This document shows positions 1-64,000 of a stretch of 64,000 nucleotides of DNA, in pieces. Positions within the stretch are counted from its first letter, which is position 1, and each line of letters starts with the position of its first letter. The notes beneath the pieces were generated by a model, which ran no database searches, was not told where the DNA came from, and saw only the letters and a list, made by a program, of their open reading frames with translations. Source of the DNA: Heterotrichella gracilis (lineage: Eukaryota > Sar > Xanthophyceae > Tribonematales > Xanthonemataceae); the NCBI GenBank assembly GCA_032358255.1, contig JAULBX010031481.1, positions 62,001-126,000 of the forward strand, read 5' to 3'. The position numbers and the translations under genes were made by a program.

Positions 1-18
1 GTATCGTGCAGTCCATAC

Positions 19-1793
19 CTGTAGCCCGCAATGTTGGCCATTGAGCTGAGGGCATCAAAAGTCTGCGCCCTGCTCAGCGTCCGGGGGATGCAGTCCATGC
101 CTATTCAAAAGGGGAAAAGAACGTGAGAAGCACTTGCTACTGGTGACAGGTGGCTATTTGGGGTTCAGGGTTTGTTAGGGATTTCCCCAAACCCTGAACC
201 CTGAACAGGCTGTGCGGCAGCAGGAATGTTGCATGCCCTTGGCAGGCAATGGTGCAGCACCCTCGCCAAGCACAGTCATGGATGATGCAGGGGTTCAAGC
301 GCCATGAATAACACAGTGAGCAGGTCATGGGTTGGCGATATACCCCACACCCTACCCAACACAGCCAGTTGCTTAGCCTGCGGCAGCTCCACCGTGTGTC
401 AACCATGCATACACTTAAACCCTAAATTACAAACCCTACCAAATACGGTCATCTGTTTTGCCTGCAGCAGCTCCACCAGCTCCTTATTCTGGGCGGGGTA
501 GATGAAGCTGATCAGCCTGTGGACCAGAGCATGCGGGGTGGTTCACAAGAAGCCCGGTTTGGCCTAAGACAGTGGAGAACATGGCACAGGAAGCGCCAGA
601 TTAGAGTGAAGCGGCGCGAGATAGTGCGAGGATGGCTGCGCATCTGGCTGGACTGTGAACTGACCGCCCAAGCGAGTGCTGGCGAGTGCATTGGATGCCA
701 AACCCCAAGTACCTTGACAAGCCCTAAACACAGCACCAAGTACCCGTTACATGCACCATCACAGTTACAGCAATGCCAAGTACCTTGCTCCTTCCTTGAA
801 CTTTGCAACCTCTGTTGCCACGTCGGGTGGCCGGACCTTGAGCACTATGTCTTGCGCAAAGGCCTCGTCTGCACTGCCCAGGTGGGCCCCTGAGGACTCG
901 TACTCCGCGTTCTGCACGGGACAAGTGGACACACCTGGTGGGTATAGGGGTGTATGCAACCCACTTATGCACGACAAAGGAGTGGTGCAATCCAGGCGAA
1001 ACCATGTGCAGGTATGCAAGCAGGTGGTGGAGCAATATATGTGCAGCTACAACCCCAAGAGGCAAGGTAAAAAGCTCAAGCAAACCAGTTGCAAGTACTT
1101 TGCAGTCCCAGGTATTAGTTTGCAACCCAGATGCAAGGTAGTGAAGCAGGCGTGCGTACCGTGAACTTGGCATCTGCCCCTGCCCCATCCTCCACCACCA
1201 CCTTCTTGAACCCAGCCTTGAGCAGGGCTTGCACACCAGCAGGGGTGATGGCAACCCTCTTCTCGTTCAAGAAGGTCTCCTTGGGCACACCTGCACGTGC
1301 AGCAACGTATCAGTCACAGCTAGACGCATGCAACATAGACATGACACGATCCTGTTCGTGGCAGTGCCCCTCCAGGATAACCGGTGCAATACCAAGTCGG
1401 CTCTAACATTTTAACAGGGTATGAACGCCGGTGCTGGACATAGGGCGAGGTCCGTGCTAGAAAACGGCGTTTATCTTTCCGGTTTGGTGACGTACCCACA
1501 CTGAGTTCTGAGTATGGGATGCCTGCTGCGCTGGAGGCAAAGCTCTTGCTGTGCGTCCCATCAGCCGTCAGGCTCTTCTGTAGGCTGGCATCAGTCACTG
1601 CAGCAGCAGTTGTGCCCTTTGTCTTCTCCAGCAGGGCAGAGGGCCTGCACTGCTGATACCCGCGACGGGGCATCACGTCCCCCACCCGGCATGGCTGATG
1701 ATGGCCCCTCAAGAAGTTGCGGCACAGCGAGTTGCTGACCGTCGGTGCGAGGCTGGTCAAGCCATGCCTCTGTAACGCACCCAGGACAGGCAT
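19..1793 (-). CDS. NNT: NAD(P) transhydrogenase (proton-pumping), N-terminal part, runs off left edge
   Basis: Exons in gene order: 1793-1496, 1290-1160, 911-784, 516-440 and 100-19; the rest lies beyond base 1. All junctions keep phase. The protein begins with about 90 residues rich in Arg/Ser/Ala and poor in acids, a likely organelle presequence. It then enters the alpha-subunit domain 1 (alanine dehydrogenase/PntA fold): [19 protein letters not shown], then a segment ending [10 protein letters not shown], then [17 protein letters not shown], then [12 protein letters not shown] with [12 protein letters not shown]. These are classic transhydrogenase signatures. The enzyme couples hydride transfer between NADH and NADP to proton movement across a membrane. 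The start ATG at 1793 is a true ATG. The exon-4 donor is followed by AGGGTTT-like sequence. Family call is secure; the target organelle is inference. Confidence 0.9.
346..394 (-). repeat. Degenerate copy of NNT exon 4 3' end and donor
   Basis: Inside intron 4, 346-394 repeats with changes the block at about 431-479. That block is the last ~40 coding bases of exon 4 (the ELLQAKQ region), its donor and the CCCTAC run after it. Shared landmarks read on the + strand are CCCTACC, TTGCCTGC-like and GGCAGCTCCACC. It has no usable acceptor, so it should be removed with the intron. Confidence 0.6.
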
Positions 1794-2656
1794 CGTGCGG
1801 TATTGTGCCTGCGATCGCCCCTCGAGAAAGAGTGGATATCAAGGGCGAAGGCAGTAGCCCCGTACCAATCAACGTTGGTGATTGGCTGGGGTTTCAACAC
1901 ATGCTGCTTGTATTTGCAGCAGATCAAAAGGTCTCTTGTGAAAGTCTGGCAGGCATCGGTGAGTTTGCAGCCGTTATGCAGTCTCGGAAGTGGGTGGCGA
2001 TGTGTCGTAGCCCGATTGCAGGATGTAAAGTGGATCGCATCACGTGCATTCCAAGGTTTTGGCGCCAAGACAATTCCCGCCACTACCTAGCTGGGCAAGT
2101 TTGAAACTTGAAGCACTAGACAAGCCAGGAAGGTGGTTAAGGCTTACCTTGTGTCGATTAATAGCCTGCACGGAGTGTTACGCGAGCACACAAGCTCAAA
2201 AGTTAAGGACAAATCAGGGTAGTACCGTACTCCTGGTTGCATTGGTAACTGGGGTGCACCAACCCACTATGGGTATACCTGTGTTGGCCAAGGTAGCCTG
2301 CGTATGCGTCTATTGGGGGGTTTCCATGCTTGGGGTGGGCCAACTAGCGACTACCTGCCACCATATCAACAGCATGACGGCACCAGCCTGAAGATGCTAT
2401 GCAGATTAAGGAGGCCCTAACAGTATCAGCCGCGTTCGTCTTCGCAAACGTCAAGGGCGGGACAGAAGTAAGATTCCTACATTATTTTCCTGTGCCTTGA
2501 GCCGCACGTGGGGAAGGGTTCTGCCGCATGGTCCCTTGACTGTTTGACCGCCTTGACGCCTATGCATTGCATGCATCCGCCCAACTCCCACAGAGGACAG
2601 ACAAGAGTCTCTTCTATTTATCAAGGGCAAATAGAATACTTTCGTCGATTTTACAG
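1794..2656. other. Intergenic, divergent promoter region of NNT (-) and the Pro-rich gene (+)
   Basis: No coding exon could be supported here. The open frames have no family resemblance and no consistent splice borders. The region should hold the start sites of both flanking genes. No convincing TATA box was seen. Confidence 0.4.
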
Positions 2657-2659
2657 GCC

Positions 2660-5600
2660 ATGGTGTTGCTGGAGGTATCCGCCAAAGGGGAAGAGCTGGA
2701 CCGATTGGTGAAGGTGCACCAAAAGCATGCACCCTTGCTGAGGCAGCTTCAGGTGAGAGTGAAAGGGACCTGAGGTGGCCTGGTCTACTGGTCAACATCT
2801 CAGACTATGCATGCACCTCTTGCCGTGTATGCATGCGTGTACGTTAGCCATGGACCATCTGACACAAAATCTCAAACCCTACCCTATCACCGGCGCACTC
2901 TATGCACAGGGGCAGCAGCACCAGCTGGACACCACCCAGTCACTGCAGCAACACAACCAGACTATTCATCCACCTCTTCCCTTTATATGCATGAGTAGCA
3001 ATGGACCAAGCAAAACCCTAAACCCTAACCTCTGGCGCACTAACCACTTATCCCTGGCGCACTGCTGTTACATGCACAGGAGCAGCAGCGCCAACTGAAC
3101 ACCACCACCTCAACAACAGCACCACCACCCCTGGCCCCACTGCTCGAGAGGGCCGTCCAACAACTTCGGGACGCGCATGGCGCCACGGTGTCCAAGCTGC
3201 GCGCCTCCTGCAGTGCGCTGCGGCACCTGGCCAGGCTGTTGGGCGACTTTGTTGCGGTGCACAGCCTGGTGCAGCAGGAGGTCACGGCCAGGAGCCCACA
3301 GCTGGTGAGCAACAAGCCTGCTTTTGTGGGGAACAAACCCTGTTGAATATAAACGCATGGTTTATATGTTTTATTCATTTTCATTTTTTATTCATTTTTA
3401 TTTCTTAAATTAAATTAATAACCAATTTTCAAATTACTTTTAATTCAAAATTCAAAATATGTAGTCCCAACTGCCAGGGCTCAGTCAAACTGGAGCAGTC
3501 GTTGTGCTATCAACCCCAGCTTGCATCTTTGACTCCTTGTCTGCTGCAGGGGCAAGAGCAAGCTGACTTGGCCGCACTGGTGGCTTGTGAGCAGCGCATC
3601 GTCCAAGCAGTCGGGGATGCCATTGCATTCGTGCGCCAGCTCATTGGAGACCAGGAGGCGCTGCCAGCGGCACCCAGCCGCGGGCAACACGTGCACCAGC
3701 CAGCGCCTGCCGCTGTGCTACCCAGGCTTCAGCAACATGTGCACCAGCCAGCGCCTGCCACCGTGGTGCCTAGGCTTGAGCAACATGTGCACCAGCCAGG
3801 ACCCAGCACCATGCTTTCCCTCCCAGCTGGGCAAGCGTCTGCGCGCCCCATTGTTGACCAAGCTCAGGCGCCACCTGCAGCGCATACCACCACACCGCAG
3901 CTTGGTCAAGGCAGGGGACAAGGTGTACAGCATGCAGGCGGGATTGCCCTGACAGCATTCCTTCCCCACCCATTTCAACAACCACTGTCACCGCCTGTGG
4001 CGCCTACCGGCACGCTCCAGCCTCTCCCGCGTGGGCAAGGCAGAGGCCAAGGCAGGGCGCATGCAGCTGGGATTGGTCTTGTCCCAGGGATTCAGTCACC
4101 ACCATCCCTGCTTGCACCGGCACAAACAGCGCCAACGCTCCCTACAGGGGTGGATGCACCATCCTTGCCACAGCACGGTGTCTGCTTCCCAGCATGGTGC
4201 GGGCAACCATCAGCAAGCACGGCGCCTCCCGCAGCTCCACATGTGCCTCTACTATCCCCGCATGCCAGCGGGCAACTTGGTGTGCATTCGCAGCATGGGG
4301 TGCAGCCACAGCTGGGGCCAGTCAGTGCGCCTTACCCTTCCAAGCCACCACACACAGCTACCATTTCCAAGGGGCTCACCCTGCCCACCGCCACGCTGCA
4401 GCCTCTCCCCAGTAGGCATGGCAGCAGCCATGGCGGGGCCGGGGCGGCTCAGGCAAGTGGGATCGCCCTGCCAGCGCTTCTGTCCCTTCCAGCTCAGCAA
4501 CCACAGGCGCTAGCTGCAGAGCCTACCACCAGCACACTGCAGCCTCTCGCGCTTGGGCAAAGCAGCGGCCAAGGGGGGGCACGTGCAGCTGGGGTGCAGA
4601 AACAGCCTGGCCCAGTCAGTGCGCTTCGCCCTTCCAAGCTTGTGCCGCACTTTGGCTCCATCGCTGCAAGACAAAGCGCACCGCTGGGTGAGGCTCCAGC
4701 AGTTGCGACAGGCCCTGTGGCGAGCTGCAGCCGCCAGGCAGACGAGGTTGTGGTACCAGGACGCCAACCTGGCATGGGATCAAGCACACCGCTTTGCGAG
4801 GCTCCTGCAGTGCCCATCTGCAGCCGTCAGGCAGACGAGGTGGTGGTGCCAGCGAGCCAGCCTGAGGCGCCTGTGGTGCAATGGCCTTTTGGAAGGCTTT
4901 TGCAGGCAACGGGAGGGGATATACCACCTCGTCACATGCAGTCACCAGCAAACCTGGCAGTGGGAGGGGAGCACATGCCTTTGCACAGCAAGGCAAGAGC
5001 AGACAGGGTACATGGCAGTCCAGGTGCGCTTGGCAGCCAAGGCGCAGGCGCAGGCCATGAAGCTGATGCATTGGATGGTGGAGCCTTGGCGACAGTCTGC
5101 CTTGCACAGCTGCGGCCAGACCAGGATGCCCTGCCGCGGATAGAGAGCCACACCCTGGCTTCAGCCCTAGCGTCAGCCATCCATGCACAGGCACCGTGCG
5201 TGGGCGGCCAAGACCAAGATGGCACGCCATCCCAGGGTGTGGGACATGGCAATGGCGCTGGTGCACTGGATGGCGCAGCAACAGCCTGCCTTGCACGAAT
5301 GCAGCCAGATGGCGACGCCTCGCCCCATGTAGGGAGCCAACCACAGCCTTCAACCAGTGCTGCACAGGTTTCAGGCGCGGGCAGCCAAGGTGGGGATGGC
5401 AGGCCAAACCATCGGATGGAGCTGGGGGCTGCAGCCAGGGGCAGTGGCAGCCAGAAGGGACAGATGGACCTCATGCTTTGGCCAGGAGTAGCGGGGGGTG
5501 GCGATGGGAACCGCTGGCGCACCGACCCTGCACTGAGGTATGAGATAAATGGAGATCACTGTAAACTGGTGTGCCAACCACCGTGGAGAGAATCCGAATG

Positions 5601-7819
5601 GCGAGTGCAATTTGATCACATTGATCGCTCTGCCGCTGGCGTCCACCACTTTGCAATACAGATTGTTGCTATTGTTCGTGCAGAGTATTTGGCAACTGTG
5701 CAACATATCAGGTGTATGCCCAGGGTATATGCGCCAACCTGATATTGGCATGTGTTTGAGCTGCACCCATCTTGTCTGCCGCAATATCATGGTGATATGT
5801 TCTCCAGCTGGTCACTTCATGCATGCTGGCCAGGTCATGCTGGCTTGCTTTTCAAAGCTGAGCATTCACCCTAAACCCTAAACAGCCCCACCACGCTTCT
5901 ACGTCCCTGAGCTTCCACAGCTTTTCTTGATGATGTGGTGCACCTGCAGGGGGGACGCCGCTCCCAGCACCAGCACTGACCGCTCGGCATCCCAGCAGGC
6001 AGGCCAGAACCCGCCCTCGGTACTCGAGCCATTCTCCTCTGGACCCTCTCTGCAACCAGCCCAGCCTGAGGCCCTGCTAGGAACATCCCCGGGCTCTGTG
6101 CCTGGGCCGTTCTCTTCTGGAGCGCCTGGCAGTCCTTCACTTTTGGCACCACACCAAGACCATGATGGGAGCCAGCGGCCTTCAGAGGGAGCAGTCCAGA
6201 CACATGCACCGGCAGGTATGCAATATTGTGGTGTAATAGGATTACATTCTACTTCCATTTTATAGAAAAATTCTAATCTAAAGACAAAATAAACAAATCA
6301 ATGCATCCTTCACGATTTATTCCCTGTCCTCCAGTACCAGTGCAGCCTCCGGGATAAATGATGTGAATGGAATGGTTCAATATATGACACAAGGCTATGT
6401 GGCAGGTGGCATTGGCAATGGCAGCGGCAGCCAGGGCGTGGCGCAGCCGCCAAGCAATGGGGAGGGGGTTGTGCCGGACAGCGAGGAGGAGGCGACACCT
6501 GGCAGCGTGCGCACAGAAAGCATCCCGCCCACGCAAGTCATCTCTGATATGGCCCAACCAGAGGAGGTAGCGGCAGCTGATGTTGAGCAATCCACACCCA
6601 TCCAGCAACGGTGCAGCGCCCCACCAGCGACAATTGCCCATAGAGATCTGCCCCCTGCTGCTGCTCAGCAGGCTCAACCGCTCCCTGGCACCAGCCCTTC
6701 TCCCCTTGTGCAAGAGCGGGCGGAGTGGATGCAGGGCGGGGCAGGTTCCATGCAGGGGAGGGCGCGGTCTGGTGGTGCAGAGCGGGCAGGTTCTCTGCAT
6801 GTTGGGGCATTGCCTGGGGATGCAGAGGCGCCTGGCAGTGGGAGGCAAGGTACACCTTCCAGCAGTGGGTTGGGGACTCCCTTGCCTGGCGGGATCTTCC
6901 ACAGCAGCCAGAAGGGGTCCACATCTCCAGGAAGCAAGGGGAGGACGTTGGGGATGCACACTGGGGATGTGGCCTTGCGGGAGGCAGCTCTAGCTGATGG
7001 TGAGGCTGTTTATGCCATGACACACTTTGCACCTGTGAGTGATAGGTTGAGTGATTATAGTTTGCCTTTGTTCTGTTGGTTTTTCAAGTATCCACTTTTT
7101 TGTCGAGGCGTACCCAGACACAGAGACCTGCCGTCAAAGCCAGAATCACCATTTGTTTACCTATAACGCTGGGTGTTGCAGGCTCAGCACCAGATACCCT
7201 GTGGAGTGCACTGGCTCATCAAGCGCCTCAGCCCGCCCTGCCTCCTCGCACCACCCCAGCAGACACCACACCTGCACAGCCCCACAACCAGGCAACACAA
7301 CCCTCTGGCCCTGGCTTTCAGTATCCATTGGTGTCGAGCCAGGAGCAGCAGCAGGGGGCCAACTGCCAGCCTGGCAGCAGCACTCGGAGCCTGCCAGCTG
7401 GCGCCCAGCATAGCCCACGCGGGTTTGGCGGTGGCGGGTCAGCCAGTCAGCCTGTATATACATCTGGGGGTAACTCTGGTGGAGAAAGCAGGAAGGATGC
7501 CTCTGGTGCCACTCGCAAGCGCAGCTGGGATGGCATTGGAGAGTATGGGTCAGCTGCTTGTGATGGGATTGGGATGGGGCACAGTGATGCAGCCAAGCGG
7601 CAAGCGACCTGGGAACCATGTTTGCAGCAGTTGACAGACACAGCTGCAGGGTCACAACCACTCCCTGATGAGGGTCCCACTTTGCTGGGGGCATCTGCTG
7701 AGAAGGGGAAGGGGAGCTGGTCAGGTGCCAGGTCTGAGGATGGTGCTTCGTCGCTGGAGCTTGAGCTTGAGTCGCAGGGGGAAGCAGGTGGGCTCATCAC
7801 CAGTGTGGAACAGCGATGA
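2660..7819 (+). CDS. Pro/Gln/Ala-rich low-complexity protein of unknown function
   Basis: Six exons chain in phase: 2660-2752, 3080-3304, 3550-5537, 5950-6215, 6346-6999 and 7182-7819 (stop), giving 1287 residues. The ATG at 2660 sits in CCATGG context, but an earlier exon cannot be excluded. The first ~130 residues are charged and heptad-like (LLEVSAKGEELDRLVKVHQK, later LERAVQQLRDAHG) and may form a helical or coiled-coil head. The rest is disordered. It has three tandem copies of QHVHQPAPAxVxPRL near the start of exon 3, repeats of the type TLQPLxxGQGRGQGxxHAxGI, two copies of CSRQADEVVVP, and two related Ala/Gly/Asp-rich blocks near the exon end. The C-terminus is Ser/Gly-rich with an acidic tail (SLELELESQGEAG). 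No catalytic or binding domain was recognised. Scaffold or transcription co-factor roles are possible, but only from composition. Confidence 0.75.
2806..3110 (+). repeat. Tandem duplication covering the start of exon 2 of the Pro-rich gene
   Basis: Two units lie in intron 1. The first has ATGCACAG followed by GGGCAGCAGCACCAGCTGG at about 2902. The second has the same acceptor at 3079 and the real exon 2 start GAGCAGCAGCGCCAACTG. Both are preceded by ATGGACCA, a CCCTA run and GGCGCAC. The first copy loses coding character after about 20 codons. Confidence 0.6.
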
Positions 7820-8418
7820 ATATGTGTGGGTGGGTGGCGGTGCTACTGTAATATTGTCAGTGCCACTACCCAGAGTCAGTCAGCATGGGCATGCCTAGGA
7901 CCCCCTCCACAGAATCAGTGGATATTGAAGTTTGACAGGTTTAGCCGGATGGGCTAGCCTGTGTCCAGATGAGAATATAGGTTTCTTCTCGACGTGGCAC
8001 GGCGATTTTGTCGTGGGCGATGACCCCCCGCTCGCGTTACAAGTCGTGGGCCGCCCACAGGGCGTTTTCCCTCAGGAGGCTGCGGAGGATACCGTATCAG
8101 ATACTTAGTAAGTCAACCGTGCCGCAGCTGCAAAACCCAGACAAGACTGCCAACTTCAGCAACCTATCGCAGGAACCCAGGGGTTGTGATTTTGCTAACG
8201 TTGACATCCAACGGTGACGTCGGGGCATGTGTCCATGCCCCTGCCATGCCCTCTATTGCAGCTTGAGGCTTCGCTCCAGCATGTTCAAGTCAAGCACCTA
8301 ATGCAGCGACGATGGCTCATACTGGGCTCTCTAGAACCATGACGAGTTTTAGTGTTGGGCCAGGAAGGGCTTCGGTCGACAAGACCAGCGAAGTCTCGAG
8401 CTTCAGGTCGGTCTATGA
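7820..8418. other. Intergenic; one possible unassigned exon at 7981-8107
   Basis: A clean 127-base open stretch at 7981-8107 lies between TATAG and a strong GTAAGT donor. It encodes FFSTWHGDFVVGDDPP and following residues. It could be an upstream exon of the TmcB-like fragment, but its phase does not join the next exon simply, so it is not annotated as coding. Nothing else is visible. Confidence 0.25.
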
Positions 8419-8459
8419 AACAAGATGTTCTTTCCTGTCGGGTCTATGAAACAAGATGT
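8409..8459 (+). repeat. 31-bp direct duplication
   Basis: GGTCTATGAAACAAGATGT occurs at 8409 and again at 8440, at the 5' edge of the first recognisable TmcB-like exon. The frame is open only after the TGA in the first copy. Confidence 0.8.
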
Positions 8460-9871
8460 ACCTGTCCTCCAAGGACCTGGGGTCATCTTGGGCATCTTGG
8501 GCATGCACACATTCAAGGAGCTGCTGTTTGAGACTAACCACTGCCTCAGGTAATCACTTGTTGGTAGTAATCATGCAGGCAGTCTGACTCATGCATGCCC
8601 ATCTGTAATGTGCACACACCATCCACCTCACATTTCTTCTTTATTACATGTCATGTATCATTGATAAATATAATTACAAACTTACTGGCAATGCCAAATT
8701 GGCGCCCTGTGGCACAATCTCCAGGTGGTGTGCAGTTAAAAGCATGGTAAATGCTGCCATGTTACTGGCCATTACCAGTAGTGGCCAGTGCAGTGCTGAA
8801 CCTACCTTGCGGAGCAAATTTGAATAATTGTTTAAACTTTTTGCAGCGCTGTGCTAACCGTGAAACATGGCACTGTGTAGGTCGGATAAGGCCACCTGCT
8901 ATCAACCAGACCACCCTTTCTGCCAGGCCACCCACAATGGAGTGGATGCGCTCATGTTTGCATTCCTCAGCGCTGCACAGCAGATGGCTGCTGACCCAAA
9001 CCAGCTGCAATCAGCAGACAACCAGAACTTCAAGTTTGTGTGGGACGCCGGGGGTCATGACCTGCATGATACGCTGTGCCATGACTTGAAGAGCTTGATC
9101 CACAAGGTAGTATGCATTACCTTCACAGTCTGATGATATCAGATCAGATTTGATTAGCTGCATGTGCCACTCACACATGATTTATGCCAAAGACCCTCAA
9201 TTCCTTTTCAGAAAACACTAAAAAAATCACATATTTTAATTATACCGACTATGTGAATCGTGGCGTGCAACAGGCTTCCCGCAACAGCCAACGGCGCCTT
9301 GTCACCCTCCACTGGGTCATCATTGCGCTGATGTTTGCGTTCCTGGGATTTTTCTCGCTGTTTCAGTTGCAGCCATTTTTCAAGCGCTTGGGGAACGACT
9401 CGCTGAGGATTGCAGAGCTACTCAGCCAGCTCTCGCCGGATCTGGATGTTGAGGCATTGGTGCAGCAGGTAGGGGGATGCAACACATGCTTTGCAAGTCT
9501 TTTACGTGCCTGTGCACATGGGAAGCCCTCCATGGCCATGACACTTGAGTAAATGTTTTGCTCTCGATCGGTTATCTGCTGTCCCCCCCAGAAATTTTAC
9601 GTATTCCCTACCACACTGTGCTTGATCAGGGGTTGCTCCTGCATGGCATTGCTCATGTGGCTCAAATCACATCTTTACAGCCAACATGTAAAAAACTGGA
9701 ACAAAATCCCACCTATACCTGTTTAAAGTTCTCACACTAAAAACAAATGCTCACCCGCACGTGCAGGCCCTGGAAGTTTCTAGCAATGAGGTGCAGTTGC
9801 CATTGTGGCGACGCTCACGAGGGGTACGTTACAGGGCAGCAGAACCAGACAGCCCCCCAAAGCGACGGTAG
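8419..9871 (+). pseudogene. TmcB-like membrane sensor, C-terminal exons only
   Basis: Four exons chain in phase: about 8419-8549, 8881-9106, 9274-9468 and 9767-9871 (TAG). The joined product reads LLFETNHCLR, then SDKATCYQPDHPF, then GVDALMFAFLSAAQQMA, then FKFVWDAGGHDLHDTL. One strong membrane helix follows (VIIALMFAFLGFFSLF), then FFKRLGNDSLRIAELLSQL, and a basic tail ending PPKRR. This order (extracellular loop with conserved Cys, one helix, then an AELLSQL juxtamembrane segment) resembles the TmcB-like PAS-associated membrane proteins of chlorophytes, from memory of the family. The large multi-helix N-terminal part that such proteins have is not seen in the 600 bases upstream. The entry is therefore called a truncated remnant, though a distant upstream exon set is possible. 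Confidence 0.5.
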
Positions 9872-11131
9872 AGAGTACGACAGCAGCATAAGCAGCCGTA
9901 GCATGTCTATCCATAGTTTTGCTTATCTTGAAACCCTGGACGCGGAGCATGCAACCCGCAATGTATTTTTGCCAATATAGCAGTAGTTGACTTTTGCGCT
10001 GAATAGTTGTTCCCTGCCCGTTGAATAGGCCTAGGTAGCTATTTCTGAGAGATCTGCCTGTATGTGGCTTGGAGTATATTTCAGACTGTTTTTGCCCTTG
10101 CAAATCAGAAATTGTCTCCCCCCTTAGATACATGCGAGTTAAGCACTTGTGACTGCAATGCATGAGCACATGTGCATGGGACACAAGCTACAGCATGTGA
10201 GATCCAGCACCTGCCATGATGTGTCCCTCAAAACTTGGAGCTTGTTTAGAAACAGTCCCTTGAGGGGCCTCAAAGCAGTACCAAAAGTGCACGCCTATAG
10301 GGTGCCTGGATAAAGGTATAGAGGGAGGCTCATGGCCACACGCGCTGAACTGTTACAATGAATTGATCTAGACACTACCGGGACACACCTGCCTTGCGCC
10401 GTGTATACAAGCCTGAATGCTAACCCTGGCTAATCTTGTTATATGGCGGGGATGCAATGTGATGTGTCAAAATTGTGGGACCACTCACTCTGGAAATACA
10501 AGGACACAGTGCACCAATAAACAGACAGGTATGTCAAAGTGTTCCAACATGTTCAGGACAATGTGCGTTGCTCGAGCTGAGTGGACAGGTACCCAGTTGG
10601 AAGTGCAAAATAAATAAAAGATTAATAATTTGTTTTATCTGGTCCGAAGCTGCTGTCTCCCCCGCGGCTACTTTTACCGTGCATACTGCTTTCTGGTAAA
10701 GTATCAGGGGACAGCAACGGCAGAATCAGCATTATAATTGTGCAAACATAGCAAAGTTGTGGAGGTGGTCGGTGCGTGACAAGTTGCGGAAGTGTTGGTC
10801 TATAGTTACCGTTGGGACCCCCCCAACCAAGGTGAGGGCCCTGAACGAAAGGGAGCTGAGCGGGGCAGGGTAGCGCAGAAACGGACCAGAAGAGTTTCAG
10901 CTGACAGTATTCGTTGCTGTGGAAGGCCGGGGGCACTATTCCTGCAGCCTGGGAGCTTTTTTAAGCCATGGCGAGTCGACAATTCGGCCTCTCGTAAGGG
11001 GTAACAGACAAGTCGCCCCGTCCACGCGCTGCCACAGGTGCTGCAGGTACACTCCGACTTCCTTTGACCGTCAATTTCATCTGATTTGGGGTCCGATCTT
11101 CAGTTGACACAGCAACTGACCTGTGTCAGGC
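9872..11131. other. Intergenic, no gene supported
   Basis: No exon with family similarity or coherent splice borders was found. A short ATG frame at 10969 (MASRQFGLS) followed by the strong donor GTAAGG could be a first exon of the pseudokinase gene, but it could not be joined in phase. Confidence 0.35.
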
Positions 11132-13484
11132 ATGCATCGGATAATCTGCCCACGATGCACTTTTTCCTCTGCCCACGTTGGATGTCACCGCGCCGCAAGC
11201 AAGTTGCACTGGCTGTCCATCGTACCGTCGTTATTGTATGCATCCTGCTGCCAACCTGCTGCTGGGAAGACTAGGATATCCTTCCCGTGTCACTCGTGTC
11301 CCATGCTGTCTGAATGCGGTGCATGCGTGCGGGTGGTTGCCAGGCTACCGTCCTTATGCAACAGCATAAACTCCGCCCAGTTCGCGTTTCTGACTTGGAA
11401 AACAATCTTCCTGCAGGAGACCAGCGCTGAAGCCTCTCCAACCACATCCTTGCCAGGGTATACAGTGGCTGTGCGCAGGCTGGGCTCCAAGCTGAGGTTG
11501 ACCTCCAGCCACACAGCAGATGCCATGTTGCACCAGGCTGCCTCCCCCGCTGGCGCCAAGCCCGCTGCTGCCCTCACCCCCTTTTTAGAGCGAGAGCTGT
11601 GCAAAGACAGCCTTGGGTTGAATGGCAGCATCACATGTACCTCCCCACGCGCCCCCTGTGCCCCCAGTGACCCTGGGGCCACCCCTGCAGCCCTGCACCC
11701 GCCGCTGGTGGCCAGGGACAGCATCTCGCCCTCCACCTCCCTGCACTCCACCTCGGGAGAGTCAGACTCCTCACCGGTACTGAATTGCACCAGCTCTGAC
11801 GATGAAGGCAGCTTCAGCCGGAATGGGTCACGAGACAGCAGCGATGCAGCGGCCGCTCTGGGGCCCAGCGCAGCCCTTCCCCCAGTAGCCAGTGCCCACT
11901 TGCAGAAAACCCCAGTCAGCTCCAGCGTGGTACAGCAGGGTGTTGGGAAGCCCCCTTCTGGGGGCTCGCACACCCTGCTGGAGATACCCACCTCGGGGTC
12001 CAGTGGGCCAATGGTGATGCTAGCCTGGCTGGTCCACGGCCTGCCAGTGCTCAACCCCAGCGAGGTGCAGCTGAGCTATGACGGGGAGGACAAGGCCATG
12101 TTCCTGCGGCGCAGCGGAGGTGTCATGGTAGGTGGCAGCTTGCCAAAGCAGACCCTTCACCCTTCGTCCAACCCTGTGTTGCAAAACCCATTGCATGTAA
12201 TGCCCTGCTTGTTGCCGGGGATCACTGACTATGGCTCTGACAATGTGTGTGGGGCACCCAAGGCCACGGGCGGCCCTGGGAACCCATGATCCTCACACAA
12301 CTGAAAGTGGTGTAAGGCGTGCCAAAGCAGTGCTGGTCGGCGCAAGCTGTGTCAGTAAGGGGGGCAGTAGCTTTTTCTGTATTGATGGAGCGCTTGTAAT
12401 TGATTGACTGACTGACAGACTGACCTCTTTGCCCTCACCCAGGAGTACCAGGGCCTGTGGAACGACCTGCACCGGGTGGCGGTTAGGGTAGCCAGCAAGG
12501 AAGCTGCCACGGTGCAGCGCCAGCTGGAGCACGAGCTGCGGGTGGTGGGCCACCTGTATAGCTGCCCGCGGGTGGTCACCTGCTTTGGCATCGCCAGCAA
12601 GGCCAGCCAGCGCATGCTGGTGCTCGAGTACCTCAACAGCGGCAGCCTCAAGACCCTGCTGCAGGGCGGGAAGACGTGCTGGCACAACGGGTGAGTGAGT
12701 CACATACATGCACTGCAAGATCAGCCGGCACCCTTGCACAGCTTGTGCTACCCAACTCTCATAGCAACCCCTTGCACCACATTGAAATGCTGGCACAATG
12801 GGTGAGCGCTCCTTAGTGAGTTAGCCACTGTACCAGGTTCAAGAAAAAGTAAGTGCTGCCAGGTTAGCAGTCACCTTGCACGTGCTGTGCCACCCAGCTG
12901 TGTATGTGGCAATCCCTTGAACCACATCGAATTGCTGCTTAGGCCTTATATTCATTCAGGTGCTGCTTGGGGGTTCCACAATGGCCCTGCAGCACGCAGT
13001 TGTCACCACTCCTTGGCAACACACGTTCTGACGGTCCCACACACTCTTGTGTGTTGACAGGGGGAGCAAGCTGGCTGTCCAGATCGCGGAGGGCCTGCTA
13101 TTCCTGCACTCCCGGGGCACCGTCCTGCTGGGCAGCTTCCAGCCGGAGCACATACTCCTCACCCCCGCTGGGGACATCAAGTTTGCAGACTTCAAGCAGG
13201 CCAAGTCCTTCACCACCGGCAGGCAGTACAGCCGGGCGCTGTTCAGGGAGGGCGCCTCCCAGGACATGTTTGTGCTGGGGGTTCTCCTCCACAGCATCAT
13301 CAAGGGCAGGCTGCCGAGTGATGTGACCGAGTCCCGGGCGGTGGTGCTCAATGAGGTGGTGGCGCCGGCAGAGTGCCCGCAGCAGGTGGCGGACCTGGTG
13401 GCGAGGTGTTTGAGCAAGAAGCAGGGCCGCCCCTCAGCGCAGCAGGCGGCGATGCAGCTGCGCAGCCTGTGCCCACTGAGGTAG
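11132..13484 (+). CDS. Protein kinase-like protein, predicted catalytically dead (pseudokinase)
   Basis: Exons 11132-12127, 12443-12690 and 13061-13484 (TAG) chain in phase. The start is uncertain: an open frame runs upstream of 11132 and an acceptor-like TTCCTGCAG lies at 11417. About 270 residues of Ser/Pro/Ala-rich linker precede the kinase fold. N-lobe: VMEYQGLWNDLHRVAVRVAS aligns to the glycine loop and VAIK strand, but the Lys is Arg. The hinge reads LVLEYLNSGSLKTLL. C-lobe: the HRDLKPEN loop is replaced by LLGSFQPEH, so the catalytic Asp is Ser and the Lys is Gln. DFG is DFK. The activation segment is very short and lacks an APE motif. SQDMFVLGVLL matches the helix-F region. Phosphotransfer is therefore unlikely; a scaffold or allosteric role is inference. 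Confidence 0.75.
12678..12960 (+). repeat. Tandem duplication of pseudokinase exon 2 end inside intron 2
   Basis: TGCTGGCACAACGGGTGAG at the real exon 2 donor (12678) recurs as TGCTGGCACAATGGGTGAG at 12789. The following intron text also recurs: CAGC/TTGCAC, TGTGCTACCCA versus TGTGCCACCCA, and CCCTTGCACCACATTGAA versus CCCTTGAACCACATCGAA. The copied 5' splice site remains a good consensus. Confidence 0.75.
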
Positions 13485-14655
13485 AAATCGGATATTTTGA
13501 GAATCTTGGGGGTCTTTGGAGTCCTTGCTGGTCTGGAGCGCGTGCAGACCACGTTGAGCAATGACGATTGTTGTTTTGAAAGGTGGATGCTGCCTATTTC
13601 AGCAGCACAGCCGCCCACCACGCCACTCCCGTGTACAGGTACTAGCCATGGCACCGGTTTAGCATTTGTGTTTTCCGCTTGTTGACTGACTTGTGCCAGC
13701 CATTTTACTGGCGCAGTCTACTTGAGCACAGCATTGGCTTTTGTGACAATATTGCCAGCATTTATTTCTGGTCACAACCTGTGACCCTGCCAGCGATTTG
13801 TTTATATTTACAGCCCCATGCTGATTTGCGTTTTTCAAACAGTTTGTTTTGCTGTGTGTGCTTGTGCGCATGCGCCCCACAGAAGGGCAGTGCATTTGGA
13901 GCATTTGTGACTGTTGTGCAAGCGTTTGTTTGGTGTGTGATTTGTAGTTGATTTTATCCTTGTAGATCTGGTCAGATTATTCCAATGCGTGTTGGCACAC
14001 CGCTGATGCGTGTTGTATGGCAAGCGTTGGTTCTTATAGCCTAGAGGAAACCTGATACAAAAATGAACACTTGGAGAATTTAGCTCAAAGTCTAGGTAGA
14101 CTTAGGTGGCATACTGGGTGGGAACCTATGTGTTTGCTTTTTGTTGCTTGCAGCACGTGCAGTTAGGAAACGTAGGCCTAGTGGTTATGACCACGAAAAC
14201 CCGCACCTATTTTCCTCTTTTGAGAAGCAGGCTGCAACTCTTTCAAGCCAGCAGCTACAGTGCCGTTTGTGCATATGGATTAATAGTGTTGGTGTAAGCA
14301 CCAAGTTGTGTATCACTGGTAAAAGCTTGCTCGTTTGACCAGGCATCAGCAGAGGCCAAACCTGGTGCTACAAGGGAGGTTTGGTAAGAATAGGCTTCCG
14401 GGAGGTGCTGGCCTCGCCAGTGGCCAATCAGCAACTGCCACCTCAGCATTTCCACGCAATATTGAAGAATTGCCCATACTCACATGTCTGCAGCCACCAC
14501 CTGCAGCCAGAAACTTCTATGTATACAGTGCAACAGCAGCAGCAATTGCTACACGTACACGCTTGATCGACTAGGGATCCACTTGCATACCTATATTAGC
14601 AGCCCAGTTGCAGCATCAGCCCCCTTTGATCACGGGCCCGACAAATCTGGTCACC
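13485..14655. other. Intergenic and HSP90B promoter region
   Basis: No gene was supported. The last ~250 bases hold the HSP90B promoter, including the ERSE-like element listed separately. CTATATTA at about 14591 is a weak TATA candidate. Confidence 0.4.
14424..14442 (+). promoter_or_regulatory. ER stress response element-like site upstream of HSP90B
   Basis: The sequence reads CCAAT, nine bases, CCACC, about 215-230 bases before the HSP90B ATG. It differs by one base from the ERSE consensus CCAAT-N9-CCACG that drives ER chaperone genes in animals and plants. The function here is inferred from spacing and from the downstream gene. Confidence 0.4.
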
Positions 14656-17600
14656 ATGCGGTGGCGCGCGTCTGCAGGAGTTGTTGCTGCCTGCCTGGCC
14701 CTGTTGATCGTCCCAGGTGAGGAATACTGGTCGTGGTGTGCTCTATTCCTCACGTAATCGAGCTTCAGGAACGTGTGGTATTAACTGTGTATCGTGTGTG
14801 CAGCATGCTTGGCAGCAGACTTGTCGGACACGCCATCAGTCGACAATGGCATCGACACTGGAAAGGGGCAGACCACCAATGCCCAAGTACACAAACTGCG
14901 CGACACAGCTCAAAAGTTTGAGTTCAAGGCAGAGGTCAACCGGCTTCTCGATATCATCATCCACTCCCTGTACAGCAACAAGGACATCTTCTTGCGAGAG
15001 CTCATCTCCAACGCCTCTGATGCACTGGACAAGATCCGTTTCCTGGCCCTGACAGACAAGTCTGTCCTGGGCGAGGGCGATGCCTCAAAGCTGGAGATGC
15101 AAATAAAGGTTGACAAGGAGAAGAAGCTCATCACCTTGAGGGATCGTGGTATTGGCATGACCCGTGACGACTTGGTGGCCAACTTGGGTACCATTGCCAA
15201 GTCCGGAACCTCAGGTGAGCCAGGACTAGATAGCAACTAGCTGGGGCTCGTGGATTGTGGGTTAATGGGCTTGGTGCCTGCAAAGACTCGTTATCGTCTG
15301 AGCACTTCCTGTAAATGGGACATCTTGTGGTGGGTTGCTGAAGGCAGTACTATGGTGCCGTGCAGCGTTCCTGGAGAAGCTGCAGAAGGGTGGCGACGTG
15401 AACCTCATTGGCCAGTTTGGAGTGGGTTTCTACTCGGTGTACCTGGTGGCCGACTACGTGGAGGTCATCAGCAAGCACAACGACGACAAGCAGTAAGTGT
15501 GCAGTGTGAATTCATGTATGGCAGTGGGGGTTCATATGCTGACTCATTGCATGCAGCAGCAACGCATGCTTTGTGGTGTCCTGTACTTTTGCTGATATAT
15601 AGGCTCAACTACTGACACAATGGAAGCAGTCAGTAGCAGTCACTATGGCTTCATGTATGCTATTTGCCATGGGTGGGGTCAACTGCCGACCCACTGCAAG
15701 CAGCCAGTGTGCCGTGTGACTTCCCGTGTGCTTAACGTATTGCCACTTTTGCCAGGTACATCTGGGAGTCGAGTGCAGATGGCAACTTTGCCATTTCTGA
15801 GGACACTGAGAACGAGCCCCTTGACCGTGGAACCCAAATCAACATCTACATCAAGGTCAGTGGCAACCTGGCTGCTGGCTGCAAGCCAGAGGGCTTGCAC
15901 CCATTTCACACGCCTCCCAACGTGCGCCAGTGCCTCGGATTAGATACTGCCTAGGTATCGCCACGCCACTGCCACAGGAGGGGTGGCAGCCTTGCAATAC
16001 ATATTCTGCTACGCACCCGCTCCACACTCCCACCCGCGCACTCTGGGCACATGTGCACCCTCTCACGCTGCATGGCATCGAGCTCGATCGTCCCCCCCGC
16101 CCTGCAGGATGAGTGCCAGGAGTACCTCGAGGAGAGCAAGCTGAAGGACCTTGTGCACAAGTACAGCGAGTTCATCAACTTCCCCATCAAGCTGTGGAGC
16201 TCAAAGGAGGTGGAGAAGGAGGTGCCTGTGGAGGAGGAGGAGGACAAGGCCGAGGAGGCGGCGGATGACAAGGAGGATGCGGCGGCGGATGACAAGGAGG
16301 ATGACAAGGAGGACAAGGACGAGAAGGATGACGAGATCGAGGACGAAGGTGCGATTTGCTGGGCTTAGGGTTTAGGGTGCAGGGTTTAGGGTTTTGCATT
16401 GTGCAGCAGCGAGTTTGCTGAGGATGAGAAAGAGGGCAAGGACAAGAAGGCTGGGAGGTTGAGGATGAAGGTGCTATTAGGGTTTAGGGTTTTGCATTGC
16501 ATGCCACTGTTGAGAAGGATGTCGAGATCGAGGGCTGAGGTGGGATTAGGGTTTAGGGTTTTGCATCGCGCGCCACTGGCGTTGCTGAGCTGTGCCAGGG
16601 GGTCAGCTTGCGGCAGCAATCATGAAGGTGCAGTTACGGCAAGAACGCATGATTTCACTTGTCAGCTACATGTACTTGAGCAGTACAGCCATGTTCGCCT
16701 TGCGCCACCACCTTGGCCGGAACCCATTTCTGAATATATAGAGTGTCGAGGCGCAGGCCCCTCAGCATCTCATCCCGACCCCGCAGAGGAGGGGGAGAAG
16801 CCCAAAATTAAAATGTAAACTGTCACATGCCCCTCACCATCTATATTCCTTTTTTTGCAGAGGAGGAGGAGGAGAAGCCCAAGACCAAGACCGTGAAGGA
16901 GACTGTGCAGGACTGGGAGGTGCTGAACGACAGCAAGGCGCTGTGGCTGCGATCCGCGTCTGAGATCGAGGAGGAGGAGTACAAGAAGTTCTACCGGGCA
17001 ATCTCAAAGGTGAGCAGGAATGCACAGCCCATGGCGATGTACGCTAGGACAGGCCTGGCGGTATTTCAATTGGCCAAATTCAATACAAATGTTGGAAAAA
17101 TCGGTATTGACACGAGTCTGATGCTGAAGGGTGGGCAGTATGGTGGGTTTGCCGAAGTGCATCTGAATGGCATTGTGGCTTGGAAGATGCCATGCAGTGT
17201 CAATCCCGCGCATAGCGGCCCTTCTGAACACACAGCCTGTGCCTTGTTGCAGAACATAGCTTCAAACCCCTGTACTCTTACCCTTCACCCCTGCCTGCAA
17301 AACACCGACGACCCCCTCATCTACAACCACTTCCGCGGCGAGGGCGACCCAACCTCAAGGTCAAACCCTGAACCCTAATTTGCAAACCCTAAACCCTACA
17401 CCCATGCTTGCAGAACACCGATGACCCCCTCATCTACAACCACTTCCGCGGCGAGGGCGATGTTGAGTTCAAGGCCATCCTGTACATCCCCGAGAAGGCG
17501 CCCTTTGACATGTACGACAGCTACTACAACAAGAAGGCCAAGGTCAAGCTGTACGTGCGCCGCGTGTTCATCTCAGAGGACTTCGAGGAGCTGCTGCCAA

Positions 17601-20600
17601 AGTGAGTCGCTGTAGGGTTTCTAGGGTTTGCCGCTTGCTTCGAAATCCCCAACCCGCTCATGAACGTTGGCCATTCTCAGCGTAAACTTTAAACCTTGCA
17701 ACATCGAGGCCAATGGCAAGCTTTTTTTTATTTAGAGGTTTGAGGGCTAACAGCAAAGTGAGTTGCTGTCGCTGGGGTGCCCTGCACTGCTGTCTGGCAA
17801 AGAGTGCACTGGCAGCTCAGTCGGCATGAGTGGTGGAGACTATAATTTACTAGTGCTTTGGGTGGATTTTCCCATTTGTACTCTTATTGGCTTGCCCACA
17901 TATCTAATAGCACGCCTCCCTTCCATTCCTTCAGGTACCTCAACTTCCTCGCCGGCGTGGTTGACTCCGACACCCTGCCCCTCAACGTGTCCCGCGAGAT
18001 GCTCCAGCAGGAGGCTGCGCTGAAGACCATCCGCAAGAAGCTGGTGCGCAAGGCGCTGGACATGCTCAAGAAGCTGGCGGACGCTGAGAAGAAGCTGAGG
18101 GAGCTGGAGGCAGGGGACAGCAGCGAGGACGGTGGGTAGAATTGGGATTGAGTTAAACAGGAAGTGATTTCTTCATGTTTATTTGTCTGTCACATGCGTT
18201 CCAGCACGACAGCCAAGTGAGCAGTGTGCACTTTATGCCTGTGCTAGCAACCCCTGTCCAAGTTTTGTATATTTTGCAAGTTTTCCCCCTGTGTATCTTC
18301 ATCGGGACACGACTACTCTTGCTGATGTATTGCAACGTGGTACAACAATAAAATGAAGGCTGCCTGTTTTCAGGATGTCGCCACAGTTTACAAATAATTG
18401 ACCCATCTAATGTGATATTGCAGACGAGGAGACCGCCAAGATCAAGGAGGAGGGCGAGAAGTACGGCAAGTTCTGGGCTGAGTACGGCAAGGCCATCAAG
18501 CTGGGCATCACCGAGGACAGCACCAACCGCAACAGGCTGGCCAAGCTGCTGCGCTTCCACACGTCGCAGGCGGAGGACAAGGTGACCTCGCTGGACGAGT
18601 ACATCGCGCGCATGAAGCCAACCCAGAAGGAGATCTTCTACCTCACAGGTGGGGTTAGGAATCTAGGGTTTTAGGGTTGAGGGTTTGGGGGTAGGTGACC
18701 TCCGTGGACGAGTACATCGCGCGCATGAAGCCAACCCAGAAGGAGATCTTCTACCTCACAGGTGGGTGTAGGGTGTAGGGTTTAGTGTTAGGGTTTGGGG
18801 TTTGGTGACCTCCCCGGACGAGTACATTGCGCGCATGAAGCCAACCCAGAACAAGATCTTCTACCTCACAGGTGGGCTCAGGGTTTTGGGGTTTTTAGGG
18901 TTTGGGGTTTGGGGTTTGGTGACCTCCCTGGACGAGTACATCGCGCGCATGAAGCCAACCCAGAAGGAGGTCTTCTACCTCAGACGTGGGTGTCAGGGCT
19001 TAGCGTTTTAGGGTTTAGTAATGCTGGGTGCTAAACGCTGGGCCGCAGCATGTCTGGGACAAGGCGCACGTGCACACACCTGCATCAGAATGTTTTTACC
19101 TCACAGATATGTGGCCAAGTCTCCCTTTGTGCCCTTGGGCTGCTGTTTTTGTACTTCCATATATTGTTTTTATCGTTTACCGGCCTGTAAATTCACCTTC
19201 TATTCGTGCAGGCAACTCCAAGGACGAGGTGTCCAAGTCTCCCTTTGTGGAGCGGCTCAAGGCCAAGGGCTACGAGGTCATCTACTTCAGCGAGCCCGTG
19301 GATGAGTACGTGATGCAGAACCTGATGGAGTATGAGGACAAGAAGTTTGCAAACGTGGCCAAGGACGACCTCAAGATCGACGACAAGGCAACCAAGAAGA
19401 ACCTCAAGGCAGTCAAGGTGAGGCAGCAGGCTGCGCAGTGCTTGCCATTTCCAGTGCAGTGCCAGGGTGCGCAAGTGGAGGGTGTATGTAGGGTTTAGGG
19501 TTTAGGGTGTGCAGTGCCATGGGTACATTTGCATCAAAAGAGGTGGCAGCACCCCTGCAAGCTGTGGCTGATGTGGTGGTTTAGAACAGGCACAGCAGCT
19601 CCCCTGTGTGTTCCCATCTTGAGTTCGACTGGAATGGCTGGCGCATCTGGCTGCCCTGTTGGGACACTTAAAGTCTTGGTCCAATACTGTCCAATACTGT
19701 TTGAAATAACAACATTGGACCAAGACTTTAAGTGGCATCCAACTCATGTACTGAAAAATACAGGTACTTTGCCCCTTCATGTAGAAGCAGGTGGCTGACT
19801 GATGGATGAAATATATGCATGAATTTTCTTAGTTTCGTGATTATGTACTGATATATCCATCGCGATCGACTTGCAGGAGGAGTACAAGCAGATGGTCGAC
19901 TGGTGGAAGACCGCCATCACCGACCCCATGATCGAGTCGGTCAAGGTGTCCAACAGGCTGGCCACCACCCCCTGCGTGGTGGTCACCTCAAAGTACGGGT
20001 GGACAGCCAACATGGAGCGCATCATGCGGGCGCAGGCGCTGGGCACAGCCGACAAGCAGACCTACATGCGCGCGCGCAGGATCCTGGAGATCAACCCCCG
20101 CCACCCCCTCATCCAGGAGCTCAAGGTCAAGGTGCGTGTAGGGCTTAGGGCATGGGTTAAGGGTTTCTTTTTTATTATCAATATGGTGTGGGGTTCAGAA
20201 GCTCAGATGGAAGTTGCACCTTGTATTTGCCCATAGTTGTATTTGTGCAACTGACTCTCAAATGCCGTATCACCTGGTGCTGCACATATGATCACCTGCA
20301 AAGCCCTGTAGTGCAGCTCATGGGCTTGTACTCGGTCTGCAGTGCATGCATTGTCAAACACTATATCTTTGTTTATGCTAATATAGGAATGAGTATTGCT
20401 GAATCCCTGCTTTCCCCTGCAGTTTGACGCTGACAAGGAGGACCCCTCCGCCAAGGCCATCGCCAATGTGCTATACGACACGGCGCTGCTGGAGTCTGGC
20501 TTCTCGCTGGAGGACGCCAAGTCGTTCAACAAGCGCGTGTACGAGCTGCTCAAGGAGACCATGAAGATCGAGAAGAGCCTGGATGACATCGAGCCGGAGG

Positions 20601-21119
20601 CGGTGGTGGATGAGGCGGAGGTGAGGCGGAGTCGGTGCATGCATATCACTTGTAAGCGATTAGTGTTGCACATGCAGCGCTAAGTCTTGTGGGTACCACG
20701 GTAGTGTGTGCCTGCCATTGGGGCACGGTTTGGCTACATTGCAAAAGCAGAGGGGGCGAGTTTAGGCCGTGCACCATGATTGCGTCGTTCCCATCCACTT
20801 TGCAGCAACATGCATTGGGCTGGGCATGCCAGTGCACAAGATGGTGGCCTGAGCCATGCGCCTGGCTATGCATGGTGTTATACAGAGCCCCTAGCGTTCA
20901 GGGATGAGCACCATTGGCATGGTGTCATGGAACTGACGATGCACGGTGACATGAGCAAGGCTGGTTCGGGTATAGGATTTACCCTACCAATGGCATGGAA
21001 CTGACGATGCATGGTGACATGTGCAGGCTGCCGAGGAGAGCGCAGCTGCCGAGGACAGTTCAGCGTCTCCCGAGGAGACGCTAGAGAGCAGTTTTGAAGA
21101 TGCAAAGGACGAGTTGTAG
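14656..21119 (+). CDS. HSP90B: ER-resident HSP90 chaperone (endoplasmin/GRP94)
   Basis: Thirteen exons chain in phase to exactly 817 codons: 14656-14716, 14804-15214, 15366-15492, 15756-15855, 16108-16348, 16861-17009, 17414-17601, 17935-18131, 18424-18648, 19212-19417, 19877-20131, 20423-20620 and 21027-21119. The signal peptide is [20 protein letters not shown] plus ACLA. The N-terminal ATPase domain shows [31 protein letters not shown] and [18 protein letters not shown] long Glu/Asp/Lys linker in exons 5-6 is typical of GRP94. The middle domain includes [12 protein letters not shown] and the ATP-contacting [10 protein letters not shown]. The C-terminal dimer domain has [10 protein letters not shown]. 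The protein ends AKDEL, an ER retrieval signal. It folds secretory clients in the ER lumen. The length matches plant GRP94s. Introns 5, 6, 9 and 12 contain copies of exon edges, listed separately. Confidence 0.97.
16321..16570 (+). repeat. Three tandem copies of HSP90B exon 5 end plus donor plus TTTAGGG
   Basis: The real exon end and donor lie at 16321-16398 and decayed copies at 16421-16500 and 16511-16570. Each copy ends in a GAGGxxGAGGTG-type donor and runs into TTAGGGTTTAGGGTTTTGCAT. The copies have lost the frame. Confidence 0.85.
16775..16817 (+). repeat. Decayed copy of HSP90B exon 6 acceptor and start
   Basis: CCCCGCAG followed by AGGAGGGGGAGAAGCCCAAA mirrors the real exon 6 start at 16861 (TTTGCAG, AGGAGGAGGAGGAGAAGCCC). 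The copy reaches an in-frame TAA within ten codons, so its use would truncate the protein. Confidence 0.75.
17288..17350 (+). repeat. Copy of HSP90B exon 7 start in intron 6
   Basis: About 47 bases from 17301 are nearly identical to the first bases of exon 7 at 17414 (encoding [16 protein letters not shown]). The AG acceptor of the copy has changed to AA, and CCTAAACCCTACA-type sequence follows. Confidence 0.9.
18581..18990 (+). repeat. Four tandem copies of HSP90B exon 9 3' end, ~112 bp period
   Basis: Copies lie at 18581-18648 (real), 18694-18761, 18804-18871 and 18918-18985. Each begins GGTGACCTC and keeps an open frame for [11 protein letters not shown](K/N)xxFYLT. The first three end ACAG followed by GTGGGG, GTGGGT or GTGGGC; the fourth ends AGACGTGGGT. 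Spacers are variants of TTTAGGG. A weaker scrap of this end and of the exon 10 start lies at 19083-19135. Confidence 0.95.
20910..21026 (+). repeat. Duplicated intron-12 segment before HSP90B exon 13
   Basis: CATGGAACTGACGATGCA followed by GGTGACATG occurs at about 20926 and again at 20993, the second time forming the branch/acceptor region of the last exon. The first copy ends AGCAAG where the second has TGCAGG. Confidence 0.75.
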
Positions 21120-22300
21120 GCACTTGCACACTGGTTTTGTTTCGGGGCGCCTCGTGACGCACACAGGTTTTTCAATTGCTGCCCATGCAATGCCTGCAGC
21201 TCCACTAGGGGGGGGGAGGGGGGGGGCGCACATTGGTGGGCCACAAACGCCGCGCACAGTGATAGGGGCGGCATGTGAATGCTTGGTGTTCAGAATCTTC
21301 TGATATGGATATGGTAGCAACGTGCATCCGGTGTATGGTGTACATTTTAGTGATCCTCCTCCTTGCCCATGCTGTTGCGTGGTTTCTGGGGACTTTCAAT
21401 TCCTTTGCCATGCATGCCATGTGTGTGGCCATCATTTATTTTATAGACCTGAGCAATACGTTGTTCATTCAGTCTTCAGTAACACTGTCAGGGGCTAGGA
21501 CCGCTCCGCGGCCAGTGCTCTGACTGACACCCCAGTGTAAACACTCATGAGCAAACAAAGCTGGCTGTGAATCATTCGTCTCACACAAGCTGTGAGGCAA
21601 ATGCCTGCATGATGGTACCGGTGAATCATCAGATGACTTTGTATAGGGCATCGGTTCCCCGCGACAATAGCTTTACACCACTGGTGGGTTTCTGCTGGCA
21701 CGCACTGGCCACCATAGAACGCACGGTGGTATTGTATCTGACCCTGCTGACCCAGACTGAGTCACCGTGAATGCTTCCCCCGGGGCCTTGAGGGTCTGGG
21801 CTCTTTGGCTGGCCGGCAATTGGACATCTTGTTGGTACAATACTTGTGCTCATGCCACAGTGGAAGCCCCCACATATCTAGATTTATTCATATAGGCTTA
21901 CACATACTACAAGGTTCCTGCCGGGGTGGCAAGACGTATCGCCTGGTCAATGGGCGAGGATACTTGTTGCGCCGCTGTGGCATTGCCAACTTGTATTAAG
22001 GGCGTTTTCAACGGGAAAGTTGCACCCACGCGGTACTGCTATTTGCTGCTATAATACCCTATACATACCCTGATGTTATTCCTTCACAATACCATACAAC
22101 CTGAATACCAGGCGCCCATGCTACATATCAGCGCCATGCACATGCTCTCATTATGATATTTATTCAATAAACCATAGGTTCCATCTGCTGTGTTAATGTT
22201 CTGGAAAATGCAGCAACATCCAACAGCCATGCTGTGCAACAATGCAAGCATTGAAGGTACAATAGCCACCAAGCCACCTCTCACTACATGTGTTGCCTGC
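21120..22300. other. Intergenic, 3' flanks of HSP90B (+) and the stress-protein gene (-)
   Basis: No coding exon was supported. Two runs of nine G separated by one A sit at about 21208-21227, inside the likely HSP90B 3' UTR. Nothing else is recognisable. Confidence 0.4.
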
Positions 22301-22310
22301 AACTGTTTTG

Positions 22311-22640
22311 CATGGTCACTCCCGCACCATAACCACCACCTTTTGTAACCAGCCACCAAGGTGGGTGCAGATGTTGCTGTCAGTCCCACACCACAGCCCT
22401 CATTTGGGTGTGCATACAAAAGCTTTGATCAGCCCCGCACCACAACCACAGCCCATTCCCCAAATAGAGTGTGCTCCGCCCCGCAACCCAGCCTTCCTCC
22501 CAAAGAGATGCAGTCGGTCAATCCCCGCACCACATCCACAGCCAAGTATCCGAATAGAGGTAGTCCGCCACGCACCACCAACACCACCTGTCTCCCAAGG
22601 GGATGCAGTCGGTCAGTCCCGCACCACCACCACCGGCTTC
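22311..22640 (-). repeat. Four tandem copies of the stress-protein stop-codon region
   Basis: Read on the + strand, TCA (the stop complement) followed by C-rich CCCGCACCACAxCCAC occurs at 22613 (real), about 22519, 22427 and 22318. Spacing is about 92-109 bases. GATGCAGTCGGTCA is shared by the first two. Each copy preserves the coding end for the Val run, Arg-Asp and stop. Confidence 0.8.
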
Positions 22641-23848
22641 TTTGAGTGGTGCGTGCAGAAGTTGGTGACCGAGCCCAGGAAGAACTCCTGCAGCTTGGTG
22701 CGGTTGTGGCTGGCAACCACGATGCAGGCCACGCCCAGCTCCTCCGCCTTCTTGCAGATGACGTGGCCGATGCTGTCGGTGTCCACCTCAGACTGCACAC
22801 ACAGGGGGGTGGAAAGCCAGGTTTCAGACTGCACAGAGAAAGTAAGAAAAGCCAGTTTAATATGGAATAGATAAATGGTACAAGATTGGTTCAGCGTCCA
22901 GCTCCTCCGCCTTTCTTGCATTATCACGTGACCAATGCTGTTGTTGTCCACCTCCGACTGCACACAGGGGGGTGGAAAGCCAGGTTTCGGAGTGCACAGA
23001 GAGGTAGAAAAGCTAGTTTTTCAGCTTGCATGTATAAATGGTATATTAAGGGTATAAATATTGAGATTCAACGCCCAATTTATGTGTTTATGGTTCTTCA
23101 GAGGGAGCACACACCTGTGAACTCCAGTTCATGCTGAGAGACGCGCAGGTAGTGCCGAGGGTGCAACGAGGGTCGGCTATCTCAGGTGCTACAACGGGGA
23201 TGCGAGTAACACATTTGACAGCAGCCTGCTTGTGCAGAGCCAGTCCGTGGCCAAAGCAAAGCGCGGCAGTTGCTGCCCCCTCACCTTGACTATGTGGACG
23301 ATGGGCTCCCGTTCAGGGTTGTGCAGCTTTGTCAGGAAGCGCCTGGTGATGAAGTCCTCCGCCTCCTGGATAATCTTCTCATATGTCACCGGGTCTTGCT
23401 GGGGCAGGAAATCAATTGGCGGAGCCCCATAGATCGCTGCAAGTTGCCTGGCAGGGCAATATTTGGGTGGTGAGCATCAGCCACAGTAACTGCCCTGACA
23501 TGGGTTTTGCTGCAGCTATGATGGTAGGGGCAGGGGTTGGGCCTTGGAAGGCAACACCATGGTGAAAGTGAGCCAGGCACGTGTGTTCAGGATACAAGGC
23601 TATGGATTGTTGATATACGTGCAGGGTTCCTTTTCGCCAAAGGTTGCCACTAACAAGGTTGTGGGCCGCGCAAACAAAGCTTGCAGCAGTGCACTGGGCG
23701 GTGACTAAGGGTTGGCTCACATGCGTGGGATGATGTGCACGAAGTGAATCTCATCCGTGGGCTTGATCAAGTTCCCTAGCGCCCAGTCAAACGCCTTTTC
23801 CGAAGTATCACTGTCGTCCACCCCAATCAATATCTTGCGGTCCGCCAT
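22613..23848 (-). CDS. Universal stress protein (UspA family)
   Basis: Exons 23848-23721, 23447-23285 and 22792-22613 chain in phase to 156 residues. The fold signature is complete: KILIGVDDSDTSEKAFDWAL at the start, VHIIPRM, AIYGAPPIDFLPQQDPV, SIGHVICKKAEELG, VACIVVASHNRTKL, then EFFLGSVTNFCTHH and KKPVVVV at the end. In ATP-binding members the loop is GxxG-(9x)-G(S/T). Here the first GxxG is replaced by SHNRTK while the GS is kept, so nucleotide binding is uncertain. It is likely a small cytosolic stress-linked protein. It is divergent from the methyltransferase gene with 630 bases between the ATGs. Intron 2 and the 3' flank hold exon-edge copies. Confidence 0.92.
22801..23035 (-). repeat. 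Tandem copy of stress-protein exon 3 start plus upstream intron
   Basis: Read on the minus strand, a block ending in TGTGTGCAG and TCGGAGGTGGACAACAACAG at 22963 repeats the real acceptor and exon start at 22792 (TCTGAGGTGGACACCGACAG). The copy encodes SEVDNNSIGHVI, then loses frame through small insertions. On the + strand the intron text GGGGTGGAAAGCCAGGTTTC also recurs, at 22806 and 22968. Confidence 0.85.
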
Positions 23849-24478
23849 GGTACTTGCTGAATGAACACCGAAAGGAGGTGGTGGGGCGTTAATGTTACGC
23901 TGTTGAAAGGAAGCTTTGCTACGCCTCACACACAAGAAATACCAGCTATGAAGGTTGTGGATACGCCCGTTTACCGTATCGTAACCGAGTTAACTAGTTT
24001 CCGGAACCGTTGGGGCAACAGCTACGCGACACCCCACCATGCCCAGCTGGCACAAACTCACAGTACCGAGGGTGTGCATTTGAAAACAACCTCAACACTG
24101 CTTGCAGCTGAACAGAATGTCCCTGTACGAACTGTTGAAAAGGTGCAGTGGCAACGAAGATTGGCAACCTGCACACTTCAAAGCCCTGTCCCTGCGGGTT
24201 GGGCAGCGCTACCTCCCATCGGATTGGGTTTATGCATGCATGTGTGCATGCATCTTCCAGCACGCCCATTTTGCAGCATTTGGCACACCATTCTATGGAG
24301 TTAAATATGTGAAACTTTCTGGGTGCATCGCTTACCCATTATTGTCGTTGCTGGGGGGTCAGGTCTTGATTCAATATCTTGGCGGGAACTACATGCGCAC
24401 TGCAATGCCTGGATGCAACCCCACTCCTCTTTGGCAGAAGAGGCACCGTGCTTGTCTTTTTCTATGACAGACTGAACC
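23849..24478. promoter_or_regulatory. Shared promoter interval between the stress-protein gene (-) and METTL22-like gene (+)
   Basis: 630 bases separate the two start codons, which point away from each other. No TATA box was obvious on either strand. A TGCATGCATGTGTGCATGCATC tract lies at about 24232-24252. Confidence 0.4.
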
Positions 24479-27400
24479 ATGGAAACCTCGGCCATATCTG
24501 AAGACCTTGTGTTGAGTGATGTGCATGTGGGTGCCCCAGGCCCAGCATGTGAAGGCGACCAATGCCTGGCACGCTTTGTGTTTCAGAGCCGCTGTGGCAC
24601 CACGGGAGCTTCTCCAACCCCTGTAGACCCTTCAGTATCCAATGGAGGACCTACAGATGACCAAAGCTCCTCATCAGACTCAGACGGGGACCAAAGGGTG
24701 CGCAGGCGAAAGCGAGGTGCGTCCACAGCCTTGACAGGACAACTGCTGGAGTAAAGCAAGTTCAGGACAGAGATGAATGGCACAGGCTGGTGCAAACCTG
24801 GCAGATGTCTGGCTGTACTGCTAAAATGCACGTGAGCGTGACTCCTTGCTGGTATAGAAGGCGTGCAAGTGCAGCGGCGTGCCCAATGCTGAACGCTCAC
24901 AGCAATGGGTGATGAAAAGCCGCATGGCTGCTTCGTGTTGCAGACGCAGGAGGCTGGGAGGCGCCCCTGCTCATCTACCACCACATGGCGACGCCGCTTG
25001 GGGATGTGGGCCTGCAGGTAGGGGCTGTTATATGGTATGTTACTGACACCTGTATAGGACGTGTATGCTGTGCGCCGGCTCATGTTGCCTATGGTACTTT
25101 ATAATACTGTATACCACACCGCATGTCAATTCACCTCGCACAATGTGACCTGCTGTTGGTTGACGCACCTGCAGGTTTTGCGGTGGTACAACTTGCGCCA
25201 TCGCCCATACCCTTGCTACCTGGAACACCCTCTATGTTAGTTTGCCTAGGGGCACATAATTAATGGAAGATGTAGTAAAATGGAAGATTTAATCAATGGA
25301 AGATTTAGTAAAATGGAAGATTTAGTAAAATGGTATTTTGAGGACCTGTGTCCTCATGGGCAGGTGTGGCGCGGCGCCCTGCTGCTGGCCGAGTGGGTGC
25401 TTGCCATGCGGGGACAGCTGCAGGGGGTGGTGGCGCTGGAGCTAGGCACAGGGGCGGGGATGGCGGGGATGGTGCTTGCGCGATTCGCAAGGAGAGTGTT
25501 TCTGACAGGTGAGAAGAGGGCATGGCATTTGCATTACTCAATGCCTTCAAGACATTTTTCTATGCATTTACATTGCGATTGTGTATTCTCAGTCATGTGC
25601 GCGTGGCGTCCACACCTGCCACAATGTGCAACAGGCCTCGATTTCATGGCCCGTTGGTGGGGCTGGCTGTGTTGACGATGGCCATTGCCGGTGTGTGGTG
25701 CAGATGTGGGGAGCAGGGCGCTCGCAAACTGCCAGGTGGGTGGCGGGCTGTCAAGACTGTGCACCATCACGGCAACAATCCCTTTGGGTAGACTGACCAC
25801 ACCACCTTCCTGAATAGGAACGAGAAAGATACGTCCCCACACACATGCACGGTTGATTCCAACTGGCTCATGTACAGTACTGTACCCCAGTGGCTTCAAG
25901 AGGTGTTTTATTCTGTTTCATTCCAACCCAATTGTTTATGTATTATTTATTATTTTCCTCTGTTTTTTTGTAGAAGAACGTGGATGCCAACCGGCACACC
26001 TTCCGCCGCTCCCCTTGCGCGGCAGCCGTGAGGGAGTTGGACTGGACACAGGCATTCCCTCCCCTGCTGCCTGATTCCCACGCCTCTCCTGGCTGTGACT
26101 TTGCATGGACCACTGCAGACCTCCGGGAGCTGAAGGACTGCAAGGTGAACTTTAATTGCATTCCTCATTCAATCAATATCTTTTCAACAACCCTGGCATG
26201 TTTGAAAAGAATTCATCACGGAAAACAGTACAAATAATGAACCACACGCGAAACCTGTGGCGTCGCCGCGTGGTCCATAAAAACCTGTGGCGTCGCGTGT
26301 CCCACAGGCTTTGACTCCATGAAATTGACTGATGGTGTTGCGTGCGCTGCAGGTGCTGCTGGCCGCTGATGTGGTGTACGACGATGACCTCACACTGGCC
26401 CTGGTCACATGTGTGCTGGCCATCATGCGCCATGTGGCGGGTGGAGGGGGCATGGGCGGGCAAGGTGGGGACAGGGGTGGAGGCAGAAGGGGTTTTTAAA
26501 AAAGTGGGGAGGTCGCGATGGAGGGCAGAGTCCCTTTGTATGTGCATGGGGTGTGGATTTTCTGTCTCCACCCTGTTGTTGGGGATGTACCGACAGGCAC
26601 AAGGGCACCTTTTGCTGACATGGTCATGCGCATGCATGGGCGCACAGAGGGGCACTGGCCAAAGTGCCCTGAAGTTCATGAGACCAGCATCAAGTTAAGG
26701 GTTAGGGCAGGAAGTCACTGGAGCATAGGATCTGTATGTGAGGGTTCACCCGTGCGGAATCACATGCCCTGCGCATAAACCACGTGGCAACTGCACCACC
26801 TACTCTCAATGAAGTTATGGGGAAATGACATCTAATACCGGCATTCATTCCCCTCCCCACAGGCTCTCCCTGTGCCCCCCCTGTCCTGTACCTCGCCCTG
26901 GAGAAGCGCTTCAACTTCACCCTGAGGGACATGGATGCGCGCGCACCCGCCTTCGACCACCTGCTCTCGGTCATAGCCACAGCAGGAAGGGACAGCGCTC
27001 AAGCCTTGCCGGACACAGCTACATTGGCCCTTGACAGCGCTCACGGCCTCTGCGTCGCCATGCAACACAATGCGGCAGGGACGGGCGCTGGAGGCAGTAC
27101 CATTGATGGGCAAATGGGGGAGGGTGGTGGCCAGGGCTCAGGCTGTGCCAGCATTGGCACTACTCATGCGGCTCAGCGTAGCACCCATATGAGCGACACA
27201 GCTGAGCCTCGGCATCCCACCCAGGTGGGCAATGCTAGAGTGGATATCAGCCAATCTCCACTAGGAGGATGCAGTGCCCCTGCCCGTGCAGTTAGAGGGG
27301 TAAATGCCGCAGCAAGAGTTGACATCAGCCAATCTCCGCTTGGAGGAAGCAGTGCCACTAGTGCCACCACGCATGCAGCCACAGGGACAATCGCTACAGC

Positions 27401-27596
27401 AGGCACTGTGAGAGCCACCACAAGCACTGCTGAAGAAAGCTGTCGAGCAGTCCTTGGGCAGCGGCTGGTGGTGGATGCAGAGGGCTGGTGCCTGGTTGGG
27501 CGGCGGGTGGACGCGGGTTTGATCCCGCGGGCTGTGGCGGGTGAGAGAGGGGAGCATGTGGAGCTGTGGGAGCTGAGGCGGGGCCGGGTGGCTTAG
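24479..27596 (+). CDS. METTL22: METTL22-like SAM-dependent protein methyltransferase
   Basis: Seven exons chain in phase to 501 residues: 24479-24716, 24944-25017, 25364-25508, 25704-25735, 25974-26144, 26353-26464 and 26863-27596. The order matches the METTL22 family: an early VLSDVH motif, MATPLGDVGLQVWRGALLLA, the SAM-binding loop LELGTGAGMAG, DVGSRALANCQKNVDANR, VRELDW, the motif AADVVYDDDLT, then LALEKRFNFTLRDMD and a final VELWELRR. Human METTL22 methylates Lys in nuclear partners; the substrate here is unknown. Between FDHLLSV and the C-terminal strand lies an insert of about 160 residues rich in Gly/Ala/Thr/Ser. It contains two copies of ARVDISQSPLGG, absent from animal homologues as far as I know. 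The start is a clean ATG in ACCATGG. Confidence 0.9.
25262..25334 (+). repeat. Short tandem repeat in METTL22 intron 2
   Basis: Four copies of AATGGAAGAT(T/G)TA lie in tandem, three of them followed by GTAAA, just upstream of the exon 3 acceptor. Confidence 0.85.
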
Positions 27597-27745
27597 GGAT
27601 AGGGTTTGGAGTTAGATTTTGGGCGTAGGGTTTACGGGGTAGGGTTTAACGGCAGAGTGGAGCTGTGGGAGGTGAGTTGGGGCCGGGTGGCTTAGGGGTA
27701 GGGTTTGGAGTCTAGGGTTTGGGGTTTGGAGGGTGTATAGTGTAG
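27557..27745 (+). repeat. Duplicated METTL22 3' end with telomere-like tail
   Basis: The last coding bases GTGGAGCTGTGGGAGCTGAG, GGGGCCGGGTGGCTTAGGG and the AGGGTTTGGAGT that follows are repeated at 27657-27710, with GAGGTGAGTT in place of GAGCTGAGGC. Both copies run into variants of TAGGGTTT. Confidence 0.9.
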
Positions 27746-28287
27746 CGTGTAGACAGGGCGCAAGCTTTGCTTAGGTGCCGCTACTCTAGGGACTGCAGCT
27801 TTGCAACATTCAGGTTTGGTCACTGTTGGTTTGGGAACTGTTTACAAGAGGCGCCCTGCTTACTGTCATTCTGAAGGACATGTGCTTGCACCCGTCAACA
27901 CAGGACTTCCCCAAATCTCCCTTGCCCTCAATGGGACAGTGGACTCCATATGTGCCCCACATGACTAGTGACTAGCAATGCAGCGCCTTGCGCACATCTG
28001 AGTAGGGTTTAGGGTTTGCACCAACAAGCCAAGTAGCGCGTACTGTATTGTTATAGCCTCGTAAGGAGGAGCCTACTAGGCACCATGGCCACCAAGTAAA
28101 CCCTAAACCCTAAACCCTGCCAGGCGCCACCCAAGGAGCCATACCGGCGTTGTTCAACATGGTCAAATGTACTGTGGGCAACCCATTGTCACACTGTGTT
28201 GACAACAGGCTTCTGTCCGTTTGCCCTTGCTGGTGTGAGGCTGGCACCATGAATAGTACTGCCAAGGCAGCCCTCTCCCAGTGCACT
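27746..28287. other. Intergenic between convergent METTL22-like and BTB genes
   Basis: No gene was seen. It contains short telomere-like runs in both orientations: AGGGTTTAGGGTTT near 28002 and CCCTAAACCCTAAACCC near 28100. Confidence 0.4.
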
Positions 28288-28905
28288 TCACACTCCGAGT
28301 GCAGTGGTGAGGATCTGCACCAACAGCTCGGGCGGCAGGCTGGGAACGAACCTCTTCTGTTGGTCCTTAGTCAGCTTGGAGTAGTAGTAGCTCGTAGACA
28401 GGTGCTCCACCAGGAACGCCCTGCACTTGTCAAAGAGCTCTGGCAGGTGCGCCCCGGAGGCCAAGACCCACGCCTCCTCTATGTTGGACATGGAGAGCGG
28501 GTAGATCTCTCGAGCTGCAACTTCACAGGCGCCCTTGACGTGAGGCATATCGTACTTGTCAGCCAGGAGGGCCACGGTGAGCAGGAACTGGGGCTGCCTG
28601 AGGTGGCCACCGGCGGCATATGCATCCCCCTGGTGCGAACAGAAGCGGTAGAGCACGTGGAACAGCTTTTCCAACGTGGCGCCGTCCTCCGGTAGCTGCA
28701 GCACCGGCTCGTTGCAAGTGGTGAAGAGGTCATGCCAGACCTTGGAGTGGCCTGCGAGCACGCTTTTGTGCCCCAAGAAGTGGTGGCCATCGGGGGTTGT
28801 CACGGTGCAGCTGGAGTCGCCAAAGGGCGCAAAGTCGTGTAGGGTGATGTTTTCAGGCACGCTGGCTTGCGAGGCGGGGGTGGCTGGGGCTGCAGCCATG
28901 CTCAT
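28288..28905 (-). CDS. BTB/POZ domain protein
   Basis: A single exon of 205 residues runs from an ATG at 28905 to a TGA at 28288. The BTB fold is seen as SSCTVTTPDGHHFLGHKSVL, then SKVWHDLFTTCNEPVLQLPE, then TLEKLFHVLYRF, then ALLADKYDMPHVKGACEV. The C-terminal third (FDKCRAFLVEHLSTSYYYSK, then PPELLVQILTTAL) resembles the helical back that follows BTB in plant proteins. BTB domains dimerise and often deliver substrates to CUL3 ubiquitin ligases; that role is inferred only from the family. It is intronless, unlike every neighbour. Confidence 0.88.
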   Translation of the reverse strand: MSMAAAPATPASQASVPENITLHDFAPFGDSSCTVTTPDGHHFLGHKSVLAGHSKVWHDLFTTCNEPVLQLPEDGATLEKLFHVLYRFCSHQGDAYAAGGHLRQPQFLLTVALLADKYDMPHVKGACEVAAREIYPLSMSNIEEAWVLASGAHLPELFDKCRAFLVEHLSTSYYYSKLTKDQQKRFVPSLPPELLVQILTTALGV

Positions 28906-28951
28906 TGGGACTGTAGCTACTGTATACAGCCGTAGTCAACACTGGTCCTGA

Positions 28952-28959
28952 TTTATAAA
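28952..28959 (-). promoter_or_regulatory. TATA-like box of the BTB gene
   Basis: TTTATAAA lies about 50 bases upstream of the BTB start codon. This would leave a short leader. Confidence 0.35.
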
Positions 28960-29980
28960 GTGTAATTACAATGCATGCAGCAGCACGCGTGCTGCGGGCG
29001 TCAAGCAATAGTCACAGAGCACTGACTAGCAAAGTTGGAGTCTTACGCGTATATAAAGACCCGCTCATGCAAGAGCACCCACGAAGCGGCTGAAGCTACT
29101 CAGCTGGTGGGCTCTGAGCTTGGACTGGTGGACTAGGGGTGCAAAATATGAACACGTGCTTTCGACAACTGTGTCTGGTATGCTGGAGTACAAGCAATGC
29201 AATTTCATTCATTGAAGGTGTACCTTTCTGCAAACGCTACAGCTGGACTCTTGGCAAGTCATGCACTGGCGCAATGCATGCATGCATTTCAACCGGCGAG
29301 GTACATAGACAAGCTCAACAACATCTTGCTCAGTGGTTAATAATTGAGCTGCTACTACAACTCAAGCGCACACAAATTCAATTTTTAACATGGAAACCCA
29401 TACTGCTAACGATTTGTTCTTGAACGACATTTGAATGAAATCAGTAGATGTTGACTCCCGTTGCAATAACTTATAAGTTCGCTGAAGAGGGGTCATTTAC
29501 GGTTCAAAAGGGTAGAATACGTTATAGTGGACAGAAACAGGCTCGCTTAGTGTGTCAAATTGAATTAGGTCGCTTGTGTATCATTGCCCGCATGCTACGC
29601 ATGCCCGCATGCTGCATATGCATGCATGGTTGGCAAACGGCGCGCGAACAGCCGGCAGCACCTTTTCAGCCTTGGTGCAGCCAATATAGTGCTTTAAATG
29701 GCATGCGGTATTGAAGCGTTGTAACTGCACCACACCCACAGCAGGCAGCTACTATGAAGACCCCAGCGACCCTGTTCGGGCAACCGCCTTGCTTATAAGC
29801 AAGCACGCCTGTGCACTGCCTACTGATAACCCAGTTGCACATAGCCACGTTTTCTAGCCACCAAGACCTCTTGACTTCCCACCTTAGACCCGACAGCACC
29901 TTATCCCACTGCTTGCCTAACGTTGCCTCCACCAACGCACCAGCAAAACCCTGCCAACAACACCCCGGCTTGCATAGTGG
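28960..29980. other. Intergenic, upstream of the MYND gene
   Basis: No exon was supported. A good TATA motif, TATATAAAG, lies on the + strand at 29050-29058, but nothing recognisable starts within 200 bases. It could serve a transcript with a long leader or leader intron reaching the ATG at 29981. Confidence 0.35.
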
Positions 29981-32900
29981 ATGCTTCCAAGCAACACACC
30001 TGCAAAACCGACTGCCAACACCGGCGTGGTTTCTTCCACTGCCATAACCAGCAGTGACCTCCCAGCCACCACCAGTACCGTCAGCACCACCACCGCTTTG
30101 GTCACTATGGCCATACCCACCACCACCACCACCACCACCACCACCACCAGCAACGCCTCACCCACAGCCACAAAAGGAGAGTCCTCTCCCATTACAGTCA
30201 CAGCCACAGCCACATGTACAGCCACCGTCGGCAGCCTCGACCCGCATCTAGCACCAGCTGGAGCACCGGTACCAGAACCAACAACTGCTCCCCCACCACC
30301 ACGTCATCGCACCCAGGGTGATGCAGCCGCCACTAAAAACGCTGGGGGCGCATGTGACGGGATGGCACTCCTTGCGTTGGTTGACCAGCGCTGCGCCCCT
30401 GTGGGTGAGGAGGAGGCACAGGTGCTGAGTGCGCCGCGGCCAAGCTGGAAGGTGGGTTTGAAAACCCTTAAACCCTAATACCCACTCGTGGAGGTGAGGT
30501 GCAGGTGTTGGTTTGGAAGTGCACTTTCAACAGCCCAAGTTGGCTCCTTCTTGACATTCTCATGGATCCTGAGGGGATGAGCGGTACTTCTTAGGGATAT
30601 ACGTGTACATTCCTATTTCTGAACTGAAATGGTATTTGTTTTCCCCCTTGCATCCCATTTGTTATCATTAATTGTTTGCCTGACCTCCTTTGCAGCCCAT
30701 CCCACCCGGGCCCCTGCTTCCCAATACCAAATTCTGCGTGGGACAGATACAGCAGCTGATGGAGATGGATGGTGAGATGAGCCATGTCAAAGTCCAGCAC
30801 TGGCTGGGGAGCCATTTGTTCCACACGGTGAGCGTAGACCCCAGCTGGGGTTTGGTTGCACAAGTTCAGCTGCAAATGCGCCAGGTCGGGGTAGGCGGAG
30901 GATGGGCGCCAGACGGGGCAATTGGCCCTAGACCTACACACCAAACCCTAAACTTTCCGCCCTAAGCCCTACAGCACCCAGCCGCCTACAAAATGAGTTT
31001 GGGCGCCAGGTGCGCCGAGTGGTGCTGCACCCTAAACCCTACCCCACAACTTTCATAAACCCTAAAATAAATACCCACCCACCTACAGGACGAGGAGGGC
31101 GCCAGTTAATACTAACCCTAAACCCTAAACCTCTGCCTACAGGACGAGGAGGGGCGCCAGATGCGGCGGGTGGTCGCAGTCAAGCTTGCATCAGGCGACA
31201 TTGACTGGCTCAAGTGCCTCAAGATGCTGTTGCCCCAGCTGAGTCCGGTCGAGCGGATAGCCCTTGCCAGCAGCAATATGGTGGCGGCACTGGTGTGGTG
31301 GCTGGTGGAGCATGGCTATGGGGCGGAGGGGGGAGGAGAGGGGACAGGAGGGGCGCCTGGCGACGACGGTAAGATGTGTGAAGACAACAGCACAATGAAG
31401 GAAAGCGATGTACTACAGTCATAACGGGAATGGAATACATGCACGCTGCATGCATGGCAGCAGCCTGAGGGGCTTAAATGCTATAAACAAGACGAGTTGG
31501 AACCAATCCTGACATATTACAGTAACACTGCTGTGCTGGTGGGTTTGCAGTTATTTCCATTGCCCACACCGCGCTCTGACAGTGCATGCCTGCCTGCCTG
31601 TTACTGCAGCTTTCTGCTCTGAGGTCATCCGCCACAAACCCTAATCCTATACCCTAAACCCTACTGCGTACCTGGATTCTAAAACCCTCTTGCCCTGTGC
31701 AGCTTCCTGCTCCGAGGCCATCCGGCACAAACCCTAAATCATATACCCTAAACCCTACTGCGAACCTGGACCCTAAAACCCTATTGCCCTATGCAGCTGA
31801 GGCAGTTGCTTCCTGGTGTTCCTTTCTGCAGCCAACACCTTGATGTTCATGTTAGCTGATGTTCATTTTAGGGTTCTAGGGTTTTCCACACCGCACCCTG
31901 ACAGCTCATGCCCCTGCAGATTTCTGCGCCGAGGCCATTCGCTTCCTTGCGTACTACTCGGCTGCCCACCCCTTTTCCTCGCGCGCCCTGTGGCACAACG
32001 GCTGCGTGCGCGTGTTCACAAACATGGTCTTGGAGATCTTTGCAGATTTGGGGCAGGCCCCCCCCACACCACCGCCGCCACCCCCAAAGGGGGGTGCCGC
32101 ACAGCAAGGCTTCGTTGAAAAGTCTGGGATGCTGGTGGGGGGGCTCCGGCTGCTGGTGGCCTGCACAACAATACGTGAGTGCCATAATAATAATAATAAA
32201 ATAAAGCTCAATATGTTAAATCAATATATGTTTTGATTGAAAGATATAATGTACCCCAGCTGCTGGTGGCCTGCACAACAATACGTGAGTGCCAACTACA
32301 TAAATGTCAAGTTAAATTATTTATTTGACATATGCTTTTTTTTACGTTCATTGATCCAAGTAGTCAATATGCCTCGGGTGCTGGCGACATGCACAAGGAG
32401 ACATGAGCGCCAGATGAAGTAATGGTTTTGTGGTTGAACCACCCCTTTCAAATCTGTTGAATCATCTGTTTAAACCCAGTTTGACTGGGAATTCCAGATG
32501 AGCGCCGGATCATTTAATCACCATTTCCGTTGTCCATCGTGCCTCCTACACACCCACAGTGCCAACCAAGCCATGCTTGCTCACCACCTAGTATGCATGC
32601 ACAAGTGTGCGCTGCTTAGGGTTTAGGGTTTAGGGTTTGGGGCTTGTTTGCCACGCATTGCGCTGTTTAGGGGTTAGGGTTTGCTTGACACGCATTGCAC
32701 TGTTTAGGGTTTAGGGTTTGCTTGACACGCATTGCGCAAACCCTAAAGCATTGCGCAAGCATGCGCTGTCTCCTCCCCCCCGCCCATCTCTGTCCCTATT
32801 TCACCCCCCACCACCTCCCCCTGGCCCCCAGCCCCCCTCCGCGGCAGCTCCACGTGGAAATGCAAAAACCCTAAAGTGTACACCATAAACCTCCATAAAC

Positions 32901-35900
32901 TAAGCCCTGTCCTGGACCGCAGCCCATCCCCGCTGCAGCTCCTCGGGGAAATGCAAAAACCCTAAACTGTACACCCTAAACCCCCAAACACTAAGCCCTG
33001 TCCGGGACCGCAGCCCATCCCCGCGGCAGCTACTCATGGGATGATGAGAAGCTGAGGTGCAGCGAGGAGGCGCTGATTGCCACAGCCGCTGAGTGGAGGG
33101 AGGGGGTGCAGGGGGAACACATCAGGAGGGTGGCAAGGTATGGAGTGGACAGGGCATGACGCAGGGGCTGTAATAGACACATCACAGAGGAAATGCAGCA
33201 TTTCGTTTCCTATGTAGCGCCCCCTGGTCTTTTTGCAGGTGGTTTTTTCCAGAAGGGGCCATGGATGTATGCCCACGTTATATTGTAATTTGTCCCCATT
33301 TCTCAATTCGTTACCAATTACCATCTACCATCTACCATCAATCATTTATATCTACTTTTATATTTTCTATTTCCATTCGCCATTGTTTTTTGCCATTCTT
33401 TTACCATTACATCACATCGGTTCCACCCCTGGATATATGCGCACACATTAATTAACATCTACAATTACATTCCATTTAGAATTACCACTACACGTTGCCC
33501 CCCCTGGCCCCCCTGCAGGTGGCTCCTCTAGGAGAAGGTCATGGACAGATGCGCACACATTACAAGTACATTACAATTGTACTTGTAATGTGCAATTGTA
33601 CATTACAAGTACAATTGCGATCACAGTTACATTTGCAATTACAATCACAACACATTTAAAGTACATTACAGTATCGCCTCCTGTTCCCCCTGCAGGTGGC
33701 TCCTCCAGGAGGGAGTCATGGACACATGTGCGCACATTCTAGTAAGAGACCTCAAGGCTGGCTTGCGCATGGGCATGCAGGTGGCTCTCATCAATTTGAT
33801 GGAAAACCTGGTACTGCTGCTGCCCGGCGAGGCCCGCACACTGCTCGGTACTCACCCTAAACCCTATATCATAAACCCTCAAAACTTGCCTGCTTCTTCC
33901 CGGCACGGCCCGCACACTGCTAGGTAGGTACTTTTCATCTGATCGCTAAATTCAATCTGGTCAAAACCCTGCTGTCTACTGGATTTGCGATTGACAGATC
34001 TGCCCGCCACCCCTGCGGGTCGCAGACCTGCTGTTGGATTACCTAAGGATTACCCCCCTTGCAAACCTGACCTTGGATCGAGAGAGAGGATCACCTGTTT
34101 AGCGATTTTTCTCCCCCTTCCCATCACCATGCATATACTTTCAGGTGCTCGCTCTTGTGCACTGGACCCCCAATGCAGGCTGTCGGCACCCGCTGCAAAT
34201 CTTGCTTCTTGCCACATTACACCCCCTACTGGGGAGACACCGAATTCCCCACTGAAATCGCTGATTTATGCCCCGATATATAGCAGATGTAAGGAAAAAC
34301 ATTGGGCCTGAGTCTCCCCAGTGTGCATTACACCTGTGACCCACTAGAAGGAGAGGCCTTGGTGTAGCCCCCAGACCCCTAGCCATGCTTCTGCTGCCCA
34401 ACCCATCTTACATGCAACCCCTCTCTCCTACCTGCTTTCCCTGTCCTGAATTTCATTATTTAAACCCCCTCGCCCGCCTGCTTTCCTGTCCTAAAGTCCA
34501 TACTCTAAACCCGCTCGCCTGCCTGTTTCCTGTCAGGTGCGCACCCGCGCCTGGTCCAAACCCTCTTACAGCTGCTTTTTGCCAATTTTCCCATATTTAT
34601 TTTTACTGCAATTTCTAATTTTTTCATTCTTGTTCGTGGTATTATTTCTCAGGTGCGCACCCGCGCCTGGTCCCTACCCTCTTAAAGCTGCCTTTTGCCA
34701 ATTTTCCCATATTTTATTTTTACGGCATTTTCCAATTTTTTTCATTCTTGTTCATGGTATTATGTCTCAGGTGCGCACCCGCGCCTGGTCCCTACCCTCT
34801 TGCAGCTGCCTTTTGCCAATTTACCCATATTTTATTTTTACGGCATTTTCTAAATTTTTCAATCTTGTTCGTGGTATTATTTCTCAGGTGCGCACCCGCG
34901 CCTGGTCCCCACCCTCTTGCAGCTAGAATTCCAATCCGGTCTCTTCCAGCTGCACTATCAGTCCGGCCTTCAGCTGCTGATGCATGCTGTGGATGGGGGT
35001 GTGGTGCCCGGCTGGCAGCTCCTGACAGCAGACTCTCAGTCGTGGGAGTTTGTGATGCAGGTGAGGAGGGTAAATATATATACATAATGTACTGGGGAAA
35101 AATATTATTTTCTAACACGTTTTGTGTATTATAATACAAGCATGGGATTTTGTGATACAGGCAAAGAGGGTCATTTGTAGTGAATACCGTACGCCCTGAC
35201 CGCACGCCCTCTGCGCAGCTGAAGAAACACACAAATTAGGGTTTTGAGGTTCAGGGCTTAGGGTTTAAATAACGCACATGTGCACCTTCTGCCCAGCTGA
35301 TGCCACGCACAGTGTTCGGTTTTGACCTTTCAGGAATTAGGGTTTGCTAACGCACACAAACACCCTCTGCGCAGCTGAAGAAACTCCTGGCAATGAGGGA
35401 GGAAATGCACAGGCAGGGGTACACCGACCTCCGTGGTGCGGAGACGCTGAGGTACCAGGCAGGTCTGATGGCAGCCATGGCGGCAAGCTGCGAACGAATC
35501 AAGCGCAGGCACGTACCCTAAACCCTAAACCCTAAAGTGGGTCATATGGCGGTCAGTGCCGCAAGCTGGGAACAAATCAAGCGCAGGCACGTACCCTAAA
35601 CCCTAGACCCTTCACCGTCCGCATGCAAATGCACCCAAGCAAGGATCGACCCTGAAACCAATGCCTTACCGTAAACCTTAGGGGACATTGCTGGGTGGAA
35701 GGGACACCCGGTGAGGCACCGAGGGGGCCACAAGGCAGTGATTGCTGCATGTTGCAAAAAGATAAATTCAAATAAATTCAATTTTTTTTCATTTTTTCAA
35801 TTTTTTGAACTGGGGCTGGTTGCTCCATTGCAGGGCCTAGTTGCAAGAACCGAGTGCAGTCACGAATCGTAAACCTTAGGCCGTAAGGAAGCTGATCCGG

Positions 35901-38900
35901 AAGCTGATCATGCTGTTTAGTTATCGGGATAGCTCGATTGCACCATTGGACCATTAGACAAGGTACATTCCGCGGGTACACACCCCATTCCCTACAACCT
36001 GTCCTTGTCCCCACACCTTACCCTGTAACCTCGCAGTGCTGCTGTACCCTATGCAGGGTTTCACAAGCTGGCAATGCCTCGCCTGGTCATTCTGGAGACC
36101 TCACGAAAGAGAGGCCAGTCAACAACCCAAAGCCTACACTATGAATTCCAAACCTCGGTACCCTATGCAGGGCTTCACAAGCAGGCAATTCCCTGTTAGA
36201 TCAGGGGGAGGCGCAAAAAGGAGAGATTGAGGCAATGGAAAAACAGGCAACAAGGGTGTTGGATCTCCTAACTACCTGGCTCCAGCAGCGCCTGATGGCA
36301 CTGGTTCGTTCCCCTAAACCCTACACTTTGAACCCTAAACCTTCAACGCTGGTAATTGCTTGGCTTTAGCTGCGCCTGAGGGCGCTGGTTAGTTCCCCTG
36401 TGCCCTATACCCTAATCCCTAATCCCTACATGGGGTTTTTTACCTGGCTCCAGCAGCGGCTTATGGTGCCGGGTCATTACCCTGTACCCTAAAACCCTAA
36501 CCAGCTTGGAATTGCTGGTAGGTTCTTGGCGCCAAGCACTTACCCGCTGCCATAGCGCTTCAGCAGCGGCCTGATGGCGCTGGTTTGTTGCCAATATACA
36601 TGGATATACCTAAACCCTATACTGTACTCAACTGTTCCAACGTATTCCTACACCCAACACCCGTTACTCAAACCCTTTGTGCACCCGCAGGTTGCCCTTC
36701 ATGGCGAGGCCCGCATCCGGTATGATTATATATGATCAAAATTATAAATGATTATGATCAAAATGCATGCTGCACAAGTGTTACAGCCAGGTCAGCCCTC
36801 GTGTATGAACCCCAGGTCCTAAAACCCAATCCCAATGTACAATCCCTAATCCCAAATTCTGCAGGAAAGCTACTCAATGGGTAACGCAAAGCCAGCAGCA
36901 CGTACAGCAATGTGCACATCCCAAACCCTAAACGCTGAACATAAACCCTAAACCCTGACCTGCAGGTTGAATATTCCATGGGCAAGGACAGCACCATGTA
37001 CAACAATGTGTACATTCCAGATGGCGATGCGGGGGCTGCCCTGGCTTGCCTCATTCAGATTTGGGAGGCGGGACAGGGGGACAGGGGGAAAATAGAGGTG
37101 GGTGGTGGGTAGTGGGTGGTGCTGAGGCGACGAGGGTTGGGGATTATGGAGGGGCAAAGGTGGTGGGTGGAAGGGGATGGGGGGGGATCCAAGGCGGGGA
37201 TTGGAGGCGGGAAAAGGGGGGATCCGGAGGCGGGGATCGAAGGGTGGGTGGTGCTGGGGACAGTGAGCTGCATGCGGGATTGATTAGACGAATTGTAGTA
37301 GTGTAAACTAGACTTTGGTGTTATACCCTTATTACCCACGCCACATTCCACTGGTTGCTGCCAGGCATCCTGCTTTTTTTCTGTTATTGCAGGCTTGTGG
37401 TGTGCCGCTGTGTGTGGGGCCGGTTTGTTTCTTTGGTCATTTATTCTCCCCTCCCTCCTATCCCCGTGATACTCCTCCCCTCTCCTGCAGAGAGATGTGT
37501 TCACCCCCATCGCCAAGACATGGCAGGCCATGAGCCTTGACCCCATCACCCACACGTTCCCTACCCGAGACCCTAATGAAGACCCCATAACAGAAACAGA
37601 CACTGGATCATGGCAGCTGATCTGCCAGCTGGCCACCACCCTGCAGTGCTCCTTCCACTGCCACGTGTCAGGACACGACTGCGCCACCTGCTGCCTGTTC
37701 AGGGCATCACCCAGGCCATGCCTACAGGTGGGGGGGCAGGGGTTTCGGGGCAACCTATAAACCGTCATACTTATCTTAAGCAAGGCCCTGGGGGTTACCA
37801 GCACATGTAATTTATGGTAGATGATCAGCCAGATTGGCACAAGATAAGCAGGGGTGTTGATACATTACAATTCCGAAAGGGCATGCGCTGTGGGATGCGG
37901 TATTCATTGCTTTTACCCTACACCCTCACGTAAGGCTCCTTGTTAATCCTACATCCTCATTTAGGTTATTTATGAGACCTACACTGACGCTATGGGTATC
38001 TCGTGTACCCTACACCGTCATCTAGGGTATCGTGTTTAAGCTACATTGATGCACCTGCTCATATGCCCTCCCACTTCCCCCCTTTTCTCCCAGGCCCAGG
38101 CCCTCCCCTTTGCATGCATGCTGTACCGCAGCGGCATGTACCCCGCACTGGCCAGGATGCTGGACATGCCGCAACCACAGGGCCAGGTGGCGACATGCCT
38201 GGCAAGGATGGTGATGGTGGCAAGCGAGTGCCAGCTGGCAGCCAGGCTGTACCACGACACAGACCTGGTGGCGCAGGTGTACAGGTGCGGGGAACGGTTG
38301 AGCATTTATGTCTTAGGGTTTTGCGACTGGCCGCCAGCCTACAATACTCGCGAGCTGGAGGTGCAGGTGTTTAGTGGAGGCATGTTTGCCATACAAGGGT
38401 TTAGGGTTTAGTTTAGTCGGGTGGCGCACTGTTGCTTGTGCCTGACAGTGACACCTGCACCACCTGCCCACCCACCCATGCCAAACAACCATGCCGACCC
38501 CCATCCACACCTCCCCTCTCCCCCCCACTAGGCACCTGCTGTTCCACCCCACCACCTGGAGTTGTGAGTCTGCTTTGCTGTGGAGCAGTGTGGAGGGGAT
38601 GTGCTGCAGTGTGGTGGTCACAGGTGGGGGGTTGGGGGGTGGGAGGTGAGGGGTATTTTTTGGTGGCAGGTATTTTTTGGTGGCAAGTCGGGAGCAGGGG
38701 CCACATGGTGTCACGGTGATAGCGGTGGTCATGCGTAGTGGATGCATCTCAATATCGTTACGTGTGTGCAGGTAACTGCAAGGGCGAACTTGAGTTGCAA
38801 ATGTGAACGCAATGCAAATACGACTGCAAACGCTGACTTGCAATTGTGTAAGCACTTCACATTCACTGCACAGTATACTCCAGTGCATTCCCCGCCCTTA

Positions 38901-40509
38901 ACCCTAAACTAGGGTTTCTACCCTTCCGCAGGCAAGCACCGCTCCTCCCGCGCTGCCAAGTGGCGCCTGCGCACTGTGGTGGATGACAACCTGGGACCAG
39001 GGGAGGTCAGCATGGACAGGGCACAGGGGGTGGTGCGGGTGGGGGGGGACCTTGAGCAAATGGTGGGTGCAACGTTTAGCCTATGTTCGTTAACACTGCT
39101 GATCATTGAGCTTATGTATGTCATCACTTTTGGTCATTGAGCCTATGCCATCACTCCTGATCAATGTCCAACAATGGACCCCCCTACACACAGGCCCACG
39201 TCATGCACTGCCTGCTGCCGCGCCTGGCCCACAAGGCTAAGGGGGTGGTGTGTGTGAGCGATACAGGGGAGGGAACACCAGCCACACCTGCGTATCTGCA
39301 ATCCCAGGGACTGACAGGGGTACAGGCGGGCAGTATTATTGCCCTTCCCAATTTCCCCCGCGGCATTGTGTGCGTGGGGTATGACTCCGTCCCGTATAAG
39401 ATGCTCCCCCTGGTTCTCAAGCTTGAGGAGATGGCTGCAAGGGATGTAGTGGATAGCAAGGGAAAGGTGGGGGCAGCATGATAAACCCTTAGCTAGGGTG
39501 AGGCAGCTGTAGCCTACAGTGTAGGCGTGTAAATTATGGTCACCCTAAACCCTTCTTCCCTAGCCCCAAATCTACCACAGAAACTCTACATCCCCAACCA
39601 CACACCCTCTTTCATTGTGCAGTTGAAGCAGGAGTGGCTCCCCATGTTCCCCGACAACCTTAGCCCTAAAAATCCTAAACCCTAAACCTTTCCTTCTTGT
39701 GCAGTTGAAGCAGGAGTGGCTCCCCCTGGTCCCACACAACATGTGGTTCCTCCTATTCCGCCCCCTTGCCGCGGACGATCCCCACACCAACCCAGGGGTG
39801 CTACTGCACAAGTACCAAGTCGTCAAGGAGCAAATTATTTTGCCAGATAAGCCGGATTCGGTCAACAAAACCCTGACAGTCGTGCGCTCAAACGACTTCG
39901 TCTCAGCCATGCATACCTGCGGGTTTGTACCCTCGCTGGTGTGTGTGGTGGAGGGTGGGGATGGTGGTGCGGTGGCGTATGCGTTCACAGAGCGCATTGG
40001 CGGCCATGGGCATTCACTGGATGTGATCCATGCGCCCTTTGGGGGGAATAGTCAGGAAGGTGAGGATGTGTGGTGGGAGACGTGCTGCATTTTGTGCTTG
40101 TTATGCTGTTTGTGTGTGTGCGACTGGAAGCCATCTGCTGTGGTGTGGTGTGGTGGGTGTAAGAAGTGCTGCAATATGGCCAACATGGGTATCGACTGCC
40201 AACTTTGCCTGGTGCGCAGGGGAGCATGGGGCGACAGGGGGTGCATCAAACCCTGCACGAGGGGGGACAGCACATGGCACCCATGCCAATCCAGACCCCC
40301 CCAAGTCAGCCCCCAAGGAGTGCCGCATGTGTGGCCTGAGACATAGGGAGATGCCCGAGGGTGCCAAGCTGATGAGCTGTAGTGGGTGCGGGGGTGTGCG
40401 CTACTGCGGCAGGTTGTGCCAGCAGGCGCACTGGAAGCAACACAAGGGGGAGTGCGCAGCAATAAGGAAGGGGAAGCAGAGTGTTGCAGGGTCTAGCGGG
40501 GTTGTCTAG
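29981..40509 (+). CDS. Large MYND zinc-finger protein with helical body
   Basis: Exons: 29981-30451, 30696-30827, 31143-31368, 31920-32174, (32260-32284?), 33030-33137, 33696-33847, 34888-35060, 35375-35508, 36171-36303, 36966-37097, 37491-37727, 38094-38284, 38532-38623, 38932-39062, 39194-39466, 39705-40059 and 40220-40509. With the bracketed 25-base exon the model is 1169 residues; without it one junction is out of phase. The N-terminus is Thr/Ser/Pro-rich with a Thr run from (ACC)n. The centre is mostly helical (examples MEMDGEMSHVKVQHWLGSHL, LKCLKMLLPQLSPVERIALA, VALINLMENLVLLLP) and may form an armadillo-like stack. The C-terminus is a clear MYND finger: CRMCGLRH, then MSCSGCGGVRYCGRLCQQAH, then HKGEC, with the expected Cys/His spacing. 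MYND fingers bind short Pro-rich peptides. Function is unknown. One intron appears to use a GC donor. Confidence 0.8.
30117..30148 (+). repeat. (ACC)n microsatellite in coding sequence
   Basis: About ten ACC units encode a Thr run in the first exon of the MYND gene. Confidence 0.95.
30985..31170 (+). repeat. Copies of MYND-gene exon 3 start with CCCTAAA spacers
   Basis: CTACAG, GACGAGGAGGGGCGCCAG at 31143 (real) is preceded by a near copy at 31085-31104 and a weaker one at 30985-31025 that still carries GGCGCCAGGTGCGCCGAGT. All are separated by CCCTAAACCCTA runs. Confidence 0.85.
31600..31960 (+). repeat. Copies of MYND-gene exon 4 start
   Basis: TGCAG followed by CTTTCTGCTCTGAGGTCATC at about 31612 and TGCAG followed by CTTCCTGCTCCGAGGCCATC at about 31702 mirror the real start at 31920 (ATTTCTGCGCCGAGGCCATT). 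Both copies break off into CACAAACCCTAA. Confidence 0.9.
32140..32510 (+). repeat. Copies of MYND-gene exon 4 end and donor
   Basis: GCTGGTGGCCTGCACAACAA, TACGTGAGTGCC occurs at the real exon end (32150-32182) and again at 32262-32293, preceded by CCCCAG. A diverged copy with GTGCTGGCGACATGCACA lies at 32378, and ATGAGCGCC scraps at 32403 and 32499. Confidence 0.85.
32610..32770 (+). repeat. ~45-bp minisatellite with TTTAGGG
   Basis: Three units of the form TTAGGGTTTGCTTGACACGC, ATTGCGCTG, lie in tandem in the intron. The array ends where TTTAGGG switches to CCCTAAA. Confidence 0.85.
32830..33050 (+). repeat. Three copies of an acceptor plus exon start in the MYND gene
   Basis: GCGGCAG/GCTGCAG followed by CTCCACGTGGAAATGC (32836), CTCCTCGGGGAAATGC (32938) and the real CTACTCATGGGATGATG (33030). 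The first two run into AAAAACCCTAAA and are followed by the same CCTGTCC-GGACCGCAGCCCATCC text. Confidence 0.85.
33231..33745 (+). repeat. Three copies of the exon start encoding RWLLQEGVMD
   Basis: TGCAG-GTGGxTxxTxCAGxAGGxxxxATGGA occurs at 33236, 33523 and the real 33696. The middle copy has a TAG in place of CAG. The intervals are AT-rich. Confidence 0.85.
33557..33618. repeat. Two consecutive perfect hairpins in an intron
   Basis: Arms of 14 bases (ACATTACAAGTACA) with a seven-base loop occupy 33557-33591. Arms of 10 bases (GCAATTGTAC) with a seven-base loop occupy 33592-33618. Confidence 0.9.
34537..34925 (+). repeat. Four tandem copies of an intron/exon-start block, ~117 bp period
   Basis: CAG followed by GTGCGCACCCGCGCCTGGTC starts at 34537, 34653, 34771 and 34888. 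Only the last continues as a real exon. The intron text between (TTTTTGCCAATTTTCCCATA, then TTCATTCTTGTTC and GGTATTAT) is repeated too. Confidence 0.95.
35035..35620 (+). repeat. Further exon-edge copies in the MYND gene
   Basis: The donor end GTGGGAGTTTGTGATGCAGG at 35042 recurs as ATGGGATTTTGTGATACAGG at 35143. The acceptor/start CTCTGCGCAGCTGAAGAAAC at 35365 recurs at 35209 and, weaker, at 35288. The exon end AATCAAGCGCAGGCACGTAC at 35497 recurs at 35574. CCCTAAA runs follow. Confidence 0.85.
36045..36610 (+). repeat. Copies of both edges of the MYND-gene exon at 36171-36303
   Basis: The start TATGCAGGGCTTCACAAGCA is preceded by TATGCAGGGTTTCACAAGCT at 36051. The exon end (CTCCAGCAGCGCCTGATGGC, then GCTGGTTxGT) recurs three times, near 36370, 36448 and 36552, with CCCTAAACC-type spacers. 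Confidence 0.85.
36850..37010 (+). repeat. Copy of the exon start encoding EYSMGKDSTM
   Basis: TGCAGGAAAGCTACTCAATG at 36862 is a decayed copy of the real acceptor and exon start at 36961-37000, separated by CCCTAAACGCTGAACATAAA. Confidence 0.75.
39612..39740 (+). repeat. Copy of the exon start encoding LKQEWLP
   Basis: TGTGCAGTTGAAGCAGGAGT and GGCTCCCC occur at 39618 and at the real acceptor (39699-39726), with CCCTAAA between. Confidence 0.95.
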
Positions 40510-41546
40510 GGTGTAGGGTTACTGTAGGGACTTGCAGTGTTGTACAGAGTTTTGTATGATAAATGTAATGCTGCTGATGCAGAGGCGGGGGGTTGAGGCA
40601 GGTGCCTAGCACAGTTGTTTTTGTAAGAGGTAGGCTTTAATGCTTCATGGAGGGCGTTCTGTCTACTGGAATCTACCATAATGGTATATTTGAATCCTGT
40701 ACCCTATGTATAGTGTCCGCCCACTGGTCTGATCATCAAATGACACCTGGGGTGCCAGTGTACTCCACTGGATGACAAAGAACGGGTGGTGGTGCAGAGC
40801 TGGGATGGTAAAGGAAAGTTGCAAGATACATTGCAACCTTAGGCTTTTTTAATTAAAGGAAACCTCCTTTAAAGATCCCATTGGCCCAATCTGCCCAGTG
40901 CTAGCGCACAGCGTGGTGAGTGTCAATTGGGCACAGGCAAACTTTGTGTACTCACAGTCACATCACAGTGTACTGGTATTGAAATCCATGCATGCTGTTA
41001 GCCGTGGCGACTGTGGCGGGCTGGTGGCTGTACAATTGATGACATCATTGTACATGACATGCATCTACACCCTCAGGCTAGCTGAAAATCATTGGTCTTG
41101 GCAGGTGGTATTGGGCCAGTCTGAAACTGCCATGCATGGACCGGTGCATGGTGGAATTTTCGTCAAAAAGATTCCTCTTTTTGTGTCCCCAGGCCTGTGC
41201 ACCAGGTGCTTTTGCCTGCATCCAAAGGCACGTTGTGCGCTTGCCAAGTCACGTTTCATTCGGCATCCTTGTCTGCCGAGAGCATCCTTGTCTGACTCAT
41301 GGGCACTGGAGGCCAATCGCACGTTAGGCAGGCAGGGACAAGGCTTGGGCCCTCGACAGCCCCATTGGATGACTACAACAGCTGAGCATGAATGTTCTTG
41401 AGGGCTTCGAATATGCTTTCATGTGACGCAAAACGTGAAAGTCAAGGAGCCAGTAATGAAGCTGCCTGCGTTCTCAGGAGAATGTGCTGACCGGCAGCCT
41501 TCGGTCTGAGAGTTCACTTCAAGTGGAGGCCTTGAGACGCTGAGGA
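40510..41546. other. Intergenic between the MYND gene and the cupredoxin-like pair
   Basis: No coding exon was supported. The open frames have no splice logic or family match. Confidence 0.4.
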
Positions 41547-41554
41547 TATAAAAG
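41547..41554 (+). promoter_or_regulatory. TATA box of cupredoxin-like gene 1
   Basis: TATAAAAG lies 147 bases upstream of the ATG. The following leader (GCTGCCAGGTTTG through AACATCACT) is conserved before gene 2 at about 45000, which supports transcription from here. Confidence 0.5.
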
Positions 41555-41700
41555 CTGGCATGCCTCCACTGTGTGCAAAGTAGTGATTGCTGCCAGGTTT
41601 GAAGCGTGTGTTCAGGTCTTCCATCCCCTTAGGTCCATCCTAACCGACAGCAACATCACTAGCACAGGCAGTGCTCGATTCTGAGCTTGACAACGTCGAC

Positions 41701-43692
41701 ATGAAGTCCCATACCATGCTGATCCTCGCCCTGGTGGCCATGGTGGGCTGCACCTCTGCTGGTGGGTCAAGCCAGTGGGTTTGGCTCTACTTGAAACAAG
41801 CGTTTGATCTGTTGACGCCCTGTGTGTGTGTGTGTGTGTTGTGCCTGGCTGTCACCTGTGGGCGTTTTCCTTCTTTCGTGGTAATTGAAGTTTGCCACAG
41901 TGACACACTGTGTCGTAGCCTGTTTTGGGCCGCGCAGTGTGCCGCATGGTGCCATCCTGTGCAGCACCACTCAGTCTGCCTTCTTTCCTTTTACAAACAC
42001 TCAGCGCAGTCTGTTGCATTGCGCATGGTGCGCTGCTACACTGGTTTGTCGTGTTGACAGCACCTTTTTGTGGTTCAACCAACCATTTTTTCATGGTGCA
42101 TAATGGTTCTTGAGGCGAGTGGAAGCTCCCCAAGGCTTGGTAATGCACTCTCACGATCCAGAATGTGAATATAGGCTATAAAAAAGCCTGACTTCCACAC
42201 CTCCTGTTGAGCTGAATGCACCCATGGGCATGCAATTCAAGGCAAATAGCAATTGCGCAACTATGGCTCCTAGCAATTAGGCAACTAGCAACAAGGCTCG
42301 TGTATTCAAGGTGCCTATTAATGTTGATACTGATCAGCGAATTGCTGTCAACAAATCAGTAATCCTGTTCCCTATGTCCCTGCAGCCACCACCGTCCCCT
42401 TTGACTTTGGCCGCCCCTGCACCCTCCTGGGCACCCCCTCTGCCAGTGAGATTGTGTCTAGCACCGGTGGGGAGTGCGCGTCATGCGGGACGGGGGCCAA
42501 TGCGGTGCCATCCGGCAAGAACTGCATCTTCAAGGTGAGAGCACATTGTCAACCCAAAACCCTAAAACCTAAGCGCAGCGCCACAGGGACAGAAGTGAGA
42601 AATACATGAAGTGAGGGTACATTGGTACATTGACTGAAGCAAATGATTGATGGATTGATTGATGCACTACATGCAGTAAATGTGAAAGTTAGTATTTTAT
42701 CACAATGACCCCTGTTGCCACAAGCACCACACTTGCCACACTGCCCTGGCTCTCTTCACACCCCGCTCAACAGCCTGCAATGATTTAGACTCTAAATCAC
42801 CGATATTCATAAAAAAATCACTTGATATCAAGTCAGAGTACAGCACATGCAATATGGCTTGCGCCTATTAACGGTCCAGGGCGCATTCACAACCCTGCTT
42901 CACTCGCTGTAAAAGGAAGGCGGCGGCATCTTCCAGTGCATGTAGGTCACTATGTTCCATGGCACTTTAAAACCATGCATCCATGTGACACACATTTCAT
43001 ATGATTTAAAACGCCCCCTTGCCCCGCAGCCCGTCGACCTCAAGGTTGGTGACAGCATCGCCTTTGGCTACCACTCCTCCACACACAACCTGTACCTGGA
43101 CTCCGCTGCCTGCGCGTTCACCAAGGAGATCTGTCCATCCGCACCATCGTCCCAGATCAACACCAACTCTCCTTGCACTTACACCTTCAACACCCCAGGT
43201 GCGCAAAGCAATAATTGATGTCAAACTTTACTTGTAGCCATGGTGTCAGTCTACTTGCAGGTTGTTTCTGGACACTCAGTACGCTTATCCTAGGCATTGC
43301 CTCAGTATGCTATTCAGCAGGCCACAAAAATACGCTTGCAATCCGCGAATGTTTAGCTGAGCACTCCAATGTGGTTGCAAATCACCACAGCAGCGCTGCC
43401 ACGTCATGCAGGGGTAGGGTTCTGTTGTGGGCCCCTAAGGGTTGGCAAGGGTGGATGTTATGGTCTATTTATGTACGGTGCATTACTAAAACAAAGCTCC
43501 ATTGGCGCTGCGTCTTATTGCAACGACCAGGGTGATGGATCAATGAAATAAGAATACTTTTCAATCAACTGATTCTAACATCATGCTTTTGCAACCACAG
43601 GCACCTACTATGTGAGTGACAAGGCTGGCCCCCCGGCCCCCGATGACTACTGCCAGACCTTTGCTTCGTACCTCCAGGTCAATGTGTCTTGA
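41701..43692 (+). CDS. Secreted cupredoxin-like protein, copy 1
   Basis: Exons 41701-41761, 42386-42534, 43030-43198 and 43601-43692 give 156 residues. MKSHTMLILALVAMVGCTSA is a signal peptide. The mature part begins TTVPFDFGRPC and has eight Cys, including CASC. LKVGDSIAFGYHSSTHNLYL matches the first copper-site strand of phytocyanin/plastocyanin folds, with a His in THN. The last strand, CTYTFNTPGTYYVSD followed by YCQTFASYLQVNV, matches the usual YYFxCxxxxHC.xGM strand. The ligand Cys is replaced by Ser and the second His and Met are absent, so a blue copper site is unlikely. This resembles the way early nodulin-like proteins lost copper. The location is secreted or cell wall. The fold call is from motif pattern only. 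Confidence 0.7.
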
Positions 43693-44560
43693 AGCAAACT
43701 CGCAGTTGTGGGATGTCGCGTCAGAGAATCTCTGGCATGTGGTATGCAGCTGTAGGACAAGTGTGAAAAGAGTTTTTCCAACTTGGTTGAACTGGCACAG
43801 TGTGCCATAGCCTCTGCTCCTTTGTTCCTGTTTGCTTATCGCAAGGCTGGGCTAGCAGACTGTTTGACCAGCATTTGCCTGGGATGCCAGACGTATTATG
43901 GTCATTTTGTTCAACTTGCAAAATGCATTTAGATTAATCTGCAATTATCTCAACACCTTACACAGCTTGTGATTGGCCCAACCACACTGTGGACCATGTG
44001 GCAATGTGGTCACTGAATCAGATGATTGTTGCTATTGGCCATGGACTATCCTTAGATGTGATCGTCGCTGGCAAACAAGCTCAGCCTGACAGTGTGCTCG
44101 TTGGGTGTGTGGTGACGAGTTGAATCTGGTTGTGGCGCAAATGTCTGTGGTAATTTTGCATCTAATTGCATTGCCGTGAGGAAAGAAATCCTCTCTTTTG
44201 TAAAGGAGTGTGTGACAAAATGTGAAAGACACCTTTCAGTGTACCTTGAGAGTGCACTAAATTGAACATCAAAATTGTGATAACTGGGCAATACTGTAAT
44301 GAGTAGTTTTGCAATCCGAAAAAAGCAACGGCACAGCGAGCACATGGTTTGTGCGTTCGAGCATGGACAACCCGTGCAGCACAACACTACCTGGCCCAGA
44401 TTCTGAATGCTAAAGCTTCGACGCATATGCAAGGCTTTTATAGCATTCCCGAAAACCTGCACTTAATCGATTTTTGATAACTTTGCCATCCCAGGGGTTA
44501 CGATCATAAGGGAAGGGATGTGCAGATGTTCGTCATACCCCTTTCAGGAGCCCCCATGGA
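43693..44560. other. 3' flank of cupredoxin-like gene 1, shared with gene 2
   Basis: Blocks here recur downstream of gene 2, for example GATTGTTGCTATTGGCCATGG near 44024 and GATTGTTGTAATTGGCGATG near 49182. The duplication therefore includes at least 600 bases of 3' flank. No other gene was seen. Confidence 0.6.
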
Positions 44561-44830
44561 TCACACGCAAAATTCACGGCCTGGACGATAGGGGCTTTGC
44601 CTCCGCCCAATTCGGAAAATTGAATGCGGATCGTCGTATTGGCCGCCCACCGCCCTCGCGAAGCGAAGCGAGGCCGGCCCCCGGCACCCCACCCTTAGGG
44701 TGACCCTACAGATATGATACGCAAATCGTGAGGTGCAACGCTGGGAGCTTCGCCCCTCTGAGAAAAGTGGATGGGAGCTTCGCCCCTGCGCCCCACCGCC
44801 GCCCCTGCCCGATCAAATATTACTGTATTA
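44561..44830. other. GC-rich island with short dispersed repeats
   Basis: CCTCGCGAAGCGAAGCGAGG near 44652 is nearly self-complementary. GGGAGCTTCGCCCC occurs twice (44740, 44772). Such GAAGC/CTTCG repeats are typical of chlorophyte organelle intergenic DNA. The island lies just before the point where the gene 2 leader begins to match gene 1. Confidence 0.45.
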
Positions 44831-45103
44831 TGTACCTCCTGTCCAAGGGGCATGCTTCCTAAACGGGAATTAAGTGATGCGCTGTAAGACCCCCGCAACG
44901 TACCCTTGCTCATGGTATTAAAGCTCATGGCAAAGAGAGACAACACCATTTGCAACTCTGAGAAGTTCTACCCTGCAATTCTGTAACAAGAGCAGGCAGT
45001 GCTGCCAGGTTTGCATAGAGTTTTTAGGTCTCCCAACCTCTTGGGTCCACCTTCACTGACAACAACATCACTCCTGTTTGATTCTCAACCTGAAAACGTC
45101 GAC

Positions 45104-48100
45104 ATGAAGTCCCAGACCATGCTTATCGTCGCTCTATTGGCCCTGGTGGGCTGCGCCTCTGCTGGTGGGTCAAACAATTAGGATTGGGTCTACTGTAACC
45201 AAGCGTTTGATGCGTTGACGCCCTTTGTGTGTGTGTGTTGTGCCTGGCTGTCATCTGTGGACGTTCTTTACCCACCCCTCTACCACTCGACCCAGCCCAT
45301 CTTTGACGCCAATTTTGCCAGTCCAGTACTGGTGATACCTAGGTCACTAGTGCTTTGTTCAATGGTCTTCCACAATGCGCACATACATACACACCAAGTG
45401 GAGCCTCCCACCCCCCCCCCACCCTCCTCCCCACCTACCCTATTAAGATGGGCAGGGCCATGCATGCCACGTTTGGGTCCCTGCGTACCCGTTTGCAGTG
45501 CGCTTGCTGCAGGCATAAATTTCCATGCACCCTATAGGGTATATATGGCACAAAGCTTTGTGCCACAGACTTGAACCCTAACCCTAACCCTATCAACCCT
45601 ACCCCTCCCATTAACATCCTAGTATCATCTCCACTGTGGGGTGGCAGAGCGTACGCTCTCTTTCTTAGACTCTTGATGAAGTTTGTGTTGTAGGTAAACC
45701 CGCTTTAGCTACGTCCTGGGCACCATGCATCAATGTGCCCATGGTGCCCATCTGCGCCAACATGGCATGCAGCACATGTGCCTTTCTGTCTTTTCTTTCC
45801 AAACACTGCCGCATTACGCATGCGCTGCTACGCTGGTTTGTGGTGTTGGCATCACGTTTCTGTGGTTTGAGCCGGAGGACTGATATATCATTAATATATT
45901 AAAGTCCTCCTGATTTAAGGCATGAGGCATGTTCTCATGACATGGCGCATGATGGCGCATGAGGCGACTGGGAGGGTGCATGCATCAACTTATAGGCTTC
46001 CGCTTGGTAATGCACTAGCACAATTCAGAATGTCAGCAATATTCTATAAAAGACCTGAAGCCGGCATAATGCTGAATTGTCCTGTCGCATGCCGCAGACC
46101 TGACCAGATTCTGCACTTCTTGTCTTGACCTAAATGCAAGCAGCAAGTAGGCAACTAGCAACTAGGCTCATGCGTCTGTTTTATTTAATGGCAGGAATCG
46201 CCAACACCACACACAGTGCACCTCATCAGGCTGGAATTGCAACCAGTTTGCACAAGTACTAGCACTATTCCCTCCCCGCTCAAGGCTTAGCCCCCTATAC
46301 TACCGCTTTGCACTAAAGTCAATAATATCGATGTTACACTTGTGTCCAATCAGCTCTTATTTCTTATGGAAGGTGCCTTATGGTAGGGGAACCAGTGGAC
46401 AGATGGGCAATGCCCTTCTCTTCGCTAAATCCTCTTTCTCAACAAACGCCCCTGTTCAAGGACAGGCTGCGTAGATATTTATTCATATACTTATTTATTT
46501 GTGAAAGGTGCCTACCGCTATAATAATTAATGAATTGCTACCACAAACTACCAACCTTGTCCCCTTGACCTTGCAGCCACAACCGTCCCCTTCGACTTTG
46601 GCCGCCCCTGCGCCCTCTTTGGCAGTCCCTCAGCCAGTGAGACTGTGTCAAGCAGCGGTGGGGAGTGCGCGTCATGTGGGACGGGGGCCAACGCGGTGCC
46701 ATCAGGCAAGGCGTGCGTCTTCAAGGTGAGGGCAGATTGTTAATTGTAAACCCTAAACCCTTAACCTTTAACGCAGCACCGGTGGGATAGGGCTGCCTGT
46801 TCAAGGCGAGGGAACCATGTTAGCTGTAACCCTAAACCCAAAACCCTAAAGCTTTAAGGCAGCGCCCGTTGGGATAGGACTGCCTGCTCAAGGTGAGGGA
46901 CCATTGGGGCATTCCATTGGGTGTTCGCTTCAATGCATTATAATGCCATGCTTCAGGTAATCAGGGAAAATCACTCTGTTGTCACAATGACCCACACATA
47001 TGACCTCTGTAACCACATGCAGGCGCCACAGAGCACTAATTTAATTAATTAACCCGCGTTGTGCGTAGTGCCACATGGTTGCAGCCTGATTCATTGACCG
47101 CACCTCAAATTTAACGCCCTGGATTGCGCACGTGTGTGAGCTATAAATGTGCTACGCGTGATGCAGCAGTGCTTAAAAATATAATATAGAAAAATCAATT
47201 ATCACTGCTGCATCACGCGTAACGCATTAATAGCTCAACACACGTGTGCAATCCAGGGCGCTGCCTGAGCACAGATATGCTTATCATATACCATGTAAGG
47301 AAAATGTCTAATTTCAGAGCCAATGAAATGGAATAGACACTTATAAAGAATGATGTTGTATCAGATATGTGCTTGTATTATCAGCATGGCATTGTCAATC
47401 TGCCCACTCCCTTGGCTCCTGCATACCTTGCTGCAATCTACATCACATCCATCAATATTTTTGAAAAATTATGTGATCATTTCACAGCCCAGCACATGCA
47501 ATATGGCTTGCGCTCACTGACTGGTTCAGGGCGCATCTCCAACCCTGCTTTTAGGGTTTAGGGTTTAAGAGATCATCAACTGGCCCAGGGCGCATTCACA
47601 ACGTTGCTTCACTGGCGGTAAAAGGAAGGCGGTGGCACCTTCCAGTGCATGTAGGTCACTGTGTTCCTTGGGCACTTTAATGCGGTAAATACAGGCTGCG
47701 TAGCTATTTATTTATTTATTTATTTAACGCGGTGAAAGGAAAGGCATGTGCACCTTCCAGTGGCAATGTGTTCCATGGGCACTTGAAAGCCACGCATCCA
47801 TGTGACGCACCCTTTCATATGAAATACACCGCTCCCCTGTGCATTCCAGTGTGCTGCATGGGGACTCGCACATCCAAGTCACGCACAATCCATGTGAACA
47901 ACAATCCATGTGAATAACTATTCCTTTTAAGCTCTTGCCCCGTAGCCCGTCGACCTCAAGGTCGGTGACAGCATCGCCTTTGGCTACCACTCCTCCGCGC
48001 ACAACCTGTACCTGGACTCCGCTGCCTGCGCATTCACAAAGGAGATCTGCCCCTTGGCCCCATCGTCCCAGATCAACGCCAAATCTCCTTGCACATACAC

Positions 48101-48808
48101 CTTCAACACCCCTGGTGCGCAAAGCAATGACCCATGTCTGGCAACAATGAATTAAATACCCTGCGGCTGCAGGATGAACAAAGCATACTGCGTTGTTTCA
48201 CCTGTTCAACCAGACACCAAAGGTCCAGCCGTGCTTGAAATCATGGTGTTAGTCTATTTGTAGGTTGTTGCTGAACATACAATACCTGCCTTACCTATGC
48301 ATTGCCTTATTAGGCTGTTCAGCAGGCCACTAAAAGATTTCAGGAGTCTTTGGTTGGTTGCAACCACAACAACTGGTGTCTAGTTTTGCCAAAGCCCTAG
48401 CAATCCACTAGTGCTAGCAAAGCACTCCAACGTGGTTGCAATCCACTAGTTTTTACCTGAGCACTAGTAATGTGGTTGCAAACGTGCGCACGCTTCTTTG
48501 CACCAGCTTGACGTCATTATGGGTTTAACCTAACTTAAGGTTCTGTTGTGGTCTCTTAGGGTTGGCAAGGATGGATGTTATGGCCTATTACGGTACATGC
48601 CAAAAACAAAGTCCAATTGGTGTTGCATCTCATAGCATTGGCCAGGGATCCATATATCAGCGAAATAAAAAGCTTTGCAATCAACTGATTTCAACATGAT
48701 GTCTTTGCAACCACAGGTACCTACTATGTGAGCGACAAGGCTGGTCCTGCACCACCCAACGACTACTGCCAGACCTTCGCTGCGAACCTCCTGGTCAATG
48801 TGTCCTGA
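45104..48808 (+). CDS. Secreted cupredoxin-like protein, copy 2
   Basis: Exons 45104-45164, 46577-46725, 47946-48114 and 48717-48808 have exactly the same lengths as in copy 1 (61, 149, 169 and 92), giving 156 residues. The signal peptide is MKSQTMLIVALLALVGCASA. Differences from copy 1 are few and mostly conservative (SAHNLYLD for STHNLYLD, PNDYCQ for PDDYCQ), and all Cys are kept. As in copy 1, the copper-ligand Cys, second His and Met are missing. Introns 1-3 are longer than in copy 1 because of repeats and a foldback element. The 5' leader matches copy 1 from about 44996, but no matching TATA box was found, so expression may differ. Confidence 0.7.
46715..46910 (+). repeat. Copies of cupredoxin gene 2 exon 2 donor
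   Basis: TCAAGGTGAGGG at the real donor (46721) recurs as TCAAGGCGAGGG at 46800 and TCAAGGTGAGGG at 46887. CCTAAACCC runs and a shared GGGATAGG block lie between. Confidence 0.85.
47115..47260. mobile_element. Foldback (MITE-like) element, 146 bp
   Basis: Arms of ~55 bases start CGCCCTGGATTGCGCACGTG and are matched in inverse at the right end (CACGTGTGCAATCCAGGGCG). They contain CTACGCGTGATGCAGCAGTG and its complement. A ~25-base AT-rich centre separates them. No transposase was seen, and no clear target-site duplication was found by eye. Confidence 0.7.
47480..47905 (+). repeat. Imperfect tandem repeats in cupredoxin gene 2 intron 3 side
   Basis: Blocks built from GGGCGCATxxxCAACxxTGC, AAAGGAAGGCxxxGxCACCT, TTCCAGTG, GTGTTCC-TGGGCACTT and CATCCATGTGACGCAC appear two or three times. 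A single version is present in gene 1 intron 2 (42870-43000). Confidence 0.7.
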
Positions 48809-50026
48809 AGCAAACTTGTCAGTGCCAAGACATATTTGCAATTGAGGCACATGTTCACAGTGTTGGCATGTCGCTTCAGGCTTCTCGGAGAATCTCAGGC
48901 ACATGGTATGCACCTGTAGGACAAGAGTAAAGAGTTCTGCCAACTTGATCATCGGTCAAAACCCAGTTTGGCACAAATGTGCCATAGTCATTGTCGTTTG
49001 ATCGGTTTGCTAGCAAAGCTTTGCGCTTATTGTAAGGCTGGGCTAGCAACTTGTTTGACCAACAGTTGCCTAGGGATGCCAGACATAAAATCATTTTATT
49101 GCAAATTGTTGCAATACCTCTCAATGCTTATGGTTGGGCCAACCACACTGCCACAGTGGCTATATGGCGCATGGTCATGATGATTGTTGTAATTGGCGAT
49201 GGACGATAATTGGTAGATATGATCGTCGGTGTCAAACAAGCTGCTGTGTGCTCATTGTGATGAGCGGTGACTAGTTGTGAGCGATGTGTTTACATGGCCA
49301 TTAGAATTACCATGAGGAAAGGAGCTCTCGGCTTAGCAGCTCTTCAGCATCTGAAGGTCACCTTTTAGTGTACACAACATGTTTATCAACATTATATTTT
49401 GGTAATTGGGCAGTACTGTAGTGAGTAGTTTTGCAATCACATCATGTGATGGTGACATGACTGATTGGAGGCAGTATTTTGTCACAGCACCATACTTTCT
49501 GTAACAATTGACAATTTGCATCTGAATCAATCTAATTGTACTCTCCACAAGTTTGTTTCTATTGATCCTAAGCCATGTCATGCAGCTGGCAGCATGCCCT
49601 ACCATAAATAAGTTACACGTCATCAATAAAAAACCATTACGGTAACCGCTTGAAAGCAAAATAATAAAACTGCGCAGCCATTGCTGCAAGAGATACACTG
49701 TCATATTAGCTTTCAAATGATAACAGTTTCCAAAATAAAACATTTGAAAGATTGTCACCTTCCTGATGATGTTCCAAGCATTGCAAGGCCCCACAGTGCC
49801 ACAGCCGAAGGCAAAGATTGCACTTAGGACCATAAATTTCGATTTCCCCCCAAACCAAAAACATTAAATACTGTAGGGAGGTTCAGGCTATTGTGAAGTA
49901 TCCTTCACTCAATACTCACTGCAATTCCCAATTCAATCGCGCAATTTGACAGACACATGGGTTCCATGGGTACCGCTGAGGACACATGTGGCAAATCACC
50001 TGTTTGATTATCACCGTGGCTGCTGT
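48809..50026. other. 3' flank of cupredoxin-like gene 2; no further gene
   Basis: The first ~500 bases match the gene 1 3' flank. The rest, to the stop of the F-box gene, shows no supported exon. Confidence 0.45.
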
Positions 50027-53000
50027 CTACAGATCAATTCTGCATGCCATATTATTATATACTCGGATGCTTTGATCCGCAACCTCGAACAACACGTGCA
50101 TCAAGTTCAAATCTGTGGCGGCTACAATCCCCTGCCCAGCGTTGCCGCAGCAGCCACCATCACCCACCCTGGCTGAACTGGGCGTGCCCTCCCTATCAAA
50201 GGTGAATGTGAAAGTGTCGTCCATGTCGCAGAAGAGCTCCAAAGTACAATCATCTATATAGCAGCATTCAAGATCTGAGTCTTCGAAGCACGGATCTTCG
50301 TACCATTGGGGCCCCAGCGTGACACACCTTGTCGCCTTCACCCATCCCAACACGAGTGATGTTTGCTCCAACATGAATGTAAGCTTGGTGCCAAGCGGCA
50401 GAGTCAGCTCCAAACACCTGCTGCCTTGGCCCTCAATCGCGCCCGCGCCCTCTGGGGCCAACGGCACCCAATGTTCACTCGACACGAGTACCAGGGTGTG
50501 CAGCCTCGGGAGGAGCGCAGGCTCAAGCGGCTCTGCGCCGAACGCCACACTGCCGCCGCAGTACCGAGGGCCCAAGTGCAGTTTGAGCCACTCTAGGCGG
50601 TCCAATCGGCGCAATTCCGCCATGCCCATGCCGGGGTGCCAAGGGATGTTGAGGCGCTTGAGTGAGGTTGGCAGGTAGTGCACTGTGCTGGGCTCCCCAG
50701 CCCAGCTGTCCAGGTGCAAGTTGGTCAGTGAGGTGAGGTGGGCCAGCGAGGGCAGCTGCGCCGGGTTGTTGCCATACTGCCTGAAAGCGGAAAAGATCAA
50801 ATGTGTAAGTGCAAAGGATGTTAGAAAGAAAGAAAGAAAGAAACAAAACGCCCCCACACACGGCAGCACACCACAACCAGCAATGTAGAAAAACACAGAC
50901 AGGTCGGGCAGCAACCAGTGGAACACGGCGTGGGTAACAAGGGCACAGCACCTAAGCATAGCCCCGATAAATATCTGCCAGTTTAAGCATCGCGGTATGT
51001 AGTACACAACATGACAACATATTGGCCACACGCAATAGCTAGATGTATTTGGCTACTACCATAGGGAGGAGGGCAGAACCCCTCAGCCCAGCTGCGCCGG
51101 GATGTCGCATCGAAAGTGCTGGCACTTTTGCGCCTTCTTGCAACATGACAAACTCACAAATGAGCAGAGACACTGGGGTTGAATATGAGCCCACGGTGGG
51201 GTGGGGAGCCGCAAAACGTGCCTCAGGTGAAGCTCCTGCAGACGTTCCATCCCGGACAGGGCCAGCCCTAGGTCCAGCTGGCCATCACAGGGGATGGCCA
51301 ACACAATCAGCTGGGTCAGCGGCGCAAGCAAGGCCGCAGCCTCGCCAGACTGGGGGTAAATGCCTAAGATTTTGCTACACACCCTCAGCTCCCTGAGGCC
51401 TGTTGGGAGGCCGCTGAGAGGGATGCGCGGGGTGGTATAGTAGCACATGTCAAGCGACGTGAGCGCGGTGAGGCTGCACAGGTCCCACAGCCGGGTGGCT
51501 GGAAGCGCTCCAACTAGTTTATCATTGGGGCCATTGATCACCAGCTCCCGCAGTCGAGGGACCCGCTCCCCATTGAACGCCGCCATCGTCCCCGCCTGCA
51601 AAAAGACATCACAAACCCTAAAGGGTGTGGAGAATAAGAACAAAAGAGAATAATATAAATATAAAAAACATTTAGAAAACAACGAGAAACAACCATTAAC
51701 CAGCTCAAGAGAAAAATCTATAATGTGCGCAATAATATAAAAAGTTTAATACGCGCGATGCTGATTTCCAACTGGTGCCGGCTGTACTGCTGGTATGCAG
51801 GCAATAATTGTCCCCACCTCGTTGTCCCAGTCCAGGCTGGTGATTTTGGCCTTGCAGACCTCCAGGTACGGCAGGTGCGGCAGGGGGAAGGTCACATGCT
51901 CAGCCTGGCCTTCATCATTGTATTCATCATGGTCGACCTATGAAGGGTGATAAAATGAGTAGCCATGTATGGTTATCTTGACATATTTATGCTTATATTC
52001 TTACTTGATGTGGGATATACTCTTAATTTGACATTAATTCTTACGCTCATTGTTTCTTTTCTCCTTGGCCATGAAAGCAATCATTGTTATTCTTTAAGCT
52101 TTTATCATGATATGGTATGTTGATTTTATTCCTACGTTTATGAGCCCATTTATTTTTATGCTTATCATCCTTCATAGGTTGATCATCGCCGACGCTATCA
52201 ATGCGCACCTGCAGGAGCGTCGGATTGGATTGGTATTGGATTGTAACTCAATGAGGTTTGGAATGCCTATTGCTGGCGTTGGAATGTGTTGTATTAGGCC
52301 CTGAACGGCACTCACCTGACGCAATATTGGATTGGTAATAGTATTGGGTTGGATTTGGTGGGTTATTAACATTGGGTTCGATTCGACTTACTGGTGGGGT
52401 GCACGCCTCTATGCGCACCTGCAGGGTGTGTGTGCAACGGTTGGCACTAGCTGAGACTTTTCAGGGAACGTTCTTGTCACCGATCAACAAGCGTGGTGGT
52501 GGATTTTGTAGGATTTGTTGGAGTGGACACGTATATATTTGGATTGGGTCCATGATCATTTTGATCCGGCCACGATGTTCAGTAGTGCACGCACTAAATA
52601 TTCCCCCCCACAGTGTACACCCTCCACATAACCCCGCACCTTCACATGGCCCAGCTTCAAGCAGGTGAGCAGCGTGAGGGTGGCAAGGGCGGCAACCACC
52701 GCCGCCACCGACGCCCGGGTAGTGCCCTCCACGCCCTCAAGCTGCAGGCAACGCAGGTTTGGGAGCTTGGGCAGCGCCATGGCCAGCGCAGCGAGCGAGG
52801 CGCTGCCATTCAACCCACTGTAGTATTCGTCCTCGTGCTCCAGGCTCTGGAGGTTGGTGAGAGTGGCCACCGCTGCCAGGATGTGCGGCATGTGCCGGTT
52901 CCCGCAAGCCAGTCTAAGCCGTGTCAGGCCTGTCAAGGCGGTCAGGCCACCAACAGCCTGCTCGACATCGACCAAGTCACGGGAGTTGCAATACCACCGC

Positions 53001-54048
53001 ATGTCCAGGCTTTGCAGCCCGGTCAGCGTCGCCAAGGTCCACAACATTGACAGCCCCTCCATGCAGCGTTCGTTGTCTAACAACACCCCCCGCAGGTGGC
53101 GTACTTGCGCCTGGTCGCGCGTGAGGGCCTGCAGCAGCCACAAACGGGTGCCCATGTCCCCCTTCATGTGCACCTCAGGCAGGCATGTTGTATGCGCCAG
53201 CCGGTGCTGGGGCCAGCCAGATGTGAGGAAAGGGATTGCACACGCTATCCACGCGTCCTCCCCATCCTGGCCAACGTCCGGAACATGCACGGTCAGGTTT
53301 TCCCACGCGGGGCTGGGGCCATGTAGGGCGGCCCGCCAGCGCTTGCACACCAGCTGGAGCCCCACGCGGTCCGCCAGGGTGAGGCCGGGGGCGCCCAGCA
53401 CCATTTGCAGGAGGTCCGTGGAGAGGGTGTCAAAGTAGGCAGTGGGCGCTCGGATGCCGCCCACGGGTGGTGGGTGGGGGCTGGTGGGCTGGGAAGGCAG
53501 TGGAGCTAGTGCAGCTCCAATTGCGGGTGACCCTCCTGCACAGGCGCCCAGTTTGGTGAACCAGGGGCGAGACTCCAGGTTCAACTTAGTAGGGTTTACG
53601 AATTAGGGTTTAGAGTTTGGGGTTTGGGTGACAGACAATGGGTTTGCATCTACATACTACAACCCCAATCGCATGCTGCGACAGTAGGCTTGCCAGATGC
53701 GAACATCACCAGGTGTGCTTGAGTAGCCAGGCAGGGGCCGAGTAATAATATTATATATATGTAGGCACACACCGGCAATGACGTCACCAGGCATGCTAGC
53801 CGCCAGCTCCCCCTGAGACTTGATGATGTCAAGTGGTTACCACCCCTTGAGACTTGATGATGTCAAGTGGTTGCCATCCCCATCCAGGGCCACATTGCAT
53901 AAAGTTACCCCCCTTGGCATCACCACACAAGTACCCATCGACACCCACCTGGCTGTGGGGCAGCACTCGAAGCGGCTGTGCGTGTGGTGGCACTGCTGGG
54001 GCTGGGAAGAGGCGCCCCACCCCCGCCCACCACTTGGCGCGATGACAT
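50027..54048 (-). CDS. F-box/leucine-rich-repeat protein (unit 1)
   Basis: Exons in gene order: gamma 54077-53949 (ATG inside it at 54048), 53535-52640, 51937-51818, 51595-51222 and 50780-50027 (TAG). From the gamma ATG the protein is 747 residues, but the true start may lie in an upstream beta exon at 54660-54460. After a Pro-rich head (MSSRQVVGG) comes an F-box: YFDTLSTDLLQMVL, LTLADRVGLQLVCKRWRAAL. LRRs follow, such as LATLTGLQSLDMRWY, GLTALTGLTRLRLACGN, LPNLRCLQLEGV and LPSLAHLTSLTNLHL. The F-box should dock on SKP1 in an SCF ubiquitin ligase, with the LRRs choosing substrates; this is inference from the family. The intron after 51222 needs a GC donor (AG then GCACGT) to keep the LRR frame. 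Confidence 0.78.
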
Positions 54049-54130
54049 GACTGGTGGTGGTGGCGCTGGTGGCGGAGCTGCAGGGCACAGGGAGGGGTGT
54101 CAGTAGCCAAGGATAGGGTTTTACAACCCT
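53820..54130 (-). repeat. Member 1 of a dispersed ~350-bp block around exon gamma
   Basis: The block from CCCCTTGGCATCACC to CACAGGGAGGGGTGTCAGT is repeated at 57985-58200 and 62580-62800, with exon gamma at its centre. Non-coding borders are also conserved, including CCCTAAACAGGGTG-like text in units 2 and 3. DNA-level copying of whole units is therefore indicated. Confidence 0.85.
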
Positions 54131-54459
54131 CCACTCAAAACCCTAAACAAACCCTACACAATCGTGCAAGGTGTCAATGGCTGCAGTCACATCCACTCTG
54201 AGTTTGCAAGGGGTTACCACAATTAAAGACAGTATCCATAGTGAGATGCACTCCAAGGTTGCATTGTTAGTGGGCGGCGTCCTATCAGGGTGTAGGTATA
54301 CTATCCCTATTAGGGTATAGGGAGTGGGCTGAGGGTTTAGGCTGCCTGCCCCACAGGTTGGCAGTGGTGGAAAAGAAGCAGCTCCTCCTAGACCTTATGG
54401 GCATATCTGCAAGCTTGTACCGCCACCAGGATACCAAGGAAGGGACCAAAAGCACATAC

Positions 54460-54660
54460 CCTGAGGCCCTGTGGAGGTGGTGGCTGAGCAGCTGTGGCTT
54501 GGGCGGCGGTGCTTGGGAGTTGGTAATGAGGGGACAGTGGTTTGGAGGTGGTGGTTGGTAGGTGCCGTCAAACCCTTGGCTGGGGTTGGGGGGGTGGCGG
54601 TGGCAGTAAAACCCTTCGCTGGGGTTGGAGGGAGGGTGGCCTGGAAGGGGAAAAAGGTGT
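54460..54660 (-). pseudogene. Unit 1 copy of exon beta
   Basis: After CCCCTTCCAG, the minus strand encodes a variant of the NPSQGF repeat exon (PSNPSEGFYC, PPNPSQGFDG). Its junction with the donor GTATGTG is in a different phase from units 2 and 3, so it may be broken or unused. Confidence 0.45.
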
Positions 54661-56430
54661 GAGCCAAGGGGTCCATACACCAGCGGCTATGCAGAAAGAG
54701 AGGGGGAGGAGTCTCCCCCTGTATACTCGTTCCCTTACGTCCGTGGGGTGACCTTCAAACCAGTGCCTGCCCTGCACCTGGCAAGCATGATCCTAAATGT
54801 GCAGTGTGTGCTTGCGGGTGCTGCTGTTTGGAAGACATGAGGTGGAGTACACAGCCAGCCACCTGCTAGTTTGCACGTACCAGGAAAGTCAGAGTAGGTG
54901 GTGTGACGGTGTACAGCCAAGGTGGGCACACGGGAAAGACAGGCTGTTGTCATGATGTGTGGGGCACCCCCTGCTAGTGCCAGCTCGCCACCTAGACCAG
55001 CGGGCTTTGAACTAGGTCTACAGAAAGAAGGCAAAGCCAGGCTTCTTGCAATCGCACTTTGCAGGTTCGCAGTACAAGCATAGCCACTGTGATTGAACCC
55101 AACCCTGGAGTGCATCGACAACTGGAGGCCTGCCCACTTGTGATCCCCACTGCAGGGGAGGGGATGAGGGGTTCCAGGGGCCCGTGTTGGGGAAGGCCAG
55201 TCAAATACAACACACCTGAAGCTGGACGTTGGTCCTGCAACGGCTGGGCGCTGTGGGTGCGTGATGTCAACAGGCTTTGTTGAGATTCAAGCAATGGAGG
55301 GAGCGTTCCGTATCAAGTCCTCCTTGTGCTCCCTTCGACCCACCAGCTGCAAAGACACTCCCTGCCACGCCACCACCACATATAGCGTCCGAAAAGTTGG
55401 TGAGTGGGAAACAGAATAGGCGACCGTCGCCCAGTCAGAAGGCGGACCTACGCAGGGCACCTCCTGGGCTGCAGGGCTGGGTTCTATACATACTTTGGTA
55501 TGCTCAAGGGGGGAAATGGGTGAATCACTCTTGCCAGCACCACGGCTGTTATGTTTGTCGGGCGTTCAAGCCTGCAAGTGCTCTTTTAAGACTCCTCACC
55601 CGTGAAAATCAGGGTAATAACAACAGGGTACCCTTGTTTAGGGTATTCATGGCAGTTGGGTTATCACTGGCAGAGCTATCGTGCAATCTGAAGTGACCTG
55701 CGTTGCCAAGTGATCAGTGAAACCAACCAGTGCCTAGCATTGGGGACTGCCCATCCATCACCTGCAAGCGACACACCTACTGAGTTGTGAGCACATGCCT
55801 TAACTGGCCGCCATTTGGGCAAGTCTATAGGAGAGTGTATTCTGGACAATGGACGGTGTAATTGAGCCAAGCATTGTGGCTGTGGCAAGATATCGTAACA
55901 CCTGATCTTATCTCTGTTTGAAGTGACACAAATTGCCCCTGGTGGTGCAGACCCCAGTCGGCATAACAGACATTATCTTGAGTCGCTCTGTGGCCGTACG
56001 TGGCACAGACTGTGAGTTACAGTGCGCATGAGCGCAGAGCAATTGAGTGTGCATCCCATCAGCAGTGCGCAGCATCATTGAGGATGGCAGCATAGCTGGC
56101 TGAACCCGCACACAAATCAGCAAAGAGCAAGCGCATCAGCAGCAATAAGTGCCCTGTGCTGCACAGGCTGTGCAAAACAGCTTGGTTCCCAAGGTTAACT
56201 GTGATAATCATAAGCGAAATAAGGTGGGGCAGGAGGCCCCTAATTACCCTAATAAACCCTGCAGTTCAACCCTAAATGTCTAAGGCGAAACTCCTGGGAT
56301 GGCGTAACTTATACACCGTGACAGTGCCACATTTCTCGATCCAGAATAATGCATAAAATTATCTACTAGGACGGCGGCGCTACCAATTGCTTGTCAAGTT
56401 GCTATTTGATACAAATGAGCTTCCTCGCTG
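54661..56430. other. Upstream flank of unit 1; partly duplicated in unit 2 flank
   Basis: No gene was supported. Blocks at 54750-55480 match 59430-59910, for example CACCTGAAGCTG, GCGCTCCCTTC-like and GGGCACCTCCTGGGCTGCAG versus AGGCACCTCCTGGGGTGCAG. The family duplication therefore covers this flank. From 55700 to 56430 nothing is visible. Confidence 0.5.
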
Positions 56431-56571
56431 CAAATGTACCTCCACCCTGGATAAAAGTCTCCAGTAAAGGACAAACTTCTATACCAGGCAGGTCCTAATC
56501 CAACAACATTGAGTGTTTCTCAAAAGTTGAATACATTGATCAGAAAAATGTTCAACTAATACTTGTCCAGC

Positions 56572-58118
56572 TCAAGCTTCAGGCTCTATCACAACATGCT
56601 TGGTGCGGTGGCCACACTCACGAAGGATGTCATGGATGGAAGGATCGGTCACTGTTTCACATTTTGTAGGCATCGACTTGTATGCCCACCATTCTGCCCC
56701 ATCATACTCGGCTCTTTCTAGCCTCCAATTTTCTCCTACAATATAGATGCACCTGACGTAGTGTGTACCGTAAGCAGGGTAATAATTGATACGGTTGGCA
56801 ACCTTCATGAACTTCTCAAATGTTGTGCAGGACTTGCCAATCTTGACAAAGTTGACATCAGTGGGCGTGAGTTTGCACCGCTTCAAATCTTTAAGGGTCT
56901 CCTTTCCCAGGTTTCGCAAATGTCGGCCCGAGACTCGGGTAATACCAGCATCAGTATCAATAAGATAGTAATCATCATCAGTGTCATCTTCAGTATCATC
57001 ACCAGTGTCATCATCACTTTGCCTGCCGTCAGCGCATGGAGCCACCTCAGGTGCCTGCTGGGCATCCACACCCAAGTTCATCCCTGGGACTGCAGCGGGG
57101 ACAGCATATTCAGCACATGATTATTTAAATCATTTGGTTCAGCGCTTATAACAATTGTGAAAAGGGCAGCAGTCCTACATCTGATAGCTATGATCACTGG
57201 TAACATTTGCAGGCTGTTATCAGCGCCAGTGGCTAACACAAAGTAAACAGTGACAATGCTGTGGCATTTCATGTCCCCACCCCTCTGATGCCTGGTAACT
57301 GGGTGCCACGTCGGCAATGACGAGGCCCATTTGGACCAATGCATGCCCAAGATGTGCGATGTACCAGCTAAGGTTTAAACAACAGCAAAGCAGCTCCCGA
57401 GTGACACCCACCTGCACCTGCCTCTCCCCTTGAGGCACCAAGGGACATCCGTTCACACGCCAACTGCTCGCCCTCACCCCCCCACGCCTGCCAAGGGGGA
57501 GAAACCCCTGCGCTGGTGTCATGTGCCCCCGTTTGGGTGCTGTGATGCGCCATATGGGCCCCAGCGGGTGCCCGGCTGCCGCCTACGGCAATTGGCTGGC
57601 CACCAGCACCGGAGGTGGTGGGTGGGTGGGGGATTGTGGGCTGGGCGAGCCCTGCCGATGATCCTCCTGCGCAGGCGCCCGTTAGGTGAATTGGAGCAGA
57701 CGTGAAGTTCACAGGTAAGGGGTCGGGGGTTGTGCAGTAGGGGTTTGGGGTTAGAGTCCCAACCTGCATGTTTGGGGCCATCGGCAGGGCATGCTTGTAT
57801 GCTGCTCCAGTGGCCAATCAAAAAAGGTACGTTGATACCATTCCAGATCTGTCGACGGGTGCACTGAAGTAGCCAGCAGGGGGCGAGTAACACACATGTT
57901 ACTCATACAATTTAAAGGCAACTTCCGTGACTAAGATAGTCAGTACAAGGAATTTGCTTGAACTCCCGGTGATGGAGAATTATTGTTCACCCCCTGGGCG
58001 ACACCGACATGTACCCACCTGGCTGCGCGGCAGCACTTGGGGCGCCTGTGGGGGTGGTGGCATCGCTGGGCCTGGGATGGGGGGCCCCACCCTCGGCCAC
58101 CACTTGGCGCCAGGACAT
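56572..58118 (-). CDS. Unit 2: gamma/delta modules fused to an Asp-rich domain of unknown function
   Basis: Exons gamma 58159-58019 (ATG at 58118), delta 57666-57412 and epsilon 57089-56572 (TGA) give 290 residues from the gamma ATG. Gamma reads MSWRQVVAEGGAPHP and is nearly identical to unit 3 gamma. Delta starts GGSSAGLAQPT, homologous to the first residues of the F-box exon of unit 1, but continues as Pro/Gly-rich text with no F-box. Epsilon has an Asp run (DDDTGDDTEDDTDDDYY), then HLRNLGKETLKDLKRCKLTP, FEKFMKVANRINYYPAYG, CIYIVGENWRLE and EYDGAEWWAY. I do not recognise epsilon. It is conserved in unit 3, which argues that it is coding. An upstream beta exon (58791-58612) is intact, but the alpha exon is broken. 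Confidence 0.65.
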
Positions 58119-58611
58119 AACCAGTGGTGGTGGTGGTAGTGGCGGTGCCAGCACTGGAGCTGCAGTGCACAGGGAGGGATGTCAGTGGCCAATGGTTAGG
58201 GTGTAGGCTGCTAACCTAAACCCTAAACAGGGTGACAGGTGAGGGTGTGTGTGCAGGGCACCGGGAGGGGTGCCAGTGGGCAAGGCAGGGTTTACAACCC
58301 TCCACTCAAAAGCCTAAGCAGGACGTCAATGGCTGCAGTCAAATCTTCTGTGAGAGATTGCAAGGCTTCCATAGCCATGAACTACAGGGGATTACCCTGT
58401 AGGTGGGCAGTGTTGTATCAGGGTATGAATTCTAGGGTACAGAGAATGGGTGTAGGGTTTATGATGCCTGTCGCACACGCACCTAGCAGGGGAGGAAAGG
58501 AGGCAGCTGCGCTTGGATAGCATGCGCGTAATCGGTAGGTTTATACCACCATCAGGCATATGCCAAAATATCATGCAGCAAGAGATACAGGAAGGGACCA
58601 GCAGCACGTAC

Positions 58612-58791
58612 CCTGTGGCGCTGTGGATCTGGTGGCTGCGGGGTGTTGGGTGGGTGGTGTTACCCGGGTGGTGGTGGCTGGGAGATGTTGGTTTGGAGGT
58701 GGTGGTTGGGAGGTGCTGCGAAACTCTTGGCTGGGGTTGGGGGCACAGCGCTGGCTGCGGAACCCTTGGCTGGGGTTGGAGTTGCGGTGGC
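58612..58791 (-). CDS. Unit 2 exon beta (NPSQGF repeats)
   Basis: 180 bases between CTTCCCAG and GTACGTG, phase 1 at both ends. It reads HRNSNPSQGFRSQR, APNPSQEFRS and then Pro/Thr-rich text. If used, it joins gamma in phase. Confidence 0.5.
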
Positions 58792-59099
58792 CTGGGAAGG
58801 GGGAGGGGAGTGTGTGATTTGTGCTGAATCTAGGGTTTCTACACCCTGCGCCCAATCCCAATCATGTGCAGGGTCAAGCAGGTGGCGTTGTCTCAGACCC
58901 TGTGCTCATTTCGGAAATCAGCACAGGGTTGCACACTACCGTAAATCGAGTAAATGATTATTCAAGTAGATTTTCTTTTAATACTCATAGTTCAATGAAT
59001 TAGAAAAGCATACATGAAGGTCAGATTTAAGAAATAATTTATAGAGAGCGATATTTTTTTATTTGAAAAAATACAGGTAAAGGTGGCCTGCGCTGTGGG

Positions 59100-59284
59100 T
59101 CACGGCGCCTGCACTGCCACTCTCTGCAAGCCTAAGTACAAGGGGCAGTTGGCTTGGAAGCGGGGGCGGTGGTAGGTGGAGGAGTTTAGGGGCCAGCGGC
59201 AGGAGTGGTGGTGGTGGTGGTGCCTGGGGGTATCCCGCCAGAGGAGTTTAAGTTTGCCACCACTTGGTGACTTGACCTGGCCAT
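59100..59284 (-). pseudogene. Unit 2 exon alpha, interrupted
   Basis: ATG at 59284 begins MARSSHQVVANLNSSGG, matching unit 3 alpha (MAKGRRQVVANPNPSGD). A TAA stops the frame after about 32 codons, and no donor precedes it. Confidence 0.55.
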
Positions 59285-59839
59285 TTAAGGGGTGCGGCTG
59301 CAAGGTGGCACAAAGGGGGTTGAGGAGTAGTACTTTAGTTAGGTAAAGGAACTTGCCTACATCTTCTAAATTTATGCTTTAAAGCAAAAAGGTCTAGAGT
59401 TCTAACCAAACCAGAAGGAGGGGTGACCCGAAAGGGTGGCCAGTGCCTGTCCTGCACCTGGACAATATCATCATCAAGATGATCTTGCAGTGTGCATTTG
59501 CTGGTGCCAACCTTGCATGGCAGGTGCACTACGTATACCCAGCTGTGACCCAGTTTGGAGGTGAGAGGGACAGGGGGTACAGCGACCAAATGAGGCGGTA
59601 GGCAGACATAAACACACCTGAAGCTGTACGTTGACCCTCCATGGGCAGGTGGTGGGCGGCGAAGAGTGTGTATTCAGCTCTGTAAGGTACACCTATGAGG
59701 TTAAACGTTGCCCCGTCTCAACTCTCTCCTTGCGCTCCCTTCAACCACTAACATGAAAGACCCACCCTTCTTTCCACCAAAGAAGCGTTCGTACCACTTC
59801 TGAAAAGCTTCTTGGCAAGCAATTTAGCTCCCGGTCGGG

Positions 59840-59848
59840 CCTATATAG
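59840..59848. promoter_or_regulatory. Palindromic TATA-like motif
   Basis: CCTATATAGG, between GGGC and CGCC, lies about 560 bases upstream of the unit 2 alpha ATG. The equivalent flank of unit 1 has CATATAGC. Its direction cannot be told. Confidence 0.25.
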
Positions 59849-60224
59849 GCGCCGTCGTCCAGCCAAAGGGACCTAGGCACCTCCTGGGGTGCAGGGCCTG
59901 CGAGGCTGGTTCCGGTGGGTTCGGAACCTCACAGCCTGAATCTGGAGAGGCCTGAGCGGTGAAAAGTGGGCCTTGCGACGGCTGATATCTTTGACGAAGG
60001 CAACAGGCCGGGTTTGAAGCTGCCTTTGTGGTCAAAAGGTTTAAGGGTAACAGCTTACCCTTGCGTAGGGTTTAGGGAACCCCTCCCCGGCATGGCATCA
60101 AGCCTTGCTTCATCAAATGGCATCAAGGTATTTGCTTCTTTAGCCTTTTCCGTGTCGCCCACAAAGTTTTGCTCCACAAACCTTGCCCAAAGTCCGAGTC
60201 ACTAGTTAGAATTGATAGCTTGAC

Positions 60225-60850
60225 CACAACACCAGTGTTCACCAATGCACTCCAATGTGGCTGCAATCCATCGCAACAGCGCTGGAAAAACATGATGGGT
60301 TAGGATTGTATTGTGGGCCCCCTGAAAAGGGTGGATGTTGTAGCCTATCTATATACTGATTCTTTTTGGTGGAGGCTATGTGTAATTGCTATGCTGCCTT
60401 GTGCATGCCTTGAGCATGCCTTGTGCATGCCTTTGGCGTTGATTCTTTTCTTTTTGTTCTTTTTACAGTTTACGAAGAACAAATCCCATTAATTTTCTCT
60501 CTCTTACAGTGGCCGTGATGATCCCTGGAGAATCAGAACAGAGCCTTCCTTATCAACTCATCCCAACACATGATGTCCTTGCAACCCACAGACATCTACT
60601 ACCGTATGTGAGCGACAAGGCTGGCCCCGTCCCCCCCATGACTACTGCCAGACCTGTGCTTCGAATGTGTCCTAAAAAAACATAACTGAAGCCAGGACAC
60701 ATCTCAAGGCGCATGCCATTAATGAATATTGGTCAGTGGTGCATTAGGTGTATGTTGATGTCAAGCAGACACGTAGTTTGCACCTGTGGAACATGAGTAG
60801 AAACTTTGCGACAGTGTGCCATAGTCGTTGCCTCTGCCATTGATGGATGC
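60225..60850 (+). pseudogene. Decayed cupredoxin-like gene fragment (third copy)
   Basis: 60592-60675 follows CAACCCACAG and still shows TACTAC, GTGAGCGACAAGGCTGGCCC and ACTACTGCCAGACC of exon 4, but with frameshifts. The upstream 60230-60350 matches gene 1 intron 3 (CACTCCAATGTGG, GGTGGATGTT). The downstream AGTGTGCCATAGTCGTTGCC matches the gene 1 and gene 2 3' flanks. Exons 1-3 are absent. Confidence 0.8.
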
Positions 60851-60899
60851 CAAACATAAGCTCTTTTGCTGTTACAGTAGTTCATTTTTTTGTTGCAGC

Positions 60900-61090
60900 A
60901 CCTCACAGGGCTTACACACGTGCAAGTGTACCTCCATACTGGATAAGAAAATATTAAGTAACAAACTAATTCTTGTACCTATTCCAACAACATTGTGTGT
61001 GTTTAACTTGTTGCAAAAAAATATTCAAGTGGAATGTGCTCAATTCAAGGAAATCCCGGGGGAAATCCCCCTTGCACCTGTCTTAGCTGC
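60900..61090 (-). repeat. 3' flank shared by units 2 and 3
   Basis: GTACCTCC-ACxCTGGATAA, CCAACAACATTG and AGGCTCTAT occur here and at 56432-56590, so the epsilon module was copied with its 3' flank. Confidence 0.65.
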
Positions 61091-63800
61091 TCAAGTGACA
61101 GGCTCTATTTTCACATATTTGGTGCGGCATTCCCTTCGATCAACGATGTTATAAACACAAATATCGGTCACAAATCCAGGATTTGTAGGCATCGTATTGT
61201 ATTCCCACCATTCTGACCCATCATACTCCCCTCTTTCTAGCCACCAATCTTCTCCTACGATGTAGATGGTGATAACCGAACCGAACATATGCTCCACCAT
61301 AACTAGGGTAATAATAGACTCGGTTGGCAATGCTCATAAACTTCTCAAATGTTGTGGAATATGATGTGGGATAGCCCCAAAACTTGACAAACTTGACATC
61401 TGCCGATGTGAGTCTGCGCCGCTCCAAGGTTTCCAGAGTTTCCTTTCCCAGGTTTCGCAATTCTGGGGTACCCGAGGTATACGATCGTGGGGTATCATCA
61501 TCAGATTTAAAAAAGTCATCATCACTATCATCAGTTGGCCTCCACTCAGGGTATGGAGCCGCCTCCTGCCTCATCCATGGCACTGCAACAGGGGTAGCAT
61601 CCTCAGCAAATAACGCGTTTGCTTCAGCATTTTCAACCAGTGTGAACAGGGTGGCAGTTCAATACTTTAGAATAGCTTTACCCACTGGTCCGCACTGGTA
61701 CCATTGGTATGCCACTTTCAGCACCATTGGCTAACACAATGTAAACAGTGACAACGCCACGGCATTTCATTTCCCCACCCCTCTAAGACTGGGAACTGGG
61801 TGCCACATCAGCATTAGTGACGTAACGCTTTCGAACCAAGGCAAGCGGTGTACCAACTACGGTCTTAAACACAGAAACAACGTCACTTGTCATTAACAGA
61901 CCCACCTGTAGTGCGCTGTACATCCCGCCAGCGCTTGCACACCAGCTGCATCGTCATGCGGTCTTCCAGGGTGAGGTTGGGGGCGCTCAGCACCTTTTGC
62001 AGGAGGTCGGTGGGGAGGGTGTCAAAGTAAGCCACGGGGTCCGGGGCTGGGCTGGGAGTGGGGGCGGGAGGGGGAGTAGAGGGGCCTGCATTGGAGCAAA
62101 AGCGATGTCAGGCCTCATGAGCCAGACAACTAAATGCCATGTTGCTGTCTCGTACTGTTTTTGATTTATAATATGTCCTTGGGGAGAACAGTGAAGTAGG
62201 TTCCGGGGGCGGGCTGGGGGTGGGGGTGGCCGGAGGTGGGGTCTAAAATGCACCAAGATTAATTCCAGCCCACACAATGCAGGGACAACGACTTCAAACT
62301 AATATCGTAAAAACCCTTTATTTGATCAAGAATTGAGAATAATTCTCGGTCAATTAGTGATGAGGGAGAATTATAGTGATGAATAATATGATGAAATGAA
62401 AACAGCCTGCCGCAACGCGCCATATAGAACTCTTGGGCGGGGTAAATTCCCGATCCTGGGGAAGCTTGCAAAGAGCAAACTTGCGCAAAAGTTTAAAGAC
62501 ATTTAAACTGAAAAAAGGCATAATATTCAAAATGGCATAGTAATTTTACTCCTCTGCTTGTAGTTGATGATGGATACTTTCACCCCCCTTGGCAACACCG
62601 CACAAGTACCCACCTGGCTGCGCGGCAGCACTTGGGGCGCCTGTGGGGGTGGTGCCACTGCTGGGCCTGGGAGGGGGGGCCCCACCCTCGGCCACCACTT
62701 GGCGCCAGGACATGACTAGTGGTGGCGGTGGTAGTGGCGGTGCCAGCACTGGAGCTGCAGGGCACAGGGAGGGTGTCAGTGGCCAATGGGTGGGGTGTAG
62801 GCTGGGAACCCTAAACCCTAAACAGGGTGTCAGGTGAGGGGGGGGGTGCAGGGCGCCGGGAGGGGTGTCAGTGGGCAAGGCAGGGTTTACACCCCCCCAC
62901 TCAAAACCCTAAAAGGGTGTCGATGAGCTGCAGTAAGATCCACTCTGAAAGTTGCAAGGGAATAGCTTCTAATGCCATTAACTACAGTGGAGTACACTGT
63001 AGGTGGGCAGTGTCGCATCATGGTATGAATTGTAGGGTACAGAGAATGGGTGTAGGGTTTATGCTACCTGTCTCACGCGGCAGTAGAAATAGGAAACAGA
63101 TGCAATTGGACACATCCGCATAAGGCAGGCATGAATGACCACGAGGCATATGTCAAGCAGCAATGAGATACATGAAGGGACCGGCAGCACGTACCCTGAG
63201 GCGCTGTGGAGGTGGTGGCTGCCGGGTGCTGGGTGGGTGGTGTTACCCGGGTGGTGGTGGCCGGGAGGGGCTGATTTGGAGGTGGTGGTCGGGAGGTGCT
63301 GTCGAACCCTTGGCTGGGGTTTGGAGCACGGCGCTGGCTGTGAAACCCTTGGCTGGGGTTGGAGTTGCGGTGGCCTGGGAAGGGGGAGGGGTGTGTGTGA
63401 TATGTGCTAGACCTAGGGTTTCTACACCTGCACCCTGCAGCCTATCCCCATGGCGTGCAGGGCTTAGGCGGAGGCGTTGTCTGGATATCAACATAGGGTT
63501 GCGGCGCTGGTTGGTAAACCCTTGCCTAGGGTTGGGCTTACGGCGCTGGATGGTTGACCATTGGTCGGGGTCGTCCTCTTGGCTGGGAGTAGCATTGCGG
63601 TGCTGGCTGCGAAACCCTTGGTCGGGGTTGGGGTTGCGGCGCTGGTTGGGAAACCCTTGGGTAGGGCTGGGGTTGCGGTAGCCAGCAGGCGGCTTGGATG
63701 TGGTGGCGGTGGTAGGTGGGGGAGGAGAGGGGCCGGTGGCGGAGCCGTTGTCTCCAGATGGGTTTGGGTTTGCCACCACTTGGCGCCTTCCTTTGGCCAT
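61091..63800 (-). pseudogene. Unit 3: alpha-beta-gamma plus F-box module plus frameshifted epsilon module
   Basis: Exons alpha 63800-63428 (MAKGRRQVVANPNPSGD, then RRNPNPDQGF repeats), beta 63374-63195, gamma 62754-62614, delta 62085-61906 and epsilon 61582-61091. All junctions to epsilon are phase 1 and join cleanly. Delta carries most of an F-box: YFDTLPTDLLQKVLSAPNLT, then RMTMQLVCKRWRDV. It then goes to the Asp-rich epsilon instead of to LRRs. Relative to unit 2, epsilon has about 14 extra bases near 61275-61290 (GGTTCGGTTATCACC region) that shift the frame after YVRFG. The conserved IYIVGEDWWLERGEYDG tail then sits in another frame. It may be a recent pseudogene or encode a shortened protein. 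An earlier in-frame ATG lies at 63914. Confidence 0.6.
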
Positions 63801-64000
63801 CTGGGGAGGTGCGACTGCAAGGTGCACAAAGGGGTTGAGGACCACTTCAAAGGTGAAGGATTTGCCTTGTCTTCTGAAAACTAAGGTAATTCTGTGTATA
63901 AATATACGTAGCATATCAGGCGTTGCGTGTCACAGGGTGATGGGAGGAGGCAACCTAGTTGAGCCAGCGCAGTCACAGCTGTATATATACGCATACGCAA

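What the first reader, a model, noticed from the sequence alone, without database searches (positions are those of the whole stretch)
346..47000. Window-wide tandem amplification of exon edges with telomere-like spacers
Nearly every multi-exon gene (NNT, Pro-rich gene, pseudokinase, HSP90B, universal stress protein, METTL22-like, MYND gene, cupredoxin 2) carries partial copies of its own exon ends or starts, together with the adjoining splice site, in the adjacent intron or 3' flank. Copies are usually separated by TTTAGGG or CCCTAAA. They occur at both donors and acceptors, on both strands, in 2-4 copies, often at 90-120 bp period. Only the copy nearest the exon body stays coding. This suggests one recurrent process (break repair with telomere-like additions, or template switching) that lengthens introns and supplies spare splice sites. 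I know of no named system that matches.
Basis: partly seen in the sequence, partly recalled or inferred. Interest (0 to 1): 0.85.

Follow-up and report, generated by a model that had tools for sequence, protein, structure and literature searches.

The report
Exon edges copied into alga introns
In this green-alga-like genome, short pieces of genes, especially the edges of exons with their splice sites, have been copied again and again into the neighbouring intron, often with telomere-like DNA between the copies, which looks like the scar of one recurrent break-repair process that lengthens introns.

Summary
In 314 kb sampled from this 68.5 Mb genome I found 114 clusters of local direct duplication. 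A looser scan gave 288 direct versus 12 inverted hits. Of 456 introns, 35 carry a copy of the upstream exon end and 34 of the downstream exon start; randomly drawn other exons gave 0 and 0. Exon edges are over-represented against uniform placement: 49 edge/intron pairs to 23 purely intronic, 0.28 to 1 expected. Telomere-like heptamers occur in 44 of 101 spacers, so "often", not "usually". They are an intron feature (243 intron, 17 intergenic, 1 exon), concentrated 20-60 nt inside splice sites. Paralogs give empty sites for two duplications with telomere-like filler.

Best explanation: repair of staggered breaks with fill-in and filler capture, filtered by coding selection. It resembles published tandem duplications at breaks and telomeric-repeat insertion in mammals. 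A telomerase-priming prediction failed. Copied splice sites look mostly intact (29 of 44 donors, 25 of 43 acceptors); use is untested. Why introns and exon edges are favoured over intergenic DNA is open. Exons are predicted, without RNA.

The parts
346..477 (+). direct pair in/next to the NNT-like gene (minus strand), CCCTAAA in the spacer
   Evidence: gene = AlaDh/PNT N-terminal domain
16297..16578 (+). HSP90B exon end (predicted donor 16349) plus partial copies downstream in the intron, TTTAGGG between
17280..17460 (+). HSP90B exon start (predicted acceptor 17413) with an upstream copy in the intron; CCCTAAA spacer; the copy's AG is lost (TGCAAA)
18580..19018 (+). HSP90B exon end + donor + TTTAGGG-like unit in four copies at about 113 bp; only one can be coding
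22732..23019 (-). universal stress protein gene: exon-edge duplication without telomere heptamer
   Evidence: Usp domain
27558..27723 (+). 3' end of methyltransferase-like gene duplicated, degenerate TAGGG spacers
31605..31798 (+). 93-94-bp unit with CCCTAAA and a TGCAG word, two copies, in a predicted intron
32820..33035 (+). 91-bp unit with CCCTAAA, 2.4 copies, at a predicted exon start (acceptor 33013)
33460..33738 (+). acceptor-edge duplication without telomere heptamer; in paralog L020 both 7522-7554 and 7730-7773 match the copy at the exon
35462..35611 (+). exon-end duplication with CCCTAAA after both copies
39615..39740 (+). acceptor-edge duplication with CCCTAAA spacer
46714..46904 (+). 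cupredoxin-like gene 2, donor region: unit already containing CCCTAAA duplicated; paralog near 42534 has one copy
47501..47624 (+). polarised event: segment (first copy to 47550), filler TTAGGGTTTAGGGTTTAAGAGATC (47551-47574), segment again (47575-47624)
42851..42915 (+). empty site in cupredoxin-like gene 1: single segment, no telomere repeat
47615..47790 (+). polarised event with a non-telomeric (TATT-containing) filler; paralog has one copy
58161..58294 (-). polarised acceptor-edge event in an F-box-like gene: copy 58294-58252, filler with TTTAGGGTTTAGG, copy 58205-58161 at the acceptor
54074..54121 (-). single-copy acceptor edge in the paralog

Best explanation
A recurrent local break-repair process duplicates about 35-125 nt of a gene in direct orientation and leaves a filler between the copies: U-X-V becomes U-X-filler-X-V. 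The simplest mechanism is a break with long staggered ends: both overhangs are filled in (as CST-Pol alpha primase does at 3' overhangs in mammalian cells) and the ends are joined with captured filler, which in about two fifths of cases contains telomere-like TTTAGGG/CCCTAAA. Copies inside exons are mostly lost to selection. A copy that overlaps an exon edge survives because the copy next to the exon body is used and the other lies in the intron. This makes introns longer and leaves intact-looking decoy splice sites. Shown: duplications, fillers, direct orientation, empty sites, edge excess (on predicted exons). Inferred: staggered breaks, fill-in enzymes, source of the telomeric filler.
For: 114 clusters per 314 kb; 288 direct vs 12 inverted; spacer median 46 nt, copy median 68 nt, identity median 84.6% in 81 simple pairs, 66 of them with a spacer of 12 nt or more; three segment-filler-segment events absent from paralogs, two of them with telomeric filler; telomeric motif 3.8-3.9 times denser inside clusters than outside, both near splice sites (13.5% vs 3.6%) and in intron interiors (7.0% vs 1.8%); none of 38 clusters holds both TTTAGGG and CCCTAAA, 4 of 61 if any rotation counts; in 61 of 68 junction-spanning copies the partner lies on the intron side; telomerase RNA-binding domain present in the genome; published tandem duplications at breaks (PMC8355091, abstract and introduction read) and telomeric insertions with direct target duplication (PMC7215372, passages).
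Against: If telomerase extended a broken 3' end, TTTAGGG should abut the first copy and CCCTAAA the second; this is not seen (14:11 vs 13:6, p = 0.54; with copies free of the motif 4:5 vs 10:2, p = 0.16, the wrong way). Intergenic DNA has about five times fewer duplications and motifs than predicted introns, which a random break process plus coding selection does not predict. Exon edges exceed uniform placement, so breaks or survival are not uniform. One duplication copied a pre-existing telomeric stretch. 57 of 101 spacers have no telomeric heptamer. No repair gene was tested and no reads were seen.
Confidence: 0.55

Rival explanations
1. Replication slippage or unequal exchange: telomere-like and other low-complexity stretches in introns act as misalignment points, so units made of exon edge plus telomere are multiplied head to tail.
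For: Regular arrays of 3-4 units (18580-19018 at 113 bp, 34533-34924 at about 117 bp); the 46747-46904 unit already carried CCCTAAA in the paralog; 33 of 114 clusters have more than one matching pair.
Against: 81 of 114 clusters are single pairs, 66 of these with a spacer of 12 nt or more; 57 of 101 spacers have no telomeric heptamer; two paralog-polarised events gained a telomeric filler that the paralog lacks at that place.
Confidence: 0.2
2. Splicing function: telomere-like motifs are kept 20-60 nt inside splice sites because they help splicing (G-runs at donors, C/A-rich stretches before acceptors), and the duplications are secondary.
For: Heptamers peak 20-40 nt inside both splice sites; genome-wide AGGTGNGT...TTTAGGG 807 near vs 299 far...CCCTAAA 375 vs 214, CCCTAAA...TTGCAGG 411 vs 229 (no far count was made for TTTAGGG...TTGCAGG, 292 near); orientation bias G at donors and C at acceptors, Fisher p = 3.3e-4.
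Against: No trade-off with a branch-point-like CTNAC (19/112 vs 44/258, p = 1.0); both orientations are enriched at donors in the sample; 171 of 375 introns of 200 bp or more have no heptamer.
Confidence: 0.12
3. Birth of new introns by tandem duplication of an AG|GT site inside exons, with these copies as the remains.
For: Donor and acceptor flanks of the same intron match in register at 50% or more in 6 of 470 introns, 0.76 expected; one clear case in L025 (forward coordinates 826-992; listed as 9009-9175 of the reverse strand).
Against: Only about 1% of introns show it, and one of the six is a mis-spliced prediction in HSP90B; the usual pattern is one edge copied into one intron.
Confidence: 0.06
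4. Assembly artefact.
For: Tandem repeats and telomeric repeats are error-prone in assembly.
Against: Copies have diverged (median identity 84.6%); the pattern is in 25 of 26 sampled loci; (TTTAGGG)3 occurs 834 times against 0 for the reversed word; paralogs share one event (58.2 and 62.8 kb).
Confidence: 0.02

Closest known systems
Small tandem duplications at staggered breaks (CST-guided Pol alpha-primase fill-in, Schimmel et al. 2021, PMC8355091, abstract and introduction read; 'patch-mediated' duplications in rice and paired-nick duplications in Arabidopsis are recalled, not read)
   Same: Direct tandem copies of tens of bases next to a break
   Different: Here fillers are long (median 46 nt), often telomere-like, and the copies are old, dense and mostly inside genes; no enzyme tested
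Interstitial telomeric sequences inserted during break repair in rodents, primates and horse (PMC2246262, PMC7215372; passages read)
   Same: Telomeric repeats at internal sites, empty related loci, sometimes direct duplication of the target, none of the human ones in exons
   Different: There duplication accompanies 6 of 130 rodent, 4 of 25 primate and 3 of 66 horse insertions (2 more horse ones within complex changes), and the 31% of human ones in introns is said to fit random insertion; here they are concentrated in introns, splice-proximal and often multi-copy
Tandem repeats of green-algal introns (PMC3887541; passages read)
   Same: In Chlamydomonas and Volvox repeats are densest in introns and rise toward intron-exon junctions
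   Different: No hit for telomer-, TTTAGGG or CCCTAAA in that main text, and no copied exon edges in the passages shown
Intron gain by tandem genomic duplication (PMC4974935, PMC2891723; seen in a search listing only)
   Same: Duplicated exon sequence with splice sites
   Different: Here existing introns are enlarged; the in-register donor/acceptor signature is rare (6 of 470)

Membership tests
Interstitial telomeric insertion at breaks | Telomeric repeat at an internal site, absent from a related empty locus | tested here: met
   47551-47574 and the F-box-like 58.2 kb filler, absent at that place from a paralog; paralogs, not orthologs
Interstitial telomeric insertion at breaks | Orientation and position consistent with telomerase extending a broken end | tested here: not met
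   p = 0.54 and 0.16
Interstitial telomeric insertion at breaks | Telomerase gene present | tested here: met
   two neighbouring matches to Telomerase_RBD on one strand of contig C626
Tandem duplication at staggered breaks | Direct orientation, short, with or without filler | tested here: met
Tandem duplication at staggered breaks | Depends on Ku, CST and Pol alpha-primase | not testable with these tools
   needs mutants; presence of these genes was not searched either
Intron gain by tandem duplication | Donor and acceptor flanks of one intron match in register | tested here: not met
   6 of 470 introns vs 0.76 expected: above chance but rare
Introner (mobile intron) elements | Many different introns share one element sequence | tested here: inconclusive
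   16 inter-locus matches in 314 kb; one element of about 45-55 nt lies in four predicted introns of four loci, at varying distances from the splice sites; no family that would account for the 114 clusters
Green-algal intronic tandem repeats | Densest in introns, rising toward junctions | tested here: met
   telomeric heptamers: both; duplications: densest in introns but level along the intron

The most novel reading that the evidence does not exclude
The process is targeted: breaks or priming occur 20-60 nt inside introns, next to splice sites, in transcribed genes, and are patched with telomere-like DNA while the exon side is copied. Introns of this lineage would then grow, and keep acquiring spare splice sites, through a repair route coupled to transcription or splicing, which would explain at once the intron confinement, the splice-proximal telomeric motifs and the excess of exon-edge copies.
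Probability: 0.2. Interest if true: 0.85.

Novelty: new variant of a known kind. Interest (0 to 1): 0.62.

Why it matters
If the sample is typical, the genome holds some 25,000 such clusters (114 per 314 kb scaled to 68.5 Mb, an extrapolation), each a readable fossil of a repair event with a filler and, at exon edges, a constrained reference copy. That makes long-standing questions testable in one genome: how introns lengthen, where telomeric repeats enter chromosomes, and whether decoy splice sites made by mutation feed alternative splicing. It also warns annotators that duplicated exon edges can be mis-spliced in gene models, as happened in my own HSP90B model.

Tried and rejected
Telomerase-primed filler (orientation against position in the spacer): no association. 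Telomeric C-strand as substitute branch point: no anti-correlation. An early null that shifts finished pairs at random gave only 51 of 103 clusters with a junction-spanning copy, against 37.7 +/- 4.5 anywhere and 42.7 +/- 4.8 within genes; it treats intron-intron and edge pairs alike. The class test (edge/intron 40 against 17.9 +/- 3.8, intron/intron 20 against 31.7 +/- 4.4) and uniform placement of the source segment replaced it. A level coverage profile along introns first looked like evidence against exon-edge enrichment; I dropped that reading because an intronic duplication covers intron twice and an edge one covers the exon once. Segment by segment, the last 40 nt of exons have a local copy in 10.0% and the first 40 in 9.3% of cases, intron segments in 3.1-8.3% (score 18 or more). 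Exon/intron pairs (18) are partly suspect, since such pairs should be rare unless the junction lies at the segment's end or an exon is mispredicted. A donor-half/acceptor-half orientation test was negative (p = 0.42); the later test on the first and last 100 nt of 375 introns was positive. The first gene-finder run was absurd and dropped; the second chained genes and served only as starting values. Even the final models still chain some neighbouring genes (2399-21119, 30107-43692), so some intergenic DNA is counted as intron. 33 tiny internal predicted exons were masked before the count. Other genomic copies of the two polarised genes were sought; apart from the paralogs already in the window the only matches were to the TATT repeat and the hairpin. 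The species was not identified; a size-based paper search gave nothing. No second algal genome was available, so 'more than in other algae' is untested.
Full report
What was examined. The window is G000:C886:62001-126000 of a 68.5 Mb genome in 903 contigs. The genome has 43 matches to the chlorophyll a/b-binding family and a telomerase RNA-binding domain, so it is a photosynthetic eukaryote; the green-alga label is inference, and the species was not identified. To test the finding beyond the window I took 25 stretches of 10 kb at regular places on eight other contigs. Window plus stretches make 314 kb. Because no annotation exists I wrote and self-trained a two-strand gene finder: 65 genes, 482 introns, median intron 295 bp, donor MAG|GTGNGT, acceptor TGCAG|G. 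It has no RNA support and chains some neighbouring genes. As a check, its HSP90B model aligns to solved endoplasmin, and five of seven other window proteins hit Pfam domains (AlaDh/PNT, Usp, protein kinase, lysine methyltransferase, BTB). The cupredoxin-like and F-box-like names have no Pfam support and are labels only.

The observation. Local self-comparison finds direct duplications almost only. In the first 264 kb there were 169 direct hits of 30 nt or more at 30-500 bp offset, and none in one dinucleotide shuffle per locus. In 314 kb there are 186 such hits in 114 clusters and 1 inverted local hit. A looser ungapped scan gives 288 direct against 12 inverted hits. In 81 simple pairs the copy length is 36-125 nt (median 68), the spacer median 46 nt, the offset 71-226 bp, and the identity 73-95% with median 84.6% (5-95% ranges). 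Offsets fall into two groups, 60-120 bp (47 of 81) and 160-250 bp (26 of 81), with 6 between and 2 beyond; the looser scan shows the same dip only mildly and more short and long offsets.

Exon edges. The last 50 nt of an exon have a copy in the following intron in 35 of 456 introns, and the first 50 nt of the next exon in 34 of 456, against 0 and 0 for a randomly drawn other exon (score 18 or more; at 14 or more 44 vs 2 and 52 vs 0; introns up to 900 bp). In 61 of 68 junction-spanning copies the partner lies on the intron side; the duplicated segment typically has 43-52 nt of exon and 45-57 nt of intron (medians). The pair classes of the 114 clusters are 49 edge/intron, 23 intron/intron, 18 exon/intron, 11 mixed, 8 exon/exon and 5 touching intergenic DNA. 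Uniform placement of the source segment predicts 0.28 edge pairs per intronic pair; observed is 2.13. Purifying selection on the exon copy can lengthen the time for which an edge pair stays recognisable by at most about twofold (my estimate); allowing for this the excess still has P = 2.7e-8. So the exon-edge association is supported, with the caveat that it rests on predicted exons.

Why the copy next to the exon body stays coding. In HSP90B (18580-19018) the exon end is present four times; two of the copies, both taken into the model by my gene finder, align to the same 26 residues of endoplasmin, so the protein needs one. Copied splice sites are mostly intact: GT in 34 of 44 donor copies and AG in 35 of 43 acceptor copies; 29 and 25 score within 2 units of the site in use. 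Whether they are used is not known.

Telomere-like motifs. TTTAGGG/CCCTAAA: 243 in introns, 17 in intergenic DNA and 1 in exons (1.51, 0.28 and 0.011 per kb); the reversed word gives 29, 5 and 12. Of 375 introns of 200 bp or more, 204 hold a telomeric heptamer in some rotation. Density peaks 20-40 nt inside the donor and 20-40 nt before the acceptor. Genome-wide word counts agree: after AGGTGNGT, TTTAGGG 807 within 30 nt against 299 at 120-150 nt, CCCTAAA 375 against 214; before TTGCAGG, CCCTAAA 411 against 229, TTTAGGG 292 near with no far count. These words are proxies for splice sites, and a GGGT-type donor favours the G-rich word. The orientation bias (first 100 nt: 60 introns with G, 50 with C; last 100 nt: 31 G, 72 C; p = 3.3e-4) is moderate, and an earlier half-intron test was negative. 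The motif and the duplications are linked: in clusters 13.5% against 3.6% of bases near splice sites, 7.0% against 1.8% in interiors. Yet 57 of 101 spacers of 12-170 nt have no heptamer; none has both orientations. At cluster level 0 of 38 hold both exact words, 4 of 61 if any rotation counts.

Polarised events. Tandem paralogs in the window serve as outgroups. (a) Cupredoxin-like gene 2, 47501-47624: segment, TTAGGGTTTAGGGTTTAAGAGATC, segment; gene 1 at 42851-42915 has the segment once and no telomeric repeat. (b) Same intron, 47615-47790: two copies around a TATT-containing filler; gene 1 has one copy. (c) F-box-like gene at 58.2 kb: the acceptor edge is present twice around a filler with TTTAGGGTTTAGG; the paralog at 54.1 kb has it once (its own TTTAGGG lies further upstream), while the one at 62.8 kb shares the duplication. 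(d) 46747-46904: here the unit that was duplicated already contained CCCTAAA, present once in gene 1. So new filler (a, c) and re-duplication of old telomeric stretches (d) both seem to happen; loss in the paralog is the less simple alternative.

Where it happens. Duplications number 1.54 per kb in introns, 0.28 in intergenic DNA and 0.25 in exons. The intron/intergenic ratio is 5.4 (bootstrap over loci 2.9-14.3) for duplications and 5.2 (3.5-8.9) for the motif; 18 of 23 loci agree in each case. Exon depletion is expected from selection. Intergenic depletion is not explained; intergenic segments here are short (median 709 bp), so they may be mostly untranslated regions and promoters, but this was not tested. 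Chaining of genes puts some intergenic DNA into the intron class, which should blur and not create the contrast.

Mechanism. Segment-filler-segment in direct orientation is the product expected when a staggered break is filled in from both sides and joined. Schimmel et al. 2021 report that CST-guided Pol alpha-primase does this at 3' overhangs (PMC8355091; abstract and introduction read). Insertion of telomeric repeats at breaks, with direct duplication of the target in a minority, is documented in rodents and primates (PMC2246262, passages) and horse (PMC7215372, passages). My attempt to show that telomerase itself extended the broken end failed, so the filler may equally be captured telomeric DNA or older intronic repeats. 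Confidence in the break-repair reading is 0.55.

Known or new. Chlamydomonas and Volvox introns are known to be rich in tandem repeats that rise toward the junctions (PMC3887541, passages), so part of the distribution may be a general green-algal pattern. I found no description of telomere-patched exon-edge duplication in the listings of six searches aimed at it, nor in the passages seen of a Coccomyxa and a Trebouxia genome paper (PMC3446292, PMC12712428); this covers only the open-licence library. I class it as a new variant of known repair scars, with unusual gene confinement and exon-edge bias. No other algal genome was compared.

Noticed in passing
L022:6810-6863, L033:4392-4447, L030:1726-1779, L015:5311-5354: A shared element of about 45-55 nt (85-93% identical) in four predicted introns on four loci; in all four it reads antisense to the predicted gene in the orientation printed; no Rfam match at those places.
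   Followed up: partly
L015:2395-2676: Signal recognition particle RNA gene (Rfam Metazoa_SRP model, 128.9 bits).
   Followed up: no
47115-47260: 148-nt inverted repeat (81% identity, MITE-like hairpin) in the long intron of cupredoxin-like gene 2, without counterpart in the paralog's intron.
   Followed up: partly
33556-33617: AT-rich palindromic stretch (TACATTACAAGTACAATTG-type) inside a duplicated acceptor region.
   Followed up: no
L020:5784-9649 and window 31117-37740: A sampled stretch happens to hold an old paralog of the window's 30-37 kb gene; the start of one exon shows local copies in both, either shared ancestry or a repeated hot spot.
   Followed up: partly
L026: Very dense local duplication: 10 of the 103 clusters lie in these 10 kb, including four copies of one exon end with TTTAGGG spacers.
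   Followed up: no
L009:2953-3105, L011:1241-1405, L013:9180-9271: A dispersed element of about 90-165 bp, up to 97.8% identical between loci, one copy in a predicted intron and two in intergenic DNA.
   Followed up: no
G000:C76:114191-114622: Another array outside the sample: donor plus TTTAGGG unit repeated at about 96 bp, seen in the pattern listing.
   Followed up: no
41.6-49.4 kb and 53.3-63.8 kb: Two sets of tandem paralogous genes with divergent introns, useful as natural outgroups for intron changes.
   Followed up: yes
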